Source: Longitalea luteola (GTDB taxonomy: Bacteria; Bacteroidota; Bacteroidia; Chitinophagales; Chitinophagaceae). From it: a stretch of 64,000 nt of DNA. The notes under the pieces are model-generated. The model was not told the origin of the DNA, ran no database searches, and was given only the letters and a program-made list of their open reading frames with translations. How positions within the stretch are numbered: position 1 is the stretch's first letter; each line of letters starts with the position of its first letter. Below are positions 1 through 64,000 of the stretch, in pieces. The translations under genes and the position numbers were made by a program. The stretch covers positions 124,001-188,000 of the forward strand of contig NZ_JAFIQX010000002.1 of NCBI RefSeq assembly GCF_017356035.1, read 5' to 3'.

Positions 1-977
1 CCAATGTAGCAATGTTTGCCGTAGCTATGTTTTGCCCACCAGTCGAGCAACACTTCATAGGCTGCCCGCGGATGGCCAAATTCAAAATAGATCTGGGGAG
101 CTACATAGTCTATCCAGCCGCTTTTCAACCAAAGCAGGATATCGGCATACAGCTCGTTGTAATTGGTCATCGATTTGGTATCACTGCCTTCAGGATCCTG
201 GCTGCGGTTTTTCCAGATGGCGAAGGGCGAAATACCGAAACGGCAGTACCGGTTTTCTTCTTTTATCGCAGTGCTCAGCTTTAAAATGATGGAGTCGGTA
301 TTGCTACGCCGCCAGTCGGCCAGGCTTAAGCCATTGCCATATTTTTCGTAGGACTCTTTATCAGGGAACTCTTTGCCTGAGATGGGGTATGGGTAGAAGT
401 AATCGTCGAAATGAACAGCATCTATATCGTAGCGGTTTACGATATCGCGGATCACATTCACCACATAGTTTTGCGCCTCTTTATTGCCCGGGTCGAAATA
501 GCGGGTGCCGCCATAACTCAAAAACCATTCGGGATGCGTGCGGGTGATGTGGTTTGCGCTAATAGAAGATTTTCCGATCGCAAACTCGGCCCGGTAGGGG
601 TTGCACCAGGCGTGGAATTCCATGCCCCGTTTATGTGCTTCTTCTACCATGAAGGCCAGCGGGTCATAGTAAGGCGTTGGCGCCTTACCCTGCTTACCGG
701 TAAGCCACTGGCTCCAGGGCTCGTATTGCGACGGATAAAATGCATCGGCGCATGGGCGCACCTGTACGATAACGGCATTCAGGCCATTACGTTTATGCAT
801 TTCAAGCAGATTTATGTATTCTGCTTTTTGACTTTCCGTATTAAAATTTCCACGTGAAGGCCAGTCGATATTATCTACTGTAGCAATCCACGCCGCCCTA
901 AATTCATATTTAGGTTGCGCTACTACATTAAACACTAAAAAACAGGCCACTACCATCAGGCATGTAGTTCTTTTCAT
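1..977 (-). CDS. GHL10/DUF187-type family 10-like glycosyl hydrolase (C-terminus cut by window edge)
   Basis: The reverse strand is open from an ATG at 977 to the left edge, giving about 325 residues without a stop. It starts with a lipid-free signal peptide (MKRTTCLMVVACFLVFNVVA), then EFRAAWIATVDNIDWPS, a typical opening of the DUF187/GHL10 family of putative glycoside hydrolases. Further family signatures follow: NGLNAVIVQVRP, GMEFHAWCNPYRA and YDIDAVHFDDYFYPYP, the last holding the likely catalytic acidic residues of the TIM barrel. Family members are periplasmic or surface enzymes of poorly defined substrate, often linked to cell-wall or polysaccharide turnover. The missing part should be the barrel end and any C-terminal fibronectin-like domain. 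The call to the family is firm; the substrate is unknown. Confidence 0.85.
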   Translation of the reverse strand, partial: MKRTTCLMVVACFLVFNVVAQPKYEFRAAWIATVDNIDWPSRGNFNTESQKAEYINLLEMHKRNGLNAVIVQVRPCADAFYPSQYEPWSQWLTGKQGKAPTPYYDPLAFMVEEAHKRGMEFHAWCNPYRAEFAIGKSSISANHITRTHPEWFLSYGGTRYFDPGNKEAQNYVVNVIRDIVNRYDIDAVHFDDYFYPYPISGKEFPDKESYEKYGNGLSLADWRRSNTDSIILKLSTAIKEENRYCRFGISPFAIWKNRSQDPEGSDTKSMTNYNELYADILLWLKSGWIDYVAPQIYFEFGHPRAAYEVLLDWWAKHSYGKHCYI

Positions 978-1017
978 ATTCGGATTAAAGATTAACGGAT
1001 GTGTTTACAAAGTACGG

Positions 1018-1470
1018 TTATTCTGCGCTTCTTATTTTATCTAGTAGATCATTTAACATTTTAGCTTCTTCTTCAGTAAGGTTTCCAAGCATCGCATCCA
1101 TCTGCTCGTTATAGCTATCCAGCTTGTCAAGCAATTGCAGGCCCAGATCGGTTATGGTTACGTCAACCAACCGGCGATCGGTCTTGCAAATTACTTTTTG
1201 TACCAGTTCCTTTTTTACCAGCCTGTCAACAATCCGGCTGGTATCACTCATTTTATCCAACATCCGTTGACGGATCTGCAGGGTTGACAAAGGTTTTCCG
1301 GCGCCCCGCAAAATGCGGAGGATATTATATTGTTGGGAAGTTATATCTCCCTTATCAAAAAACTGTTTGGTCTTTTCTGTTATCCAGTTATATGTAAAAA
1401 TCAGATTGACCACTGTTTTATGATACTCATTCCGGAATTTAGTCTGTTGTATATCTTTTTCAATACTCAT
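1018..1470 (-). CDS. MarR family winged-helix transcriptional regulator
   Basis: A 150-residue protein with the MarR layout: N-terminal dimerisation helices, then a winged helix (GDITSQQYNILRILRG, followed by LSTLQIRQRMLDKMSDTSR as recognition region and a KTDRRLVDVTITDLG wing), then a long C-terminal helix. MarR proteins bind short palindromes as dimers and usually repress neighbouring genes until a small ligand or oxidant releases them. The gene stands alone, 41 bp from the start of the upstream-placed glycosidase-like gene and on the same strand, and 59 bp downstream of the DinB-like gene, so it could be co-transcribed with the latter. The start is an ATG at 1470. The ligand cannot be told from sequence. 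Confidence 0.85.
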   Translation of the reverse strand: MSIEKDIQQTKFRNEYHKTVVNLIFTYNWITEKTKQFFDKGDITSQQYNILRILRGAGKPLSTLQIRQRMLDKMSDTSRIVDRLVKKELVQKVICKTDRRLVDVTITDLGLQLLDKLDSYNEQMDAMLGNLTEEEAKMLNDLLDKIRSAE

Positions 1471-1528
1471 GGCATTACAATTACACAGGAGTTAATGGTA
1501 AATAATCAAAACACATACCTGATTATAC

Positions 1529-1999
1529 TTACTGGCGGCTCAGCCGCGTCAGCATAAATATGCTGAAAATATGATGGGCTTCGTGCAGTAGAAAAAACTC
1601 TGTCCATTCCGTTACAGTTAATAAACCATATACCGGATGACGCCCGGTTCTATTAACTGCTGCACCGGTTAATGTCATAAGATGTTTGATAATACTCGTT
1701 CGCTGACCCGAAAGATCCGCCAGCAACTCAGCTACAGATCTTCTACAGCATGCTTTAAATGCCGGGTCATCATCGGCTTTATACCGATCGAACACTGGTT
1801 CATTTTCCGCTTGAATCTTTTGCATTCTTTGCAGAAAAACCGGCTGGTACGAAACCAGATGCGCCAATTGTTCAAATGCGCTCCATTTATCTTTATGTAT
1901 ACGTTGCTTTAATTCGTCTTCTGAAAAGCCATTCAATAATTCCAGAATGCTTTCATGCTGATGTTGCAACCGGCTACAAACAGATGCAGACAAAGACAT
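1529..1999 (-). CDS. DinB-like four-helix-bundle protein
   Basis: A 156-residue protein that looks like the DinB/YfiT-like putative metalloenzyme superfamily: four long helices with histidines at the expected places, one in FEQLAHLVSYQ and a pair in LLHEAHHIFSI near the C-terminus, which would form the metal triad. In this superfamily known members are thiol-dependent transferases (for example bacillithiol or mycothiol S-transferases), but most are uncharacterised. The ATG at 1999 gives a complete first helix. It is followed after 58 bp by the marR-type gene on the same strand. I am confident in the fold and not in any reaction. Confidence 0.75.
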   Translation of the reverse strand: MSLSASVCSRLQHQHESILELLNGFSEDELKQRIHKDKWSAFEQLAHLVSYQPVFLQRMQKIQAENEPVFDRYKADDDPAFKACCRRSVAELLADLSGQRTSIIKHLMTLTGAAVNRTGRHPVYGLLTVTEWTEFFLLHEAHHIFSIFMLTRLSRQ

Positions 2000-2247
2000 G
2001 GTACTCCCATTTTTTTGTTCTGCGGTCAGGCAGGGGAGGATGAGGTTTTCGGATTCGTGGTTTTCGATCCCGGTTGCCAGGGGTTATTGGTTTGGCCTAC
2101 TGTTTTGACCTAACGCAGAGATGTTTTGCTGCTAAACCAATTTTGATGTTCGAAATTACATTTTTTCTGATAGCTTACCATCAATCTGACACGTTTCAAA
2201 CTGAGTTTATATAATTTTTCCTGACAGGGATAAGTATTTCCTTACAC

Positions 2248-3279
2248 TTAATCGCCCCATACTCTGGTACCTTCACTGCAATTGGCACAAATGTCAATAT
2301 TTTTCCTGCCTAACAGCACCTGTTCCCTAAAGCGCTTATACTTGTCGTTATGCCATACTTCTTTAAAGCTCTTTCCTTTCAGATCGCCCAGGGTATGCTG
2401 CGCATCTTTATCGAAGCAGCAGGGCACTACCAGTCCATCCCAGCTGATCACCGTGGCATGCCATAAACGCCAGCAATGATTATGCAGGGCATTCTTAAAT
2501 TCCATTTGTCCTCGTTTGTTCTTCCGGTACCGGCTGTATTTTTCAATAGTAGGGATCAACTGATTGGGGTCATTCTCGTAGTCGTACACCTGGGCAGTTT
2601 TAAACCGCACTTCATCTACGCCTATCTCTTTGGCCAGCGCCTTTACCTCCTCTATCTGGTGCTCGTTTGGTTTAACTACCAGGAACTGGAAGAAAACAAA
2701 CGGCGTTTTGCTTTTCAACTCCTTTTTCCATTTCACAATATTCCGGGCGCCTTCCAGTACTTTATGCAATTTTCCGCCCACCCTGTATTGTTGATATACG
2801 TCCTGGGTGGTTCCATCGATAGAGATGATCAGCCTGTCTAACCCGCTTTCCACCGTTTTCCGGGCATTTTCGTCGGTGAGGTAATGCGCATTGGTCGATG
2901 TGGCCGTATAAATACCCTTCCCCGATGCGTACTTCACCATTTCAAGAAATGACGGGTTGAGGTAAGGCTCCCCCTGAAAATAAAATACCAGGTACAGCAG
3001 GTCCCGGGATAACTGGTCAATCGTCTGGCGGAAGAAATCTTTTTGCAACATGCCTGTAGGCCGGGTAAAAGCCCGTAATCCGCTGGGACATTCGGGACAG
3101 CGCAGGTTGCACGATGTGGTAGGTTCAAAAGAAATAGAGATCGGATATCCCCATTGTACTGGCTTGCCGGTAATTTTACTTATATAATAACTGCTTAATA
3201 CCTTACCTGCATTCCAGGCCCGCCGGGGCGTTATCCTCGATAATAAATTGAAACTATCGTGCCAGTTAATTGCGGGCAT
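2248..3279 (-). CDS. Radical SAM/SPASM domain protein
   Basis: A 343-residue radical SAM enzyme. The 4Fe-4S/SAM motif CxxxCxxC lies at residues 57-64 (CNLRCPEC), preceded by FEPTTS. The barrel carries the usual LxxSIDG strand (RLIISIDGTTQDVY) and the C-terminal part is a SPASM domain with cysteines in HNHCWRLW, VVPCCFDKD and DICANCSEG, which bind auxiliary clusters. SPASM proteins of this short type include peptide-modifying maturases and enzymes of lipid or cofactor pathways. No peptide precursor gene is visible next to it, and it is transcribed alone, so I do not assign a substrate. The ATG at 3279 is preceded in the leader by an A/T-rich box near 3286 that differs from the -7 consensus at one base. 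Confidence 0.85.
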   Translation of the reverse strand: MPAINWHDSFNLLSRITPRRAWNAGKVLSSYYISKITGKPVQWGYPISISFEPTTSCNLRCPECPSGLRAFTRPTGMLQKDFFRQTIDQLSRDLLYLVFYFQGEPYLNPSFLEMVKYASGKGIYTATSTNAHYLTDENARKTVESGLDRLIISIDGTTQDVYQQYRVGGKLHKVLEGARNIVKWKKELKSKTPFVFFQFLVVKPNEHQIEEVKALAKEIGVDEVRFKTAQVYDYENDPNQLIPTIEKYSRYRKNKRGQMEFKNALHNHCWRLWHATVISWDGLVVPCCFDKDAQHTLGDLKGKSFKEVWHNDKYKRFREQVLLGRKNIDICANCSEGTRVWGD

Positions 3280-3380
3280 AGAGGTGTAAAATTAGGGTTC
3301 ATTGTCATAAAGACAATGTTTTATGCACCCTTACGTTTAAAAGAGTTAAAATTTTCCACTTCAACAGATTATATCATCGC

Positions 3381-3406
3381 TTTGTTTAAGCGCTCCAATA
3401 TATTTG
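3381..3406 (+). promoter_or_regulatory. Bacteroidota-type promoter for the GH25 gene
   Basis: TTTG at 3381-3384 and a perfect TAnnTTTG box (TATATTTG) at 3399-3406 are spaced as the -33 and -7 elements of the Bacteroidota primary sigma factor. Only 9 bp separate the -7 box from the ATG at 3416, so the transcript would have almost no leader. Confidence 0.7.
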
Positions 3407-3415
3407 TGTACCCTT

Positions 3416-4189
3416 ATGGCAAATAAAAAAAAGGTAGCCATTGTTTGGAAGCTCGTTGTAGGACTGATCGTAGCCGCCACCGTATTCATGCTGTTTTTAC
3501 GTGTGTATGAATGGTGGCAGGAAAGGCGGGCCCATTTTGCCCGGTACGAGGCCTTTGGCATCGAAATTCCCACCCGTTATACAATTCATGGCATCGATGT
3601 ATCCCGTTACCAGGAAACGATTGACTGGGAAAGCGTTAAAGCAATGAATGTAGAAGGAATAAAAGTAGGTTTTACTTTTATTAAGGCCACTGAAGGACTG
3701 ACCAGCGAGGACCGCTTTTTTAAACGTAACTGGAAGCGCGCTAAAGAGGCCGGACTGGCCCGCGGCGCTTATCATTTCTTTATTGCCACCAAAAACGGCA
3801 AGGCCCAGGCCGAACATTTTATAAAAACAGTTGAACTGGCGCCCGGCGATCTGCCGCCTGTGCTTGATGTAGAAGCCACTTACGGAGTTCCCTATAAAAA
3901 AGTTCGTGAGCGGGTGCATGAATGGCTGGTGACTGTTGAAAACTACTACGGTGTACGTCCTATCATCTATGCGAATGTTGATTTTTATCAGCAGGTACTC
4001 AAAGATGAATTCGACGAATATCCTTTATGGGTGGCCCATTACCTGCAAAAAGAAAAACCCCGCATTTACCGCGACTGGCATTTCTGGCAATACAGCGAAC
4101 AGGGCCATGTAAACGGTATCTTCTGCAAAGTTGATTTCAATGCCTTCAGCGGCGACTCCACGGAATTCAAGAGTCTGTTGATCAATTGA
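3416..4189 (+). CDS. GH25 family lysozyme (membrane-anchored muramidase)
   Basis: A 257-residue protein. Residues about 5-30 form a single membrane anchor (VWKLVVGLIVAATVFMLFL), and the rest is a GH25 barrel: HGIDVSRYQ near the start, FIKATEG, GAYHFF, the catalytic acid pair in PPVLDVEA, and WHFWQYSEQG near the end. GH25 enzymes cleave the beta-1,4 bond between N-acetylmuramic acid and N-acetylglucosamine, so this one probably acts on peptidoglycan in the periplasm for remodelling. I chose the ATG at 3416; an in-frame TTG 12 bp upstream lies inside the promoter box and is unlikely to be used. Function is well supported by motifs; the physiological role is inferred. Confidence 0.92.
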   Translation: MANKKKVAIVWKLVVGLIVAATVFMLFLRVYEWWQERRAHFARYEAFGIEIPTRYTIHGIDVSRYQETIDWESVKAMNVEGIKVGFTFIKATEGLTSEDRFFKRNWKRAKEAGLARGAYHFFIATKNGKAQAEHFIKTVELAPGDLPPVLDVEATYGVPYKKVRERVHEWLVTVENYYGVRPIIYANVDFYQQVLKDEFDEYPLWVAHYLQKEKPRIYRDWHFWQYSEQGHVNGIFCKVDFNAFSGDSTEFKSLLIN

Positions 4190-4398
4190 TCGTGTGTTTC
4201 CGCAGAAAAACAGCATCGAAAAAATGAACAGGGGCTGGAAAAAAACATCGAAAAAAATTAAAGTGCCCAGCAGAAATAATCAGCATCCCTAAAAAATAAA
4301 CCGATACCAAAAATTTTTAACCAGGGTATTTAAAATTTGCCCCGTCAGGCTCAAATCAATTGCCGCTTATCTTACCTTGGTGTTATAATTTCTCATTT

Positions 4399-4635
4399 AT
4401 GAGCATGATGGAAGATGATATTAAAGATTTCCTGAAGCGCATCGTTTGGACCGTTTTTATAATGTTTTTGTGGCTTACCCTTACGCTGGGCATTGGGGCT
4501 TACAACGACCTGATGGTACCAAGCCCAACTGTTACCATTGGCAATATCATCTTTTACATCTGGAGCGCCGGCAGCCTGGCCACCGTTATCTATTTATTTG
4601 TTCGCATCTGGAAGAAGAAATTCCCGCATGGATGA
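4399..4635 (+). CDS. Small two-helix membrane protein
   Basis: A 78-residue protein starting MSMMEDDIKDFLKRI with two predicted membrane helices (TVFIMFLWLTLTLGIGAY and NIIFYIWSAGSLATVIYLFV) joined by a short polar loop, and a lysine-rich tail (WKKKFPHG) that should stay in the cytoplasm. I do not recognise a named family, though proteins of this build are common in Chitinophagaceae. The ATG at 4399 is preferred to an in-frame TTG 39 bp earlier because it starts just before the first helix. The gene is flanked downstream by a large repeat array that begins 7 bp after its stop codon. Confidence 0.6.
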   Translation: MSMMEDDIKDFLKRIVWTVFIMFLWLTLTLGIGAYNDLMVPSPTVTIGNIIFYIWSAGSLATVIYLFVRIWKKKFPHG

Positions 4636-4641
4636 AAAGAT

Positions 4642-4923
4642 AATGTGCTAATCTGCTAATGTGCTGATGTGCTGATGAAATACACCCTGCGCGAATTCAA
4701 TGTGCTAATTTGCTGATGTACCAATATGCTAATGAAATCCACTGCAGCGCGAATTCAATGTGCTAATCTGCTAATGTGGATGTGCTGATGAAATACACCC
4801 CTGCGCGAATTCAATGTGCTAATTTGCTGATGTGCCAATATGCTAATGAAATCCACTGCAGCGCGAATTCAATGTGCTGATCTGCTAATGTGCTGATGTG
4901 CTGATGAAATACACCCCTGCGCG
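4642..4923 (+). repeat. Tandem array of five 56-58 bp monomers built from 8-bp words
   Basis: Five monomers alternate as A-B-A-B-A: 4642-4698, 4699-4756, 4757-4812, 4813-4870 and 4871-4923. Each begins AATGTGCT and the first four end in GCGCGAATTC. Inside each monomer are 8-bp words such as TAATGTGC, TAATCTGC and TGATGTGC. A and B types differ at fixed positions (AAATACACC versus AAATCCACTG), so the dimer of about 115 bp is the unit that was duplicated. It starts 7 bp after the stop codon of the small membrane protein. Confidence 0.9.
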
Positions 4924-4925
4924 CA

Positions 4926-5170
4926 GGCCAATGGGCAATGGTCAATACGCAATTGGCAATTTTAACCCTTACTTCTGCCTGATGATTACCAGCGACAGTT
5001 TGAATAGGCGATACGCAATTGGCAATTCATACCCAATTTTTTGGCCCGCTGTTTAAGCGTAAATCACTTAATCTTTTGGCAGGTATAACAGCAACAAAAA
5101 AGGCTCCATTAAGAAGCCTTCAATTCTTTAGGTCTGTATTTTGTGGCCTATTGTCTATTGCTTATTGCCG
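4926..5170. repeat. Inverted pair of CAAT heptad arrays
   Basis: Left array at 4926-4960: five 7-bp words GGCCAAT, GGGCAAT, GGTCAAT, ACGCAAT, TGGCAAT; the last two recur at 5012-5025. Right array at 5147-5167 carries the reverse type: CCTATTG, TCTATTG, CTTATTG. The two orientations enclose a terminator hairpin at 5095-5122. The remaining 4961-5193 sequence shows no coding potential. Confidence 0.8.
5095..5122 (-). terminator. Rho-independent terminator of the DUF6089 gene
   Basis: On the reverse strand the stem AAGGCT / AGCCTT with a short loop is followed directly by six T, 72 bp after the stop codon of the outer-membrane protein gene. Confidence 0.75.
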
Positions 5171-5193
5171 TTTTGATTAGGGGTTAGGGGGTA

Positions 5194-6048
5194 TTAAAAC
5201 CTTGTAGCCGGACAACCCACTTTTTTGTCTTTGTGATAGCTTGGCAAACCGGCAATACGTTTATACTGATCAATAAATGAACGTACTGTAACAGTGAGGG
5301 CCATATAATAAAAGCCGTCTTTTACATTCGCATTACCACGGGGCGTTTTAGCAGCAGGATAAGCGCCCTGCCCAACCTCATCACCGCGATATGCCAGATC
5401 AACAGCCGTTTGCCCCTTTGCAGCAAATAAAACGCCCTGGTCTGCATATTCTGAACTTACATCATCCAGGTAATCAGTAAACAACTTGCGGTAGCCGAGT
5501 TCCAGTCCAACCCTGATATCCTCCGTAATAACATAGGTAGCGCCAATGCCGAGCGGTATATTGAACTGCGTGAGTTTATAGTCTTTTTTACCCGGTATAA
5601 TTCCCTGTCCCTCGGTGCTTAATGGTTTCAGGTAAGTTTTAGTGCCATCTTCCGTATGGGTATAGGGTTTGAAATTATACAATCCCACCCCGGCAAATAC
5701 ATATGGGGTGATCCAGGAATTGTTCAAACTTAATATATTGTATTGCGCGCCAAGCTCCCATTCAAATACTTTGGTAGCAAAATTCAGGTTACGTCTTTGC
5801 ATGCCCGGGCTGCCTTTTTTATCGTCAGCCTGCAGGGAAGTGAGCGTAAAGTAAGTGCGGGCGGTAAAATGTTCCGACAGATCATACTGAGCGCCGAATG
5901 ACCCCAAGAACCGGGCCTGTTTAAAGGTTATATTCTTCTCCTGCAGATCTCCCTGGTAATTGGCAATTCCCAACCGGGCTGCAAAGTGAAAATTCTGTGC
6001 AACGGCTGCCAGGGGCATACAACATAACAGCGTGATAATCTTTCTCAT
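5194..6048 (-). CDS. DUF6089-type outer-membrane beta-barrel protein
   Basis: A 284-residue protein with a signal peptide (MRKIITLLCCMPLAAVAQ) and alternating amphipathic strands: FHFAARLGIANYQGDLQ, FLGSFGAQYDLS, WELGAQYNIL, TPYVFAGVGLYNFKP, FNIPLGIGATYVI and RVGLELGYRKLFTDYLDDVS. This pattern, with the GDLQ turn after strand one and the TDYLDDVS sequence, is that of the DUF6089 family of small outer-membrane barrels in Bacteroidota, some of which belong near gliding/T9SS functions. It should sit in the outer membrane; no ligand is known. It is monocistronic, with its own promoter box and terminator. Confidence 0.8.
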   Translation of the reverse strand: MRKIITLLCCMPLAAVAQNFHFAARLGIANYQGDLQEKNITFKQARFLGSFGAQYDLSEHFTARTYFTLTSLQADDKKGSPGMQRRNLNFATKVFEWELGAQYNILSLNNSWITPYVFAGVGLYNFKPYTHTEDGTKTYLKPLSTEGQGIIPGKKDYKLTQFNIPLGIGATYVITEDIRVGLELGYRKLFTDYLDDVSSEYADQGVLFAAKGQTAVDLAYRGDEVGQGAYPAAKTPRGNANVKDGFYYMALTVTVRSFIDQYKRIAGLPSYHKDKKVGCPATRF

Positions 6049-6084
6049 TAATATTCAATTAGGATAATATACGTTCAACGGCCA

Positions 6085-6114
6085 CAAATCTACGATCTGG
6101 TCGACTACTTTAAA
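6085..6114 (-). promoter_or_regulatory. Promoter of the DUF6089 gene
   Basis: The reverse strand carries a perfect TAnnTTTG box (TAGATTTG, 6085-6092), 37 bp upstream of the ATG. An imperfect -33 element (TTTA) lies at 6111-6114. Confidence 0.55.
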
Positions 6115-6237
6115 CGGTATGAGCATGAATTTATTACACAGTCCCTGGCCCCCTGAAGGGGGTTAATGATCGCATAAATTGACCGGAAAATGCGCATAGG
6201 GAATGCGCTTCAGCAACCCTTTTATGTTTTTCGAGCT

Positions 6238-6333
6238 GCGTTTTGTGTGCCGCTTTGCGTGTGGCGTGTGGCGTTTTGCGTTCCGCGTTTTGCGTTTTGC
6301 GTTTGGCGTTCTGCGTATGGCGTTTGGCGTTAA
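6238..6333 (+). repeat. Array of about 14 heptads, consensus GCGTTTK
   Basis: From 6257 onward eleven uninterrupted 7-bp words follow in register, all starting GCGT: GCGTGTG twice, then GCGTTTT, GCGTTCC, GCGTTTT, GCGTTTT, GCGTTTG, GCGTTCT, GCGTATG, GCGTTTG, GCGTTAA. Three imperfect words precede them. The last word overlaps the stop codon (TAA on the reverse strand, 6330-6332) of the DUF4440 gene. The rest of the gap 6049-6237 holds only the promoter box at 6085. Confidence 0.9.
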
Positions 6334-6755
6334 CTGCTATGATCTGCCACGATCACCCAGGTTCCGTTGATCTTTCTGAAGAGAAGGTTATAATGGCCGC
6401 CCACATCGCCGATCTTTCGCTGTAAATTCCATTTGCCCACGACAAAATAAAACTCCGGCGACAGGCGCTGTACTTTTATCAGGTCAAATGTCAGCTTGCC
6501 CATGGCGTCGGCACTGCTGTAATTCTTTTTATAATTCGTCAGGGTGTTCTGATAACCATAGGTCACCCCGCTTTTTCCAATGAACATGAGGGAGTCGCTG
6601 TTCCAGTATCCTTTCATGAATGCTTCAAGGTTACCACTGTTCCAGGCCGTGGTTTGATCGCCTAAGATCTTCCGGATCGCCTGTTCATCATTGTCCTGGG
6701 CCCTTGTCTGTTGGATCAGGAAGAAGGCAAGAATGAATAACGGTAAGCTTCTCAT
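6330..6755 (-). CDS. Secreted DUF4440/SnoaL-like protein
   Basis: A 141-residue protein with a signal peptide (MRSLPLFILAFFLIQQTRA) followed by an NTF2-like cone fold: DEQAIRKILGDQTTAWNSGNLEAF is the classic first helix pair of DUF4440/SnoaL-like proteins, and the strands FDLIKVQRLS, YFVVGKWNLQ and HYNLLFRKINGTWVIVADHSS complete it. Such proteins are often small ligand-binding or calcium/calmodulin kinase association-type domains; the periplasmic ones have no known role. I chose the ATG at 6755 because it opens the signal peptide; a longer frame to 6872 starts in repeat sequence. The stop codon lies inside the GCGTTTK array. Confidence 0.75.
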   Translation of the reverse strand: MRSLPLFILAFFLIQQTRAQDNDEQAIRKILGDQTTAWNSGNLEAFMKGYWNSDSLMFIGKSGVTYGYQNTLTNYKKNYSSADAMGKLTFDLIKVQRLSPEFYFVVGKWNLQRKIGDVGGHYNLLFRKINGTWVIVADHSS

Positions 6756-6836
6756 AAATGTAGTTGTTTTTCTAAAGATAAAGCAAAGTCGACAAGTTGA
6801 CGGGCTTGACAATTCATAAGGATGAACGCAGTGCGC

Positions 6837-6864
6837 CTGGCATCTGGTAACCGGTAACCGGTGA
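6837..6864 (+). repeat. Heptad array CTGGTAA/CCGGTAA
   Basis: Four 7-bp words in register: CTGGCAT, CTGGTAA, CCGGTAA, CCGGTGA. The same word family appears at 44526-44550 and, inverted, at 44447-44473; related words occur at 21901-21938. Confidence 0.7.
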
Positions 6865-6865
6865 C

Positions 6866-6905
6866 AAAACAAAAGCCCGAAAGAATCGCAACTCTTTCAG
6901 GCTTT
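6866..6905 (-). terminator. Terminator of the TIM-barrel gene
   Basis: Reverse-strand hairpin with arms AAAGCC-t-GAAAGA and TCTTTC-g-GGCTTT (one internal mismatch) followed by TTTTG and TTTTG, starting 24 bp after the stop codon at 6929. Confidence 0.7.
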
Positions 6906-6928
6906 CTGATCTATTACCAGTATAAAAA

Positions 6929-7801
6929 TTACATTTTAAATTTCTTCATATACTTAGCATCCACTTCCACGCTTTTCAGCGGGGTGCTGTTATCGTAACG
7001 CTCCTGTTCTACGATATAATATTCCAATCCTTTGGCTGAACCGGCTTTCAGGATCTTTTTAAAATCAATGCTCCCGGTACCCAGGTCTACAGAGGCATCG
7101 TGCTCTTTGGCATCTGCGCCCTTTTTGCGGTCTTTCACGTGGCACAGCTTCCAACGGCCGGGGTATTTATTAAACCAGGCTATAGGATCGGCGCCGGCGG
7201 TAACCACCCAGTAAATATCCATTTCAAAATCAACCAGGTCGGCATTGGTATTTTGCATCAGAACTTCATGCGGCAGCTGGCCTTCCATTTCCGTAAAGCT
7301 GTAGCCGTGGTTGTGATAGGCAAAACGCAATCCGTTCTTTTTACAGATCTCGCCGCAGGCATTGAATTTCTCAGCAGCCTTTTTAAAATCATCAATTGAT
7401 TTGTTGGCCCCGCCCAGGCTTGGACAGATCAAATATTTCATTCCTATTTCACCGGCCTGTGCAGCCTTGGTTTCAAAATCTTTATTGATATTACAATGGC
7501 TCGAAACGATGGTCATGCCCAGCTCATCCATATATTTTTTGAATTCCTTATTGGTCATTCCCCAGAACATACCGTCTTTGCCTTCATAACTTTCAATTTG
7601 CTTATATCCGAAGCCAGCTACCTGTTTCAAAACACCCTTTGGATCTTTGGGCAGGTCGCTGCGCAGGGAATATAACTGCAATCCGAACTTTTTAATAGAC
7701 GCCCTGGCTTCAGCATCCTCCATGGAAAAAACGGACCTTGAAACGAGTAATCCAGAAGCCAATGTTCCGGTTGCTTTGAGAAAACTTCTTCTGTTGTACA
7801 T
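6929..7801 (-). CDS. Tat-exported sugar phosphate isomerase/epimerase-like TIM barrel
   Basis: A 290-residue AP-endonuclease-2/xylose-isomerase-like barrel preceded by a twin-arginine signal (NRRSFLKATG). Barrel signatures: KKFGLQLYSLRSDL, GYKQIESYEG, IVSSHCNI, LRFAYHNHGYSF, VDFEMDIYWV, WKLCHVKDRK and LEYYIVEQERYD, which supply the Glu/Asp/His/Glu metal site. Related periplasmic proteins are found in Bacteroidota next to GMC oxidoreductases and DUF1080 proteins. By analogy with TIM-barrel subunits of C-glycoside lyases, it may cleave or isomerise 3-keto sugars. It lies 92 bp downstream of the dehydrogenase small-subunit gene on the same strand and may be the last gene of that operon. It is a paralogue of the proteins at 12299 and 20892. 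Confidence 0.85.
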   Translation of the reverse strand: MYNRRSFLKATGTLASGLLVSRSVFSMEDAEARASIKKFGLQLYSLRSDLPKDPKGVLKQVAGFGYKQIESYEGKDGMFWGMTNKEFKKYMDELGMTIVSSHCNINKDFETKAAQAGEIGMKYLICPSLGGANKSIDDFKKAAEKFNACGEICKKNGLRFAYHNHGYSFTEMEGQLPHEVLMQNTNADLVDFEMDIYWVVTAGADPIAWFNKYPGRWKLCHVKDRKKGADAKEHDASVDLGTGSIDFKKILKAGSAKGLEYYIVEQERYDNSTPLKSVEVDAKYMKKFKM

Positions 7802-7893
7802 GAAATTGGTTGTGGGTGATTAAAATCAAATACTGAATATCGAAGCGATGATCGCCTCAACATTCAGTATTCTTTATTTAAAAACGAACGATA

Positions 7894-8469
7894 TTATAAA
7901 GCCCAGGCTTTGTCGCCTTTTTTGTAAGGAATACAGGCTTCAAAACGGCCCGGAACTGGCACATAACGCAAAGCCTTGGTAGCGCCGGGTTCCGATGTAA
8001 AGTATCCTAACAGGGTCAGCTGTTTCATCATGGTGAAATAATGCGCTGCAGCATCTTTTTCTTTCTTCTTGGCATATTCCTTTTGCTCTTTGTCGATGGC
8101 AGTCAGCAGCTCTTTACGTTGTTCAGGCGTTATTTTCATAAACCCGTTGCCGCTGTATTTCTTCTTCGCTTCTTCATTCAGCTTGTTCATTCCTTCCAGG
8201 AACACCTTCTGATCTTCTTCTTTGTAGCAATCCTTAACCATAACGGTCATGAATGTACCTACCTTGGCTTCTTTGGCGCCGGGAGTATCCGTAGCAGGAA
8301 TGATGGTTTCTGCCACTTCATCGAGGTAAGCAATATCATCGGCTGTAAAGTCAACGGACTGGCCAATTTTTTTATCAGTGCTGGTGCAACCGCTCAGAAA
8401 GAATTCAGCCCCTATTACCGTTCCCCCCAACAACAAAGCAACACGGGATAAAGCGTCTCTTCTGTTCAT
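7894..8469 (-). CDS. Gluconate 2-dehydrogenase subunit 3 family protein (Tat lipoprotein)
   Basis: A 191-residue protein with a Tat signal and lipobox in one leader: MNRRDALSRVALLLGG, ending FFLSGCTSTD. The mature part (DDIAYLDEVAETIIPATDTPGAKEAKVGTFM begins the domain) matches the gluconate 2-dehydrogenase subunit 3 family. In characterised FAD-dependent glucose and glucoside-3-dehydrogenases this small subunit carries the Tat signal for the folded GMC subunit, which itself has none. The GMC gene at 8633 lies 163 bp upstream on the same strand and lacks a signal, as expected for this hitch-hiking export. I infer an inner-membrane or periplasm-facing complex with the GMC protein. It is the only such small subunit in the window although there are two GMC proteins. 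Confidence 0.88.
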   Translation of the reverse strand: MNRRDALSRVALLLGGTVIGAEFFLSGCTSTDKKIGQSVDFTADDIAYLDEVAETIIPATDTPGAKEAKVGTFMTVMVKDCYKEEDQKVFLEGMNKLNEEAKKKYSGNGFMKITPEQRKELLTAIDKEQKEYAKKKEKDAAAHYFTMMKQLTLLGYFTSEPGATKALRYVPVPGRFEACIPYKKGDKAWAL

Positions 8470-8601
8470 AATTATTAATTTGAAGTATGAATCTATTTGA
8501 GAAATTGAAATTAATTTAAAGTCTTTCGATCAGTTAACCTGCCTGATAATAGTCGGGCTTCCCACATAGAACCATTATCACAACTTGTCCCGCTTTGCGG
8601 G

Positions 8602-8632
8602 ATTATCAAATTAGCAAATTATCACATTAGCG
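8602..8632 (+). repeat. Octad array ATTATCAA/ATTAGCAA ending at a stop codon
   Basis: Four words in register: ATTATCAA, ATTAGCAA, ATTATCAC, ATTAGCG. The array abuts the stop codon (8633) of the first GMC gene. Confidence 0.75.
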
Positions 8633-10348
8633 TTACAGGTTTCCTTTCTTTAATTCACTTACCGCAAAATCAGCAGCCCGGGCCGTAAGCGCCATATACG
8701 TTAACGACGGGTTCTGGCAGGCTGATGATGCCATACAGGCGCCATCGGTATTGAACACATTCTTTACTTCATGCATCTGGTTATGTCCGTTCAGCACTGA
8801 CGTTTTAGGATCTCTCCCCATGCGGGCAGTACCCATTTCATGGATACAGAATCCGGGCGGGGGATTATTATCGAATGTCTTTACATTTTTGAGTCCGGCT
8901 TTCTCGAGCATTTCCTTAGCGCTCTCCATCATGTCTTTGCGCATGATCTTCTCGTTTTCCTTAAACTCACAGTCGATGTCGAGTGTAGGCAGTCCGTATT
9001 TATCTTTCTTGTCTTTGTTTAACGTTACCTTGTTCTCATAGTAAGGTAAATGTTCACCCCAGGCAGCGATCTGCATCGTCCAGTTACCGGGCTCGGTAAG
9101 CTTTTCTTTCAGTTCAACACCAATGCCATCTGCATGATCAACGCGGCCGCGCTGGGCGCCGCCCTGGTAACCAAAACCGCGCACATAGTCGCTGCGTTTT
9201 GTTCTCTCATTGATGTTCCTGAAGCGGGGGATATAAATTCCATTTGGCCTTCTGCCATAATAGTATTGATCGGTAAAACCTTCAAATTCGCCCCGGGCGC
9301 CTACGCCATAGTGGTGATCCATCAAATTATGCCCTACCTGCTGGCTGCTGTTACCCAATCCATTTGGAAACGCATCCGAAACAGACTGTAATAATATTTG
9401 TGCAGTGCCCAGCGTAGATGCATTCAGGAAGATGATGCGTGCATAATACTCTTCTGTTTTCATGGTCTCGGCATCGAGGATGCGAACACCGGTAGCACGT
9501 TTTTTATCTTTATCATACAGCACTTCCAGCACAATGGAATTCGGCCGCAGGGTCATATTACCGGTAGCACGGGCTGCCGGCAAAGTAGCCGAGTTACTGC
9601 TGAAATAACCGCCGAACGGACAACCCTGGTGGCATCTGTTGCGGTACTGACAGGGCCCGCGGTCACCTACCTGTTTGGTATGGTTTGCAGAGCGGCCCAT
9701 GATCATTACGCGGTCGGCAAAATTTTGCTTTATGCTGGCAGCTACATGTTTCTCGAGGCAATTCATTTCCATGGCAGGCAGAAACTCACCGTCGGGCAAC
9801 TGCGGTAAACCATCTTTATTGCCATTGATACCGGCGAATTTCTCTACATAACTGTACCAGGGTGCCAGGTCTTTATACCGAATGGGCCAGTCAACACCAT
9901 AACCGTCCTTGGCATTAGCTTCAAAATCGAGGTCACTCCAGCGGTATGATTGACGACCCCACATCAGCGAACGGCCACCTACATGGTATCCGCGGATCCA
10001 GTAGAACTTCTTGACCTGGTTGTATGGATTTTCCAGGTCGTTGACAAAGAACTTCTTTGAAACTTCATCAAAAGCATAACATTTGCTTTGGATAGGGCTG
10101 TTCTTCCTGTCTTCTTCTGACTGTTTCAAATGGTGGGGCAATTCCCAGATATTTTTCTCTGTTCCGGCGTAGTCTTTAATGTGTTCAACATTTCTACCCC
10201 GTTCCAGCACCAATGTTTTCAAACCTTTTTCGCATAATTCCTTTGCGGCCCAGCCACCACTTATTCCCGATCCGATCACAATGGCGTCATAGGTATTTTG
10301 TGCGGTTGCTTTCGTGTTCAGGTGTACGTTTAAAGAGTCTCCTGGCAT
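8633..10348 (-). CDS. GMC family oxidoreductase (probable glucoside/sugar 3-dehydrogenase catalytic subunit)
   Basis: A 571-residue flavoprotein. FAD-binding GxGxxG is in AIVIGSGISGGWAAKEL near residue 25. A pattern C-x5-C-x3-C-P (CQYRNRCHQGCP, about residues 233-244) matches the cysteine motif that binds a 3Fe-4S cluster in FAD-glucose dehydrogenases. The C-terminal catalytic His lies in HEMGTARMG (about 503) and Asn in QNPSLTYMA (about 546). There is no signal peptide, in keeping with export together with the Tat-bearing small subunit encoded just downstream. The family oxidises sugar hydroxyls and passes electrons through Fe-S to a cytochrome c; a cytochrome c gene lies at 17387. The start is taken at ATG 10348; GTG at 10354 is possible. 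Regiospecificity for C3 is inferred from the DUF1080 and TIM-barrel neighbours. Confidence 0.88.
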   Translation of the reverse strand: MPGDSLNVHLNTKATAQNTYDAIVIGSGISGGWAAKELCEKGLKTLVLERGRNVEHIKDYAGTEKNIWELPHHLKQSEEDRKNSPIQSKCYAFDEVSKKFFVNDLENPYNQVKKFYWIRGYHVGGRSLMWGRQSYRWSDLDFEANAKDGYGVDWPIRYKDLAPWYSYVEKFAGINGNKDGLPQLPDGEFLPAMEMNCLEKHVAASIKQNFADRVMIMGRSANHTKQVGDRGPCQYRNRCHQGCPFGGYFSSNSATLPAARATGNMTLRPNSIVLEVLYDKDKKRATGVRILDAETMKTEEYYARIIFLNASTLGTAQILLQSVSDAFPNGLGNSSQQVGHNLMDHHYGVGARGEFEGFTDQYYYGRRPNGIYIPRFRNINERTKRSDYVRGFGYQGGAQRGRVDHADGIGVELKEKLTEPGNWTMQIAAWGEHLPYYENKVTLNKDKKDKYGLPTLDIDCEFKENEKIMRKDMMESAKEMLEKAGLKNVKTFDNNPPPGFCIHEMGTARMGRDPKTSVLNGHNQMHEVKNVFNTDGACMASSACQNPSLTYMALTARAADFAVSELKKGNL

Positions 10349-10359
10349 CTTCACTAATT

Positions 10360-10391
10360 TGATAATGTGATAATTCGATAATGTGATAATT
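10360..10391 (+). repeat. Octad array TGATAATG/TGATAATT upstream of the first GMC gene
   Basis: Words TGATAATG, TGATAATT, CGATAATG, TGATAATT in register, 12 bp upstream of the start codon. They are the reverse type of the ATTATCAA words found beyond the 3' end of the same gene. Confidence 0.7.
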
Positions 10392-10507
10392 GAAATACAA
10401 GAATAAAAGACGATTTCAATGGTAATAAGGCAGCGTGTAATTTAAATATTTTTAATTGTATTTAAGACACGGGAGACTGCCATTAAGTATGCTGCCCGGA
10501 CAAAAGC

Positions 10508-10564
10508 ATTATCAAGTTAGCTAACCTGCCTGCCGGCAGGCAGGTTATCGAATTATCACATTGG
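10508..10564. repeat. Perfect 24-bp palindrome flanked by octads
   Basis: A perfect palindrome (half AACCTGCCTGCC, 10523-10546) sits between octads ATTATCAA, GTTAGCTA on the left and GTTATCGA, ATTATCAC on the right. The block ends at the stop codon (10566) of the second GMC gene. A second copy of the palindrome lies at 16194-16215. Confidence 0.85.
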
Positions 10565-10565
10565 T

Positions 10566-12245
10566 TTACAGGTTTTGTTTTTTCAATTCACTTACCGCAT
10601 GGTCTGCGGCGCGGGCCGTTAATGCCATATAGGTAAGCGAGGGGTTAACGCAGGCTGCCGATGTCATACAGGCGCCGTCTGTTACATATACGTTGGGGGC
10701 GTCCCAAACCTGGTTATGCGCATTCAGCACCGAGGTTTTGGGGTCTCTGCCCATGCGGGCGGTACCCATTTCATGAATACCCATACCCATGAAATACTCA
10801 CTTTCAGTAGGTTTAACTTCTTTTAAACCGGCAGCGGTAAGCATTTCCACGGCGTCGTTCTTCATATCCACCCGCATTTTCTTTTCGTTTTCCTTCAGTT
10901 CGCAATCGATGGCCAGTACCGGCAGGCCCCATTTGTCTTTTTTCGATTTGTCGAGGGAGATCCTGTTCTCGTGGTAAGGCAGAATTTCGCCGAAAGCGGT
11001 CATGCCCAGCGTCCAGGGACCGGGTTCACTCAGGGCGTTCTTGAGTTCTGCCCCTATGCTTAATTCTGCGATCTGGCGGTTCCAACCCTGGCGGCTGGCG
11101 CCACCCTGGTAGCCAAATCCACGGGTATAATCCCTTTTATCACTGCCCACATTTCTAAAGCGGGGAATATAAAATCCGGTTGGCCGGCGGCCGAAATAGT
11201 ATTTGTCCTCATATCCTTCGGCAATACCTTCAGCGCCTACGCGGAAGTGGTGGTCCATCACATTATGGCCCAGTTCTCCGCTGCTGCTGCCCAATCCGCC
11301 AGGCCAAACATCGGTGGCAGAGTTGAACAATACCCAGGTGCTGTTGAAGGCGGAAGCGCACAGGAATACCAGTTTTGATTTGAATTCGTAGGTTTTATTT
11401 TCCTGCGCATCCATTACTTCAACGCCGGTAGCTCTTTTCTTGTCTTTATCGTACAATACTCTTGTTACAATGGAGAATGGACGGAGGGTTAAATTACCGG
11501 TTGCCATGGCGGCCGGCAAAGTAGAAGACTGGGTGCTGAAATAACCGCCGAACGGACAGCCCAGCCAGCATTTGTTGCGGTACTGGCAATTCGTTCTGCC
11601 GGGTAAAGGCTGCGTGATATTAGCTACGCGGCCAATAAATAAGTGACGCTGGCCTTTATAGTGCTGTTTAAGACGGGCAGCAACATCTTTTTCAACGCAG
11701 TTCAACTCCATGCCGGGTTGAAACTGTCCGTCGGGTAAAACAGCGAGGCCTTCTTTAGTACCGCTGATACCGGCAAATTTTTCAACATAATCGTACCAGG
11801 GCGCAATGTCTTTATAGCGAATCGGCCAGTCAACGGCAATCTTTTCTTTGGCATTGGCTTCAAAATCGAGGTCGCTGAAGCGATAGCTTTGACGGCCCCA
11901 CATCAGCGAACGGCCGCCCACATGATAGCCCCGGAACCAGTCGAACCGTTTTGTCTCCGTATACGGGCAATCCTTTTCGTTGGTCCAGTAATTCAGGTTC
12001 GTTTCATTCAATGGATAATCCCGGTTCAATACGGGATATTCTTTGATCATTTCCTGGGTCTTACCACCGCGATGGGGAAATTCCCAGGGGGCCTTGTTGG
12101 CGTTTGTATAACCTTTTACGTGCTCGATGTTTTCGCCGCGTTCGAGTAACAGTACTTTTAATCCTTTTTCGGTTAACTCCTTTGCAGCCCAGCCGCCACT
12201 GATACCAGACCCCACTACAATAGCATCATATACATTATCAGCCAT
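10566..12245 (-). CDS. GMC family oxidoreductase, paralogue of the gene at 8633
   Basis: A 559-residue paralogue of the preceding flavoprotein with the same order of motifs: AIVVGSGISGGWAAKEL at the N-terminus, VGGRSLMWGRQSYR, the Fe-S type cysteine pattern NCQYRNKCWLGCPFGG, and the catalytic HEMGTARMG and VNPSLTYMA segments. It also lacks any signal peptide. The two copies are clearly alike over the whole length yet differ in the N-terminal insertions and substrate-facing loops, so they probably act on different glycosides or anomers. It is separated from the first GMC gene by 217 bp that holds a repeat block. Electron flow to a c-type cytochrome is inferred as for its partner. Confidence 0.88.
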   Translation of the reverse strand: MADNVYDAIVVGSGISGGWAAKELTEKGLKVLLLERGENIEHVKGYTNANKAPWEFPHRGGKTQEMIKEYPVLNRDYPLNETNLNYWTNEKDCPYTETKRFDWFRGYHVGGRSLMWGRQSYRFSDLDFEANAKEKIAVDWPIRYKDIAPWYDYVEKFAGISGTKEGLAVLPDGQFQPGMELNCVEKDVAARLKQHYKGQRHLFIGRVANITQPLPGRTNCQYRNKCWLGCPFGGYFSTQSSTLPAAMATGNLTLRPFSIVTRVLYDKDKKRATGVEVMDAQENKTYEFKSKLVFLCASAFNSTWVLFNSATDVWPGGLGSSSGELGHNVMDHHFRVGAEGIAEGYEDKYYFGRRPTGFYIPRFRNVGSDKRDYTRGFGYQGGASRQGWNRQIAELSIGAELKNALSEPGPWTLGMTAFGEILPYHENRISLDKSKKDKWGLPVLAIDCELKENEKKMRVDMKNDAVEMLTAAGLKEVKPTESEYFMGMGIHEMGTARMGRDPKTSVLNAHNQVWDAPNVYVTDGACMTSAACVNPSLTYMALTARAADHAVSELKKQNL

Positions 12246-12298
12246 GGTTCAATCGTTTTTTATTAAATGGAAAGAGGTATTAAAAATTGAGTTGGTTT

Positions 12299-13189
12299 TT
12301 AAACATCACAGATCCTGATAGCTTTTTCGAGCGATGCCAGTTTATCTTCATTGGTTTTGCGGGCCGGAATGAATTCCTGCGCAACATATCCTTTGAAACC
12401 GGTATCGAGAATGGCTTTCATAATGGCGGGGTAATAAAGCTCCTGGGTTTCATCAATCTCATTTCTTCCGGGAACACCGCCGGTATGATAATGGGCAATA
12501 TACTGGTGATTGTCTTTAAGCGTTCTTATTACATCGCCTTCATCGATCTGCATGTGATAGATATCGTATAACAATTTGAAATTTTCGGAGCCTACGCGTT
12601 TGGCCAGTTCAACGCCCCAGGCGGTTTTGTCGCACTGGTAATCTTTATGGTTCACTTTGCTGTTGAGCAGCTCCATTACTATGATCACGTTATTTTTTTC
12701 GGCAATGCTCATGATCTGCTTCAGCCCTTCAGCGCAATTGTTCCAGCCCGTTTCATCGTCTATCCCACGCCGGTTGCCGCTAAAACAGATAAGGTTTTTG
12801 TAACCTGCTTTCGCTACGAGCGGGATCATTTCGGTGTAGTTCTTTATCAGCTGTGCATGGAATTTTTTATCGTTCCAGCCATCTACGAGGTTTATTTCAG
12901 CACCATTACACATGGAAGAAAAGATGCCATGCTTTTGTAAGGTTGGCCAGTCTTTAGGACCAACCAGGTCGATGGCTTTGATGCCCATTTTTTTTACGGC
13001 AATACAAAATTCCTCCAGTTGAATGGACCCATAGCACCAACGACAAACGGAGTGGTTAATATTTCCTTTCAAAGTAGTTGATTTAGTTTCTCCGGGAGCG
13101 GTAAAAGAAGAAAGCATGTTGGCCGTACCCAGTGCTGCGGTGCCAGCTACCAGGTTCTTAATGGCAACTCTTCTCGATTGATTGGCCAT
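12299..13189 (-). CDS. Tat-exported hydroxypyruvate isomerase-like TIM barrel
   Basis: A 296-residue protein with a twin-arginine leader (SRRVAIKNLVAGTAALG) and a hydroxypyruvate-isomerase/AP-endonuclease-2-type barrel: NHSVCRWCYGSIQLEEFC, MGIKAIDLVGPKDW, NLICFSGNRRG, VIIVMELLNSKVNH, FKLLYDIYHMQ, YIAHYHTGGVPGRNEIDE and GYVAQEFIPARK. The Glu, Asp, His and Glu of these strands make up the divalent metal site. The GRNEID segment is typical of Hyi-like proteins, which interconvert hydroxypyruvate and tartronate semialdehyde, yet the Tat signal places this copy in the periplasm, where that reaction has no obvious role. I therefore expect a different keto-sugar reaction. It is 53 bp upstream of, and likely co-transcribed with, the second GMC gene. 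Confidence 0.82.
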   Translation of the reverse strand: MANQSRRVAIKNLVAGTAALGTANMLSSFTAPGETKSTTLKGNINHSVCRWCYGSIQLEEFCIAVKKMGIKAIDLVGPKDWPTLQKHGIFSSMCNGAEINLVDGWNDKKFHAQLIKNYTEMIPLVAKAGYKNLICFSGNRRGIDDETGWNNCAEGLKQIMSIAEKNNVIIVMELLNSKVNHKDYQCDKTAWGVELAKRVGSENFKLLYDIYHMQIDEGDVIRTLKDNHQYIAHYHTGGVPGRNEIDETQELYYPAIMKAILDTGFKGYVAQEFIPARKTNEDKLASLEKAIRICDV

Positions 13190-13291
13190 GATGTATTATG
13201 TTAAAATTGAAATTTACAAATTGTTCCCGCAAAAACGATTAAATGTAAAACCGCAAGCGTTAAAATATTACAAAAGGTTAAGATAGTATTA

Positions 13292-14599
13292 TTATGCGCT
13301 AACGGGCGTTAACAAATCTGCCTTCTTTCTGCCCCGCATGTAAAAAACCAATCCTGCAAATGCAAGTACCAATACGACCGGAATTATTAAAGTGGTGTCC
13401 AGTATCTCGGGACCGGCCAGTTTTTTGGCTTCGTTCAGCGTATTGGCCATTTCTGACCCGGGCGGTGCGCTGTTATAGGTTTTCAGGTCGGAACCGGCGG
13501 GTAATTTCTCGGCCAGCAGTTTATCATAATGACTTCCCATGAACATCATATAAATGGAAACGGCAAACATCCCGGCGCCGCCCATTAAATTCAATCCTAC
13601 GGCGCCTGTTTTAGGAAGGTTCTCAGAAACAAATCCCAGCATCGTGGGCCAGAAATAACATACGCCCATACCGAAGATCAGCGCTCCTACGAATACCATA
13701 TTCCCGGTTGTATGGCCAAGCAGGTAAATTCCACAAGCCGATAATATGGCGGAGATCAGCAGCACACCCTGCGGCGACAGCTTATGCACGACCGGCTCGG
13801 CCAGTCCACGGCCAATGACCATTACACCGGTTTCCAGGGTAAGTATTAAAATAGCGTTATCAGTAACATTCTTTAATAACACATCGATCCACTGACCGGT
13901 GAACAATTCAGTGATCGCCGTTCCGAACATGCAGATGATCATGAAGATGAACAGCGGGTTCAACAAAGATTTATACATTTCACCGGTTGATACTCCTGCA
14001 GCCACCCGCTCGGTAACCGGGAATTTCAACCGGCTTACCATATAACCATAAATTAATGTTGGAATAAGCATGACTGCCACCTGTATCTGCCAGGGTTCCA
14101 TACCCGCAATTGGTCCGATGCCGGCTTTATTATATAAGAATACGATGAGCGTTCCGATAACAATACCACCGGGAAACCAGAGGTGAAAGTGATTCAGCTT
14201 GGTGGTTTTATTATCCGGGTAAATAGCTGCCACCAGGGGATTGCAGGCCGCTTCAACGGTTCCGTTAGCAATTCCTATTAATAATGTAGAGAGAAATAAG
14301 GTCCAGTAACCGTTCGCAAATACGGTTAATATAATACCTAACAAATGGAAGAGGCAGGCGAGCAGCAGGAGCCTTTTCATGCCGATGATGTCTACGACCA
14401 TTCCGCCGATGATCACGGCCAGGGGAAAACCCCAGAATGCTGTAGCTGCAATAGTGCCTAATTGAGAGGCATTGAGATTAAATTCTTCTCCTAACTGGTT
14501 TAAAATACCTGCGCGAATACCGAATGATAAAGAGGTAACTAAAAGAGCTAAACAACTGGCCCAGAAAAGCTGGCCGCGATGTATAGTTGGCTGTTGCAT
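13292..14599 (-). CDS. MFS transporter (sugar/nucleoside permease type)
   Basis: A 435-residue major facilitator with twelve predicted helices. The N-terminal half has SLSFGIRAGILNQLG, the A-loop-like GGMVVDIIGMKRLLL, and NGTVEAACNPLVAAIYP; the C-terminal half has GMGVCYFWPTMLGFVSE and GAVGLNLMGGAGMFAVSIYMM. The layout resembles the FucP/nucleoside-H+ symporter group that in Bacteroidota is often linked to Gfo/Idh/MocA genes. Its place between the isomerase and oxidoreductase genes suggests import of the keto-sugar or its cleavage product into the cytoplasm. It is the first gene of the leftward block; the divergent gap 14600-14775 must hold promoters for both directions, though no perfect TAnnTTTG box is visible there. 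Confidence 0.85.
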   Translation of the reverse strand: MQQPTIHRGQLFWASCLALLVTSLSFGIRAGILNQLGEEFNLNASQLGTIAATAFWGFPLAVIIGGMVVDIIGMKRLLLLACLFHLLGIILTVFANGYWTLFLSTLLIGIANGTVEAACNPLVAAIYPDNKTTKLNHFHLWFPGGIVIGTLIVFLYNKAGIGPIAGMEPWQIQVAVMLIPTLIYGYMVSRLKFPVTERVAAGVSTGEMYKSLLNPLFIFMIICMFGTAITELFTGQWIDVLLKNVTDNAILILTLETGVMVIGRGLAEPVVHKLSPQGVLLISAILSACGIYLLGHTTGNMVFVGALIFGMGVCYFWPTMLGFVSENLPKTGAVGLNLMGGAGMFAVSIYMMFMGSHYDKLLAEKLPAGSDLKTYNSAPPGSEMANTLNEAKKLAGPEILDTTLIIPVVLVLAFAGLVFYMRGRKKADLLTPVSA

Positions 14600-14775
14600 G
14601 GCAAGAAATCTTTTTGGTTTAATATATGGTTCGTAATTGATAATTTTTAAAGTTTTTACCGAACCACCGTAACTTTATCGAACGCAATTGTAAATTCGTT
14701 AGATTCACAAAAGCATGTAAATGTAATTTTTTATTTTAAAACAAATCCTTTTTCACATTTTCTAATTTCAATTTC

Positions 14776-15942
14776 ATGAACAGAAAATTAAGAATGGGAA
14801 TGGTAGGTGGAGGCAAAGATGCCTTTATCGGCGCTGTTCACCGCATTGCTGCTAATATGGATGGCCTTATAGAGCTCAGCTGTGGGGCGTTGAGCATTAA
14901 TCCAGAAACGGCTATCGAATCCGGTAAAATGTTATTTCTGCCCGAAGACCGCATATATACCAAATATGAAGATATGATCAAGGCAGAAAGCCAGTTGCCG
15001 GCCGATAAACGCATGGATTTTGTAACCATCGTAACGCCCAACTTTGCTCACTTTGCACCGGCTATGATGGCGCTTGATCATGGCTTTCATGTGGTGATAG
15101 AAAAGCCAATGACCTTCACCCTCGATGAAGCTAAACAGTTAAGCAAAAAAGTGGAAGAAACCGGTTTACAATTGTGCTTAACACATACGTATTCGGGTTA
15201 CCCGATGGTTAAGCAGGCCCGCGCTATGGTACAGGGCGGTGAATTTGGCAAGATCAGAAAAGTATATGTAGAATACCCGCAAGGCTGGTTAAGCCGCTTG
15301 TCGGAGCGCGAAGGCAATGCCCAGGCTGCCTGGAGAACCGATCCGAAAAAATCGGGCAAAAGTGGCGCCATGGGTGATATAGGAACGCACGCAGCTCATC
15401 TCACAGAATACATCACCGGTTTAAAGATCACTCACCTCTGCGCTGATCTGAATACAATGGTAGAAGGCCGTCACCTCGATGATGATGGTAACGTGCTGTT
15501 GAAATTCGATAACGGGGCTGCAGGTGTATTGATGGCCTCACAGGTAGCCGCTGGTGAAGAAAATGCTTTGAAAATTCGGGTATACGGCGAACGTGGCGGC
15601 CTTGAATGGGCACAGCACGAACCCAATACGCTCATCATTAAATGGCTCGATCAGCCCACACAGATCCTGCGCGCCGGCGCCAACTACACTGGTGTGTTGT
15701 CTTCTTTCGCCACCCATAACTGCCGCACTCCGGGTGGACATCCGGAAGGTTACCTCGAAGCTTTTGGTAATATCTACCGCAACTTCGCATTGACGCTGTC
15801 TGCGCACATCGATGGCAACCAACCTACCAAAGAAATGCTCGACTTTCCGCGGGTAGACGAAGGCGTTCGTGGTATGGCGTTCATCGATAACGTAGTTAAG
15901 AGCAGCGCCAGCAAAGAAAAATGGACATTGTTTGAAGTGTAA
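14776..15942 (+). CDS. Gfo/Idh/MocA family oxidoreductase (cytoplasmic)
   Basis: A 388-residue NAD(P)-dependent oxidoreductase without a signal peptide. The Rossmann start is RMGMVGGGKDAFIGAVHR; the family lysine lies in HVVIEKPMTFTLDEA; the GDIGTHAAHLTEY segment holds the conserved Asp and His of the active site. The two-domain layout and length are typical. Members reversibly oxidise sugar hydroxyls; in C-glycoside and 3-keto-sugar pathways a member of this family interconverts 3-keto and hydroxyl forms. It starts the rightward block of the cluster and is followed after 334 bp by a TIM-barrel gene, the pairing seen in C-deglycosylation loci. Substrate is inferred only from context. Confidence 0.87.
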   Translation: MNRKLRMGMVGGGKDAFIGAVHRIAANMDGLIELSCGALSINPETAIESGKMLFLPEDRIYTKYEDMIKAESQLPADKRMDFVTIVTPNFAHFAPAMMALDHGFHVVIEKPMTFTLDEAKQLSKKVEETGLQLCLTHTYSGYPMVKQARAMVQGGEFGKIRKVYVEYPQGWLSRLSEREGNAQAAWRTDPKKSGKSGAMGDIGTHAAHLTEYITGLKITHLCADLNTMVEGRHLDDDGNVLLKFDNGAAGVLMASQVAAGEENALKIRVYGERGGLEWAQHEPNTLIIKWLDQPTQILRAGANYTGVLSSFATHNCRTPGGHPEGYLEAFGNIYRNFALTLSAHIDGNQPTKEMLDFPRVDEGVRGMAFIDNVVKSSASKEKWTLFEV

Positions 15943-15954
15943 TTGGAAAGCACC

Positions 15955-16240
15955 ATATACGAGGAACCAAGAACCAAAAAATAAATACCAAACGCCAAAT
16001 GTCAGAACCATTTTGATTTGAGTTTTTTTGGAACCTGAAGTTTGAGTTTTAGACTTCCCCTTTGGAGTTTGCGATTTGGGATTTGAGATTTTTTTGGTTC
16101 TTGTTATTTGTGATTTGGAATTTCGGTGTTGGGATTTCGGCAATTTCGAGATATAGCGGAAACTGGGATTTGAGCAAATCTCGAAATCTCAAAACCTGCC
16201 TGCCGGCAGGCAGGTCTCGAAATCAGAAATCAGAGATCGT
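15955..16240. repeat. Word-repeat block with embedded palindrome between two sugar genes
   Basis: The gap 15943-16276 is filled by degenerate 7-8 bp words. From about 16050 forward words dominate (TTTGGAG, TTTGCGA, TTTGGGA, TTTGAGA, TTTGTGA, TTTGGAA); from about 16175 the reverse type takes over (CAAATCT, CGAAATCT, TCGAAATC, AGAAATC). Within the reverse part lies a perfect 22-bp palindrome (16194-16215, half ACCTGCCTGCC) shared with 10523-10546. Confidence 0.8.
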
Positions 16241-16276
16241 GTTTTGAAATTTATTTAATCACCTCAAAGCGCTTTA

Positions 16277-17332
16277 ATGAAGACGTTAAAAGGACCCGGA
16301 TTATTTCTGGCCCAGTTCATGGGCGATCAGCCTCCGTTCAATTCACTGAAATCAATATGCCAGTGGGCAAAAAGCCTGGGATTTGTCGGTGTTCAGATAC
16401 CTACCTGGGACAGCCGCTGTATCGATCTGCAAAAAGCCGCTGAAAGCAAAACCTATGCTGATGAAATAAAAGGCATCGTTAACGAATGCGGCCTCGAGAT
16501 CACTGAACTGTCGACCCATTTGCAGGGACAGCTGGTAGCTGTTCACCCAGCATACGATACCCTGTTCGATGGCTTTGCTCCTGAAAAGTTCCGCAATGAT
16601 CCAAAGGCCAGAACAGAATGGGCTGTTCAGCAGTTACGTTATGCGGCCAAAGCTTCGCAGAACCTGGGACTGAATGCGCATGCTACCTTTAGCGGCGCGC
16701 TGTTATGGCCTACAGTATATCCCTGGCCACAACGCCCTGCCGGATTGGTTGAAACAGGATTCAAAGAGCTGGCCAGTCGCTGGCTGCCCATCCTGAATGA
16801 ATTTGATGAGAACGGTGTTGACCTTTGTTATGAGATCCACCCAGGTGAAGACCTGCACGATGGGATCTCTTACGAGCTCTTCCTGCAGCACACCAACAAT
16901 CATCCACGCGCATGTCTGCTGTATGATCCTTCCCATTTGGTATTGCAATGTCTCGATTACCTGGAATACATCGACAATTACCATGAACGCATCCGCATGT
17001 TCCATGCAAAAGATGCCGAGTTCAATCCTACCGGTAAACAGGGCGTGTATGGCGGTTACCAGAACTGGATCAACCGGGCCGGCCGTTTCCGTTCACTGGG
17101 TGATGGCCAGGTAGATTTTAAATCTATCTTCAGTAAGCTGGCCGCCTACGATTATGCAGGCTGGGCTGTGCTGGAATGGGAATGTTGCATCAAACATCCG
17201 GAAGACGGAGCCGCTGAGGGAGCTGTATTCATTAAAGACCATATTATACGCGTTACCGAAAAAGCTTTTGATGATTTTGCCGGTACCGGCAGCGATGAAA
17301 AATTTAACAGATCGGTATTAGGATTAAAATAA
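16277..17332 (+). CDS. Cytoplasmic sugar phosphate isomerase/epimerase-like TIM barrel
   Basis: A 351-residue barrel of the AP-endonuclease-2/xylose isomerase-like superfamily with no signal peptide. Metal-site strands are visible: ITELSTHLQG, VDLCYEIHPGED, ACLLYDPSHLVLQ, IRMFHAKDAEF and AVLEWECC. It is longer than the other three barrels of the cluster and carries an extended loop (KQGVYGGYQNWINRAGRFRSLG) before the last strands, a feature I associate with proteins annotated near C-glycoside deglycosidase alpha subunits. It could cleave or epimerise the 3-keto sugar inside the cell, working with the Gfo/Idh/MocA enzyme upstream. The partner small beta subunit expected for a true C-deglycosidase is not seen nearby, so this remains an inference. 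Confidence 0.82.
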   Translation: MKTLKGPGLFLAQFMGDQPPFNSLKSICQWAKSLGFVGVQIPTWDSRCIDLQKAAESKTYADEIKGIVNECGLEITELSTHLQGQLVAVHPAYDTLFDGFAPEKFRNDPKARTEWAVQQLRYAAKASQNLGLNAHATFSGALLWPTVYPWPQRPAGLVETGFKELASRWLPILNEFDENGVDLCYEIHPGEDLHDGISYELFLQHTNNHPRACLLYDPSHLVLQCLDYLEYIDNYHERIRMFHAKDAEFNPTGKQGVYGGYQNWINRAGRFRSLGDGQVDFKSIFSKLAAYDYAGWAVLEWECCIKHPEDGAAEGAVFIKDHIIRVTEKAFDDFAGTGSDEKFNRSVLGLK

Positions 17333-17386
17333 TGTAATTTGCTAAATATATAACTTGCACAATTCTGAACTTAAACTTTTGTTTCG

Positions 17387-17773
17387 ATGAAGAAATTAGT
17401 TGTTTTTGCTGCTTTATGTACAGCTATGGTGGCTTGCGGTTCCGGCGACACCAACAAGGGCACGGAAGATAAACCGGCCGACAATGCCAGTACTGCACCT
17501 GCAGCCGGCGCTCATGAAAAAGGCCTGGAAATGATAGGCGCCCTGGATTGCACCACCTGCCACAAGATCAGCGAGAAAAATATCGGTCCTGCTTATACCG
17601 AGGTAGCAAAAAAATATGAAGCAACTGAGGAAAATATTACCATGCTGGCTGATAAGATCATCAAAGGGGGTTCAGGTACCTGGGGTACAGTTCCCATGAC
17701 ACCACACCCTGCACTGAGTGCAGATAGCGCCAAGGAAATGGTACGCTACATTCTCTCTTTAAAAAATCAATAA
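17387..17773 (+). CDS. Cytochrome c class I lipoprotein
   Basis: A 128-residue lipoprotein: leader MKKLVVFAALCTAMVAC with a lipobox (VAC) and an acidic, alanine-rich linker, then a mono-haem domain with CxxCH in LDCTTCHKISEKNIGPAY and a distal Met probably in TVPMTPHPALS. The C-terminal helix (AKEMVRYILSLK) is typical of class I cytochromes. It should sit in the periplasm tethered to a membrane and take electrons from the Fe-S-containing GMC dehydrogenases, a pairing known from bacterial glucose and glucoside dehydrogenases. It lies 54 bp after the TIM-barrel gene and is closed by a strong terminator, so it ends this operon. Confidence 0.88.
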   Translation: MKKLVVFAALCTAMVACGSGDTNKGTEDKPADNASTAPAAGAHEKGLEMIGALDCTTCHKISEKNIGPAYTEVAKKYEATEENITMLADKIIKGGSGTWGTVPMTPHPALSADSAKEMVRYILSLKNQ

Positions 17774-17784
17774 CATCTCTATAG

Positions 17785-17819
17785 CCCCTGCTTCTACAAA
17801 AGCAGGGGTCTCTTTTTTA
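17785..17819 (+). terminator. Rho-independent terminator after the cytochrome c gene
   Basis: Perfect 9-bp stem CCCCTGCTT / AAGCAGGGG (17785-17793, 17800-17808) followed by TCTCTTTTTT. Confidence 0.9.
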
Positions 17820-17929
17820 GATGAATTGCTGCCAATACGTTTACCTTTTATACTGAATACAAACATGAAACGCCCGGGCAAATTTTGTCGCGGCCCGTTT
17901 CTGGCTGAAACACAATCAATATATTTCAG

Positions 17930-18646
17930 ATGAAAAAGTTTATCATCGCCTTATTCCCGGTTATGGCCCTGGCCTGCCACACCGCCAGTAAAACCACCGA
18001 TGGCTCAAAGAAGGCAACAAAAAAAGATGGCTGGCAGGTGTTGTTCGATGGCAGCTCAAAAGACAACTGGCATATCTACAATAACAAAACAGACGGCTCG
18101 GCCTGGAAAGTGCAAAACGGCATTTTATATCTTGATCCCGCTGCTAAAAAAAGCGGCGCAGGTGGCGGCGACCTGGTTACCAATGAAGAGTATGAAAACT
18201 TTCATCTGAAACTGGAATGGAAGATCGATTCAGCTGGTAACAGTGGTATTATTTTTCTTACCCAGGAAGATCCCAAATATGGCCAATCCTATTTGACCGG
18301 TCCTGAAATGCAGATCATTGACAACAATGGTCACCGCGACGCAAAGATCAATAAACATCGCGCCGGCGACCTGTATGATCTCATTGCCAGTGCACCCGAG
18401 AACGTGCGTCCCTGGGGCCAGTGGAACGAAATAGAGATCGTTATCAATAAAGGCAAACTCGATCTGTTTCAGAATGGCGCCAAAGTGGTTTCTACTACCT
18501 TATGGGATGATAACTGGAAACAACTGATTGCCGGCAGCAAGTTCAGGAACTGGGCCGGTTTCGGCATGTTCCAGAAAGGCAGGATCGCCCTGCAGGACCA
18601 TGGCAATGGCGTATCGTTCAGAAATATCCAGATCAAACGGTTATAA
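17930..18646 (+). CDS. DUF1080 (3-keto-disaccharide hydrolase family) lipoprotein
   Basis: A 238-residue lipoprotein (leader ending MALACHTAS) with a single DUF1080 concanavalin-like domain: WQVLFDGSSKDNWHIY, GGGDLVTNEEYENFHLKLEWKI, GNSGIIFLTQED, GPEMQIIDNNGH, HRAGDLYDLI, WNEIEIVINKGKLDLFQNG and GRIALQDHGNGVSFRNIQIK. The family now carries the name 3-keto-disaccharide hydrolase because characterised members cleave 3-keto glycosides. That fits well with the GMC dehydrogenases of this cluster, which would produce the 3-keto substrate in the same compartment. It is followed after 25 bp by a paralogue. Confidence 0.88.
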   Translation: MKKFIIALFPVMALACHTASKTTDGSKKATKKDGWQVLFDGSSKDNWHIYNNKTDGSAWKVQNGILYLDPAAKKSGAGGGDLVTNEEYENFHLKLEWKIDSAGNSGIIFLTQEDPKYGQSYLTGPEMQIIDNNGHRDAKINKHRAGDLYDLIASAPENVRPWGQWNEIEIVINKGKLDLFQNGAKVVSTTLWDDNWKQLIAGSKFRNWAGFGMFQKGRIALQDHGNGVSFRNIQIKRL

Positions 18647-18671
18647 TTCTCTTTTCACGAAAATCATATTT

Positions 18672-19472
18672 ATGCGCACAACTTTTGCTTGCCTGTTATT
18701 TGCCGGTGCAATCGCAGGAACGATGGCCGGTTGCCAGGATGGAAACACCGGTACTGAACAACCCGGTACGGATACAACTAAAACAGATACCATGGCTGCT
18801 GCTCCCGCTGATATGAACAACCGCCTTACCGATGAAGAAAAAAATGCCGGCTGGCAATTGCTCTTCGATGGCACCTCGAAAGGCAACTTCCATGTTTTTA
18901 ATAAGAGAAGCGATGGCTCCGCCTGGCAGGTCACGGATGGCACGCTGCACCTTGATACGACCAATCTGAAAGATGGCAAAATTACCGGTGGCGGCGACCT
19001 GCTCACCAATGATGAATACGAAAGCTTTCACCTGAAGCTGGATTGGAAGATCGCTCCGGGTGGCAACAGCGGTATCATGTTCTATGTGCAGGAAGGACCT
19101 TCTTTCGGCGAAACCTATCATACCGGCCCCGAGATGCAGGTACTGGATAATGCGGCTCATCCTGATGCAAAGATCATCAAACACCGCGCCGGCGATCTGT
19201 ACGATCTTATCACCAGTTCACCCGAAACAGTAAAACCGGCTGGTGAGTGGAACCAGGTAGAAGTGATCTCCAATAAGGGAGCCCTGGAATTTCATTTGAA
19301 CGGCACCAAAGTACTGAGCACAACCATGTGGGATGATAACTGGAAGAAAATGATCGCCGCAAGCAAATTCAAACAGTGGAAAGGCTTCGGCACCTATAAA
19401 AAAGGAAGGATCGCTTTACAGGACCACGGTAACGCCGTCTGGTACCGGAATATCAAGATCAAACGATTATAA
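18672..19472 (+). CDS. DUF1080 (3-keto-disaccharide hydrolase family) lipoprotein, paralogue
   Basis: A 266-residue lipoprotein. The leader MRTTFACLLFAGAIAGTMAG ends at a lipobox (MAGC), followed by a threonine-rich linker (TGTEQPGTDTTKTDTMA) and one DUF1080 domain with the same landmarks as its neighbour: WQLLFDGTSKGNFHVF, GGGDLLTNDEYESFHLKLDWKI, GNSGIMFYVQEG, HRAGDLYDLI and GRIALQDHGNAVWYRNIKIK. The start is ATG 18672; a longer frame overlaps the previous gene in another frame and is discarded. Two adjacent copies suggest different glycoside specificities, in parallel with the two GMC proteins. Confidence 0.88.
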   Translation: MRTTFACLLFAGAIAGTMAGCQDGNTGTEQPGTDTTKTDTMAAAPADMNNRLTDEEKNAGWQLLFDGTSKGNFHVFNKRSDGSAWQVTDGTLHLDTTNLKDGKITGGGDLLTNDEYESFHLKLDWKIAPGGNSGIMFYVQEGPSFGETYHTGPEMQVLDNAAHPDAKIIKHRAGDLYDLITSSPETVKPAGEWNQVEVISNKGALEFHLNGTKVLSTTMWDDNWKKMIAASKFKQWKGFGTYKKGRIALQDHGNAVWYRNIKIKRL

Positions 19473-19483
19473 GAAGTATTTTT

Positions 19484-19520
19484 ATAACTGTGCCACACCT
19501 ACAAGGTGTGGCACAGTTAT
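19484..19520. terminator. Perfect 16-bp hairpin between convergent genes
   Basis: Arms ATAACTGTGCCACACC (19484-19499) and its exact complement (19505-19520), loop of five. It starts 12 bp after one stop codon and ends 2 bp before the other. There is no clear T-run on either side, so it may end transcription from both sides only weakly. The word GTGCCACAC recurs elsewhere (see findings). Confidence 0.65.
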
Positions 19521-19522
19521 AT

Positions 19523-20854
19523 TTACACCTTCGGAAGTTTATACCCGTTATGGTACTCCTTCATCAGGTACTCACTATTGATCTTTTCATCGGTGAATTT
19601 TCCATTCACTTTATCCCATACCAGTCTTTGTCCGCTTCTGAATGAAATATTGCCCATTTGCGCAACAGTAGCTACGTGAGCGCCCGCCTGTATGGAACAA
19701 TTCAGGTCTTCCATCTTCCTCGACTTCACTACCTCAATGAAATTCACCCAGTGATTATTCAGTCCGTTATCGGAAGGTTTTACAAATGACTTGCTGGCTT
19801 TATTAGTGCTTTGCGGTTCTTCCAGCACTTCCCAGCCGCCGCGGTACAACACGAGTGTGCCATTGTTGCCAATAAAGGCAATACCGTGATTTTTGCCGTA
19901 TGACCCGTTGTCGATGCCCATGGCAGAGTCCCAAACCAGGTTGAACTTATCAAATTCATACAAGGTGGTTAATGTGTCTGGCGTTTCCTGGCTCAGGTCG
20001 GGGTAAGCAAATTTTCCACCGAGTGCGGCAATTGATTTGGGCACATCGGCATTCATACCCAGCAGCGCATAATCGAGCAGGTGCACACCCCAGTCGGTCA
20101 TTAAACCACCTGCATAATCCCAGAACCACCGGAAATTGAAATGAAAACGGCTGGCATTGAAAGGTTTTTTGGGAGCAGGTCCCAACCATGCTGCATAATC
20201 CACGCCGGCCGGCGGGTTACTATCGGGCACAACCGCCGCGGGTTTCATCCAACCCTGGTAACACCATACTTTTACGGTTCTTATCATGCCCAGTTTTCCG
20301 CTTTGCACGTATTCAACCGCATCTTTAAAGTGTTGCTGGCTGCGTTGCCACTGGCCCGCCTGAACCACTTTATTGTAGCGTTGCTGCGCAGCTACCATGG
20401 CCCGGCATTCTACAATGGAATTACCCACCGGTTTTTCTACAAAAACATCTTTGCCCGCTTCGCAGGCATGGATCATTTGCAGGGCATGCCAGTGATCGGG
20501 TGTGCCCACAATTACGATGTCAATATCTTTCTGTTCCAGCAACTGGCGGTAATCGGTGTAGGTCTTCACCTTTGCAGCGTCGATGTTCAATTTGCCGAGC
20601 TCGCCTTTTCTTTTGTCCAGCACATTTTTGTCAACATCGCACAAAGCCACCAGGTTAACCCCCGGCACTTTCAATGCTGCATTTACATTAGCCCATCCCA
20701 TGCCATTGATGCCGATGGCGCCTACCTGTAACTGATCGGAAGGAGCGATGCGGTTCTTGAAAATGGCAAATGTCTTATTATCGAGGGCTGACAATATGGT
20801 TCCGCCGGCAAGCAAAGTGCCCGCCTGATGTAAAAAACGCCTGCGATGCATCAT
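19523..20854 (-). CDS. Tat-exported Gfo/Idh/MocA family oxidoreductase
   Basis: A 443-residue oxidoreductase with a twin-arginine leader (HRRRFLHQAGTLLAGG). The dinucleotide-binding start is VGAIGINGMGWANVNA, the catalytic lysine lies in DVFVEKPVGNSIVECRAM, and the WFWDYAGGLMTDWGVHLLDYAL segment carries the conserved Asp and His. Many Bacteroidota and Planctomycetes encode exported members like this; they keep a tightly bound NAD and work as hydride shuttles, as in GH109-type enzymes. In this cluster the protein could reduce or oxidise the C3 position of a periplasmic sugar. It is 37 bp downstream of the TIM-barrel gene at 20892, on the same strand, so the two form an operon. Confidence 0.87.
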   Translation of the reverse strand: MMHRRRFLHQAGTLLAGGTILSALDNKTFAIFKNRIAPSDQLQVGAIGINGMGWANVNAALKVPGVNLVALCDVDKNVLDKRKGELGKLNIDAAKVKTYTDYRQLLEQKDIDIVIVGTPDHWHALQMIHACEAGKDVFVEKPVGNSIVECRAMVAAQQRYNKVVQAGQWQRSQQHFKDAVEYVQSGKLGMIRTVKVWCYQGWMKPAAVVPDSNPPAGVDYAAWLGPAPKKPFNASRFHFNFRWFWDYAGGLMTDWGVHLLDYALLGMNADVPKSIAALGGKFAYPDLSQETPDTLTTLYEFDKFNLVWDSAMGIDNGSYGKNHGIAFIGNNGTLVLYRGGWEVLEEPQSTNKASKSFVKPSDNGLNNHWVNFIEVVKSRKMEDLNCSIQAGAHVATVAQMGNISFRSGQRLVWDKVNGKFTDEKINSEYLMKEYHNGYKLPKV

Positions 20855-20891
20855 AGTAAATGGTATTAGAAATTATAATAGGATAAACAGT

Positions 20892-21761
20892 TTATTTAAT
20901 GATGTTCTTCTTAAGGTAGGTTATGCTTTTGGCGGTACTGTTTAACGGCGGACCGGGACATTCATCCTGTTCCACAAAAAAATATTTCATACCGCTTTGT
21001 TTGGCGTAGTTGAAAATCTTTTTGTAATTGATGACGCCGCTGCCTACTTCGGTAAAGTGCTTTTGGGGTGTATTATCCATGTCCTTTACATGCCACATGG
21101 TATAGCGGCCCGGGTGTTTGGCAAAAAAGGCCAGCGGGTCTTTTCCGGCTTTGCTTACCCAGTAGATGTCCAGCTCAAAAAATACCAGTTTAGGATCTGT
21201 TTCTTTTAAAAAAATATCGAACCCTGTAGTTCCGCCAACCGTTTCAAACTCAAAATTATGGTTATGGTAGGCCAGCTTCATGCCGCTGCTTTTGCAGATC
21301 TCTCCTGCTTTGTTAAGGGCTGCCGCAATTTTTTTATAGTTGTCGGCATCCTTGCGGTATTCTTCTTCGAGCCAGGGAATAACAATAAATTCCTGGCCCA
21401 GGGCTTTGGCATCTGTTACGGCAGGTTTCCATTTTTCTTCCCAGCCGCTTTGTAAGAAGATACTGGCAGGAAACGTATGTCCGCTCGGGGTTGACAAGCC
21501 GTTTGCCTTTAAGGTTGACCGCAATTCGGCGGCGCTCATACCAAACCATTTGCCGTCGCCATAGCCGTAGGTCTCAACGGTTTTATAGCCCTGGGCAGCA
21601 ACTTTGGCCAAAGTGCCTTTTGCATCTTTGCTCATTTCATTACGGAGGGTATAGAGCTGGAGACCGATCTTTTTTGGTTCGGCAAACCATTCTTCTTTAG
21701 TAATTAGCAAACTGGCGGTAAGCAGGGATGATTGCCTGAGGAAATCCCGACGAGTAGGCAT
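20892..21761 (-). CDS. Tat-exported sugar phosphate isomerase/epimerase-like TIM barrel
   Basis: A 289-residue paralogue of the protein at 6929, with Tat leader TRRDFLRQSSLLTASLL and the barrel landmarks KKIGLQLYTLRNEMSKD, GYKTVETYGYGDGKWFGM, MKLAYHNHNFEF, VFFELDIYWVSKAGKDPLAFF, YTMWHVKDMD and KYFFVEQDECPG. The metal site is complete (Glu, Asp, His, Glu). It is the first gene of a two-gene leftward operon with the exported oxidoreductase. A periplasmic keto-sugar isomerase or lyase role is inferred from the cluster. Confidence 0.85.
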   Translation of the reverse strand: MPTRRDFLRQSSLLTASLLITKEEWFAEPKKIGLQLYTLRNEMSKDAKGTLAKVAAQGYKTVETYGYGDGKWFGMSAAELRSTLKANGLSTPSGHTFPASIFLQSGWEEKWKPAVTDAKALGQEFIVIPWLEEEYRKDADNYKKIAAALNKAGEICKSSGMKLAYHNHNFEFETVGGTTGFDIFLKETDPKLVFFELDIYWVSKAGKDPLAFFAKHPGRYTMWHVKDMDNTPQKHFTEVGSGVINYKKIFNYAKQSGMKYFFVEQDECPGPPLNSTAKSITYLKKNIIK

Positions 21762-21900
21762 AACAAATCGTTTTAGGGAGTTGAAATTACTTAAAAATCA
21801 GGTACTCCCCAACCCCTGAAGGCAAGTAAAGCGGTCGCTTGCAAAATGCAAAGCCAGATACCGGTTGCATAGCTTTTTGGATGAGCAGCTGCAAAGAAAG

Positions 21901-21938
21901 AACCGGTTACTGATGACCGAAGTAACCAGTTACCGGTT
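21901..21938. repeat. Inverted repeat AACCGGTTACTG / CAGTTACCGGTT
   Basis: Two 12-bp arms (21901-21912 and 21927-21938) pair with one mismatch around a 14-bp spacer, followed by TTTATAAATTT. It lies in the gap between two leftward genes and uses the same GTTACCGG words as the arrays at 6837 and 44447. Confidence 0.6.
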
Positions 21939-21985
21939 TTATAAATTTATACATTTAGTAAGGTATGAAAATCCAGGTAATATCG

Positions 21986-22654
21986 CTAGTCTTCTTCCAT
22001 TTGCAACAGCAGATCCTTCAACTTTTGAATATGCTGGCCATATAGTTTATTAATGAGCCAACGGTTGAAAAAATAGGTGCTTACAGCCACCACGGCACCT
22101 ATGGAAACAAACAAGATAAAAAAACGATGATTGCTGATGTGGGACGCTAAAGGCATTTGCGAAACAGCCGTCTCGGCTTCAAACGGCACATCATTCAGGG
22201 GTGGAGTAACCGGCTGGCTGTTATATAAAATAATAACGCCGGCTGCAAAATACGCCAGGGGTGTAAGTATGGTGCCGGCAACAAAATAAAAGCGAACGTA
22301 TTTTTCGAGCGTAACCAGCTGCTGTTTCAGGTTTGATCTTACTTCACAGGCCACGCACTGCATTTGTTTCAGCAGCTTATTTTTATGGTAATAATAGAAT
22401 AAAAAAGCGCCGCCTACCAGCCCAAGCAATACCCCCAGTTCTGGATAAAGCCCCTGGTACAATACAATATTCCATATGGTCACGGAATATATGATCACAA
22501 CGGCGATGAGCTCGCGGTTGAGGTTACGCTTTAATTTGGCAATGGTACCTTGCGACCGTTTTTGCAACATGGACGTAACAGGTACTTCACGGCCTGGTTG
22601 AAGATCTTTATCATCCAGATTTTTCCAGATATCTTTCAGGCTATCTAACTCCAT
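21986..22654 (-). CDS. Membrane protein encoded with an ECF sigma factor (possible anti-sigma role)
   Basis: A 222-residue protein with a soluble N-terminus (MELDSLKDIWKNLDDKDLQ) and four likely membrane helices: ELIAVVIIYSVTIWNIVLYQGL, LGVLLGLVGGAFLFYYYH, VAGTILTPLAYFAAGVIILY and FFILFVSIGAVVAVSTYFF, ending in a charged coil (HIQKLKDLLLQMEED). The start overlaps the sigma-factor gene by 14 bp, which implies translational coupling. Proteins beginning with an LKDIWK motif are regular partners of ECF sigma factors in Chitinophagaceae. An anti-sigma or sensing role is inferred from that coupling; there is no recognised anti-sigma domain or zinc motif. Confidence 0.7.
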   Translation of the reverse strand: MELDSLKDIWKNLDDKDLQPGREVPVTSMLQKRSQGTIAKLKRNLNRELIAVVIIYSVTIWNIVLYQGLYPELGVLLGLVGGAFLFYYYHKNKLLKQMQCVACEVRSNLKQQLVTLEKYVRFYFVAGTILTPLAYFAAGVIILYNSQPVTPPLNDVPFEAETAVSQMPLASHISNHRFFILFVSIGAVVAVSTYFFNRWLINKLYGQHIQKLKDLLLQMEED

Positions 22655-23186
22655 GTTCTACAGTTTTTGTGAGTTTACGTAATTTTTCCTTGATGCGGTT
22701 CATTTTCACGCGCAGGTTATTCTGATTGATCCCCAAAATATCTTCCATTTCTTCGTAACTCTTGTCTTCAAGGTACAGCATTACAATAGCCCGTTCTATT
22801 TCAGTAAGATGGTTAATAGCTTTATAAAGTTGCTGTAACCGCTCTTCTTTTTCGTTACTGTATTGAATGTCCTGTATCTCGGTTGGCAATAATTCGGGTT
22901 CTACGCTTTTAATGATCTTTTTTTGTTTACGCAGGTCAGATATGGCAGTATTGAGTGCAATACGGTACAGCCAGGTGCTGAATTTAGAATCGCCCCTGAA
23001 CCGTGGGTACGCGCCCCATAATTGTATCACGATCTCCTGGAAAAGGTCCTGTTTATCGTATTCGGATGTACAATATAAATTGCACACCTTATACAACATA
23101 GCGCGGTGTTGGTGCACCAATGCCACAAACTCATCCTGGTTAAGTTTTGCCTGCAATTGGGTTGGTTTTAGCGGAAAAGATACCAA
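22641..23186 (-). CDS. ECF-type RNA polymerase sigma factor
   Basis: About 181 residues with sigma-70 region 2 (HRAMLYKVCNLYCTSEYDKQDLFQEIVIQLW, then FSTWLYRIALNTAISDLRK) and region 4 (LTEIERAIVMLYLEDKSYEEMEDILGINQNNLRVKMNRIKEKL). It lacks regions 1 and 3, as ECF sigmas do. The start is uncertain: the frame has no ATG ahead of region 2, and a TTG at 23186 gives a sensible length (MVSFPLK). It is transcribed leftward with the membrane protein gene. The upstream side carries an inverted heptad array instead of an evident -7 box. Target promoters are unknown. Confidence 0.88.
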   Translation of the reverse strand: MVSFPLKPTQLQAKLNQDEFVALVHQHRAMLYKVCNLYCTSEYDKQDLFQEIVIQLWGAYPRFRGDSKFSTWLYRIALNTAISDLRKQKKIIKSVEPELLPTEIQDIQYSNEKEERLQQLYKAINHLTEIERAIVMLYLEDKSYEEMEDILGINQNNLRVKMNRIKEKLRKLTKTVEHGVR

Positions 23187-23247
23187 ATTGGTCGCCGAAA
23201 CACCTAAAAAATTACAGGCGAAGACCTTTTTTTGCTGAAGTCTTAAA

Positions 23248-23394
23248 TCAGAAGTCAGGCGTCGGAGGTCAGCCGTCAGAAGATCCCTCTCTTTTCAGCC
23301 TTCAAAACTTTTCTTGCATCTGCCCTCCAGCTTCCGGCCTCGGGCTTCCGACTTCCGGCCTCCGATCTCCGTTTTCAGACCTCAGATTTCCGTA
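23248..23394. repeat. Inverted pair of heptad arrays (GTCAGNN and NNTCCGN)
   Basis: The left arm (about 23252-23286) reads in heptads GTCAGGC, GTCGGAG, GTCAGCC, GTCAGAA. The right arm (about 23331-23393) reads CTTCCGG, CCTCGGG, CTTCCGA, CTTCCGG, CCTCCGA, TCTCCGT, TTTCAGA, CCTCAGA, TTTCCGT. The right words are reverse complements of the left type, so the block can fold into a long imperfect hairpin. It fills most of the gap between the divergent sigma factor and ArsC-like genes. Confidence 0.85.
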
Positions 23395-23425
23395 ATTTGC
23401 ATGCTTAATAACCTGATAACTAGCA

Positions 23426-23779
23426 ATGAAGAAAATTTACCATCTTGGCACCTGCACCACCTGCCAGGCAATTATCCAGGAAACCGGCATTGATAAAATG
23501 GGCTTTGAGCTGCAGGATATCAAGACCCAACCCCTAACCGCCGCCCAGCTGGATGAAATGAAAGCCAAAACCGGCAGCTATGAGTCGTTGTTCAGCCGCC
23601 GGGCCATGAAATACAAGGAAATGGGCCTAAAAGACAAATCCCTTGGTGAAAATGATTACCGCCAACTGATCCTTCAGGAATATACTTTCCTGAAAAGACC
23701 GGTTGTCTTCGTAAACGATCAAATATTTGTAGGCAGTGAAAAAAAGACGGTAGCTGCGCTAAAGAGCGCTTTAAGATGA
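23426..23779 (+). CDS. ArsC/Spx-family thioredoxin-fold protein
   Basis: A 117-residue protein with the ArsC-type fold: KKIYHLGTCTTCQAIIQETG holds the N-terminal cysteine pair (CTTC), and the FLKRPVVFVNDQIFVGSEKKTV segment holds the cis-proline-like strand (RPVV) seen in arsenate reductases and Spx proteins. In the family the first cysteine can form an adduct with arsenate or a glutathione/thiol partner, but many members have no arsenic role. No arsR, arsB or acr3 gene lies nearby, so arsenate reduction is not supported by context. A TAATTTG sequence at 23394-23400, one base short of the -7 consensus, could drive it. Its end overlaps the end of the convergent RAYT gene by 9 bp. Confidence 0.8.
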   Translation: MKKIYHLGTCTTCQAIIQETGIDKMGFELQDIKTQPLTAAQLDEMKAKTGSYESLFSRRAMKYKEMGLKDKSLGENDYRQLILQEYTFLKRPVVFVNDQIFVGSEKKTVAALKSALR

Positions 23780-24373
23780 TCCGTTCTTCAATAGCGACAT
23801 GCGCAGTGCTTCAAAATTTATTACGTTCACCTTTACCATGCCCGGCTTACCGGCATAGTCAGTAGCTGAACTGTATAAATAATGTTCAGGACTGCTTACT
23901 ATTCCATCGCGAATGGGATTTTCATGAATGTACAGAACCCTTTCCTGTAATTTATACACCTGCTTGAAGTCGATAAAAGATGGATTGGTACAGGTTTGCC
24001 ACAATTGGAATTTTTCAATCTTTTTAAGGCTCAGGCTGGAGCCTTCAAACCGTTGCAGCATCCATGACCGGCGAAGATCAGGCTCTATATCAATAGCCTC
24101 GAGTATTTTAGTTGTTGTATATCTTTTAAATTCCTTTTCTATCATGGCCAGGCCCGAACCTTCCTGTGCCCTTCCCAGCAGATGTAAATGGTTAGTCATT
24201 AAAACCCAGGCGTATATCGTGAACTTCCTGGCCTGAACACAATAGTTTAGTGCATCAACAATGATCTGCTTGTACGTTGGTCTTATAAACACATCTATCC
24301 AATCTACCACATTAAAAGTCAAATAAGAACAATCCTGTTCCTGGAAGCCCTGGTTTTTATTTTTATTAATCAT
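23771..24373 (-). CDS. REP-associated tyrosine transposase (RAYT), apparently intact
   Basis: A 200-residue Y1 HUH nuclease of the RAYT (TnpA-REP, IS200-like) family. The metal-binding HUH motif is NHLHLL (His62, His64) after TIYAWVLMT, and the nucleophile is Tyr148 in VLYIHENPIRDG, followed by the SSPEHYLYSSATDY signature. RAYTs are single-copy domesticated relatives of IS200/IS605 transposases and act on short palindromic REP sequences scattered through the host genome. All three catalytic positions are intact. It is monocistronic and convergent with the ArsC-like gene. The many palindromic and word-repeat elements in this window are candidate substrates, although that link is inference. 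Confidence 0.87.
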   Translation of the reverse strand: MINKNKNQGFQEQDCSYLTFNVVDWIDVFIRPTYKQIIVDALNYCVQARKFTIYAWVLMTNHLHLLGRAQEGSGLAMIEKEFKRYTTTKILEAIDIEPDLRRSWMLQRFEGSSLSLKKIEKFQLWQTCTNPSFIDFKQVYKLQERVLYIHENPIRDGIVSSPEHYLYSSATDYAGKPGMVKVNVINFEALRMSLLKNGSS

Positions 24374-24722
24374 AGGAGCATTGCTTTATCAATGGTTCAT
24401 TAATAAGCGGTAAGCCGGTTGAATAATAAAGCTGTATTGTTAATTGATTACGGGTGCGGAAAAACGTACAATCAGGTCAGAATTATGATCAAAGACAAGG
24501 GAATGTAATATACAAAATGTTGTTTAGAAAAACGCCGGATGTTAATACCTGTTCAACAATAATAATCTTTTTCATAATCCTTTTTATTATGAGCCATCGC
24601 TGTAACGATATGGCTAACGTTGAGACACAATAATAGCACACCCGGCCAATTAAATGGTAATGAAACCGGCCGGTATCAAGATTGTAAGCTTATTATTGCA
24701 GGTGTACGGAATTAATGGAATC
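24374..24722. other. Gap between two RAYT homologues
   Basis: 349 bp without an open frame I would support. It contains A/T-rich sequence and, near its right end, a short inverted pair around CCGGCC (ACCCGGCCAATT and AACCGGCCGG, 24640-24672) that could be a small structured site just beyond the 3' end of the second RAYT homologue. I see no promoter box with full consensus. Confidence 0.4.
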
Positions 24723-25250
24723 CTATTGCCAGGCGGCCAGCTTAACCCGTTGCTGGGGATGGGCGCTGCTGTAAACATAATGATGTGGGTCATCAACAAG
24801 CCTGGTAGTGACCGGCAGATTCTTCACCTCCGTTACGTGATGGGCAAACAACTCCGTGCTGTCCAATATTACCGGATGGTTGCCAAATTGCCAGAAGTGA
24901 TGCTCCGCATCGTGTTGATACCGGTTACTGTAATAAGAGAACAATCGCATCATCCATTCCTTACGCTTTTCGTCGGGATTCTCCGAGATGCATTTGAGGA
25001 TCTGCTTGGCAGTTCCGTTCTTGAATTCCCGCAGAACAGTGGAAATGTGTTTTTTCTTGGACGAGGCAATGATCGTTATATAACTGGGCATTAACACGTA
25101 TTCATAGACATGCAGGTTTTTGTTGTCAATACAATTGTTTAGGTTGTCAATTAGTATTTCACAATAAGTGTGGCAGGTGAAAACGTCTATCCAGCCTGAA
25201 ACACTTAATGTTACATAATAAGAGCCGAAGGGTGGGGGTTTTTCGTACAT
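24723..25250 (-). CDS. Degenerate RAYT homologue lacking catalytic residues
   Basis: A 175-residue homologue of the RAYT encoded just downstream; shared landmarks are SGWIDVFTCHTYCEILIDNL (against WIDVFIRPTYKQIIVDAL), YEYVLMPSYITII (against YAWVLMTNHLHLL), FKNGTAKQIL, HHFWQFGNHPVI and DDPHHYVYSSA. At the HUH site both histidines are replaced (Tyr57 and Thr59), and where the intact protein has the nucleophilic tyrosine this one has Glu141 by alignment from the conserved HYxYSSA end. The frame is nevertheless open and full length, so it may persist as a DNA-binding protein without nuclease activity. It may instead be an early pseudogene. Confidence 0.75.
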   Translation of the reverse strand: MYEKPPPFGSYYVTLSVSGWIDVFTCHTYCEILIDNLNNCIDNKNLHVYEYVLMPSYITIIASSKKKHISTVLREFKNGTAKQILKCISENPDEKRKEWMMRLFSYYSNRYQHDAEHHFWQFGNHPVILDSTELFAHHVTEVKNLPVTTRLVDDPHHYVYSSAHPQQRVKLAAWQ

Positions 25251-25624
25251 TCATATAAGGTAGTAAAGTTTTGCCATTTAATCAATCCTGCATCAGGTCT
25301 TTGTTGTAAATGCCAGTATTTTTGACACGGATCAACTAATAGGTACTACAATTCAATGTTTTACCCCAATAAAAATCGGCAACACCTCCTGCCCGTCACC
25401 TGAACCGAAAAAGTTAGCATTACCAATACAGCACGCGCATCGCATACTTGTCGAGCCTGCCTGTATTTCGTCGACCAGCGCTTTTCATCTATCCTTTTTC
25501 ACTTTGTCTACGGTTACCGGCATTCTAACAGGGTATTTGCCCATACCAGCCACTTTACCATTGGCCGGCCCTTTTGTAAAATAGCTTTACTGGGTAAATA
25601 TTCTTTGATGCAAATCGTTTAGCC
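25251..25624. other. Gap upstream of a small secreted protein gene
   Basis: 374 bp without a supported gene. Near the right end TAAATATTCTTTG (25599-25611) resembles a -7 box with one extra base and could drive the gene at 25625. No hairpin or word array stands out. Confidence 0.35.
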
Positions 25625-25972
25625 ATGAAAAAGCAATCGTTAGTAACGTTACTTGCTGGTCTGTTGATCCAGGCCATGCTGTTTGCCCAGGATAAAAAGC
25701 AGGCGCCGCCGCCATGGGCTTCCGACAAAGGATGGTGGATGGTTGAAAGTAATATCCATACGCCCAAACAAAACACCGTTTACTTCTTTAACAACGATGG
25801 AGTGCTGGTGTACAAAGAAAGAGTGGAAGGCAAACGCATCGATCCGGCTAAAAAAAGAACCCGCATGCACTTAAAGCGGGCACTCGAAGCATCGCTACTG
25901 GCCTGGGAAGAAAAGCACCAGTTTAGGGAAAATGAGGCATTTGTAAGGAATAGTCTGATGGAAAATAAGTAG
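25625..25972 (+). CDS. Small secreted protein of unknown function
   Basis: A 115-residue protein with a clear signal peptide (MKKQSLVTLLAGLLIQAMLFAQ). The mature part begins DKKQAPPPWASDKGWWMVESN, followed by a short beta segment (NTVYFFNNDGVLVYKERVEGKRID) and a basic helical end (KRTRMHLKRALEASLLAWEEKHQ). I do not recognise the family. Similar short proteins with a GWWxxESN start and an N-T-V-Y-F-F-N-N-D strand seem to be conserved in Chitinophagaceae, but that is memory and not a search result. It lies upstream of a LytS/LytTR pair and could be its target or merely a neighbour. An inverted heptad array starts 8 bp after its stop codon. Confidence 0.65.
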   Translation: MKKQSLVTLLAGLLIQAMLFAQDKKQAPPPWASDKGWWMVESNIHTPKQNTVYFFNNDGVLVYKERVEGKRIDPAKKRTRMHLKRALEASLLAWEEKHQFRENEAFVRNSLMENK

Positions 25973-25979
25973 TCCCAGA

Positions 25980-26042
25980 GGTTTGAAGCCGGAGGTCTGA
26001 GGTCAGAAGTCTGATGAATCCGCAAACGTCAGACTTCCGATA
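25980..26042. repeat. Compact inverted heptad array
   Basis: Five forward heptads GGTTTGA, AGCCGGA, GGTCTGA, GGTCAGA, AGTCTGA (25980-26014), a 14-bp spacer, then reverse heptads TCAGACT, TCCGATA (26029-26042). AGTCTGA and TCAGACT pair exactly. It starts 8 bp after a stop codon and shows the forward-spacer-reverse design most clearly. Confidence 0.85.
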
Positions 26043-26125
26043 CTTTTGTCGACGAAAAATTGCAGTACAGCGATATTAACATCTACCGGCTTCTGTTACA
26101 AGCAAACGAACTGTAATTTTAGGAT

Positions 26126-27289
26126 ATGCAAGCCGCCGAAAAATATCCCTTTATATTTTCCGATGAACCGCGGTACCGCTTCCGGCGCCACCTGGCATTC
26201 TGGGTTTTCTGGTGGTTGTTCCAGGGCGTATTGTATTCAGTGATCGGGTATAATGGTAAGCCAGTTTATGGCTTGCGGCTGATTGATTCCATCCTGGAAT
26301 CCCTGGCTTACATGACAACGCACATCGCACTTTCCTATGCCCTCATGTATTTTGTGATTCCACGGTACCTGCTTAAACAGAAATACCTGTTAACGGTTTT
26401 ATGGGTATTTCTTTGTTTCCTGGGTGCCGCTGTGTTATCTGTCATTATCTCCATAACGGTTATTCCCGAAATACAACGGCTGGTTTTACGGGATGATTTT
26501 AATAATTATCTCCGCGTACGCGCAAGTACCCGTATCCATCTGTCGTTGATGGCCGGTTTACGGGGTGGTATTACCATCGGTGGTATTGCCGCTTCCATTA
26601 AACTAATGAAACACTGGTATGTTAAGGAACAACGCAACCTGCAATTACAAAAAGAAAATGCCGAAGCCCAATTGCAGTTGCTGAAGGCTCAGGTTCATCC
26701 GCATTTCCTGTTCAACACCCTCAATAACATATACTCTCATACGCAAAATACGGCTCCGGTGGCCTCCCAGCTGGTGATGGGCCTGTCAGATATGTTGCGG
26801 TTTATTTTATATGAATGCAACCAGCCGCTGGTTCCTCTATCGAAGGAATTGAAAATGATCCGGGACTATATTTCCCTTGAACAGATCCGCTATGATGATC
26901 AGCTGGATGTTCATGTTGATCTGCCGGACAATACCGATAACCTGGGCATAGCGCCGCTGTTGCTATTACCGCTGGTTGAAAACTGCTTCAAACACGGCAC
27001 CAGCCATATGATCGAACAACCCTGGCTGAACCTGGAGGTGCATATTGAAAATAACCGGATGTACGTAAAACTGTTGAATGGCAAATCCAATACCGTCAAC
27101 CACAACAATTGTAAAGGCATCGGCATTTCGAATGTAAGAAAACGGCTCGATCTGTTATACCCCGGCAAACATGCTTTCACGATCACCGATGAAGAAGATG
27201 TTTTTATAGTTGATCTTTGGTTAGCATTAGATTACATGCCATTGACCCAAAAAGAAAGCGCGCCATTTAAGTTAGCCTATCATGGATGA
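26126..27289 (+). CDS. LytS-type sensor histidine kinase
   Basis: A 387-residue protein of the His_kinase (LytS/YpdA) family. Four membrane helices occupy about residues 25-170 (for example AFWVFWWLFQGVLYSVIGY, YLLTVLWVFLCFLGAAVLSVIISITVI). A coiled linker precedes the phosphoacceptor box LLKAQVHPHFLFNTLNNIYSHTQ. The ATPase domain has the N box LLPLVENCFKHG and the G box KGIGISNVRKRLDLLYPG. Such kinases sense an unknown signal at the membrane and phosphorylate a LytTR regulator. The stop overlaps the start of the response regulator gene by 8 bp, indicating coupled translation. The ATG at 26126 is preceded by TAATTTTA (26112-26119), close to the -7 consensus. Confidence 0.9.
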   Translation: MQAAEKYPFIFSDEPRYRFRRHLAFWVFWWLFQGVLYSVIGYNGKPVYGLRLIDSILESLAYMTTHIALSYALMYFVIPRYLLKQKYLLTVLWVFLCFLGAAVLSVIISITVIPEIQRLVLRDDFNNYLRVRASTRIHLSLMAGLRGGITIGGIAASIKLMKHWYVKEQRNLQLQKENAEAQLQLLKAQVHPHFLFNTLNNIYSHTQNTAPVASQLVMGLSDMLRFILYECNQPLVPLSKELKMIRDYISLEQIRYDDQLDVHVDLPDNTDNLGIAPLLLLPLVENCFKHGTSHMIEQPWLNLEVHIENNRMYVKLLNGKSNTVNHNNCKGIGISNVRKRLDLLYPGKHAFTITDEEDVFIVDLWLALDYMPLTQKESAPFKLAYHG

Positions 27290-28013
27290 AACACAAACCA
27301 TACGCTGCCTGATCGTCGATGATGAACCGCCCGCGCGCGAGATCATCCGGCGGTACATCCAGGAAATACCCACCCTGCAACTGAAGGGTGAATGCGCCAA
27401 TGCCATCCAGGCGCTCACCGTTTTACAACAACAGGCCATTGACCTGGTATTCCTCGACATTCGCATGCCTCAATTAAACGGCACCGATTTTATAAAAACA
27501 TTGAAAAACCCGCCCCGCGTTATCTTCACTACCGCCTTTTCAGAATATGCACTGGAAGGTTATGAGCTCGACGTAGTGGACTACCTGATGAAACCCATTC
27601 GCTTCGACCGTTTCCTGAAAGCTGTCAACAAAGCTTATCCATCAAATGGCGCCACATCTCCTGCAAAGCCTGTAGCGCCGGCCATAGCCATTGAAAAGAA
27701 GAATGAAAGTTTCGTTTATTTCCGCGCCGATCGTAAAATGGTAAAGGTGATGCTGGACGATATCCTGTACATTGAAAGCATGAAAGACTATATAAAAGTG
27801 CACACCCTGCAGGGGGTCATCATTACCAAACAATCCATAAGCTCGGTAGAAGCCATGCTGCCTGCTAAATTATTTGTTCGAACGCACCGGTCTTTTATCG
27901 TTTCTATCAACAAAATAAGGTCCTTCACCAACGAACTGGTGGAAATTGATAAAACCGATATTCCTATCGGCAAATTATTCCGGAATGGTGTACTGAAAGT
28001 GTTTTCGTCCTGA
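27282..28013 (+). CDS. LytTR family response regulator
   Basis: A 243-residue regulator: receiver domain with the acidic pocket VDDEPPAREIIRRY, phosphoacceptor Asp in LVFLDIRMPQLNG, Thr/Ser in VIFTTAFSEYALEGYELD and Lys in YLMKPIRFDRFLKAV; then a LytTR DNA-binding domain (YFRADRKMVKVMLDDILYIESMKDY through FVRTHRSFIVSINKI). LytTR domains bind paired imperfect direct repeats about 12 bp long with a 10-turn phasing upstream of target genes. It forms a two-component system with the kinase that overlaps it. Targets are unknown; the nearby small secreted protein gene is a possible one. A strong hairpin follows 24 bp after the stop. Confidence 0.9.
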   Translation: MDETQTIRCLIVDDEPPAREIIRRYIQEIPTLQLKGECANAIQALTVLQQQAIDLVFLDIRMPQLNGTDFIKTLKNPPRVIFTTAFSEYALEGYELDVVDYLMKPIRFDRFLKAVNKAYPSNGATSPAKPVAPAIAIEKKNESFVYFRADRKMVKVMLDDILYIESMKDYIKVHTLQGVIITKQSISSVEAMLPAKLFVRTHRSFIVSINKIRSFTNELVEIDKTDIPIGKLFRNGVLKVFSS

Positions 28014-28036
28014 CATCAACGAAGGCAGAAAAAGAA

Positions 28037-28074
28037 ACTGCCCCCGGAACGCCGGAGGCAGTGTATGCTTTTAT
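28037..28074. terminator. Terminator hairpin between regulator and helicase genes
   Basis: Stem ACTGCC with inner CCGG pairs on its partner through a 4-base loop (28037-28062), followed on the plus strand by GCTTTTATTATT. It lies between convergent genes and probably serves the two-component operon. Confidence 0.75.
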
Positions 28075-28135
28075 TATTACCAATTAGGGATGCGACATAC
28101 TTTCGACGCTAAATGTGGCACACCTTTATTATTAC

Positions 28136-30487
28136 CTATTGAATAATTCGCAACCGCGCATAATTCAACATGATCTTTTTCTCGCCGTTCAGTTCAAATT
28201 TAACAGTGGCGATCGGGTTGTGTGCGCTGCCTTCCATTTTTACAACTTCGCCAAATCCAAATTTCTGGTGCTCAACCCGCTGACCTACCTGTAAGTTAGA
28301 AACATCACTGGCTACAAAATCGGCCGAGGGCACATGCTCAACCGCTTTGTTTTGCGGTTTGGGTGTTATATAAGAAGGTGTAGACGGTGTGGTACCTGCC
28401 TTTTTTGACGGCGGCGGACCATATCTTTTTTCTGCATCACTGGCAGAGGAGCCGCCGCCCCAGCCGCCATGCATTCTGTCGTAAGCGCTGCGGTTATTCA
28501 ACTGGTTACGCATGCCACCGCCGGCAAAACTTCTGTCCAGGTATTTCTCGGGCAGCTCTTCGAGGAACCGGCTGGGTTCGTTCTGTACCAGGTTGCCGAA
28601 GCGGTACCGGGTATTGGCGTAGGAGATCCAAAGCCTTTCTTTGGCCCGGGTTATTACCACATAAAACAGGCGGCGTTCTTCCTCCAGCTCTTCGCGGGAA
28701 TTGATGGCCAGCGCATTGGGGAAAAGCATTTCTTCAAGGCCGGCGGCAAATACACAACCAAACTCCAGTCCTTTAGCCGCGTGTATCGACATTAACTTTA
28801 CCGTATCAGCGTTGGGATCTTTTTCATCGGCGTCTGTAAGCAGCGTGATCTGCTGCAGATATGCGCCCAGTCCCTTGTCGTTCACTTCCCCTTCTTCGGT
28901 ATCGGGGCTTTCCGTCCATTCTTTAATACTGTTCAACAACTCCTGCACGTTCTCATACCGTTGAACGCCTTCCGTACTTTTATCGTTGAATAATTCCTTT
29001 ACAAAATTGGTTTGTTTACCCACATGCACCGCTACATCATACGCGTTCTTCGTCTGCAGCATGCTGGCGAAGCTTTTGATCATGGTAACAAAATTGTCGA
29101 TCGCTTCCAGCGTACCTGATTTGAACCCAAACTCGCGGGCGCGCTCCAACACCTGCCACATGGAGATGTTCTGCTCATTGGCTATTAAGACCGTTTTATC
29201 GATCGTTGTTTTACCAATGCCCCGAACGGGGTAATTAATAATGCGCTTTAATGCCTCTTCGTCGCGGGGGTTAACAATTACGCGTAAATAAGCTATATAA
29301 TCTTTCACCTCTTTACGCTGGTAGAAGCTAATGCCGCCGAACATCGTATAAGGAATACCCATGCGGCGCAGGCTTTCTTCAAACGCCCGGCTTTGCGCAT
29401 TGGTGCGGTATAGAATAGCGAAGTCGCGGTTGTTATAATGATTGCGCAGTTTTTGCTCCTGGATGGTGTCGGCCACAAACTTGCCTTCATCATTATCGGT
29501 ATTCAGGCGAACCAGCTTGATCTTTTCGCCCTCCGGTTTTTCAGTCCAAAGGTTCTTGGGAATTTGTCCCTTATTGTTTTTGATCACCTCGTTGGCAACA
29601 TCGAGAATACTTTTCGAACTGCGGTAGTTCTGTTCCAGTTTCACCACTTTGGCATCTTCATAATCTTTCTGGAACTGTAATATATTCTGGATGGTAGCAC
29701 CACGGAAACTATAGATACTTTGGGCATCATCACCTACCACGCACACATTTTCATGCATGGCGCCCAGCAGCTTTATTACTTCGTACTGTGCCGGGTTGGT
29801 ATCCTGGTACTCATCTACCAGAATGTATTTGAATTTGCGTTGGTATTTACTGAGCGACTCGGGAACATTTTTCAGCAGCTCATAGAATTTCAACAACAGG
29901 TCGTCGAAGTCCATGGCGCCGTTTTTAAAGCAGCGCTTTACATATGCGTCGTAGATCTGGGCAATAGCCGGACGGTTACTGCGCATATCTTCCTGCTGAA
30001 TGGCATAATCGTTTGCATATTCTGCCGGACCTACCAATGCGTTCTTGGCGCTAGAGATCCGATTGTATACTGCCGAAGGTTTGTAATGTTTGTCATCGAG
30101 GTTCAGCTCGTTCACTACCGTTTTAATGACACTCTTTGTATCATCCGTATCGTAAATGGTAAAGTTGTTGGGATAACCAATGCGATGTGCTTCACCACGC
30201 AAAATGCGCGCAAATACACTGTGAAATGTACCAATGTATAAATTCCGGGCTTCATTGTTTCCCAACACTTTTTCAATACGCTCCTTCATTTCCCTGGCCG
30301 CCTTATTGGTAAAAGTGAGGGCCAGAATATTAAAAGCATCCACGCCCGTAGCCATCAGGTGGGCAATGCGCGTGGTAAGCACTTTTGTTTTACCACTGCC
30401 GGCACCGGCCACGATCATTAATGGCCCATCTTTATGTAAAACAGCTTCACGCTGCTGCGCGTTCAATCCCTGTAAATAATCGATCAT
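28136..30487 (-). CDS. pcrA: UvrD/PcrA-type ATP-dependent 3'-5' DNA helicase
   Basis: A 783-residue SF1A helicase. Motif I is AGAGSGKTKVL after LNAQQREAVLHKDGP, motif II DEYQDTN, motif III GDDAQSIYSFRGA, motif IV LEQNYRSSK, motif V MSIHAAKGLEF and motif VI RRLFYVVITRAKERL. The C-terminal extension ends in a Tudor-like segment (LQVGQRVEHQKFGFGEVVKMEG) that in PcrA and UvrD binds RNA polymerase. The enzyme unwinds DNA in nucleotide excision and mismatch repair and removes RecA filaments or stalled polymerase. Length and domain order are normal. It is monocistronic. Confidence 0.94.
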   Translation of the reverse strand: MIDYLQGLNAQQREAVLHKDGPLMIVAGAGSGKTKVLTTRIAHLMATGVDAFNILALTFTNKAAREMKERIEKVLGNNEARNLYIGTFHSVFARILRGEAHRIGYPNNFTIYDTDDTKSVIKTVVNELNLDDKHYKPSAVYNRISSAKNALVGPAEYANDYAIQQEDMRSNRPAIAQIYDAYVKRCFKNGAMDFDDLLLKFYELLKNVPESLSKYQRKFKYILVDEYQDTNPAQYEVIKLLGAMHENVCVVGDDAQSIYSFRGATIQNILQFQKDYEDAKVVKLEQNYRSSKSILDVANEVIKNNKGQIPKNLWTEKPEGEKIKLVRLNTDNDEGKFVADTIQEQKLRNHYNNRDFAILYRTNAQSRAFEESLRRMGIPYTMFGGISFYQRKEVKDYIAYLRVIVNPRDEEALKRIINYPVRGIGKTTIDKTVLIANEQNISMWQVLERAREFGFKSGTLEAIDNFVTMIKSFASMLQTKNAYDVAVHVGKQTNFVKELFNDKSTEGVQRYENVQELLNSIKEWTESPDTEEGEVNDKGLGAYLQQITLLTDADEKDPNADTVKLMSIHAAKGLEFGCVFAAGLEEMLFPNALAINSREELEEERRLFYVVITRAKERLWISYANTRYRFGNLVQNEPSRFLEELPEKYLDRSFAGGGMRNQLNNRSAYDRMHGGWGGGSSASDAEKRYGPPPSKKAGTTPSTPSYITPKPQNKAVEHVPSADFVASDVSNLQVGQRVEHQKFGFGEVVKMEGSAHNPIATVKFELNGEKKIMLNYARLRIIQ

Positions 30488-30590
30488 TTATGCAAGTTAA
30501 TGCCTCTGCCTGTTATTTGTAGCGGAAAAAAATATAAAATCCGCTTAGTCAAAAACAAGTGATAACTGTATTAATATGAGCTTATAACAC

Positions 30591-30625
30591 TGAAAATAAA
30601 AAGCCCTGACGATAGCGTCAGGGCT
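30591..30625 (-). terminator. Terminator after the gene at 30690
   Basis: Perfect 10-bp stem AGCCCTGACG / CGTCAGGGCT (30602-30611, 30616-30625); on the reverse strand it is followed by TTTTTATTTT. Confidence 0.85.
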
Positions 30626-30689
30626 ATATAAATTCATTACTCCGGTTAAGGAATAGTGTCGGGTTAAAGAGTTGGGCGAAGCTGGCTGA

Positions 30690-31043
30690 TTACGCGGTTG
30701 TTTCTTCCAGCGCCAGCGCCTCGGGTTGTGGTGTGCAGTTTTTAATGCTCACCTGGAACTTTGTGTTCAGGCTGATCTGATAGTTGTTTGTTGCAAACAA
30801 CGTTTTGCAGGTAACGTCTTCCAGCATAACAGCAGCCAGGTCAAGGGCCAGCTGTGAAGTGCTGATCACGTTTGCTACTTTACCATTGGTGTACTCAATG
30901 GTGAACTTGTAACCTGCTTTACGCGCAATACCAGCTTTTTCAAAATCGGGTCGGTTGAGGTTTAACACCTGATCACCTGCTGCTGATTTTTTCATTAAAA
31001 TTCTGATAATGGGCAGGTACTTCATCCAAATGTGGGTATACAT
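30690..31043 (-). CDS. Conserved hypothetical small protein
   Basis: A protein of 117 residues from the ATG at 31043, or 111 from ATG 31025 (MKYLPIIRILMKKSAAGDQ). There is no signal peptide or membrane helix. The sequence suggests a small alpha/beta or beta-sandwich fold (GYKFTIEYTNGKVANVIS, then LALDLAAVMLEDVTCKTLFATNNYQISLNTKFQVSIKN). I do not recognise a named domain. It is expressed on its own, with a clear terminator 65 bp downstream. The conserved, balanced composition and terminator argue that it is real. Confidence 0.6.
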   Translation of the reverse strand: MYTHIWMKYLPIIRILMKKSAAGDQVLNLNRPDFEKAGIARKAGYKFTIEYTNGKVANVISTSQLALDLAAVMLEDVTCKTLFATNNYQISLNTKFQVSIKNCTPQPEALALEETTA

Positions 31044-31215
31044 TATAATAAGCGGTTTTACTATGGAAATAACAAACTTCTATTAAATGGCAGCAAGCGT
31101 CTGCAAAGATGCAAATTATATTGGCAAAAACGAATGAAAATTGAAAAAACTAGGTGTTTTTTCCATATTCATTTCTTCTAAACCCTTGAAGCTGCTGCTA
31201 CATGCAAAAAAATTA

Positions 31216-33069
31216 TTACTTATTATTCCATACATTATTTTTCCGGTTCACATCGGGAACATAGGTGCCGCCAAGGCTGATCTGTTTGATCTCTTTTTTA
31301 GCAGGCAGCGGAATGGTGATCGAGCTCGCTTTTTCCCATACGGCTACCGACCGGTGGATGGTGGTCTTTGTTCCGTCGGCATAAGTGACTGTCAGATCAA
31401 CAGGTACAGGTTTATGCCCAATACATGTTACTGTCACCGATGTTGTTTTATTAACCCGTAAAGCCAGGTCAGGTACGCCGCTGTCGATAAACCATCTTTT
31501 CCAGAACCAGTTCAGGTTCCTGCCCGAGCCTGTATTCATGCAATTGAAGAAATCGTAAGGAATGGGATGTTTACCCTGCCATTGTTGTATATAATAATGC
31601 AAGGCTTTGGTGAACAGCGAATCGCCCAGCATGTCTTTTACATATAAATAGCCCAGCGCAGGTTTCGGATAGGAATTTACAAAATAATTGGTGCCGCTGA
31701 TCTGCGTTGATAATGTGCTGATAGGAGAATCGTTTTCAGTTCCTGCCACTCTTTCATAACCCATTACGCCGTAATCGTCGATGATGCTGCTGTCAATGAT
31801 CGAAGAAATGATCCATTCGCCGATGGTGGCCCAACCCTCATCCATCCACCCGTATTTCGTTTCATTGGTACCCATATAAAACGGAAACATCGTGTGAAAT
31901 ACTTCGTGGTCTACCAGCTCAATAGTTTCAACACGGCTTTCGAGCGGATTGTCATTCACCATCATGGGATACTCCATCTGGTCGAGCCCGTCAACAATCG
32001 TCTCATGCGAATAGGGAAATGGCCAGCGCGGAAAAACATAACTCATGGCCCAAACGGTCTTCCGGCCAAAATCAACCACCTCGTAATAATCCTTATGCTC
32101 AGGTTTGAAAACAGCATCTACCCGCGTTCTTCTTTTTGTGGCCGGATCTACTTCTACACTGGTCGATTTCCACATATAATGATCACTCACCGCAAAAGCA
32201 AAATCAGTAACATTTTTTGCAGAGAACTTCCAGGTATTAAAAGCATGCTGGCGGGTAATATTCTTATGCTTCAGATCCGTTGAGTCAATAATGTTAATAA
32301 CACCATCGTGTTGTTCGGCGCTGCGCAGGCGCTCACAAAATGGTTCATTCAACACTTCCTGGCAATTGGCCAGGTCGCCGGTGGCCCATACTACAAAATT
32401 CACCGGCACGGTGATGGCTACATTAAAGTTGCCGAAATCATTGTAAAACTCCTGCGGACCGGTATAAGGCGTCATATTCCAGCCATCGATATCGTCATAT
32501 ACAGCAATGCGCGGGAAAAAATAGGCGACAAAATCAGCGCCCGGCTCTATTTCACCCGTACGGATATGTGAAGTTTTGTTCAGGGTGTATGTATATTGAA
32601 TACTGAAGCGCATGGAGCTTCCCGGTGCAAGCGGGCTCACCGGCACCACCATATTGGTTCCATCGATCCGCAGCTTACTGCTATCGATAGTGGTATTATT
32701 AAATTGAAAAGAAGAGATGTGCACGCCATCGGTAAGATCTGATGGCTTTACCGGCATCATGCGAATACTTCCCTTTTTATAAATGTTGGGATAGAGCTTG
32801 AAAACGATCTGTGATAAAGGGCTGGGACTGTTATTAAAGTATTCGATGTCAACCTTACCGCTAAGCAGCCGGGTTTCCGGATCAAAATTGATCTCCATAT
32901 TATAATTCGCGGTATTCTGCCAGTATTTACTGCCCGGCTCTCCGCTCAGTGTACGCGTTCCTTTTTCATAGGCTGCCGGCAAATTGCGGGGCATCGTTAA
33001 TGATACCTGGGCATTTGCCACTGCACTGCCAAGCAAAAACAGTAAGATCAATGACCTTTTTAACAACAT
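31216..33069 (-). CDS. Secreted M1 family metallopeptidase
   Basis: A 617-residue protein with a signal peptide (MLLKRSLILLFLLGSAVANA). The N-terminal half is the saddle-like beta domain (NMEINFDPETRLLSGKVDIEYFNNS). The catalytic domain has the zinc motif HEVFH with the third ligand in YGWMDEGWATIGEW, and the ETIVDGLDQMEYPMMV stretch takes the place of the usual GAMEN exopeptidase motif. The C-terminal part has further beta structure (ALRVNKTTSVTVTC). It should be an exported aminopeptidase-like enzyme acting in the periplasm or outside. The non-canonical GAMEN region means the strict aminopeptidase specificity is uncertain. A 14-bp terminator hairpin at 33188 lies beyond its start and belongs to the next gene upstream. 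Confidence 0.88.
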   Translation of the reverse strand: MLLKRSLILLFLLGSAVANAQVSLTMPRNLPAAYEKGTRTLSGEPGSKYWQNTANYNMEINFDPETRLLSGKVDIEYFNNSPSPLSQIVFKLYPNIYKKGSIRMMPVKPSDLTDGVHISSFQFNNTTIDSSKLRIDGTNMVVPVSPLAPGSSMRFSIQYTYTLNKTSHIRTGEIEPGADFVAYFFPRIAVYDDIDGWNMTPYTGPQEFYNDFGNFNVAITVPVNFVVWATGDLANCQEVLNEPFCERLRSAEQHDGVINIIDSTDLKHKNITRQHAFNTWKFSAKNVTDFAFAVSDHYMWKSTSVEVDPATKRRTRVDAVFKPEHKDYYEVVDFGRKTVWAMSYVFPRWPFPYSHETIVDGLDQMEYPMMVNDNPLESRVETIELVDHEVFHTMFPFYMGTNETKYGWMDEGWATIGEWIISSIIDSSIIDDYGVMGYERVAGTENDSPISTLSTQISGTNYFVNSYPKPALGYLYVKDMLGDSLFTKALHYYIQQWQGKHPIPYDFFNCMNTGSGRNLNWFWKRWFIDSGVPDLALRVNKTTSVTVTCIGHKPVPVDLTVTYADGTKTTIHRSVAVWEKASSITIPLPAKKEIKQISLGGTYVPDVNRKNNVWNNK

Positions 33070-33179
33070 AGGGGGTATTTAATTAGTGATAAATATACAA
33101 AACAGCGCAGGCCTGGCCGTGAAACCTGGATGAACGGGACCGGATGACCCGTATCGAACGTTTAAAATGGAAGCACGGT

Positions 33180-33221
33180 AAAAAGGCAAAGGGTGCGCTT
33201 TCAAGGCAAAGCGCACCCTTT
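33180..33221 (-). terminator. Terminator of the helical-repeat protein gene
   Basis: Perfect 14-bp stem AAAGGGTGCGCTTT / AAAGCGCACCCTTT with a 6-base loop (33188-33221); on the reverse strand it continues into TTTTTAC. It starts 13 bp after the stop codon at 33234. Confidence 0.9.
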
Positions 33222-33233
33222 GGTTATTTAAAT

Positions 33234-34796
33234 TCAGGCTACAACAGTACCCCGGTGTTTGCTTTTTAAATATTTCTCATATACTACTTCCCGCATTGTC
33301 TTCTGGTACACTTTGCTTTCCGTCCAGGAAATTATATCCAGGTAGGCAAAGGCCCTTGTTTCATAAGGGTTCTTCTCGAGGTGTTTGATCTTGTTTAAGA
33401 ATTTTTCGAGTTCCGGTTTTAACTCCCGTGGGCTTACCCCAAATGAATGACGCAGGAATTTCAGCATTTCTTCTTCCACCACAGTTATATTCTTCATACG
33501 GGCCATGAAGCGGAAGACTGATTTGCTGAGCGACTCCATGAGCTCGTAATTCCCCATTTCATAATGGGCCAGCATGTGCAGCAGGCGGGCGTAACACTGC
33601 AAATCGACCCGAAGGTCGAGCGGACCATTGATGATCCGTTGCAGGTAATCGATGCATTTCTCGAATTCCCCATTACCAAAATAGAGGGTAGCGATCTTGT
33701 AATTGAAAACGAGGATGCGGTGCTGGTCAACAAACAGCGCGTACTCTTCGAGCTTTTCTTCTATTTCGGGTACCAGCGCCAGTCCTTCCCGGAATGTTCC
33801 CTGCATCAGGTGCTGGTTAATTTTGGCGCTGTTGATATAAATGAAGGTGTGCGTACGGAAATTATCGTGATGTGTGGCCACCGGTGTTTTGGCAAATTCT
33901 TCAAACTGCTTTAGAGTGATCTCAAATTTTTTGAAATTGCGAAGATCGAAATGGGCATTCAGCAGGTTGTGCATGCCTTTGATATAGTGGCCGGTTTCCA
34001 CCTCCTTCATCAGGGGATGTTCATTGTAAAGATCGATCCATTTCTGGCCGTATTTGTAATAGAGCAGGAAGTCCTGCTTAATAAACGCATACCAGCTGTA
34101 GCTCTGGTAGAGGTATAGCTTTTCGTAAAAACCATTCACGGCATCTATGTCGGCAGGCAGGTATTCCTTGAAGAATTTCTTTAGATCCTGTTCATCTTCG
34201 GGGTTGCGGGCATGGCCGTTCAGTACAAACCATCGATACAGGAGCAGGGCCAGGTTCGACAGCCGCGTTACGCGATCGATGTGGCTGCTGATCTCGAGGG
34301 CTTCCTCGGCAAGATGAAGTGTTTTTTCGGTAGAACTGCGGGTAATGTGCAGTGTTTCGATCTTTTTTTCCAATGAGATCACCTGGGCCAGGAAATTGAA
34401 TTTCTGGTTGGCGCGTGCGATCTCCTTGGCCTTTTCAAGAATTTTAAGGCTTTGCAGTTTTAATCCCTTATTGTAAAGCACCCGCGCATGGTCAAGGTGT
34501 TCACTCAGTTGAAGGTCAATGTTTTCGGTAGCTTTTAACAGCCTAAGGCTGGCCAGTAACTGTTTATATAAATGTGTTTTTATGTTGGCAAGCTGCGGCT
34601 TCTTAATGTCTGGTAATTTCTTAAGCAACAACTTTTCGTCATACTCGGGCAATTTATCCAACGCATCGAATAACCGTATGATCTTCAAGTCTTCGTTAGC
34701 CGAACTCCTTTTTATATAAAGTTTAAAGTGCCTTTTTTCCGACTTCTCCAGTGAATGAACCAATTGAAACAACGCATCTGTAAATCGGTTGGACAT
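33234..34796 (-). CDS. Large all-helical protein of unknown function
   Basis: A 520-residue protein with no signal peptide and an almost entirely helical sequence. The N-terminus (ALFQLVHSLEKSEKRHFKLYIKRS) is followed by segments with TPR-like spacing: LAEEALEISSHIDRVTRLSNLALLLYRW, LYQSYSWYAFIKQDFLLYYKYGQ, HYIKGMHNLLNAHFDLRNFKK and CIDYLQRIINGPLDLRVDLQ. It ends in basic residues (KYLKSKHRGTVVA). Proteins with this KSEKRHFKLY start recur in Chitinophagaceae as single-copy hypotheticals, as far as I recall. A scaffold or regulatory role is possible, but I cannot assign one. The upstream region carries three copies of a 15-mer repeat that may bear on its control. Confidence 0.65.
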   Translation of the reverse strand: MSNRFTDALFQLVHSLEKSEKRHFKLYIKRSSANEDLKIIRLFDALDKLPEYDEKLLLKKLPDIKKPQLANIKTHLYKQLLASLRLLKATENIDLQLSEHLDHARVLYNKGLKLQSLKILEKAKEIARANQKFNFLAQVISLEKKIETLHITRSSTEKTLHLAEEALEISSHIDRVTRLSNLALLLYRWFVLNGHARNPEDEQDLKKFFKEYLPADIDAVNGFYEKLYLYQSYSWYAFIKQDFLLYYKYGQKWIDLYNEHPLMKEVETGHYIKGMHNLLNAHFDLRNFKKFEITLKQFEEFAKTPVATHHDNFRTHTFIYINSAKINQHLMQGTFREGLALVPEIEEKLEEYALFVDQHRILVFNYKIATLYFGNGEFEKCIDYLQRIINGPLDLRVDLQCYARLLHMLAHYEMGNYELMESLSKSVFRFMARMKNITVVEEEMLKFLRHSFGVSPRELKPELEKFLNKIKHLEKNPYETRAFAYLDIISWTESKVYQKTMREVVYEKYLKSKHRGTVVA

Positions 34797-34946
34797 AATT
34801 ATGAAATTTGCCTGAAACTCAATACCGGTAAGGGTTTTAGGATTTTTTTCACGCTTTTGGCGTAATAAAACCGGTAGTAAGATGTTTTGAAAGGTACGTA
34901 TTTACATCCTACTTTTGATTCAGCAAATGAGCAAAATGGTGTTGGG

Positions 34947-35068
34947 AAGCAATCGTTAGAGTAAAAAGCAATCATTAGAGGCTCAAAAGAATACGGCAAG
35001 ATAAGATGCAGTATTCAAAAAGACAAATAGATTTATCTCTTTTTTCATATGGCAAGCAATCGTTAGAG
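34947..35068 (+). repeat. Three direct copies of AAGCAATCGTTAGAG
   Basis: Copies at 34947-34961, 34966-34980 (one change, AAGCAATCATTAGAG) and 35054-35068. The first two are spaced 19 bp start to start; the third abuts the terminator stem. Confidence 0.85.
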
Positions 35069-35096
35069 GCCAGCCGTTTCTACGGGTGGCTTTTTT
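35069..35096 (+). terminator. Orphan plus-strand terminator
   Basis: Stem GCCAGCCGT / ACGGGTGGC (one mismatch) with a 4-base loop followed by six T. No plus-strand gene precedes it within this gap, so it points to an unannotated transcript. Confidence 0.75.
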
Positions 35097-35423
35097 ATTT
35101 CCACCTCTGCTAATATAGTACAATTTTTCAATTTCCCTCATTTTTTGTGATCTAAATCATATAAAGAAGGCAAAATTCTAACTTTTTGGCCTTGAAATAT
35201 GACTTATTTAACCCCATTTTTTTTAAAATAGCGGTTTTCTTGACAATAAGTGAATATCTGAAAAATAATAATATCATCTTTGACGGATCTGCCTTGTAAA
35301 ACCAATCTTTTCCCGGTTGGCACCTGCCCTAGATGAGATCACATTTTGTTGCCTAACGTTGGTATGCCATAAATTCATTGCCCTTCTTCCTTCATTACTT
35401 ATCTTGCCGCAAAGTGAGGTGCT

Positions 35424-37667
35424 ATGGCTTTTTCTACCGATACATCCAATCAACTGTTTCAACTGGCTGTTCGGTTTGTGAATCAAACAAACCGCCATCT
35501 TTTCCTTACCGGAAAAGCAGGCACCGGCAAAACCACCTTCCTCAAATACATCCGCGATAACACTTTTAAAAAGCTGGCCATAGTAGCGCCAACAGGGGTA
35601 GCAGCCATCAATGCCGGCGGTGTTACCCTCCATTCTTTCTTTCAGCTGCCCCATGGCTCTTTCATTCCGGCCACGCCAAGCGGCTGGAACGGTAACAGTT
35701 TCTTTAATACCCCGCATACCCTGTTACAAAACCTGCGGCTCAATAACGATAAAAAACTGCTGTTGCAGGAACTGGAACTGCTCATCATTGATGAAGTGAG
35801 TATGCTGCGCGCCGACATTCTCGATGAAATTGATTGTATACTACGCCATGCTAGAAGAAAGCAGGAGCCATTTGGCGGCATACAGGTACTGTACATCGGC
35901 GACCTGTTTCAATTGCCGCCGGTAGCTAAAAATGACGAATGGGATGTTCTGCGGCACCACTATCGCAGTCCCTTCTTTTTTGATGCGCAGGCCCTGCAGC
36001 AACAACCACCGCTATACCTTGAACTGAAAAAGATCTACCGCCAGCATGAGCAGGAATTTATTAACGTGCTGAATAATATCCGGAATAACAAGACCACGAA
36101 CGAAGACCTTGACCTGTTGCATAAACACTATTTGCCCGGCTATGAAAGTGCCCCAAACGAAAGCTATATTACCCTTACCACACACAACGCCCGGGCTGAC
36201 ACTATCAATCAGCAACAGCTGAACAGGCTGCCAGGTGAATTATATGAATTCAAAGCCGAGGTAAGCGGCGACTTTAATGAGCGCGCTTTCCCGGCCGATC
36301 AGCTCTTGCAATTGAAACCAGGCGCCCAGATCATGTTCATAAAGAACGACAAGGGTGAATCAAGAAGATTTTTCAATGGTAAAATTGCCACTATTTCACG
36401 CATTGCGGGCGAAGAGGTATATGTGCGGTTTGAAGGCGATGAACACGACATGCTGCTGGAAAAAGAAACCTGGCGGAATATCCGCTACCAGTATAATAAT
36501 GAAGAAGATAAAATAGAAGAGGAGGAAGTTGGTTCCTTTAAACAATTTCCCGTTCGGCTGGCCTGGGCCATTACTATACATAAAAGCCAGGGCCTTACAT
36601 TCGAAAAAGCGATCATTGATGCAGGGGCATCTTTTGCGCCCGGACAGGTCTATGTTGCGCTTAGCCGCCTCACTTCCCTGAGTGGACTTGTTCTCTACTC
36701 GCGCATTCACCCTTCCAGCATTAACACCGATGAGCGGGTGCTGGCATTTACCCGGCTGGAAAGAGAAGAAGATCAGCTGGCACAGGAATTACAGCACGAA
36801 CAAAGATTGTTTTTAACCCGTTCCCTGGTACGAACTTTTGACTGGCTGAAGCTGGCAGAAGCAATGCAAATGCATTTTGAAGGATACGAAGCCAGGCAGA
36901 TCCCGGATAAAAATACCTGTGTATTGTGGGCCAAGGAACTGTTGGAAGCCGTTTTAAAACAGCAGGAAATGGCCGACAAATTCACCCGGCAACTGGAACA
37001 GCTGTTACCCAATGCGCCACAGGATGGCTATCGGTTCCTGCATGAACGGGTAAAGGCCGGTAGCACCTATTTTTCGGCGGCCATGGAAGCCATGGAAACG
37101 GCCATTAAAGAGCATATAGCCGTTATTAAAGTAAAACCCAAGGTAAAAAAGTATGTGTCAACCCTGCAGCAATTGCTGCTGTTGCCACAACGCAAGAAAC
37201 AACAATTACAACAGGCCGTTCAAATTACGGAAGGCCTGGTGAATGGCGTTGACACACCTGATCTGTTAGCGCGGGTAGAAGAAAATAAAAGATCGGAAAG
37301 CATAAGAGTTGTCGAAGAAGCGGCAGCCAAAACAACCAAACCGCAAAGAGGCGATTCGAACCGGATAAGTTTGCAATTGTTTAAGGAAGGTAAGAACATT
37401 GAGGAAATAGCTTCCGTTCGCGGACTGGCTCCTTCAACCATTGAGGGCCACCTGATACCGTTTATAAAGACCGGCGACATTGATATTAAGGATATCGTAG
37501 CAGAAGACAAATTAGCCGTTATACTGCAGGCCGTAGAAGAATTGAATCTGGAAACACTCACTTTGACACCGATCAAAGAAAAACTGGGTGATGCATTTTC
37601 ATACACTGAAATAAAAGCGGCTTTATCGTACCTCGACTGGTTGCAGGTTAGTAAAGCAGCTGATTAA
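35424..37667 (+). CDS. Pif1/RecD-like SF1B helicase with C-terminal helix-turn-helix (HTH_40)
   Basis: A 747-residue helicase. Walker A is LTGKAGTGKTTFLKYI, then APTGVAAINAGGVTLHSFF (motif Ia), Walker B ELLIIDEVSMLRADILDEID, motif III YIGDLFQLPPV, and at the end of the core LAWAITIHKSQGLTFEKAIID with VYVALSRLTSLSGLVLYSR (motif VI), all as in bacterial Pif1. The C-terminal quarter has coiled segments and then ISLQLFKEGKNIEEIASVRG followed by LAPSTIEGHLIPFIKTGDI, the HTH_40 domain also seen at the ends of RecQ-like helicases. The protein should unwind 5' to 3', resolving G-quadruplexes or stalled forks. It is followed 19 bp later by the PAP2 gene. Fold assignment is firm; the cellular role is inferred. 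Confidence 0.9.
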   Translation: MAFSTDTSNQLFQLAVRFVNQTNRHLFLTGKAGTGKTTFLKYIRDNTFKKLAIVAPTGVAAINAGGVTLHSFFQLPHGSFIPATPSGWNGNSFFNTPHTLLQNLRLNNDKKLLLQELELLIIDEVSMLRADILDEIDCILRHARRKQEPFGGIQVLYIGDLFQLPPVAKNDEWDVLRHHYRSPFFFDAQALQQQPPLYLELKKIYRQHEQEFINVLNNIRNNKTTNEDLDLLHKHYLPGYESAPNESYITLTTHNARADTINQQQLNRLPGELYEFKAEVSGDFNERAFPADQLLQLKPGAQIMFIKNDKGESRRFFNGKIATISRIAGEEVYVRFEGDEHDMLLEKETWRNIRYQYNNEEDKIEEEEVGSFKQFPVRLAWAITIHKSQGLTFEKAIIDAGASFAPGQVYVALSRLTSLSGLVLYSRIHPSSINTDERVLAFTRLEREEDQLAQELQHEQRLFLTRSLVRTFDWLKLAEAMQMHFEGYEARQIPDKNTCVLWAKELLEAVLKQQEMADKFTRQLEQLLPNAPQDGYRFLHERVKAGSTYFSAAMEAMETAIKEHIAVIKVKPKVKKYVSTLQQLLLLPQRKKQQLQQAVQITEGLVNGVDTPDLLARVEENKRSESIRVVEEAAAKTTKPQRGDSNRISLQLFKEGKNIEEIASVRGLAPSTIEGHLIPFIKTGDIDIKDIVAEDKLAVILQAVEELNLETLTLTPIKEKLGDAFSYTEIKAALSYLDWLQVSKAAD

Positions 37668-37686
37668 CCGGTATCAAACTATTGCT

Positions 37687-38388
37687 ATGGCAAAATCGGA
37701 TCTAAGTACAACGGAAAAAAAGGTAGCCAACAAAGTGGTCATTCTGTCCAAAGAACTGATCATCTTATTGATTGTATTCACCGTCAGCCTTTTCAGCTTT
37801 TTATTTATTGCTTACCGCGTTTTTTACCTCGACAAAACAGGCGCCGATGAAAAGGCCTTTGCTTTTGCCCATTCACTGGTTACCGATAACACGACGCGGT
37901 TAATGGAGTTCATTACCTTTTTTGGCTCCCACTATTTCCTGATACCTGCCAATCTTCTGTTGAGCTTTTATTTCCTGATCCGTAAAAGAGGACGGTACTC
38001 TATAAAAGTGAGCGCTATTGCACTCAGCAGTGTGCTCATCATGTTGGGCCTGAAACTATTGTTTAACCGGCATCGCCCGCTCATCCCTTTGTTGGAGCCG
38101 GCCCGCGGACTGAGTTTTCCCAGCGGCCATGCTTTTATGAGCGTATGCTTTTACGGCTTGCTGATGATCATCATCTGGCGGGAAGAAAGACCGAAACCCG
38201 TATTAAAATGGACACTGTTAATATTAGTGATCGCCTTGCTGTTAGGCATAGGTTTTAGCCGCATCTATTTGCGGGTACACTATTTTACAGACGTGATTGC
38301 CGGCTTTTGCATCGGTTCAACCTGGTTATTCCTCAGCTCTTTCCTGATAGACCAGATAAGGCCCACCGGCCTGAAAAAAACGGTATAA
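37687..38388 (+). CDS. PAP2 superfamily membrane phosphatase
   Basis: A 233-residue membrane protein with five to six helices and the three PAP2 phosphatase motifs: KLLFNRHRPL (KxxxxxxRP), LSFPSGHAFMS (PSGH) and SRIYLRVHYFTDV (SRxxxxxHxxxD). The catalytic His is the one in the third motif and the base is in the second. The family hydrolyses lipid phosphates such as undecaprenyl pyrophosphate or phosphatidylglycerophosphate at the membrane surface. It lies 19 bp downstream of the helicase gene and is probably co-transcribed with it, which does not by itself suggest a shared function. Confidence 0.9.
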   Translation: MAKSDLSTTEKKVANKVVILSKELIILLIVFTVSLFSFLFIAYRVFYLDKTGADEKAFAFAHSLVTDNTTRLMEFITFFGSHYFLIPANLLLSFYFLIRKRGRYSIKVSAIALSSVLIMLGLKLLFNRHRPLIPLLEPARGLSFPSGHAFMSVCFYGLLMIIIWREERPKPVLKWTLLILVIALLLGIGFSRIYLRVHYFTDVIAGFCIGSTWLFLSSFLIDQIRPTGLKKTV

Positions 38389-38422
38389 CCTATCGAGGCG
38401 GTTTGCCGAAAGACTTGAGAAA

Positions 38423-38920
38423 TTATGTTTTATTGATTACCGGTTTGGGTGCTACCTTACGCGTCCAGCGCGAAATTTCTGTTTGATTGAATAACAGGAT
38501 CAATATACCATTCTGCAGTTTGTAACTGTTTGTACGCAACAGGTTTTTCAGGAATGCCCTTTCATTATAACCGATACAGGCCATTTTGGTGGTAACGATC
38601 CGCTGATTGAATTGTAAGGTGGAATCGGTGAAGTCAAAACTTCCGTTCATATTGTTACAGCCGGTATTGCCGGTAAACCGTTTGGTCTCCAGGTTAAGTT
38701 CCAGCCGCGGAATCTTACCGGTAGCCGTATCGGAAGTGAGTACAGGTTGAAGAAACCACAATCCCCCCAGTTTAGTAGTATCCTTTTGCGCCTGTGGGGC
38801 TTGCGCAACAACTGTATCTTGTTTTTCCTGTTTAGTACTGTCGTAGGTGGGTAAATTATTGCCAGGGGAGCCATTACAAGACAGTACCCAAATGCTGAAT
38901 AATAAGGTAAACGGTCTCAT
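38423..38920 (-). CDS. META-domain (HslJ-like) lipoprotein
   Basis: A 165-residue lipoprotein. The leader MRPFTLLFSIWVLSC ends at a lipobox cysteine, then a disordered Thr/Gln-rich linker, then a META domain: LGGLWFLQPVL, PRLELNLETKRFTGNTGCNNMNGSFDF and QRIVTTKMACIGYNERAFLKNLL, with the GCNNMNG loop that marks the family. E. coli HslJ, the best-known member, is linked to heat shock and novobiocin resistance, but the biochemical role of META domains is unknown. It is convergent with the PAP2 gene, whose stop is 34 bp away. Confidence 0.82.
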   Translation of the reverse strand: MRPFTLLFSIWVLSCNGSPGNNLPTYDSTKQEKQDTVVAQAPQAQKDTTKLGGLWFLQPVLTSDTATGKIPRLELNLETKRFTGNTGCNNMNGSFDFTDSTLQFNQRIVTTKMACIGYNERAFLKNLLRTNSYKLQNGILILLFNQTEISRWTRKVAPKPVINKT

Positions 38921-38953
38921 ATAACAGGTACCTTAAAAAATAATGCCACATAA

Positions 38954-39066
38954 CTGATTTCTGATTGCTGATTGCTGATTTTGAGATTTTGGGATTTGCC
39001 GTTTGTTTGAACTTCAAAAGCAATTGCCGGGATCAGGAAATCCCGAAATCAAAAATCCCGAAATCA
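38954..39066. repeat. Inverted word array ending inside a stop codon
   Basis: Forward words CTGATTT, CTGATTG, CTGATTG, CTGATTTT, GAGATTTT, GGGATTTG (38954-38998), a spacer, then reverse words GGGATCAG, GAAATCCC, GAAATCAA, AAATCCC, GAAATCAA (to about 39067). The last word contains the TGA stop (39064-39066, reverse strand) of the zinc peptidase gene. Confidence 0.85.
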
Positions 39067-39915
39067 ATTCAGTGAAGGATCTCTAAAGGTATTGCCCTGG
39101 CTCAGATCACCGGTTTCAAATCCTTTTTTAAACCAGTACATCCTTTGGGCCGATGTACCATGAGTAAACGATTCGGGAACCACGCGCCCCTGCGCTTCTT
39201 TTTGCAGACGGTCGTCCCCAATGGCATTGGCCGCATTCAGGGCCTCCTCTATATCATTCTCTTCCAGAATGTTCTTCATGCGCTGAGCGTGATGCGCCCA
39301 TACGCCGGCCAGGAAATCGGCCTGTAATTCAAGCTTAACGGAATATTTATTGTATTCTTCCTCACTCAACTGCTGACGTAACCGATGCATTTTATCGCTG
39401 GTGCCATTCAGTTTCTGAATATGATGACCCACTTCATGTGCTACCACATAGGCCATGGCAAAATCACCAGGTGCATGTAAATGATTCTGCATATCCTCAA
39501 AGAACGACAGATCGATATACACTTTTTGATCGCCCGGGCAATAGAACGGTCCGGTGGCCGAACCTGCCATACCGCAGGCGCTTTGCACAGATTGCCTGAA
39601 AAGTACCAGGGTAGGTTCAGCATACGTTTCGCCTGACTGTGAGAACAGTTTGTTCCAAACATCTTCTGTATCAGCCAGTACTACTTTTATGAAACTCGCT
39701 CTTTCATCATCCAGCTTTTGCTCTTCTGCACTCATTTCCTGCGCAGGCCCCTGCTGGGGCAAGGCCTGGGGAAGCTCGGCAGTGTCGCCGCCCAGGAACA
39801 GCTTTACTAAAAGGACAATAACGCCAATAATACCACCGCCTACCGCCAGCCCGCCGCCCGAAAAACCTCTCCGGTCTTCCACATTGGAGCTTTCACGCCG
39901 TCCGATCCATTTCAT
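39064..39915 (-). CDS. YpfJ-type neutral zinc metallopeptidase
   Basis: A 283-residue protein of the YpfJ/putative neutral zinc metallopeptidase family. The N-terminus MKWIGRRESSNVEDRR followed by a glycine-rich membrane helix (GLAVGGGIIGVIVLLVKLFLG) is characteristic; the catalytic domain has the family pattern VWNKLF, SACGMAGSATGPFYCPGDQKVYIDLSFF, the zinc motif in YVVAHEVGHHIQ and QADFLAGVWAHH with the third ligand. Despite the complete HExxH site no substrate is known. It has its own promoter with both elements at 39932-39959. The stop codon is embedded in a word-repeat array. Confidence 0.9.
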   Translation of the reverse strand: MKWIGRRESSNVEDRRGFSGGGLAVGGGIIGVIVLLVKLFLGGDTAELPQALPQQGPAQEMSAEEQKLDDERASFIKVVLADTEDVWNKLFSQSGETYAEPTLVLFRQSVQSACGMAGSATGPFYCPGDQKVYIDLSFFEDMQNHLHAPGDFAMAYVVAHEVGHHIQKLNGTSDKMHRLRQQLSEEEYNKYSVKLELQADFLAGVWAHHAQRMKNILEENDIEEALNAANAIGDDRLQKEAQGRVVPESFTHGTSAQRMYWFKKGFETGDLSQGNTFRDPSLN

Positions 39916-39931
39916 AGTAATAATTTATATG

Positions 39932-39959
39932 CAAAAATAGGTAGCTGATCAGTCACAAA
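39932..39959 (-). promoter_or_regulatory. Promoter of the zinc metallopeptidase gene
   Basis: On the reverse strand TTTG (39956-39959), a 16-bp spacer and TATTTTTG (39932-39939) match the TTTG and TAnnTTTG elements. The -7 box is 16 bp upstream of the ATG. Confidence 0.7.
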
Positions 39960-39998
39960 AAATTTTGTGCCCCGGGATGCCACGGGTGCAGGCTCTTA

Positions 39999-42362
39999 TC
40001 ATTTCAGGTATTTTAATAACACGCGGAACAGTTCGTCGGGGTTGAATGGCTTTACAACAATATCGGTGAGTCCGGCACTTTCAACATCTTTTTCTACTTC
40101 GGCCGGTAAACTGGCGGTCAATGCAATAACCGGTAAAGAAACGCCCCGGGCGCGTAACCGGCGGGTGGCTTCAAAGCCGTCCATAACAGGCATGTTCAGG
40201 TCCATCAATACAATGCGGTATTTGCCGGGTTGAATCTTTTCCAACGCTTCTTCTCCATTCGTGGCTACTTCCACGACAGCGCCGCTGCGTTCCAGCAATG
40301 ACTGCGCCACCATGATATTGAACGGATTGTCTTCCACCACTAAAATGGGAACATCCTGCAGTTGTTTTTCAGGCATAACAGTTCTACGCTCTATTTCTTC
40401 ACAGCCTGCGGGTTCATCGCTTAAGGCAAAAGTTTGTGTAAAGTAAAAGACAGAACCTTTTCCCGGCTCACTGCTCAAATTCAGTGAAACGCCCTGCAGT
40501 TCCAATATACGTTTGGTGATGGCCAGGCCAAGACCGGTTCCTCCATAACTGCGGGAGGTGGATGAATCGGCCTGTGTAAACCGATCGAATATCAATTGTT
40601 GTTTTTCAGGCGCAATCCCAATCCCCGTATCGGCTACCATGAAAGTCAGCGTTATGCTGTCTTCAGTAATTTTCTCAGCTTGTATCGACAAATGCACAGA
40701 ACCCACTTCAGTAAACTTGATGGCGTTTTGTACCAGGTTAAAGATCACCTGGGTCGTACGGGTAGGGTCACCGATAATTTTACGGGTGATCTGGCTATCA
40801 ACGGCAGCATTCAGGGCGATCCTTTTTTCTACGGCCTTGCTGCTTAATCCACCGGTGATGTGCTGGGCAATGTTGGCAATGTCCATCGGGATCATTTCAA
40901 AATTCACCTTGCCGGCTTCAATTTTATTATAATCTAAAATATCGTTCACGATCGACAGCAGGTTATTCGCCGAGAACAATAACACATTCAGGTTCTTCTC
41001 CTGGTCTTTGCGGGGCGTATTTCGCAGCAAGAGGTGCGCCATGCCGATCACCACATTTAACGGCGTTCGAATTTCATGCGACATGGTGCTGAGGAATTCC
41101 GTTTTGGCGTTCAATCCCTGTTTTGCTTCATTGGCCGCTTTGCGCAGCGCATAAGCAAAGCGGTGCGACAATACAAGGGATTGTAAAAAGAAGAATAACA
41201 CATAGCCGGTAAAGACGATCCACTTATCAGTACTTACCATCTGAAAATAATGCAGATTGATGAGCAGGAATACCAGCAGCATTACGCCACAGCTCATCAG
41301 GGCAAACGTAGCACCCACCCGTTTAAACTTAACTGCCCTCAGGCAGGAATAGAATGCAAAGCCGATATACAGGAACATTACTACCAGAAAGGGCACTATG
41401 CCTTTGGTGAAGATCCATGGAGGTGTAATTAAGATGATCAGCGAGTAGAACAGGCAGATATTTACGACCGCATTTACGATAAAGCGGTTGGCATCTTTTG
41501 GATATACACTTTGAAAATACCGCGAGAAGAGCATTACGCCCAGGGTGAGGCTTAGATATTCAAAACGAATGGTCACAAACCAGCTCAGGTCGGGAAACAC
41601 AGAATGCAACACATACAGGCTGGTGCCCACCATGCGGTAGCTGTACACAATACAGAAAAGCGAAAAATACAGGATGGCTTTATCGCGGCTGCCAAATGCA
41701 TAAAAACCAAAAAAGAATAGTCCGCCCATAAACAAACAACCGGCCAGCAGCAGATCGTATGCTTTGTCGCGCTGCAACCTTATATTCATTTTACTGCTTT
41801 CCCCGATTACCGGCTGTTTATAGGTGCCTCCTTTGGTATGCCAGAAATTGGCCACCTGTAACAAAACATGCAGTGTATCGGCGGCAGGAAGATCAACCGT
41901 TTGAGTGCTCCAGAAAGGAATAGCGTTCTGCGCTGATGTATCGGGCCGGCCATTCGAGAGGACTAATGAATCGTTTATGAACATCCGGTAGGAACAATAC
42001 ACATCCGGCATCAGCAATGCCAGGTGAGGCCGCTTCCCGGGCAATAGAATGGTGAGGGCATACGTAGCATAGCCTTCAACCGGTAAACTTGTACCATGCA
42101 GTTTGATCTTATTCCAAAGCGAGGGATAGTTTACATAATCTGGTGTAGCGGAAAGCGCATCACCCGGCTGCAATAGCCGCCGCCAGTAGAATTGCCATTC
42201 GCCGCTTAAAGAAATGGACCGATCCTGCAAATTCACAGAACGAAGGTCGAGCACACCCTTGCGGGCAACCACTTCGGTCAATGGTTTATCCTTTGCCAGG
42301 CAAAAAGGCAAACAGCCACACAAAAGAAGGGCAGTCAGGAAAAACCATCTGGCATGTTTCAT
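39999..42362 (-). CDS. Hybrid histidine kinase with 7TMR-DISM sensor
   Basis: A 787-residue protein. A signal peptide is followed by an extracytoplasmic 7TMR-DISM-type beta-sandwich domain (about 30-195, ISLSGEWQFYW, GYATYALTILLP), seven membrane helices (about 201-400), a HisKA domain with the phosphoacceptor His429 in FLSTMSHEIRTPLN, an ATPase domain (NLVQNAIKFTEVG, ADTGIGIAPEKQ, YGGTGLGLAITKRI), and a C-terminal receiver with acidic VVEDNPFN, phosphoacceptor Asp721 in IVLMDLNMPVMDG and Lys771. The DISM domain is thought to bind carbohydrates. No output regulator is adjacent, so phosphotransfer to a distant HPt or regulator is expected. Confidence 0.92.
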   Translation of the reverse strand: MKHARWFFLTALLLCGCLPFCLAKDKPLTEVVARKGVLDLRSVNLQDRSISLSGEWQFYWRRLLQPGDALSATPDYVNYPSLWNKIKLHGTSLPVEGYATYALTILLPGKRPHLALLMPDVYCSYRMFINDSLVLSNGRPDTSAQNAIPFWSTQTVDLPAADTLHVLLQVANFWHTKGGTYKQPVIGESSKMNIRLQRDKAYDLLLAGCLFMGGLFFFGFYAFGSRDKAILYFSLFCIVYSYRMVGTSLYVLHSVFPDLSWFVTIRFEYLSLTLGVMLFSRYFQSVYPKDANRFIVNAVVNICLFYSLIILITPPWIFTKGIVPFLVVMFLYIGFAFYSCLRAVKFKRVGATFALMSCGVMLLVFLLINLHYFQMVSTDKWIVFTGYVLFFFLQSLVLSHRFAYALRKAANEAKQGLNAKTEFLSTMSHEIRTPLNVVIGMAHLLLRNTPRKDQEKNLNVLLFSANNLLSIVNDILDYNKIEAGKVNFEMIPMDIANIAQHITGGLSSKAVEKRIALNAAVDSQITRKIIGDPTRTTQVIFNLVQNAIKFTEVGSVHLSIQAEKITEDSITLTFMVADTGIGIAPEKQQLIFDRFTQADSSTSRSYGGTGLGLAITKRILELQGVSLNLSSEPGKGSVFYFTQTFALSDEPAGCEEIERRTVMPEKQLQDVPILVVEDNPFNIMVAQSLLERSGAVVEVATNGEEALEKIQPGKYRIVLMDLNMPVMDGFEATRRLRARGVSLPVIALTASLPAEVEKDVESAGLTDIVVKPFNPDELFRVLLKYLK

Positions 42363-42759
42363 ATAACCGGTTCGGGCATTTTCAACAGGGTTTGTTACAC
42401 AAACGCATCATGGCTAAAAAAATGATCGTCTAAGGCAGACAAATTATCACATTCAAAGGGAATGGAGAAGAAATGGCCGGCATTGTTAATTAAAATTAAA
42501 TATCATTCAACAATTATTAGGTAAAATCACTTAAATCAATAACCGTATGCATCAAACTTTATGAAAAGCAAAAACCAGGCTGGCAGCATGCTGGCTTATT
42601 CTATGTATTGTTCTTTTAGCGTTTCGTATGTGAAGGCGAGGGAAGGGAAAAATGCACAATGGTCGGTTTATTATTTAACCACTATACGTTTCATTTAACT
42701 GCAAAAAAAAAGGCTGTCCTGAGAATTCGGGACAACCCTGTGCTATTTGATAAGACCTT
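42363..42759. other. Gap upstream of the hybrid kinase
   Basis: 397 bp. A plus-strand frame at 42561-42698 would encode 45 residues (MKSKNQAGSMLAYS start) but has no promoter box or conserved feature I can recognise, so I do not call it. The right end holds the terminator of the OmpA gene. No perfect TAnnTTTG box for the kinase gene is visible. Confidence 0.4.
42703..42738 (-). terminator. Terminator of the OmpA-family gene
   Basis: Reverse-strand stem GGTTGTCC / GGACAGCC (one G-T pair) followed by nine T, 22 bp after the stop codon at 42760. Confidence 0.85.
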
Positions 42760-43629
42760 TTATGATTTTTTAGGTTCCAGCAGTTTGAAGAACTGATCGA
42801 GTTGGGGCAGGATCACGATCCTTGTTCTGCGGTTGGCGGCACGGCCTGCAGGCGTATCGTTTGGTGCTACCGGTAGATATTCACCGCGGCCGGCAGCTGC
42901 GATATGGGCAGGGTTCAGGCCGTATTGATTTTGTAAAACACGCACTACAGCAGTTGCACGGTGTACACTCAGATCCCAGTTGTCGAGCAGAACGCCTTTG
43001 GAGAATTTTACATTGTCGGTATGGCCTTCTACCATGAACTCGATATCAGGTTGGTTTTGTAACACCTTGGCTACTTTACCCAGTACTTCGGTTGCTTTTG
43101 GCGTAATTACATAGCTGCCGCTGTTGAACAACAGTTTGTCAGAGATGTCGATGTAAACAACACCTTTGTCAACCTTGATATTGATATCTTCATCGGCAAG
43201 GTTGCCAATGGCGCCTTTCAGGTTCATCACCAGGGCCATGTTTAAAGAATCCTTACGCGCCATAGAGGCTTGCAGGTCCTGGATGTAGGCATCTTTCGCA
43301 CCAATGTTCTCCAGTGATTTCTTGATGCTTTCTGCTTGTGAAGAAGAGATCACTGACAGGTCCTGCAGTTGTTTCAGGGCCTGCGTATTGTTTTCTTTTA
43401 AAAATTCGTTTTGTTTCTTCAGGTTCTCGATTTCATTTTCCAGGGCCGATTTATTGCGGGCATATTCAGCTTTTGCATCTTCACAGCTCTTCAGGTCGCC
43501 CTGCAGTTTAGTATAATTGCCACTCAGCTCATTGTATTTTGCTACTTCGCCTTTGTATTTTTTTGAGCTGACACATGAAAAAAGTAACAGAGAAGAAAGC
43601 CCTGTAAATAACACCTGCTTACATTTCAT
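42760..43629 (-). CDS. OmpA-family peptidoglycan-binding lipoprotein with coiled coil
   Basis: A 289-residue lipoprotein. The leader MKCKQVLFTGLSSLLLFSC ends in a lipobox; residues about 25-120 are a long coiled coil rich in Lys/Glu/Gln (KSALENEIENLKKQNEFLKE); the C-terminal OmpA domain has LLFNSGSYVITPKATEVL, EFMVEGHTDNVKF, LSVHRATAVVRVLQ and GEYLPVAPNDTPAGRAANRR, with the Asp and Arg that hold diaminopimelate. It should tether the outer membrane to peptidoglycan. The start is preceded by a perfect -7 box about 90 bp upstream and the gene is closed by its own terminator. Confidence 0.92.
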   Translation of the reverse strand: MKCKQVLFTGLSSLLLFSCVSSKKYKGEVAKYNELSGNYTKLQGDLKSCEDAKAEYARNKSALENEIENLKKQNEFLKENNTQALKQLQDLSVISSSQAESIKKSLENIGAKDAYIQDLQASMARKDSLNMALVMNLKGAIGNLADEDINIKVDKGVVYIDISDKLLFNSGSYVITPKATEVLGKVAKVLQNQPDIEFMVEGHTDNVKFSKGVLLDNWDLSVHRATAVVRVLQNQYGLNPAHIAAAGRGEYLPVAPNDTPAGRAANRRTRIVILPQLDQFFKLLEPKKS

Positions 43630-43719
43630 ATTGTATGTTGTTTTAATTGTTTAGCCAGACCCATCACTTTCCTTTCACTTTTCGCACCCCCCATAAGCAA
43701 GGATTATGCCTGGCAGCCG

Positions 43720-43727
43720 CAAAGGTA
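43720..43727 (-). promoter_or_regulatory. -7 box of the OmpA-family gene
   Basis: Perfect TAnnTTTG (TACCTTTG on the reverse strand), 91 bp upstream of the ATG at 43629. No convincing -33 element at the expected distance. Confidence 0.5.
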
Positions 43728-44290
43728 TAGATCAAACCAATTATCGCCCTTTCTAATTTGAATAAAACCTGAATTTAAGATCGTTTTAATAAATTTTTTC
43801 TGGCTGTAAACCGCTGTAACAGCCAATCGACGGTATTTTTTGGGTTTGATGCAACCGCCAGGCGGGTAAAGCCAGTCATGTTAAAATTGCGCCAATGGAT
43901 GCCTCATATCCAAAACACCGTTCAACAACTGCAAAAAGGCGCATTACTAACGGAATCTGTTATACGTACCTGGAATTTTCACCTGTTACCATCACAATTG
44001 TCGTATCTCTTTGTCACCACCTGGTTCCAACAGCTGTTATCAGGAATAAGACCTGAGCTATAGGATGTAGTTTAAATAGGAGATCTTGTATTGATTTGAG
44101 CAATGATAAAATTACCATTTTGGAAATGTATTCTTCCGCAGCTTCTGCCGATCCCACTGCAAAGATTGGGAATGATGATTTGATACATCCAGCACTCATG
44201 ATCGTGTCATTCGCAGGTTGCGTTAGCACTGATTATCTACAAGAATACAGATGAAATTAATGACAATATGAAGAAAGGCACGGGACAAAA

Positions 44291-44309
44291 AATACCACTA
44301 AGTGGTATT
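44291..44309. repeat. Palindrome AATACCACT-A-AGTGGTATT
   Basis: Perfect 9-bp arms around one base. A similar site (15 of 19 bases) lies at 46319-46337 on the other side of recA. It could be an operator for a dimeric regulator or a structured RNA element. Confidence 0.7.
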
Positions 44310-44406
44310 GATTTGTACCAGGATTTATTGTCACTTTGTTTAGCCTGCATGGTTTCAGCCATTGCCTTTTCCTGAAGTAGTTTTTCTTTAGAAATTTCAT
44401 GTGGGT

Positions 44407-44443
44407 AACCCTGCTACGTCGCGCTGGCAGGGTTTTGTTTTTG
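44407..44443 (+). terminator. Orphan plus-strand terminator upstream of recA
   Basis: Stem AACCCTGC / GCAGGGTT (44407-44414, 44427-44434) followed by TTGTTTTTG. No plus-strand gene precedes it in the gap. Confidence 0.75.
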
Positions 44444-44446
44444 CGC

Positions 44447-44550
44447 GTTACCGGGCGCCAGGTACCGGGTGTCCGCTGAAATGTCAGGATATCCAATAAT
44501 AATGAGTGGTTCCGAATTGTAGCGCCTGGTAACCGGCAACCGGTAAACCG
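44447..44550. repeat. Inverted heptad block of GTAACCGG words
   Basis: Left part (44447-44473) has GTTACCG, GGCGCCA, GGTACCGG; right part (44521-44550) has AGCGCCTGG then CTGGTAA, CCGGCAA, CCGGTAA in register. Words match those at 6837-6864. Confidence 0.7.
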
Positions 44551-44684
44551 CATACCTTCTCCCATCAGGCTTCAATGAAGCATACCTGTAACTTGTACCC
44601 TGAACCTGCCACCAAAAAAATTAGTCCGCAAATACTAAAATAATTAGTGTTGATAATATAATTTTCTCTACATTTGGCAATCGG

Positions 44685-44692
44685 TAAATTTG
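44685..44692 (+). promoter_or_regulatory. -7 box of recA
   Basis: Perfect TAnnTTTG (TAAATTTG), 21 bp upstream of the ATG. A clear -33 TTTG at the right spacing is not seen. Confidence 0.55.
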
Positions 44693-44713
44693 AAAGACTA
44701 AAAACAACCCATT

Positions 44714-45718
44714 ATGGCAGACAACGAAAAAGCAAAAGCGCTAAAGCTAACTATAGATAAGATCGAGAAAGATTTTGGTAAGGGAAGTGTGATGATGATG
44801 AACGAGAAGTCGCAGGATCCCATTGAAGTAATTTCATCCGGTTCTATTGGTCTGGATACAGCCCTGGGCGTTGGCGGTTTGCCAAAAGGCCGTATCGTAG
44901 AGATCTACGGACCTGAATCTTCCGGTAAAACAACAATTGCAATACATGTAATTGCAGAAGCCCAGAAAAAAGGCGGTATGTGCGCCATCATCGATGCGGA
45001 ACATGCTTTTGACAGCCTGTATGCTAAAAAACTCGGTGTAGACGTAGATAACCTGCTTATTTCTCAACCCGACTACGGCGAGCAAGCCCTGGAGATAGCC
45101 GACCGGCTGATTTTATCAGGTGCTTTGGACGTAGTTGTGATCGACTCAGTAGCCGCCCTGGTTCCCAAAGGCGAGCTGGAAGGTGAAATGGGTGACAGCA
45201 AAATGGGATTACAGGCCCGCCTGATGTCTCAGGCCCTGCGTAAGCTCACTGCCACGATCAATAAAACAAATACCATTTGCATCTTCATCAACCAGCTGCG
45301 TGAAAAGATCGGCGTCATGTTCGGTAACCCCGAAACCACTACCGGTGGTAACGCCCTGAAATTCTACGCTTCGGTTCGACTGGACATTCGCCGTACCGCA
45401 CAGATCAAGGACGGTGATGAAGCCATCGGTAACCGTGTTAAAGTTAAAGTGGTAAAAAATAAAGTAGCTCCTCCTTTTCGCGCCGCAGAATTTGATATCG
45501 TGTTCGGCGAAGGCATTTCAAAAACCGGTGAAATACTCGATATGGGCGTTGAACTGGGTATTGTAAATAAAAGCGGCAGCTGGTTCAGCTACAACTCAGA
45601 TAAACTCGGCCAGGGCCGCGACGCAGTGAAACAATTGCTGATCGATAATCCTGAGTTATCAAACGAAATTGAAACCAAGATCAGAGAAAAGATCAAAGAA
45701 ATGCAACAAACGGCATAA
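44714..45718 (+). CDS. recA: Recombinase RecA
   Basis: A 334-residue RecA, near the usual length though with a short C-terminal tail. The P-loop GPESSGKTT is at residues 66-74, Walker B in [10 protein letters not shown], loop 1 and loop 2 in [22 protein letters not shown] and [23 protein letters not shown]. RecA forms filaments on single-stranded DNA, drives strand exchange and triggers LexA cleavage where LexA exists. It stands alone in long gene-free flanks; no recX follows. A promoter box precedes it, and the strong terminator at 45925 lies 206 bp downstream. Confidence 0.97.
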
Positions 45719-45924
45719 TGTGTAGATGTGCAACCAGCGAACAGAAAGATCAACGCCCCGCAAAGGCAATTATCGTCCAGATCTAAAAACGTGTGATAAA
45801 AACACAGTAGAAGCCGCTGTAGGCATTTGCTAGTGGCAACGCTCGCTTAAAAGCAGGTCAGTTTGCACATTTTCTATTTCAAATTTTTTTTAGGTTCAGT
45901 TGAATTTTATGGGTTAGTAAGTAG

Positions 45925-45956
45925 ATCGTCCCGGCGTTGCCGGGACGATTTTTTTT
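45925..45956 (+). terminator. Strong rho-independent terminator downstream of recA
   Basis: Perfect 11-bp stem ATCGTCCCGGC / GCCGGGACGAT with a three-base loop (45925-45949) followed by eight T. Confidence 0.95.
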
Positions 45957-46223
45957 ATAAGCTGCTGCTTGTGGTTAGCTACAGGGTACAGCGGACCTTA
46001 CAGGAAGGTTAAAGGCATGTGATCCTGCAGCTAGTCACGGCATACTTTAAGTATAATTAGCGTTTTATTTTTATTATAGGAACGCCAATACTCTATCTGA
46101 AGCCTAAGTATGGTATATGTGGAGGTTCGTAAACATTCTGTTTACGCGATAAAAAAAACACTATTTACATCATTTCACGGGAAGAAATAGCTGGTGTGAG
46201 TTATTACAGCAGGTCTATAAAAT

Positions 46224-46254
46224 AAAAAAGGGGTCTGAATAGAAATTCAACCCC
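46224..46254 (-). terminator. Reverse-strand terminator in the recA downstream gap
   Basis: Stem GGGGT-TGAAT / ATTCAGACCCC with a one-base bulge and 4-base loop, followed on the reverse strand by TTTTTTATTTT. Confidence 0.8.
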
Positions 46255-46318
46255 GCTTTTAAAATCCAATATCCTATGAAAAACCGAGGTAAAAATAGTG
46301 GGGAATTCTGATATCTGC

Positions 46319-46337
46319 AATACCATTTTGTGGTAAT
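46319..46337. repeat. Imperfect palindrome related to the site at 44291
   Basis: AATACCATTTTGTGGTAAT: arms TACCA and TGGTA; 15 of 19 positions equal the perfect palindrome upstream of recA. Confidence 0.55.
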
Positions 46338-46560
46338 AGTAAAAATACCAAGGTAATTGGGAGATTTGATAGCTGTTTTTGCGTATAAATACATGCTTTA
46401 TTTATGACCGTAAGGGGCAGGAAATCAATAATCTACACACGGACATGTGCCTGTCTGGCGACTCTGTAAGATGCGATCCAGGAAAGTTATTGACATTTTT
46501 CAAAAAATAGGCCTTGAAGCTGCTAGCATCGGTTGAGCATAGCCTGTAGACTGCCTTTAA

Positions 46561-47187
46561 CTAATTTTTCAGCAGTTTTTCCTGGGTTATCAGGCCTGTC
46601 GTGTGATTGTTTATCCGCAAAAAATAGATGCCTTTTTCAAGTGTAGAAACATTAATGGTTTGTAAACCCTGCAAATTGTTTAGCCCGATCCGTTGTTTAC
46701 CGGTAGCATCCAGCACCTGTACATCGAGTATGGCTTCGGACCGCACAATTAATATATTATCTACCGGGTTGGGATAAAAGCGAAAAGAAATATCACCCGC
46801 GATCAATGCCTCTACCGCTTTCGAGAACGCCAGTTGCAACCCGCTTTTACCGGAAAAACGAACCCGGTACAAACTACGTCCTTTCGCGGGCGCATCATCG
46901 ATCCACTCATTCTCGGGCTTGATATCCGTTTGCTTCAATACAGCCACCACTTCATACTCGCGGCCACCACTGCTTCTTTCAATAGTGGCAAATGTAAAAG
47001 AGGTATCTTCCGGTTGTCGCCAGTTTAAAACAACTTTATTTTCACGAATGCTTACAGCAAGATCAGCGATATATGGAGAAGTATCAACAGGGAAATGATT
47101 GGCCAACGGAGAAACTGTTGGTTCTTCCTGCGCTGTACATACGTGCACAAGCAGGCATAATAAATATACCAGTACGCCTTTCTTCAT
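46561..47187 (-). CDS. Secreted protein with T9SS type A sorting domain
   Basis: A 208-residue protein: signal peptide MKKGVLVYLLCLLVHVCTA, a central immunoglobulin-like segment (IRENKVVLNWRQPEDTSFTFATIERSSGG, then YRVRFSGKSGLQLAF), and a C-terminal type A sorting domain starting FRFYPNPVDNILIV and ending NVSTLEKGIYFLRINNHTTG, LITQEKLLKN. The sorting domain directs export through the type IX secretion system and attachment to the cell surface. The protein has little besides the fibronectin-like part, so it may be an adhesin or a small matrix protein. It is transcribed alone. Confidence 0.88.
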   Translation of the reverse strand: MKKGVLVYLLCLLVHVCTAQEEPTVSPLANHFPVDTSPYIADLAVSIRENKVVLNWRQPEDTSFTFATIERSSGGREYEVVAVLKQTDIKPENEWIDDAPAKGRSLYRVRFSGKSGLQLAFSKAVEALIAGDISFRFYPNPVDNILIVRSEAILDVQVLDATGKQRIGLNNLQGLQTINVSTLEKGIYFLRINNHTTGLITQEKLLKN

Positions 47188-47352
47188 GGAACTTAATGGG
47201 TCAAATCTTCAAGAACTCACTATTAACAATTACTGTGCCCGAATGTGGAAAACGTTTATGCCTGTAATAAAATTCAGGAGGAGCAGTTAAAGTTTTTCAA
47301 AAGTCAATTACCTTGTTCCCGATACATTTAATACAACAAAGAACACAAGTCT

Positions 47353-47805
47353 ATGCTTAAAGTCAGAAAACTAAACGCCCGTAAACGAATTGCATTGGTA
47401 GCACACGACAACAAGAAGAAAGACCTGATAGAATGGGCAGAGTTTAATAAGACTGTATTAGCCCGGCATGAGTTGATTGCCACCGGAACAACCGGCAAAT
47501 TGCTCGAAAACGCCCTGGACCGCCCGGTAAAAGCCTTGCTCAGCGGACCTTTGGGCGGCGACCAGCAGATCGGCGCCCTGATTGCCGGCGGCGACATAGA
47601 TGTATTGATCTTTTTCTGGGATCCCATGGAAGCACAACCGCACGATAGCGATGTGAAAGCATTATTACGGGTAGCCATTGCCTGGAATTGCATTGTGGCC
47701 AACGACCGCGCCACTGCTGATTTTATTCTTACCTCACCATTGATGATGGAAGAGTACATGGTCAATATCCCCGATTACACTACCTATCTGAACCGGAAAA
47801 TTTAA
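47353..47805 (+). CDS. mgsA: Methylglyoxal synthase
   Basis: A 150-residue MgsA. The phosphate-binding and catalytic residues are in RIALVAHDNKKKDLIEWA, LIATGTTGKLL, KALLSGPLGGDQQIGALIAGGDID (with the catalytic Asp in GGD) and LIFFWDPMEAQPHDSDVKALLR. It converts dihydroxyacetone phosphate to methylglyoxal and phosphate, a bypass of lower glycolysis under phosphate limitation. Length and motifs are normal. TACATTTA (47323-47330), one base from the -7 consensus, lies 22 bp upstream of the ATG. Confidence 0.95.
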   Translation: MLKVRKLNARKRIALVAHDNKKKDLIEWAEFNKTVLARHELIATGTTGKLLENALDRPVKALLSGPLGGDQQIGALIAGGDIDVLIFFWDPMEAQPHDSDVKALLRVAIAWNCIVANDRATADFILTSPLMMEEYMVNIPDYTTYLNRKI

Positions 47806-47860
47806 CGTTTGATTTAACGCCACCCATATCAAAACACATACTTTACGATTTCCGACAGGC

Positions 47861-47994
47861 AGATTTGGAGATTTTGAGATTTTGAGATTTTGAGATTTGG
47901 AAACTTGAGATTAGGACACTTTGAGATTAGGAAAATTCAAACTTATATAAATCTCGAAATCCCAAAATCAGCAATCAGAAATCCCGAAATCAGG
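47861..47994. repeat. Inverted octad array (AGATTTTG / AAATCTCG)
   Basis: Forward octads AGATTTGG, three AGATTTTG, AGATTTGG (47861-47900), then looser AGATTAGG words; after a spacer the reverse type AAATCTCG, AAATCCCA, AAATCAGC, AATCCCG, AAATCAGG (47950-47994). It fills the gap 47806-48052 between mgsA and the uvrB promoter. Confidence 0.85.
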
Positions 47995-48052
47995 TTTGAA
48001 CATTCAAAAGCCCGGATCGTTTAATTTAAACCTGGTCTTGCCGAAGTACACA

Positions 48053-48078
48053 TTGGTTGCGACCAGGTGGTAAATTTG
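48053..48078 (+). promoter_or_regulatory. Promoter of uvrB
   Basis: TTGG at 48053-48056 and a perfect TAnnTTTG box (TAAATTTG) at 48071-48078, 65 bp upstream of the ATG at 48144. Confidence 0.65.
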
Positions 48079-48143
48079 TATAGCTGGTTTTGTGCCTTTC
48101 CATCAAAGCACGAAATTTACCGGCTCCTTACCTACATTACATT

Positions 48144-50183
48144 ATGGCTTTTAAATTACACGCTCCATATCAACCAGCCGGCGACCAGCCGGAAGCGATC
48201 CGCCAGTTGGTGGCCGGACTGCAGGATGGTGAAAAATATCAGACCCTGCTGGGGGTGACCGGCTCTGGTAAAACCTTTACTATTGCCAATGTTATCCAGC
48301 AGGTACAGAAACCTACCCTGGTGCTTACCCATAATAAAACACTGGTTGCCCAGTTATACGGCGAGTTCAAACAGTTCTTCCCCGAAAATGCCGTGGGGTA
48401 TTTTGTCAGCTATTACGATTACTACCAGCCCGAGGCGTACATGCCGGTAAGCGATACTTATATTGAAAAAGACCTGAGTATCAACGAAGAACTGGACAAA
48501 CTGCGCCTGCAGGCTACCACGGAACTGCTCAGCGGCCGCCGCGACATTATCGTAGTAGCTTCCGTGAGCTGTATATATGGTATCGGTAACCCCGCCGAGT
48601 TCGAGAACGGGATCATCCGCATTCACCAGGGCCAGGTAATAAGCCGCCAGGGCTTTTTGCATGCCCTCGTTAACTCGCTGTATTCGCGCAGCACCATCGA
48701 TTTTAACCGGGGTAATTTCCGGGTACAGGGCGATACTGTAGATATCAACCTGCCCTACGTAGACTTCGGGTACCGCATCACTTTCTTTGGCGATGAGATC
48801 GAGACCATTGAAACACTTGATATAAAGACCGGTAAACGCATTGGGGTAGTGGAAAACGCCGCTATCTTCCCGGCCAACCTGTACCTGGCGCCTAAGGACA
48901 TGATCCAACAGATCCTGGCCGAGATCCAGGATGAATGTGCCGCCCAGGTCGAGTATTTTAAAAGTGTTGGGAAGTTTATTGAAGCACAGCGCCTCAGCGA
49001 ACGGGTGAACTATGATGTGGAAATGATCCGCGAGCTGGGGTATTGTAATGGGGTAGAGAACTATTCCCGGTTCTTCGACCGCCGCATTCCGGGCACCCGG
49101 CCGTTCTGTTTGCTCGATTATTTCCCTAAAGATTTTCTGTGCGTGATAGATGAAAGCCACCAGACCATTCCACAGGTGAGTGGTATGTATGGCGGCGACA
49201 GAAGCCGTAAACTGGTACTGGTAGACTATGGGTTCCGCCTGCCATCGGCGCTCGACAACAGGCCTCTGAACTTTCATGAATTTGAATCGCTCCTCGACCA
49301 AACCATCTTTGTATCAGCCACCCCCGGTGATTATGAACTGGAAAAAACCGATGGTATAGTAGTGGAACAGGTGGTAAGGCCCACCGGTTTGCTTGACCCG
49401 CCCATTGAAATTCGTCCCAGCGTGAACCAGATCGATGACCTGCTCGATGAGATTGATAAACGCGTTAAAAAAGGCGACCGGGTACTGGTAACCACGCTCA
49501 CAAAACGCATGGCGGAAGAAATGGACAAGTACCTGCACCGCATCAATATAAAATCAAAATACATTCACAGTGAGGTAGATACGCTGGAACGTGTTGAAAT
49601 ATTACGCCAGCTGCGTTTAGGCGAAATAGATGTACTGGTAGGCGTAAACTTGTTGCGCGAAGGCCTCGATCTGCCCGAAGTATCCCTGGTGGCCATCCTG
49701 GATGCTGATAAAGAAGGGTTTTTGCGTAATGAAAAATCTTTGACCCAGACAGCCGGCCGAGCAGCGCGTAATGTTGACGGACTGGTGATCTTTTACGCCG
49801 ACAACATGACCGAAAGCATGCAGCGCACGATCGATGAGACCAACCGCCGCCGCGAAAAACAAATTGCCCATAATACGCTTCATGGCATTGTTCCAAAAAC
49901 AGTTAAAAAATCACGCGACCAGGTGTTTGCACAGACTTCAGTGCTCGATATTAAAGGCTATGATCCTGCCAATCCATATGCAATAGCACCAAGCGACGAC
50001 CTGGTAACCACCGCAGCCGAAGAACAGGTAGTTTACCAAACCATTCCGCAAATGGAAAAAGCCATTGCCAAAACCAAAAAGGAAATGGAGAAAGCAGCGC
50101 GCGACCTCGACTTTATGGAAGCAGCCCGATTACGCGATGAAATGTTCAACCTGCAAAAACAACTGCAGGAAATGAAAGGTTAG
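48144..50183 (+). CDS. uvrB: Excinuclease ABC subunit B
   Basis: A 679-residue UvrB. Motif I is LLGVTGSGKTFTIANV, the damage-verifying beta hairpin follows in YFVSYYDYYQPEAYMP, the helicase motifs continue with VIDESHQT, FVSATPGDYE, VGVNLLREGLDLPEVSLVAILDADKEG and LTQTAGRAARN, and the C-terminal UVR motif for UvrC binding is RDLDFMEAARLRDEM. With UvrA it finds bulky lesions and loads UvrC. The start at ATG 48144 gives the conserved MAFKLHAPYQPAGDQPEAI opening; an upstream in-frame TTG is not needed. A promoter lies at 48053. Confidence 0.97.
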   Translation: MAFKLHAPYQPAGDQPEAIRQLVAGLQDGEKYQTLLGVTGSGKTFTIANVIQQVQKPTLVLTHNKTLVAQLYGEFKQFFPENAVGYFVSYYDYYQPEAYMPVSDTYIEKDLSINEELDKLRLQATTELLSGRRDIIVVASVSCIYGIGNPAEFENGIIRIHQGQVISRQGFLHALVNSLYSRSTIDFNRGNFRVQGDTVDINLPYVDFGYRITFFGDEIETIETLDIKTGKRIGVVENAAIFPANLYLAPKDMIQQILAEIQDECAAQVEYFKSVGKFIEAQRLSERVNYDVEMIRELGYCNGVENYSRFFDRRIPGTRPFCLLDYFPKDFLCVIDESHQTIPQVSGMYGGDRSRKLVLVDYGFRLPSALDNRPLNFHEFESLLDQTIFVSATPGDYELEKTDGIVVEQVVRPTGLLDPPIEIRPSVNQIDDLLDEIDKRVKKGDRVLVTTLTKRMAEEMDKYLHRINIKSKYIHSEVDTLERVEILRQLRLGEIDVLVGVNLLREGLDLPEVSLVAILDADKEGFLRNEKSLTQTAGRAARNVDGLVIFYADNMTESMQRTIDETNRRREKQIAHNTLHGIVPKTVKKSRDQVFAQTSVLDIKGYDPANPYAIAPSDDLVTTAAEEQVVYQTIPQMEKAIAKTKKEMEKAARDLDFMEAARLRDEMFNLQKQLQEMKG

Positions 50184-50374
50184 GCGTTATGAAAAAACAA
50201 TGTGTATAATATAATATTATCCACACATCCCCGTTTTTAGCACGTTCGAATGTAACCCCTAAACCCAACGCCTTATTCTATCAAAAGCCGTCGCTCATTC
50301 CTGTTACAACGGCTTTCAGGATACATCAAATAATTCTTCATACACCTGCCATAGGTGGGAAGACTCCAATATTA

Positions 50375-50441
50375 GGTTAATTAGCCATCGGGATTATAAC
50401 CGGTATAACTATCGGGCCGATGGGCTAATTAACCAATTTTT
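50375..50441 (+). terminator. Long A/T-rich inverted repeat with T-run
   Basis: Left arm GGTTAATTAGCCATCGG (50375-50391) pairs with CCGATGGGCTAATTAACC (50417-50434) with a one-base bulge; the 25-base interior contains the palindrome ACCGGT. TTTTTTT follows within 3 bases. It may end uvrB transcripts, or act as an attenuator in the polA leader. Confidence 0.65.
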
Positions 50442-50484
50442 TTAGCATCATAGTTCCTAACTTCGGGCATCGTGAAAAATAATT

Positions 50485-50490
50485 GGAGGA
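50485..50490 (+). promoter_or_regulatory. Shine-Dalgarno sequence of polA
   Basis: GGAGGA, 6 bp before the ATG at 50497. Strong SD sites like this are rare in this window, as in Bacteroidota in general, and it fixes the polA start. Confidence 0.75.
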
Positions 50491-50496
50491 ACCCAT

Positions 50497-53358
50497 ATGG
50501 AGAATCAATCAACTGATAAGAAAGTCTTTTTGCTCGATGCCATGGCACTTATTTTCCGTGCCTATTATGCCCTTATCCGCAACCCACGCATAACCTCAAA
50601 AGGGAAGAACACCAACGCACAATTTGGTTTTATCAATACCCTGCTCGACCTCATCAACAACCAGAAGCCTACGCATATGGCTGTTTGTTTTGATACGCAG
50701 GCGCCTACGGAACGGCATACGGAGTTTACCGATTATAAAGCCAACCGGCAGGATGCTCCCGAAGACCTCCTGGCCGCCATTCCCGATATTAAAAAACTGA
50801 TCCGCGGTTTTAACATTCCGGTGCTCGAAGTGGATGGCTATGAAGCCGATGATGTTATTGGCACCCTGAGTAAAAAAGGTGCAGCAGCCGGTTATGTGGT
50901 ATACATGGTAACACCCGATAAAGACTATGGTCAGCTGGTGGATGGCAATATCAAGATCTACAAACCCGGTTACCAGGGCAGTGATGCCGAGATCCTTGGC
51001 GCCAAAGAAGTATGTGAAAAATGGAACATCAAAGAAGTGCACCAGGTGGTTGACATTTTGGGCCTGATGGGCGATGCCGTAGACAATATTCCCGGGATAG
51101 CCGGCGTGGGAGAAAAAACAGCGGCGAAACTGTTGAATGAATATGGCACCCTCGAAAATGTGCTGGAGAATGCAGACAAAATAAAAGGCGCCCTGGGCGA
51201 AAAAGTTCGAAATGGCAAAAATGCCGCCATCCTATCTAAAAAACTGGCCACCATCATTACCGATGTACCCATAGAATTTCATGAAGAAAATTTCCGGTTA
51301 AAAGAATGGAACCGGGACCTGCTGAAAGAGATCTTTATTGAGTTGGAGTTCAAGACGGTCGCCAAACGTATTCTGGGCGAAGAAATCTCCATCGTTCCGG
51401 GCGCCCAGCCCCAGGGTGTGCAAACCGATCTGTTTGGCAATGCTGTGGAAACAGGTAAAGCAGAAACCAGAACAAAGAAACAGGAAGCAGCGGCTGCGGA
51501 TGAAGATCGCGCGGAGGATGGCGATATAATGCCGGCAGGAAAGAACATTCGTAATACCCCGCACCAATACCGTACATTGCAGGAAGTAGATGCCATTGAA
51601 AGCCTCGTAAAAGAATTACTCGAAGAAAAAGAGATCTGTTTTGATACGGAAACAACCGGCATGGATGCCAATGATGTGGAGCTGGTAGGCATGAGCTTTT
51701 CCTTCAAACCGGGCGAAGCATATTATATTCCCTGCCCCGCTGATCAGGAAGCCACCAAAAAGATCTTAAAGCATTTTGAACCCGTCTTCAATAGAAAAGA
51801 TGTACTGTGGATTGGCCAGAACCTGAAATACGACATGCTTGTATTGAAATGGTATGGTTATGAATTACAGGGAGAAACCTTTGATACCATGCTCGCGCAT
51901 TACGTGATTGAACCCGACGGCAAACGGAGTATGGATATGCTCAGCGCCCGTTTCCTGGGTTATGAACCGGTGCATATTGAAGAGCTCATTGGCAAAAAAG
52001 GTAAGAACCAGCTGAACATGCGGGAGGTACCCATTGACAAGATCAGCGACTATGCCGCAGAAGACGCCGACATTACTTTACAGCTGAAGCAGGTATTGAC
52101 GCCCTTATTAAAAAGCCGCGAAGTAGAAAAAGTATTTCAAGAAGTAGAAAATCCCCTCGCGAAAGTATTGATGGATATGGAATATGAGGGGGTAAAAGTT
52201 GATGTGGATTTTCTGCGCGAATACTCAAAAGAGCTGGAACGTGAAGCAGCCCTTGCTGAAGACCGGGTGTATGAACAGGCAGGTATTAAGTTCAACCTCG
52301 CATCTCCCCGGCAGTTAGGAGAAGTACTGTTCGAAAAGCTGAAGCTGGACCCGAAAGCAAAGAAAACCAAAACAGGCCAGTATGCTACGGGCGAAGATGT
52401 GTTGATGAAACTGGCGCACCAGAACAAGATCGTGGAAGATATCCTGGTGTTCCGTGAATTGACCAAACTTAAATCGACATACGTAGACAGCTTACCCGAA
52501 CTGATCAATCGCAAGACCGGCCGCGTGCATACGTCCTATGCACAGTCAGTTGCCGTTACGGGTAGGTTGGCAAGTAACAATCCCAATCTGCAAAACATCC
52601 CTATTCGTACAGAACGGGGCCGTGAGATCCGGAAAGCATTTATTCCCCGCGATACTAACCGCGTGTTGATCTCTGCCGACTATTCACAAATTGAATTACG
52701 TATTGTGGCCGCCATCAGCGGTGATCCCGCCATGTGTGAAGCCTTTAAAAAGGGAGTGGATATTCATACCGCCACGGCCGCCAAAGTATATGGAGTAGAA
52801 GAATCAGCCGTGACGAAAGAGCAACGCTACAAAGCCAAGAGCGTGAACTTTGGGATTATTTACGGACAGGGTGCGTTTGGCCTGGCCGATAACCTCGGCA
52901 TCAGCCGGACGGAAGCCAAGGAGATCATCGACAATTATAAAAAGCAGTTCTTCGGCATTCAGAAGTACATGGATGATACCATCAACTTCGCCCGCGAAAA
53001 TGGTTTTGTGCAAACGATCATGGGACGCAAACGCTGGCTGCGCGACATCAACTCTTCCAACTTTACCGTACGCGGATTCGCCGAGCGAAATGCCATCAAT
53101 TCACCGATCCAGGGAACGGCGGCAGATATGATCAAACTGGCCATGGTGAGCATCTATCATGAATTCCGCAAGCATAAGTTTGAATCCAGAATGATCTTAC
53201 AGGTGCATGACGAGTTGGTTTTTGATGCCGTGAAAGAAGAAGTGGAGACCATCAAACCCATTATACTCGATTGCATGCGCCGGGCGCTGCCGTTACCAAA
53301 CGAAGTGCCTGTTGAAGCAGAAGTAGGATCAGGCATCAACTGGCTCGAAGCGCACTAA
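50497..53358 (+). CDS. polA: DNA polymerase I
   Basis: A 953-residue PolA with all three domains: 5'-3' exonuclease (about 1-290, LLDAMALIFRAYYALI, VDGYEADDVIGTL, GDAVDNIPGIAGVGEKTA), a charged linker (about 300-350), a 3'-5' exonuclease whose metal-binding residues are present (ICFDTETTGMDANDVELVGM), and the polymerase (SADYSQIELRIVAAISGD motif A, KAKSVNFGIIYGQGAFGL motif B, LQVHDELVFDAV motif C). The proofreading site looks active, unlike in many bacteria. It fills gaps in repair and removes Okazaki primers. It lies after uvrB, giving a repair-gene neighbourhood. Confidence 0.97.
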   Translation: MENQSTDKKVFLLDAMALIFRAYYALIRNPRITSKGKNTNAQFGFINTLLDLINNQKPTHMAVCFDTQAPTERHTEFTDYKANRQDAPEDLLAAIPDIKKLIRGFNIPVLEVDGYEADDVIGTLSKKGAAAGYVVYMVTPDKDYGQLVDGNIKIYKPGYQGSDAEILGAKEVCEKWNIKEVHQVVDILGLMGDAVDNIPGIAGVGEKTAAKLLNEYGTLENVLENADKIKGALGEKVRNGKNAAILSKKLATIITDVPIEFHEENFRLKEWNRDLLKEIFIELEFKTVAKRILGEEISIVPGAQPQGVQTDLFGNAVETGKAETRTKKQEAAAADEDRAEDGDIMPAGKNIRNTPHQYRTLQEVDAIESLVKELLEEKEICFDTETTGMDANDVELVGMSFSFKPGEAYYIPCPADQEATKKILKHFEPVFNRKDVLWIGQNLKYDMLVLKWYGYELQGETFDTMLAHYVIEPDGKRSMDMLSARFLGYEPVHIEELIGKKGKNQLNMREVPIDKISDYAAEDADITLQLKQVLTPLLKSREVEKVFQEVENPLAKVLMDMEYEGVKVDVDFLREYSKELEREAALAEDRVYEQAGIKFNLASPRQLGEVLFEKLKLDPKAKKTKTGQYATGEDVLMKLAHQNKIVEDILVFRELTKLKSTYVDSLPELINRKTGRVHTSYAQSVAVTGRLASNNPNLQNIPIRTERGREIRKAFIPRDTNRVLISADYSQIELRIVAAISGDPAMCEAFKKGVDIHTATAAKVYGVEESAVTKEQRYKAKSVNFGIIYGQGAFGLADNLGISRTEAKEIIDNYKKQFFGIQKYMDDTINFARENGFVQTIMGRKRWLRDINSSNFTVRGFAERNAINSPIQGTAADMIKLAMVSIYHEFRKHKFESRMILQVHDELVFDAVKEEVETIKPIILDCMRRALPLPNEVPVEAEVGSGINWLEAH

Positions 53359-53376
53359 ATCCGTAAGTCTGCCATT

Positions 53377-53414
53377 TAAGTGTGCCATCCGCCGGCTGGC
53401 GGATGGCACACTTA
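53377..53414. repeat. Perfect 17-bp hairpin between polA and def
   Basis: Left arm TAAGTGTGCCATCCGCC (53377-53393), 4-base loop, exact complement at 53398-53414. No T-run follows on either strand, so it is not a standard terminator; it may act as a transcript stabiliser or a mobile palindrome. Confidence 0.8.
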
Positions 53415-53431
53415 CCAAAAAAGATACATAT

Positions 53432-54016
53432 ATGCAACTACCTATCTTATCTTATGGCCACTCCGTACTGAGAGAAAAATGCCAGGACATTGAAGCCGGT
53501 TACCCTGAACTTCAAAAACTGATTGACAATATGTGGGAAACAATGTACGGCGCCAATGGTTGCGGACTGGCGGCCCCGCAGGTAAATGTACCCGTTCGTT
53601 TGTTCCTGGTGGACAGCAAAACAACTTATGATAAAATGGAGGACGGAGAAAGGGAAGATTATTTTCACCCGGAAGATACCGGTATTGTAGAAACATTTAT
53701 AAACGCTGCCATCGTTGAAGAATCAGAAGAGACCTGGATCGATGAAGAAGGTTGCCTGAGTATACCGGCGCTGTCGGGGCGCGTAAACCGGCCGTGGAGC
53801 ATTACGATAGAATATGTGAACCGTGCGTTTGAACCGCAAAAAAAGACGTTTTATGGCGTTACAGCCCGCATGATACAACATGAATATGACCATACCGAAG
53901 GCGTCCTCTACCTTGACTACCTGAAACCGCTCACCCGTAAATTATTACAGGGAAAGCTCGAGAAGATCGCCAAAGGACAGATCAAAGCAAAGTACCCGAT
54001 GAAGTTTGCAAAATGA
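53432..54016 (+). CDS. def: Peptide deformylase
   Basis: A 194-residue deformylase with the three conserved motifs: GCGLAAPQVN (motif 1), EEGCLSIP (motif 2, with the metal-binding Cys) and QHEYDH (motif 3, HExxH). It removes the formyl group from nascent protein N-termini using Fe(II). A small insertion (EDGEREDYFHPEDTG) between motifs 1 and 2 is typical of Bacteroidota enzymes. It lies 73 bp after polA, separated by a perfect hairpin. It ends one base from the convergent tmk gene. Confidence 0.96.
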   Translation: MQLPILSYGHSVLREKCQDIEAGYPELQKLIDNMWETMYGANGCGLAAPQVNVPVRLFLVDSKTTYDKMEDGEREDYFHPEDTGIVETFINAAIVEESEETWIDEEGCLSIPALSGRVNRPWSITIEYVNRAFEPQKKTFYGVTARMIQHEYDHTEGVLYLDYLKPLTRKLLQGKLEKIAKGQIKAKYPMKFAK

Positions 54017-54017
54017 G

Positions 54018-54668
54018 TTACTGGTTCTGCTGAGGTAATGGTTGCAGCATCGATGCCACTTTATTCCAGATATCGCGGGCAATGAGGTCAGGCGTGCGGT
54101 TACCGTCAACTGTAAAAATATGCTCGACCGGTCTCAACTTGTCAAACGCCTCCAGATACTTGGCACGCACCAGTTGCAGGTTCTCCAGGGTTTCGAACAG
54201 TTCGATATTATCCCGGTTGCTGTGCAGGCGTTGCATACTTATTTCAGGAGAAACATCAATGAAGATATTGACATCGGGCCGCAGGATCTCAGCGCTCATG
54301 GCATTGGCCTGGATCACCCAATCCATGTTCATATGCGCACCCTGGTAGGCGTAAGAAGAAAAACAGTACCGGTCGCAGATCACCGTGTAGCCCTCTTCGA
54401 GTTTTTTTACAATACCATAGGTTTCGTTCAACAAATGATCTAACCGGTCTGCAACGAATAAACCGGCAATGACGCGGTGATCGGCTTTGGCATTGCCCTT
54501 CAGAATATCCCTGATCAATTTGCCAATGGTATTGTCGGTAGGCTCAAAAGTGCTGTACACTTTATGTCCCTGACTGGCCAATTGTTCTGTCAATCGTTTG
54601 GTCTGGGTGCTTTTTCCGCTACCATCAATTCCTTCCAGGGCAATAAACAGGTTGTTCCGCTTTTTCAT
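54018..54668 (-). CDS. tmk: Thymidylate kinase
   Basis: A 216-residue dTMP kinase. P-loop FIALEGIDGSGKSTQTKRL at the N-terminus, the DR-type motif VICDRYCFSSYAYQGAHMN and the lid region near QRLHSNRDNIELFE are present. It phosphorylates dTMP to dTDP for DNA synthesis. The gene is convergent with def, separated by one base, so the two transcripts must overlap. A perfect -7 box lies 8 bp upstream of the ATG, so the leader would be very short. Confidence 0.95.
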   Translation of the reverse strand: MKKRNNLFIALEGIDGSGKSTQTKRLTEQLASQGHKVYSTFEPTDNTIGKLIRDILKGNAKADHRVIAGLFVADRLDHLLNETYGIVKKLEEGYTVICDRYCFSSYAYQGAHMNMDWVIQANAMSAEILRPDVNIFIDVSPEISMQRLHSNRDNIELFETLENLQLVRAKYLEAFDKLRPVEHIFTVDGNRTPDLIARDIWNKVASMLQPLPQQNQ

Positions 54669-54676
54669 AACGCGCT

Positions 54677-54684
54677 CAAAAATA
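54677..54684 (-). promoter_or_regulatory. -7 box of tmk
   Basis: TATTTTTG on the reverse strand, a perfect TAnnTTTG, 8 bp upstream of the start codon. No matching -33 box seen. Confidence 0.5.
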
Positions 54685-54899
54685 CAGGTAAAAGGTTATA
54701 TGACAGTTATAGAATAAACGCCTTGTTAAAAACTGATTAATTGTCAATGAAAAAAGGGGCCTTTAACAGTTGTTTTGTCTAATATTTTGTCAAAGTGGAG
54801 ATATTTACCAAACCTTACTAAAAACTGCCGTCTAATGGTAGTAACTTAATGGAAGATTTCCGGCGTTATGAACTTTTCTAAAACAATAAACTTCCCTAT

Positions 54900-57467
54900 A
54901 TGAAGATCTTTACACTGGTGGCGGTATTGCTGGGTAGTATGCTTACACACCTGGTGATGGCCCAGGAGAACTGGCCTAAAACAGCAACCACTGCAGAAGG
55001 AGCCATCATTAAACTGTATCAATGGCAACCTGATTCCTTCGCTGATAACTCCTTAAAAGCGCATGCTGCCATCTCGGTACTGGAAAGTGGCAAATCGGAG
55101 CCGGTCTTTGGCGTAGCCTGGTTGAAAGCCACCACGGTCACCGAGGGTTCACAGGTACAGGTTCAATCCATCTACATCACGAATATCAAACTCCCTGGCG
55201 AAACTAATGACGATAAACTGGAAGGAATAGCCAGCACCCTGGAGGAAAAAGTCTCCGCCTGGAACATTTCTTTTCCTTTAAATGAATTGCAACAGTCGAT
55301 CGATCTGAACAAACAGCAGACCGCCCTGGCCAGTCAGATCCGCAACACGCCACCCAAAGTCATTTATACCAATGTACCATCCATCCTGGTTTCCATCGAT
55401 GGCACCCCAAAGCTGCAATCAAATAAAGAATGGGGTGTTGAAGCAGTGGTGAATACCCCTTTCGTTCTGGTAAAGAACCGCGACGACCGCTTTTACCTGT
55501 ACGGGGGAAAACACTGGTACACAGCGCCTGCCGCTACGGGACCTTTTAAACTGATCACCGACATACCTTCCAACCTGCAAAAAATAGAGTCTGCCATTAA
55601 GGAAGCCGATAAGAAAAATCCCGCTCAGGGAAAAGAGACCGACGCCAATACCATTTACAATATTGTAGTGACCACTGAACCGGCAGAACTCATCCAGTCG
55701 AAAGGGGAAGCGAATTTTGCGCCGGTACAGGGCACCGGGTTGCTGTATGTGTCCAATTCTGAGAACGACATTTTCATGGACATCAATACACAACAATATT
55801 ATGTGCTGCTGTCAGGCCGCTGGTACCGTTCAAAAACCCTGAGTGGTAACTGGGAATACGTGGCGGCAGATCAACTGCCGGCCGACTTTGCGGAGATCCC
55901 CAAAGGATCGCCTAAGGACAATGTGCTGGCCAGTGTAGCAGGAACCGAAGAAGCGAATGATGCCATTGCCGATGCACAGGTTCCACAGACAGCTAAAGTT
56001 GAACGCAGTAAGGTACGTGCCGATGTGGATTACGATGGGGATCCTGCCTGGGAAGCGATCGAAGGAACCGACATGTATTATGCCACCAACTCACCGGTAT
56101 CGGTCATCCGCTGGCGGGGCAGGTACTATTGTGTTGATAATGGTATCTGGTTCGAATCATACAATGCAGTAGGGCCCTGGTCGGTGTGTGTAAACCGTCC
56201 TTATGCAGTGGCTCTTATTCCACCCCGCTACCCGGTGTACTACATGAAATATGTTTACATCTACGATGTAACGCCTGACTACGTGTACATGGGTTATACG
56301 CCCGGTTATCTGAATGCGTATGTATATGGGCCTACCGTTGTATATGGAACCGGTTATTACTACCGGCCCTGGTTTGGTCATTACTATTATCCCCGTCCCT
56401 ATACCTGGGGCTTTGGCATCCGGTACAATCCCTGGTTTGGCTGGGGCTTCGGTGTAGGATTTGGTTACGACTGGTTCAACGTTAGTATCGGTTTCGGAAA
56501 TCCCTGGGGCTATTGGGGCCATGGCGGCTGGTGGGGACCACGGGTTTACCGCCCCTGCTACTACGGGCCGTCCTATTACTACCGCGGCGGATACTATGGC
56601 TACAACAGCTACCGCTCGTATCGCCAATACAATAATGTAACTGTTGTAAATAACTATTATGTTAACAACAATATATACCGTAACAGAAGCGGCATTGTAA
56701 CCAGGAACGTTACGCGCAGCTATGATCCTTACAGAGGTGGACGTTATGATGGCAGCCGCTCTAATTTTGCAAACAACAGACGCATCAGCAGTGACTATCG
56801 GGGCGGAGACAGAGGTCAACGCTTTGATGCAGAAGGAAGAAGCGTAAGTCCACGGAACGGCTCATTCGACCGCGATCGTTTTAACCGCGACGAAAACAGG
56901 ACCGTCATCAGGAACTGGGAAAATGATAACAGAACCTGGAACCGGCCCGACAATAACAACAGGACCAGTGTGCAGGAGCAGAACCGCGAAAGATTCACAA
57001 ATCCTGAAAACAGAACTGTCATCAGGAACTGGGAACAGTCAGACAATGATAACCGCACCTGGAACCGGCCCGACAATGACAACAGGCTCAGTCCTCGCGA
57101 GCAAAACCGAGAAAGATTTGGTGCGCAGTCCTATGGTAACAGAAACAGGGATGACTATAATGACATGCCTCGCGAAAGCCGCATCATACAACCACAAAAC
57201 CGTCAGCCGAGAAGTTTTGAACCAAATATTAATCGCCCACAAGCGCGCAGTTATGAACCATCTTCCGGCAACAGGGGTAACTTTGGAGGTAACCGGGGTT
57301 TTGAACCCGGAAGCCGGCCAGGTATGTCGCAAGGGAACATTTCTACGCCGCGTATGAATAACGGTGGCGGCAATGGCGGCGGAGGTTCAAGGCCATATAT
57401 GGGTGGTAACAACGGCGGAGGCGGTGGTTCTTCCAACGGCATGCCATCCCGCATAAGAAGAGGATAA
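54900..57467 (+). CDS. Large secreted protein with aromatic/Gly-rich core and Asn/Arg-rich repeats
   Basis: An 855-residue exported protein of unknown function (signal MKIFTLVAVLLGSMLTHLVMA). Residues about 22-300 are structured and mixed alpha/beta. Residues 300-460 hold two short motifs that look like repeats of one fold (LLYVSNSENDIFMDINTQQYYVLLSG, and MYYATNSPVSVIRWRGRYYCV), each followed by a GPW- or GNW-type turn. Residues about 470-610 are a dense Tyr/Gly/Trp/Pro region (many GYYY, WGFG, YYYRG words). The tail is disordered and rich in Asn, Arg and Gly with a tandem repeat of about 39 residues. The middle motifs resemble carbohydrate- or surface-associated repeats; the aromatic core could form an adhesive or matrix layer. 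No catalytic motif is visible. Confidence 0.75.
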   Translation: MKIFTLVAVLLGSMLTHLVMAQENWPKTATTAEGAIIKLYQWQPDSFADNSLKAHAAISVLESGKSEPVFGVAWLKATTVTEGSQVQVQSIYITNIKLPGETNDDKLEGIASTLEEKVSAWNISFPLNELQQSIDLNKQQTALASQIRNTPPKVIYTNVPSILVSIDGTPKLQSNKEWGVEAVVNTPFVLVKNRDDRFYLYGGKHWYTAPAATGPFKLITDIPSNLQKIESAIKEADKKNPAQGKETDANTIYNIVVTTEPAELIQSKGEANFAPVQGTGLLYVSNSENDIFMDINTQQYYVLLSGRWYRSKTLSGNWEYVAADQLPADFAEIPKGSPKDNVLASVAGTEEANDAIADAQVPQTAKVERSKVRADVDYDGDPAWEAIEGTDMYYATNSPVSVIRWRGRYYCVDNGIWFESYNAVGPWSVCVNRPYAVALIPPRYPVYYMKYVYIYDVTPDYVYMGYTPGYLNAYVYGPTVVYGTGYYYRPWFGHYYYPRPYTWGFGIRYNPWFGWGFGVGFGYDWFNVSIGFGNPWGYWGHGGWWGPRVYRPCYYGPSYYYRGGYYGYNSYRSYRQYNNVTVVNNYYVNNNIYRNRSGIVTRNVTRSYDPYRGGRYDGSRSNFANNRRISSDYRGGDRGQRFDAEGRSVSPRNGSFDRDRFNRDENRTVIRNWENDNRTWNRPDNNNRTSVQEQNRERFTNPENRTVIRNWEQSDNDNRTWNRPDNDNRLSPREQNRERFGAQSYGNRNRDDYNDMPRESRIIQPQNRQPRSFEPNINRPQARSYEPSSGNRGNFGGNRGFEPGSRPGMSQGNISTPRMNNGGGNGGGGSRPYMGGNNGGGGGSSNGMPSRIRRG
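56892..57125 (+). repeat. In-frame tandem repeat inside the secreted protein gene
   Basis: Two units of about 38 and 40 codons, each starting ENRTVIRNWE, continuing DNRTWNRPDN and ending EQNRERF. The DNA of the two units is still close, so the duplication is recent or kept similar. Confidence 0.85.
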
Positions 57468-57495
57468 CTACCACAAACTTGTATAGCTGATTGAT

Positions 57496-57528
57496 AATCC
57501 TCCCGGTACAAACCGGGGGGATTTTTTT
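57496..57528 (+). terminator. Terminator of the secreted aromatic-rich protein gene
   Basis: Stem AATCCTCCCGGT / ACCGGGGGGATT (one G-T pair) with loop ACAA, followed by a T-run (TTTTTTT). Confidence 0.9.
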
Positions 57529-57630
57529 GTGTTGCCAACATTCCGCCTGAATGGCGCAACACCAAAGATTTTTTTGGAAGCATTGATTTTTAAATGATTG
57601 CTGCAGGATTTTTATGTAAACATTTCAGTT

Positions 57631-57687
57631 TTACAGAAATATTTTTGATCTTTCGGCGTTCTTTTTTACAGAAACTCGTTTCTGTAA
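57631..57687 (+). promoter_or_regulatory. Operator-like palindrome TTACAGAAAC-TC-GTTTCTGTAA with upstream half-site
   Basis: Perfect 10-bp arms (57666-57675, 57678-57687) end 21 bp before the ATG at 57709. A half-site TTACAGAAA is at 57631-57639, 35 bp earlier. Position and symmetry fit binding of a dimeric regulator over the promoter. Confidence 0.65.
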
Positions 57688-57708
57688 TTATACCCTTAAT
57701 CTTATACT

Positions 57709-58221
57709 ATGAAACGAATTTTAGCGTCCTGCATCATTTGCTTTTTATTTATTGCCACCCTGTACGCACAATACGACACTTCACAATTTACCGGTGTGTG
57801 GATCCTGCAATCTGTTAAGTTCAAAAGACCCGTTGATCTCAATAAAGATGGATATCGATCTTCAGACGCCTTCTGGGAATTTGACGAATGCAGAAAAGAT
57901 CAGCAGTTAGAACTGCTTCCCGACTATAACGCGAAAACCTATTATGGTTGTAACAGATCCGGCTGCACCAATGAAATAAAACAATACAGGTGGAACCTGA
58001 AAGAAGAACTGGTTAAAGAAGTGAAGTATGAATTAGGAAAAAGAGTGGTGGATGAAAGAAGACCAACTTTACTTAAGTTAAATGAACCAACCGGCAATGA
58101 TGCAAAAGTATTTGTGGTGATCGGTGTCGACGAAAATAATCTTACGCTGAAAGGACTGGTTAGAACCGGCAAGAATACAACGGAAGAAGCGATCATGATC
58201 TACCGCAAGCGGAAAAAATAA
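57709..58221 (+). CDS. Secreted lipocalin-like hypothetical protein
   Basis: A 170-residue protein with a signal peptide (MKRILASCIICFLFIATLYA) and a mature part that starts QYDTSQFTGVWILQSVKFKRP, the pattern of small lipocalin-like or DUF-type beta barrels in Bacteroidota (GxW near the start, then strands WEFDECRKDQQLELLPDYN, YRWNLKEELVKEVKYEL and VFVVIGVDENNLTLKGLV). Four cysteines in the mature part (DECRKD, YYGCNRSGCTN) could form a disulphide. A perfect operator-like palindrome precedes it, so its expression is probably regulated. No ligand is evident. Confidence 0.7.
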   Translation: MKRILASCIICFLFIATLYAQYDTSQFTGVWILQSVKFKRPVDLNKDGYRSSDAFWEFDECRKDQQLELLPDYNAKTYYGCNRSGCTNEIKQYRWNLKEELVKEVKYELGKRVVDERRPTLLKLNEPTGNDAKVFVVIGVDENNLTLKGLVRTGKNTTEEAIMIYRKRKK

Positions 58222-58253
58222 CCGGCGGAAAATTATAATTCGATCACTATCGT

Positions 58254-58290
58254 AAACGGCTATCTGTGATGTACATAGATAGCCGTTTTT
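58254..58290 (+). terminator. Terminator after the lipocalin-like gene
   Basis: Perfect 12-bp stem AAACGGCTATCT / AGATAGCCGTTT (58254-58265, 58277-58288) followed by TT. Confidence 0.85.
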
Positions 58291-58292
58291 AA

Positions 58293-58321
58293 TTTGATAT
58301 TAAAAGGATGCTGTAATTTCA
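58293..58321 (+). promoter_or_regulatory. Promoter of the DsbA-like gene
   Basis: TTTG (58293-58296), 17-bp spacer and TAATTTCA (58314-58321), which keeps TAnnTTT of the -7 consensus but not the final G. The ATG follows at 58329. Confidence 0.45.
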
Positions 58322-58328
58322 CAGTATT

Positions 58329-58979
58329 ATGAAGCCTGTGATCGTATATTGTTATGACGCTTACTGCAACTGGTGTTACGGATTCAGTCCGGTTATGGAA
58401 CAAATTGCCAAGGACTTTACCGACAAAGCACAATTCGAAGTGCTTTCAGGTGGTATGATCCTGCCCGAATCACCGAAACCAATAAGTGTGATGGCCGATT
58501 ACTTTGTAAATAATTGTGCAACAGTTTCAGCGCATACAGGAGCCGCATTCGGCGAAGACTTTCTATGGCATATTAAAAATCCTGAGCTGAGCGATTGGTT
58601 CCCCAACTCCGAAAAACCGGCTATTGCCTTATGTATATTTAAAGACTATCACCCTGACAGGCAGGTGGCATTCGCTGCAGACCTGCAATATGCCTTACAG
58701 TACGAAGGCCGCGATCTGTGTGATAACGAAGCATACCGGCATTTACTGGAGAAATATACCATTCCGGCCGATGAATTTTATACCCTGCTGAACGATCCTT
58801 CCTATAAGGAAAAAGCGTATCATGAGTTCAGTGTGTGCCGCCGACTGCAGATAACCGGTTACCCGGCAGTATTATTGCAGGTAAATGAATCGAAGTTCAT
58901 GATGCTGTCATCGGGTTATACAACTTATGAGCTATTGCGTGAACGGATCCTGAATGCATTGCAGGGATCACAGGCTTAA
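58329..58979 (+). CDS. DsbA/FrnE family thioredoxin-fold protein
   Basis: A 216-residue protein of the DsbA family (FrnE-like branch). The active-site motif is CNWC in VIVYCYDAYCNWCYGFSPVMEQI; an alpha-helical insertion follows (KPISVMADYFVNNCATVSA), and the cis-proline loop is in LQITGYPAVLLQVNESKFMML. There is no signal peptide, so it is a cytoplasmic thiol-disulphide oxidoreductase or a protein that binds thiol adducts. Its own promoter follows the terminator of the previous gene, and the kinase gene starts 17 bp after its stop, so the two are probably co-transcribed. Confidence 0.85.
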   Translation: MKPVIVYCYDAYCNWCYGFSPVMEQIAKDFTDKAQFEVLSGGMILPESPKPISVMADYFVNNCATVSAHTGAAFGEDFLWHIKNPELSDWFPNSEKPAIALCIFKDYHPDRQVAFAADLQYALQYEGRDLCDNEAYRHLLEKYTIPADEFYTLLNDPSYKEKAYHEFSVCRRLQITGYPAVLLQVNESKFMMLSSGYTTYELLRERILNALQGSQA

Positions 58980-58996
58980 TTATAAAATCATTCATA

Positions 58997-59950
58997 ATGA
59001 TCGTTACAATAACAATGAACCCGGCAGTTGATAAAAGCACCGTTGTAGACAAGCTGGTGCCGGAGAAAAAAATGCGTTGTGGTGAGCTCATTACAGAAGC
59101 GGGTGGTGGCGGCATTAACATCAGTAAAGCTATTAAAGAACTGGGCGGAGAGTCTCTGGCTGTATTTCCTTCCGGTGGAATCAATGGGAAACTGATCGAG
59201 AACTATCTTAGTGAACGGCAGATCAGTTTTAAAGGCATTCCCGTGAAACAGGAGACCCGTGAGAATATTGTAGTTCGGGAAACCAGTACTAATTCTCAAT
59301 ACCGTTTTGTAATGCCCGGCGCTTCGCTTTCGGAAGAAGAAGCCCAGGCCTGCTTTGAACTGCTGCAGCAATTGCAGCCCAGGCCAACCTGTATCGTTGC
59401 CAGCGGCAGCCTGCCGCCCGGTTTACCCGAAAACTTTTTCGGCCAGCTGGCCAAAGTGGTCAGAAAACTGAACGCGAGATACATTATCGATACTTCGGGC
59501 AAGCCATTGCAACTGGCGGCCAAAGAAGGCGTGTTCCTGTTAAAACCCAATCTGGGAGAGCTTTGTGCGCTGGTAGGTAAAGAGCATCTGGATGTAAATG
59601 AAGTGGATGATGCGGCCATGGAAGTGATCAAAGAAGGCCGTTGCGAGGTAATGGTGGTTTCGCTGGGACCCTCCGGCGCCCTGATGGTTACCCGCGACGG
59701 CTGTGAACATGTTCCAACCCCTACCGTGCAAAAACAAAGCACCGTGGGCGCCGGCGATAGTATGGTGGCCGGCATGTTATGGATGCTGGAACAGGGAAGT
59801 TCATTGTCTGAAATGGTGCGCTTTGGCGTGGCCTGCGGAACGGCAGCTACCATGAATCCCGGCACGCAATTGTTTAAGAAGCAGGATGTGTACCGCCTGT
59901 ACGACTGGATCAATAAATATGCCGATAAGTATAAAATGAAGCTTGATTGA
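58997..59950 (+). CDS. PfkB family hexose kinase (1-phosphofructokinase type)
   Basis: A 317-residue PfkB-family sugar kinase of the hexose/tagatose-6-phosphate kinase branch: VTITMNPAVDKSTVVDKL at the N-terminus, the substrate loop EAGGGGINISKAIKELGG, and the ATP/anion-hole motif STVGAGDSMVAGMLWMLE with the catalytic Asp. Length is normal. It phosphorylates a sugar phosphate such as fructose 1-phosphate, fructose 6-phosphate or tagatose 6-phosphate; the exact substrate cannot be read from sequence. No PTS or sugar transporter gene is adjacent. It is probably the second gene of an operon with the DsbA-like gene. Confidence 0.88.
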   Translation: MIVTITMNPAVDKSTVVDKLVPEKKMRCGELITEAGGGGINISKAIKELGGESLAVFPSGGINGKLIENYLSERQISFKGIPVKQETRENIVVRETSTNSQYRFVMPGASLSEEEAQACFELLQQLQPRPTCIVASGSLPPGLPENFFGQLAKVVRKLNARYIIDTSGKPLQLAAKEGVFLLKPNLGELCALVGKEHLDVNEVDDAAMEVIKEGRCEVMVVSLGPSGALMVTRDGCEHVPTPTVQKQSTVGAGDSMVAGMLWMLEQGSSLSEMVRFGVACGTAATMNPGTQLFKKQDVYRLYDWINKYADKYKMKLD

Positions 59951-60078
59951 AGGGGCAGTGGAGTTCGCACCGGGCTATCGCATTTGGTAGTGGGCGGTCC
60001 TCGCCCGTCTCAGGCGCAGGGTAGCGGTGCAATGGAGCCGGCCGAAATTCGCTATTAACTTGAACCATCTTGAGCCCA

Positions 60079-60189
60079 TTGACGATTGTCGATTGTCGAT
60101 TCATGATTGACGAAGATGAGAACTCATTCACTTAAGAAATAAAGCAGTGAACTGTGAACTTTAAACTTTGAACTTTAAACTGTGAACTG
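60079..60189 (+). repeat. Two heptad arrays (TTGTCGA and TGAACTK)
   Basis: Array 1, 60079-60113: TTGACGA, TTGTCGA, TTGTCGA, TTCATGA, TTGACGA. Array 2, 60148-60189: TGAACTG, TGAACTT, TAAACTT, TGAACTT, TAAACTG, TGAACTG, six words in exact register. They fill the gap between the kinase and amidohydrolase genes; 59951-60078 shows nothing else. Confidence 0.9.
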
Positions 60190-60249
60190 TTTTTTACCAT
60201 CGGTTTTTCATTTTTGCCAAATGCCCCTAATTTGGTAAAAATTCCATGC

Positions 60250-61341
60250 ATGAAGAAGCAGTTTATCCTTGCCGGTGCCTTATTGAGCCTGTACACAGCC
60301 AGCGCGCAAACCGCGCATATGGATTTTGAAAAATATTCTCCCACCTCCACACTGGTAGTACCGGAGCATAAAGTGACCCGTGCCCGTTTTCCGTTTATAG
60401 ATGTGCACAATCACCAGCGCAGTATGTCGGCAGGCGATCTCAAAAGCCTGGAAAAAGAAATGGATAAACTGAATATGGCGGTAATGGTGAACCTCAGCGG
60501 CGATAACGGCAACAGACTGCAAAGTAAGATCGACAATATCCGCGCTGCCAGTCCCAAACGATTTATTGTTTTTGCCAATGTTAATTTTAGTGGCATCGGT
60601 GAACCCGGCTGGACTGAAAAAGCAGTAAAGCAACTGGAAGAAGATGTAAAGTATGGAGCCAACGGATTGAAAGTATTTAAAAACCTGGGACTTTCTGTAA
60701 AAGACAATACCGGCAAAAGAGTAACAGTCGATGACCCACGGCTCGATCCCATCTGGGCGAAATGCGGTGAATTAAAAATTCCGGTACTGATCCATACGGC
60801 CGACCCCAAACCTTTTTGGGATCCGGAAGACGAGCACAACGAACGCTGGCTGGAGATCGCTTCGCATCCCGGCCGCAAAAGAAGTGATAACGATCCTGCG
60901 CCCTGGGAGGTTTTGATCGAAGAACAACACCGCATGTTCAGAAAACATCTCCGCACCACCTTCATCGCGGCCCATTTTGGCTGGTATCCGAATAATCTGC
61001 CAAAGCTGGGAAATTTGTTAGATGAAATGCCGAATGTGGTGGTAGAATTTGGCGCCGTGATTGCAGAGTTGGGCCGCCAGCCCCGGATGGCGCGGCAGTT
61101 CTTTGAGAAATACCAGGATCGCATTTTATTTGGAAAGGACAGCTGGGTGCCGGAAGAATACGCCACCTATTTCAGGGTGCTGGAAACGGAAGATGAATAT
61201 TTCCCTTATCATAAAAAATACCATGCGTTCTGGGCGATGTACGGCATGGGACTTCCTGATGCCATCCTGAAAAAAATATATTACAAGAACGCCCTGCGCA
61301 TTATTCCGAATATTGATAAGTCGCAGTTCCCCACGGACTAA
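60250..61341 (+). CDS. Secreted amidohydrolase (Amidohydro_2 family)
   Basis: A 363-residue protein: signal peptide MKKQFILAGALLSLYTASA, then a TIM-barrel amidohydrolase. The metal site starts with HxH in FPFIDVHNHQRSM, continues with the His of VLIHTADPKPF and the His of FIAAHFGWYPNN, and ends with the Asp of ILFGKDSWVP. The family includes decarboxylases and lactonases of aromatic or sugar acids; the exported form is common in Bacteroidota but has no defined substrate. The start at ATG 60250 opens the signal peptide; the in-frame ATG 36 bp earlier would place charged residues before it. No promoter box matches perfectly, though CTAATTTG (60227-60234) is one base away. Confidence 0.85.
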   Translation: MKKQFILAGALLSLYTASAQTAHMDFEKYSPTSTLVVPEHKVTRARFPFIDVHNHQRSMSAGDLKSLEKEMDKLNMAVMVNLSGDNGNRLQSKIDNIRAASPKRFIVFANVNFSGIGEPGWTEKAVKQLEEDVKYGANGLKVFKNLGLSVKDNTGKRVTVDDPRLDPIWAKCGELKIPVLIHTADPKPFWDPEDEHNERWLEIASHPGRKRSDNDPAPWEVLIEEQHRMFRKHLRTTFIAAHFGWYPNNLPKLGNLLDEMPNVVVEFGAVIAELGRQPRMARQFFEKYQDRILFGKDSWVPEEYATYFRVLETEDEYFPYHKKYHAFWAMYGMGLPDAILKKIYYKNALRIIPNIDKSQFPTD

Positions 61342-61666
61342 AATCTAAATTTCTGATTTCGAGATTTTGAGATTTCGAGATTTATAAAAAGGTTTCACCC
61401 TGAGCAAATCATATATCTCGAAATCAGAAACCGTCAATTTCTTCGATTACTGGTTGTCGTGCAAATAACACATTCATGTCCGTTAGCCCTGCAACAGGCA
61501 TTGTTTCTTCTCATATCCAGTGTTTCAAATACTTTATTGAAGGGGTATTGACTGTAGCGGCTTTTCGTCCGGTTGCAATCCCGCTTCATCCTGCTATTAG
61601 TTGATATTGATCAGTTTTTACATTGGCGCTTTTTTTGATAATGTAATTTTATAAAAACTAACAGTT
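61342..61666. other. Gap between amidohydrolase and DUF1579 genes
   Basis: 325 bp. The first third is the inverted octad array; the middle (61431-61620) has no frame or structure I can support; the right end has a TAATTTTA box (61644-61651) with a TTG at 61624 that fits a promoter for the next gene. Confidence 0.5.
61350..61430. repeat. Octad array with perfect 16-bp inverted arms
   Basis: Left arm TTTCTGATTTCGAGAT (61350-61365) is exactly complementary to ATCTCGAAATCAGAAA (61415-61430). Between them more octads follow the left arm (TGAGATTT, CGAGATTT). The block begins 9 bp after the stop codon at 61341. Confidence 0.9.
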
Positions 61667-62239
61667 ATGAAAAAACTTGCCGTCACGGCTACTGCCGTAC
61701 TGTTTGTCATCAACAGTTTCACAGCCAGTGCCCAAGCACAAGATCAACAGAAAGCCTGGGCCGATTACATGACGCCTGGCGAAGTACATAAAATGATGGC
61801 CAAATGGGATGGAAAATGGAAAGAGGATGTTACCTTCTGGATGCAGCCTGGCGCAGCACCCACCAAAAGTACCGCAACCTGTGTAAATAAAATGGTGATG
61901 GGTGGCCGTTATCAACAAAGCACCCATACCGGTAATATGATGGGACAACCATTTGAGGGTCAGGGAACCCTGGCTTGGGACAATGCCCGTAAAATACTTA
62001 TCAGCACCTGGATAGACAATATGGGAACCGGTATCATGTATATGGAAGGCACGTGGGATGAAGCTTCCAAATCAGCCACCATGAAAGGTAAAACAACCGA
62101 TCCCATGACCGGCAAGGAAATGGATGTTAAACAAACATTTACGGTAGTGAACGACAATACGCAAAAAATGGAAATGTATATGACGCACGAAGGCCAGGAG
62201 TTCAAGACCATGGAGATCACCTTTACCAGGACCAAATAA
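61667..62239 (+). CDS. Secreted DUF1579 family protein
   Basis: A 190-residue protein with a signal peptide (MKKLAVTATAVLFVINSFTASAQ, cleavage near residue 23-25) and a DUF1579 domain: HKMMAKWDGKWKEDVTFWM at the start, VNKMVMGGRYQQSTHTG, FEGQGTLAWDNARKIL and ISTWIDNMGTGIMYMEGTW. This fold is a small beta barrel related to lipocalins and fatty-acid-binding proteins; no ligand is known. It has its own terminator. Confidence 0.85.
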   Translation: MKKLAVTATAVLFVINSFTASAQAQDQQKAWADYMTPGEVHKMMAKWDGKWKEDVTFWMQPGAAPTKSTATCVNKMVMGGRYQQSTHTGNMMGQPFEGQGTLAWDNARKILISTWIDNMGTGIMYMEGTWDEASKSATMKGKTTDPMTGKEMDVKQTFTVVNDNTQKMEMYMTHEGQEFKTMEITFTRTK

Positions 62240-62264
62240 CTTATTGAAGATCGTGTTCATCAAT

Positions 62265-62302
62265 GCGTCCCGCCCATATTAAACCGGGCGGGACGCTTTT
62301 TT
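62265..62302 (+). terminator. Terminator after the DUF1579 gene
   Basis: Perfect 11-bp stem GCGTCCCGCCC / GGGCGGGACGC (62265-62275, 62286-62296) followed by six T. It also faces the convergent SRPBCC gene. Confidence 0.92.
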
Positions 62303-62327
62303 ATTGACATAGTTCTTGATCCGTACA

Positions 62328-62828
62328 TCAACTGTTCAGCATCTCCTTTAAGTGCAGGTTCTTGTTCCTTAGATCAATGCCACCTTCCACGATCGATTTA
62401 AGGTTGGCCAGGTAAAAGGTCCAGCCGGTTTTACAACCCACATGAAAATTTTGCTTTCCGGTTTCGTCGGTAGGTACTTGTTCCTGCACCAGTTCCACTA
62501 TATGCTCTCCGTCTTCAACTTTGATCTGAACAGTGCAAATGCCCGCCTTGCCAAAACTGAATTTGAACAGGTCTTTATGGTTTGCCTCCAGGATCTCTCC
62601 TTTTTCCAACGATGTATCCGGATAACCATGCCATAGCCACTTATAAGTATCGCCCACCACTACCTGTTCGTCTTTGTCTTTTTCTTCCCCGTTTTTATTC
62701 CGGTACTCACTCAGGCGAACAAACCAGCTTTCCATCCCATTACGGGTTGTCCACGCCCGGTATAAAGTTTCCACCGGTGCGCTTACATTAATACGAACTA
62801 CAAAACGACTCCAGTCAATTGTTGACAT
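62328..62828 (-). CDS. SRPBCC/AHSA1-type START-like protein
   Basis: A 166-residue protein of the SRPBCC superfamily, AHSA1-like branch: VVRINVSAPVETLYRAWTTRNGMESWFVRL is the typical first strand, helix and loop, and the C-terminal helix is TFYLANLKSIVEGGIDLR. The fold makes a hydrophobic cavity that binds lipids or other small ligands; function here is unknown. It is the third gene of a leftward group with the VOC-like remnant and DUF1761, a combination common in environmental Bacteroidota. Confidence 0.85.
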   Translation of the reverse strand: MSTIDWSRFVVRINVSAPVETLYRAWTTRNGMESWFVRLSEYRNKNGEEKDKDEQVVVGDTYKWLWHGYPDTSLEKGEILEANHKDLFKFSFGKAGICTVQIKVEDGEHIVELVQEQVPTDETGKQNFHVGCKTGWTFYLANLKSIVEGGIDLRNKNLHLKEMLNS

Positions 62829-62863
62829 ATAATTTAATTTTTGATATTACAGTTTCACAGGTA

Positions 62864-63226
62864 TTACACACCCGGTACGGAATGAAGGCCTATCCGGTTT
62901 CCCTCGCTGTCGATAAACACGGCCATATGTCCATATTCAGGTGCGATCTCTGTTTTAGGAACAATCACTTTTCCGCCAGCCGCTTCAACTTTGTTTAACA
63001 CCCGCTGAACATCGGGATTTGCATTCAAATATAACAGCGGCCCGTCGGTACCTGAAGGTTTGTGAAATGTACCACCCGTATCTGCCAGGGCGCCGGTAAC
63101 ACCATTCACCTGATCATCGACGGGAAACACGCGCATTTTTATGTTGGGCAGATCAATGGCATTTAGCTGAACCCCAAAAATGGTTTCATAAAACCGTTGT
63201 GCTCGGTTAAGATCAATATTCCCTTC
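62864..63226 (-). pseudogene. VOC (glyoxalase-like) gene missing its N-terminus and start codon
   Basis: The frame reads LNRAQRFYETIFGVQLNAIDLPNIK and then the rest of a VOC domain (VNGVTGALADTGG, KVEAAGGKVIVPKTEI, MAVFIDSEGNRIGLHSV). A complete VOC protein of this kind begins with about 12 more residues including the first beta strand with a metal-binding His or Glu. Instead, a TAA stop (63227-63229) lies only four codons before LNRAQ, directly next to the TAG stop of the DUF1761 gene. No ATG, GTG or TTG is available in frame until MRVF at 63136, which would cut the domain. The likely cause is a short deletion that removed the 5' end and the intergenic spacer. Use of a rare ATT start cannot be excluded. 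Confidence 0.65.
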
Positions 63227-63229
63227 TTA

Positions 63230-63670
63230 CTACCGCCAGGCTCCAATAATAGCGCCCATTAATACCAGGGCAACAACACTATAAAAACCATTAATAAAAA
63301 TCAATCGCCAGGGCTTCAGTTCAAACAGGCTGTGAATCGCAATGGCGCAGAAGGTCCAGATCCCGGCGAGGAACCCGGCGGTGGCGCCCCAGGCAACATT
63401 GGCTTTGGCAGCACAATGGGGCGGACAATCGGCTGGTGTAGCCAGGAACATGGCCAGGTTAACCGCCATCAATAAAGAGAAGATGAGCGTAAAGCCAAAG
63501 ATCTTTCCTTTATTGCCACCCTTTCTTATTTCTTCTTCAGTAAAATTATTATCCTTCATCCAGGCCTTGCCAAACAGACCCGGTGAATACCAGATGCCGC
63601 CAACCACAAATGAAGATATCCCGGCAACTAAAACAGCCCACCAGTTAATTACAGGCATGATCATAAGCAT
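63230..63670 (-). CDS. DUF1761 family membrane protein
   Basis: A membrane protein of about 146 residues with four helices and the DUF1761 signature: INWWAVLVAGISSFVVGGIWYSPGLFGKAWM at the N-terminus, then FGFTLIFSLLMAVNLAMFL and AGFLAGIWTFCAIAIHSLFELKPWRLIFINGFYSVVALVLMG. Function is unknown. Three ATG codons lie close together (63670, 63664, 63658); I give the first, and a GTG at 63721 would add 17 residues. Its stop codon adjoins the truncated VOC gene, which suggests the deletion fused the two transcriptionally. Confidence 0.8.
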   Translation of the reverse strand: MLMIMPVINWWAVLVAGISSFVVGGIWYSPGLFGKAWMKDNNFTEEEIRKGGNKGKIFGFTLIFSLLMAVNLAMFLATPADCPPHCAAKANVAWGATAGFLAGIWTFCAIAIHSLFELKPWRLIFINGFYSVVALVLMGAIIGAWR

Positions 63671-63808
63671 ATAATTTTTGTAAAAACCGTTAGGGCTGAA
63701 CAGGGATTGCTTATTGAACACAATTTTTCATGGCTGATTGAAATTTAGCCCTAACAGGTTTTTAAGGTTATTTCAAATCTATTTGCTAATTTTTACGCCC
63801 GCAACTAA

Positions 63809-64000
63809 AATGGAATCAGGCTGGAAAAGCAGGCGATCAATAGTACTAATAAGCCGATCAAAAAAATAACAGGCTCCGACCGGTTAAATGATATCGGTTT
63901 CAGGGTAATTCTTATCCCGGCCTTTGGTGTAGTTATTCCCCTGCTTACGGGCATGATCAACGAACAGGAATTCTCGCCGTGGAAAGTCAAACTCAGTATC
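63809..64000 (+). CDS. N-terminal part of a probable LytS-type sensor kinase (cut by window edge)
   Basis: The plus-strand frame reads NKPIKKITGSDRLNDIG followed by FRVILIPAFGVVIPLLTGMI and NEQEFSPWKVKLSI up to the edge. This matches the first membrane helix and loop of LytS/YpdA-type kinases common in Chitinophagaceae. A stop (TAA) lies just before 63809 and no ATG is in frame before the helix; the ATG at 63810 is in another frame. The gene therefore starts at a non-ATG codon such as CTG 63821, or a one-base shift in the A-run near 63860 links it to ATG 63810. TAATTTTT (63788-63795) resembles a -7 box. Confidence 0.55.

Follow-up and report, generated by a model that had tools for sequence, protein, structure and literature searches.

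Degenerate 7- and 8-bp word arrays run from the gene edges towards the gap centres in Longitalea luteola

Many intergenic gaps of Longitalea luteola, which has a Niastella-type genome, are occupied by dyad-symmetric elements made of degenerate 7- or 8-bp words, in convergent and tandem gaps more than in divergent ones. The arrays are polar, running from the gene edge to the centre of the gap, and this polarity is new here. The window, i.e. the whole stretch of DNA analysed, comprised 64,000 nt (NZ_JAFIQX010000002.1, positions 124,001 to 188,000, forward strand), and the array census was made on 864 kb of this genome (G000). Genes were represented by the longest ORFs, with a minimum length of 80 or 100 amino acids, in place of annotation, and their start edges are rough. 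A sequence-only reading of the window had already described the arrays; the observation holds and understates the case, and its interpretation is partly supported.

The profile-free period test was applied to 243 gaps (49.6 kb) of contig C11, using five dinucleotide shuffles and 351 kb of ORFs as controls. In these gaps the detector found 41 arrays with a 7-bp period and 22 with an 8-bp period, none at periods 4-6 and 9-11, one at period 12 and two at period 13, the multiples 14 and 16 also being raised. The shuffles gave no array at periods 7 and 8, while 7 and 4 arrays, respectively, were present in the ORFs. The intergenic autocorrelation had its maxima at 7, 8 and multiples of both. Periodicity is thus above the shuffle level and arrays occur elsewhere in the genome, which bears out the genome-wide degenerate 7/8-bp family proposed earlier. 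Arrays were carried by 159 of the 355 gaps of 60-600 bp in the 864 kb (convergent, 43 of 71; tandem, 98 of 210; divergent, 18 of 74).

Greedy clustering on G000 assigned the 266 arrays of the 864 kb to 17 recurring word clusters and 4 singletons, so that the words do not vary freely between loci, as had been thought, but recur. A word consists of mostly fixed core letters and one to three free letters: the core positions are mostly 90-100% constant across up to 59 loci, other positions vary, and the mismatches within an array fall preferentially in particular columns (p<=0.05 for 47 of the 79 arrays). The three-word pattern TAATNTGNTAATNTGNTAAT had 242 matches in this genome and its reversed control had none. 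For the free letters of adjacent words, F was close to 0 in several positions and reached 0.1-0.4 in others; values of 0.5-0.9 were confined to a few array-specific positions. Word similarity at lag 1 and lag 2 was slightly above the permuted value (lag 1: 0.807 vs 0.791 for the 7-mers, 0.840 vs 0.825 for the 8-mers). Local spread was rejected, since consecutive array gaps had a common family in 17 of 144 cases vs 20.1 permuted. GATTTCGG was noticed as one more array word, beside TAATGTGA and AGTTCAA.

In the gaps of the window 36 profile matches of at least 18 bits were found, compared with 5, 4, 5, 2 and 5 in five shuffles; the training set of the profiles was this genome and contained the window itself, and the 18-bit level gave 4 chance matches in 61 shuffled gaps. 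Tandem Repeats Finder and/or the family-profile scan confirmed 14 of the 16 places where arrays had been claimed. The other two lie inside masked ORFs and were not scored by the profiles; at 6837 there are only 2.4 copies of GGTAACC, and at 44447 the repeat search gave nothing.

The octamer array TAATnTGm (family A) at 4639-4677 (plus strand, 55 bits) opens a series of five blocks, which have GAAATACAC tails, are organised as a higher-order repeat of 57/114 bp and reach as far as 4906; the other four are at 4699-4719, 4757-4778, 4813-4848 and 4871-4906 (plus, 30-48 bits). ORF 8633-10354 is bordered by two further family A arrays, one at 8602-8631 (minus, 46 bits) that ends 1 nt from its stop and one at its start edge (10354-10390, plus, 54 bits, tail GAAATACAAG); the inverted partner of the latter, also of family A, is at 10545-10562 (minus, 24 bits), 3 nt away from the stop of ORF 10566-12245. 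The heptamer array CAATnGn at 4926-4960 (plus, 38 bits) is the left arm of an inverted pair, its reverse arm being at 5146-5173 (minus, 29 bits), and the heptamer array GCGTTnn (6251-6333, minus, 91 bits) enters the stop of the minus-strand ORF 6330-6872. The left arm at 16061-16123 (plus, 26 and 21 bits) has GATTTnGG/TTTGnGG words, scored as the TGTGGTT family, and the right arm at 16176-16238 (minus, 32 and 30 bits) consists of AAATCYCR and GAAATCA arrays around a splitting CCTGCCTGCCGGCAGGCAGG palindrome. The heptamer arrays GTCAGnn/GTCGGAn (23235-23282, plus, 32 bits) and TCCGACT (23319-23392, minus, 88 bits) form another left and right arm.

The heptamer array GAGGTCT (25975-26014, plus, 44 bits) begins 2 nt past the stop of ORF 25625-25972. 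The heptamer array CTGATTG at 38954-38981 merges into the octamer GATTTTGR at 38977-38997 (plus, 45 and 34 bits), and the octamer array AAATCCCG, a right arm at 39032-39065 (minus, 25 and 23 bits), runs into the stop of ORF 39064-39915. At 47861-47901 the octamer array GAGATTTT (plus, 60 bits) is a left arm, with a right arm of octamers and then heptamers, AAATCYCR/AAATCAG, at 47949-47983 (minus, 35 and 31 bits). The heptamer arrays ATTGTCG (60076-60113, 49 bits) and TGAACTK (60148-60190, 63 bits) are both on the minus strand, the octamer array GATTTCGA (61355-61383, plus, 50 bits) starts 13 nt past the stop of ORF 60214-61341, and the short right arm ATCTCGAAATC at 61415-61425 (minus, 19 bits) is close to the chance level of the scan.

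The stop codon contacts reported before are enriched: 56 array ends fell within -8 to +5 of a stop, the mean of random placement being 27 and the maximum of 500 placements 44, and 9 array ends lay at starts vs a random mean of 20. The organising rule, however, is not contact with stops but polarity from both gene edges, since, whether the edge is a stop or a start, each family lying near it points into the gap with one and the same strand. In the held-out test, which left out tied families, 87 arrays agreed with this polarity, 8 disagreed and 31 were unscored; setting the two training-tied families to plus by default gave 106:12. The reverse split gave 53:10, leaving out one gap at a time 162:16 with 3 ties, and the other Niastella genomes together with G140 gave 106:13. 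Among the matches listed for the named loci (80 of at least 117 stretches, a few labelled as other phyla and several coming from one genome, hence non-independent), family A gave 55:12 in 77 loci, not counting 35 matches that lay at the end of a locus, 13 that were far from any edge and 3 that fell within ORFs; the other families gave 16:10, which is not significant. Beyond 60 nt from an edge, the arrays showed no preferred orientation with respect to the stop (8:9 and 11:11). Within the window, 25 of the 36 matches at any edge distance agreed with the polarity and 11 disagreed. Stop-codon content was rejected as the cause of polarity, since several families hold more stops on the inward strand.

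One polarity near the edges makes the two arms of a gap mutually inverted. The inverted pairs described earlier were indeed recovered, with an inverted partner on the inner side of 129 of 213 arrays vs 20 of 112 on the outer side; in the other 84 of the 213 no inner partner above the shuffles was present. Neighbouring arrays belonged to the same family in 52 cases vs 10 expected. The free letters of the two arms matched at 0.503 in 32 same-gap pairs vs 0.531 between gaps, and by alignment the variable positions matched at 0.637 vs 0.550 for independent draws. An origin of one arm by fold-back copying of the other was rejected on the first of these comparisons, in which the free letters within a gap are no more alike than those between gaps. 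The arms share the word family and hardly the free letters, which fits a common binder better than copying. A limited literature search found no published account of this architecture.

In the comparison of G000 with the nearest relative examined, G007 (C11:660-840 kb), gaps of at least 90 bp bore arrays in both genomes in 25 cases, in neither in 19, and 3 and 1 were discordant; the Mantel-Haenszel odds ratio for occupancy was 114, resting on 5 discordant gaps. At the common sites 17 of 29 kept the same family and 12 of 29 had no family in common. Core identity in 33 orthologous arms was 0.926, compared with 0.835 in 27 array-free gaps and 0.681 at the variable positions. Since random same-family words under the detector would give 0.931, this core identity alone shows no constraint, and the conserved occupancy could instead mirror safe insertion sites. 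The profiles applied to the relatives derive from G000 and miss foreign words there. Some congeners are array-poor (G005, 4.2 arrays per 100 kb), and none was found in 40 kb of G011, from a related genus; thus the function cannot be essential. The profile-free scan of whole stretches, coding included, gave few arrays of any period in the sparse genomes, not all of which are dominated by 7 and 8: in G005 there were 2, 0, 1 and 4 at periods 7, 8, 9 and 11, and in G009 7 and 4 at periods 7 and 8 and 2 each at 6 and 9. A single 50-kb stretch served as the E. coli control.

In the phylum sample the pattern TAATNTGN occurred in 9 other genomes (tally 10 of 247) and its reversed control also in 9, with 1-3 matches each; G140, with 67 matches, was the sole genome standing out over the reversed control. 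A GAAATACAG-like tail adjoined 15 of 28 family A runs in C11:1-840000 and 3 of 95 runs in the 80 named loci examined, two of the three (L056 and L084) being Niastella. A mobile element with conserved ends was rejected, since the family A word occurs without the tail, and word order and centres, judged by eye, are in general not shared.

Our tentative reading is that these are dyad-symmetric arrays of recognition words at transcription-unit borders. Each word would be one recognition unit, with a putative sequence-specific binder placed side by side on consecutive words, and through the arms that run inward from both genes the border may become a bound or insulating segment. Any of several putative binder/word pairs would serve, thus the site could persist while the word family is exchanged, and the unconstrained free letters would allow turnover of letters and copy number. 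It counts against the recognition reading that about 17 clusters would need many putative binders. The wider proposition, that Bacteroidota chromosomes have an exchangeable vocabulary of words, inward from both gene edges, marking and insulating transcription-unit borders, the site being inherited and the word replaced so that format and not sequence is conserved, is more speculative still and seems rather doubtful.

A neutral process is nearly as likely as recognition arrays. Non-functional repeats could possibly propagate themselves by replication or repair in 7-8 nt steps with template switching at inverted repeats, so that arrays arise and are scrambled in any gap that tolerates DNA, the shared words reflecting the bias of the process. 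Fast turnover, patchy presence among congeners, a word order that by eye is not conserved between loci and the slightly greater similarity of adjacent words than of permuted ones are consistent with this, as are TAATnTGm arrays in distant Bacteroidota without common flanks (the tail in 3 of 95 runs, among the loci listed) and, in one gap (753651), a conserved, seed-like CAAAGTTT adjoining an AGTTCAA array. Indels in 7-nt steps are also described for cyanobacterial arrays in the passages of PMC4679880 on such repeats. However, arrays near starts as well as near stops point to the gap centre, which is against it, the arms of a gap are not copies, and adjacent free letters are nearly independent or weakly correlated at most free positions, which argues that word-by-word copying is not the main recent mode.

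It is unlikely that the arrays act as RNA stem-loops, in which each of the two transcripts leaving the flanking genes would have more G in its 5' arm and more C in its 3' arm, and a long imperfect hairpin would stabilise or end the 3' UTR in either direction. Compared with shuffles, gaps of 80-260 bp do fold more stably when they carry arrays (mean z -2.9 over 81 gaps, with z under -2 in 48) than when they are array-free (mean z -1.2 over 90 gaps, with z under -2 in 22). There were 118 hairpins with a median of 28 bp, the arrays are enriched in convergent gaps and at stops, and more G than C is present on the outward strand of 14 of the 15 families for which sufficient sequence was available, although the excess is slight in two. 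However, the little or no matching of the variable positions between arms indicates that pairing is hardly selected, start edges show the same polarity, and 84 of the 213 arrays lack the inner partner. Rho loading sites have YC dimers spaced about 7 nt apart; this candidate was dropped, since the post-stop strand is G-rich and the outward family A words TAATGTGA and TAATGTGC, as read off the words, have no YC. Reading of GU-rich 3' UTRs by RRM proteins was likewise dropped, only some families being GU-rich and starts being polar too. As a separate observation, by eye, a G+C-rich hairpin followed by a T run occurs in some gap centres (e.g. 769992).

That each gap independently acquired a long simple sequence repeat, a microsatellite of the ordinary slippage kind, is strongly disfavoured and very improbable. 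Head-to-tail tandem copies are present and lag-1 and lag-2 similarity is slightly over the permuted value, but no arrays occur at periods 4-6 and 9-11, 17 clusters recur, the arrays are polar, F is near 0 at several free positions of adjacent words, and adjacent copies are not identical by descent. The core letters are fixed across loci and the free letters of neighbouring words are nearly independent or weakly so, and one-word slippage therefore fails.

A single format, 7 or 8 bp with a fixed core and edge-to-centre polarity, is followed by almost half of the larger gaps sampled, and one of the words is also present in other Bacteroidota, again with this polarity. Mutational and functional models can be told apart by each of three features, the polarity law, the division into core and free letters and the exchange of words at sites that are kept, and why bacterial heptamer repeats exist is now a directly testable question. 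A caution is that in such genomes the repeats can write the 3' ends of gene calls.

The STRR heptamers of cyanobacteria, reportedly described by Mazel et al. in 1990, are said to be tandem words between genes; to our knowledge, neither an octamer class nor edge-to-centre polarity or inverted arms are on record for them. They had been put forward as the sole close precedent, but heptamer repeats are already known in cyanobacteria, Beggiatoaceae and some Bacteroidetes. The sections of MacGregor 2015 (PMC4679880) on the TAACTGA heptamer describe direct repeats in Beggiatoaceae, Cyanobacteria and five Bacteroidetes, contiguous intergenic 7-bp words at many sites per genome with other heptamers beside some, as in our arrays, which have an 8-bp class in addition. 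According to the same sections (PMC4679880) the repeats are strain-specific, the Cyanothece arrays showing the 7-nt-step indels, and they consist of an exact word with rarely repeated single-base variants, mostly just upstream of Maribeggiatoa starts. In contrast, the words of the present arrays vary at set positions, have a length of 7 or 8 bp and belong to many families, and the arrays are dyad-symmetric and more frequent at stops than at starts. The excess of heptanucleotide long simple sequence repeats, for which Mrazek et al. 2007, as cited in PMC4679880, gave polymerase slippage as the explanation, is alike; slippage does not fit here, where adjacent words resemble each other little in their free letters and the periods are restricted to 7 and 8.

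REP/BIME elements, in the part of PMC3733652 that defines them, are dispersed intergenic palindromic repeats, the REPs being palindromes of 20-40 bp, whereas here the word alone recurs and the arms vary in length and letters. No single palindrome is conserved across our copies, and the arms match mainly at the core. Flanks and centres of the arrays, compared by eye, mostly differ between loci.

Contiguous unspaced degenerate 7/8-bp words, direct and inverted, are what is found in ribbon-helix-helix arrays and in the present ones, and MetJ boxes are 8 bp long in this format. One such case is parS of pSM19035, bound by the ribbon-helix-helix protein ParB/omega, for which the passages of PMC9499535 on parS describe unspaced contiguous degenerate 7-bp words (WATCACW), direct or inverted, with one dimer per word and at least four contiguous words for full activity. 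That parS, as presented there, serves as the centromere of a plasmid and has six sites with a single word, whereas the arrays of L. luteola are chromosome-wide and use many words, with a binder that is putative.

Intergenic DNA of Longitalea luteola carries a periodicity of 7 and 8 bp. In autocorrelation of C11:1-400000, another contig of the genome, the intergenic self-match was 0.308 at lag 7 and 0.289 at lag 8, compared with about 0.26-0.27 for the majority of the other lags above 1; it was raised also at lags 14, 21, 28 and 16, while the ORFs gave approx. 0.25 at lags 7 and 8. In 243 gaps the segment detector found 41 arrays of period 7 and 22 of period 8, one at period 12, two at period 13 and none at periods 4-6 and 9-11. 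Shuffled gaps gave no arrays at 7 and 8, thus the periodicity noticed in the sequence-only reading is above chance. In 351 kb of ORFs 7 and 4 arrays were detected at these periods. Eighty loci, out of at least 117 stretches, were chosen for TAATNTGN arrays; these contained 102 period-8 arrays, for which they had been selected, and 46 period-7 arrays, for which they had not, with at most 6 at each other period. In G140, which belongs to another order, 110 kb held 9 and 6 arrays at the two periods and none at any other, at the higher threshold. Arrays were absent from one 50-kb stretch of E. coli K-12 and from 40 kb of a related genus (G011). In sparse Niastella genomes arrays of any period were scarce, and in the congener G005 period 11 (4 arrays) exceeded period 7 (2 arrays).

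Among gaps of 60-600 bp in C11:1-800000, 159 of 355 carried an array scoring 22 bits or more (43/71 convergent, 98/210 tandem and 18/74 divergent gaps); at this threshold 1 of 139 shuffled gaps did so. The window spans C22:124001-188000 of the 7.3-Mb genome. Of 16 places in it where arrays had been claimed, 14 were recovered when Tandem Repeats Finder was combined with a scan by family profiles. Those at 6837 and 44447 were not: Tandem Repeats Finder gave 2.4 copies only at the former and no array at the latter, and both lie inside masked ORFs, outside the coverage of the profile scan. At 4642-4923 blocks of family A (TAATnTGm) sit within a higher-order tandem repeat of 57/114 bp, whose spacers are GAAATACACCCCTGCGCGAATTC-like; comparable nesting (86-88 bp) occurs at C11:145095-145304. 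By eye, the first array word supplies the stop codon of a gene in several cases (C11 708107, 735451 and 634038; window 39064), thus the repeat may encode the C-terminal residues of some proteins. The region 28136-53358 of the window holds many genes for DNA repair (UvrD/PcrA, PIF1-like helicase, RecA, UvrB-like protein, DNA polymerase I), and recA and polA lie near each other in eight congeners.

The 266 arrays in 864 kb fell into 21 word clusters, four of them singletons and some variants of each other. Read outward, from the flanking gene edge into the gap, the main ones are TAATGTGM, GATTTYGR, GGTTACY, AGTTCAW, AACGCNN, CAATNGN, AAGGCNN, GGTTACA, TTTGTGG and GAAGTAN, together with the octamers AGTTATTS and GTTRACNN. 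Across the loci of one family, core letters are for the most part 90-100% constant, while non-core positions vary inside arrays, drawing on the same letter sets; mismatches cluster in certain columns in 47 of 79 long arrays (p<=0.05). At several free positions neighbouring words vary almost independently, at others they are weakly alike, and a few positions are fixed within each array. TAATNTGNTAATNTGNTAAT has 242 matches in the genome and between 0 and 237 in each of nine congeners, including one genome that is 61% complete. In a phylum sample 10 of 247 genomes matched, mostly once or twice, and most counts did not exceed those of the reversed control, itself matching in 9 genomes; G140, with 67 matches, was the sole outlier.

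Where an array lies no more than 60 nt from a gene edge, its family determines which strand reads from edge to gap, at stop and start edges alike. With polarity trained on C11:1-400000 and the remainder used as the test set, 87 arrays agreed, 8 disagreed and 31 were unscored; the reverse split gave 53 to 10 and leave-one-gap-out testing 162 to 16. For arrays at 16-60 nt from the edge the ratios were 22 to 4 and 24 to 6, and for other Niastella genomes together with G140 106 to 13. At 77 named loci outside Niastella, family A kept its polarity (55 to 12); the other families gave 16 to 10, which is not significant. Arrays more than 60 nt from the edge showed no preferred direction with respect to the nearest stop (8:9 and 11:11). 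Stop codons contained in the words do not account for the polarity. On the outward strand G exceeds C in 14 of 15 families, in two of them barely.

The inverted pairing proposed from the sequence was borne out: on the inner side, 129 of 213 arrays had an inverted partner that beat 20 shuffles, and 69 had such a direct partner; on the outer side the counts were 20 and 51 of 112. Neighbours within a gap belonged to the same family 52 times (10 expected). Arm-to-arm match equalled independent draws at core positions and slightly exceeded them at free positions (0.637 vs 0.550). Since the 32 detected arm pairs were no more alike (0.503) than arrays of different gaps (0.531), inverted arms have a common word yet are no plain copies. 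A 20-bp palindrome, CCTGCCTGCCGGCAGGCAGG, lies within arrays that differ in word family (10525-10544 and 16195-16214) and was found again in several C11 array gaps; it resembles a REP-type element in its own right that has been inserted into the arrays. A second recurrent hairpin adjoins family A arrays at 8579-8601 and at C11 array flanks 293085 and 662713, reading on the minus strand CCCGCAAAGCGGGACAAGTTGTG at the first place and CCCGrCTnAAGTCGGGACArGTTGTG elsewhere.

Orthologous gaps were compared with G007, the nearest relative examined, over C11:660-840 kb. Arrays were present in both genomes in 29 gaps, in L. luteola only in 6, in G007 only in 1 and in neither in 32 (25, 3, 1 and 19 among gaps of 90 bp or longer), and 17 of the 29 shared gaps had a family in common, against 5.6 expected. 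The corresponding counts were 10, 3, 1 and 9 for the relative G002, with the family shared in 4, and 4, 0, 0 and 3 for G006, with none shared. By eye, the gap 59950-60214 of the window holds TGAACTK words in L. luteola and G007, CGGCAAn-like words in G006 and GTTrACnn in G002. Identity was 0.926 at orthologous arm cores, 0.835 in array-free gaps and 0.681 at arm free positions; the higher core conservation is only suggestive, since random words of a family would give 0.931.

In our judgement the format, the dyads and the division into core and free letters would best fit a recognition word occupied by a putative binder side by side, although some congeners bear few arrays. Nearly as likely is a neutral process that has a sequence bias of its own. 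RNA hairpins agree with the position of the arrays and with folding (z -2.9 in array gaps vs -1.2 in array-free gaps) but not with the free-letter data, as the free positions of arms lack matching. Slippage alone fails, because adjacent free letters are only weakly alike, periods are restricted, words recur and polarity is kept.

Cyanobacterial STRR heptamers had been named as the only close precedent; this does not hold, since PMC4679880 already records heptamer arrays for Beggiatoaceae and five Bacteroidetes besides Cyanobacteria. In the literature searched, no description was found of an octamer class, of a common degenerate vocabulary, of such polarity or of word exchange at kept sites. 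For the recognition-word reading, a model of the putative side-by-side binding is offered by ParB/omega, which, according to PMC9499535, binds the contiguous 7-bp words of pSM19035 parS.
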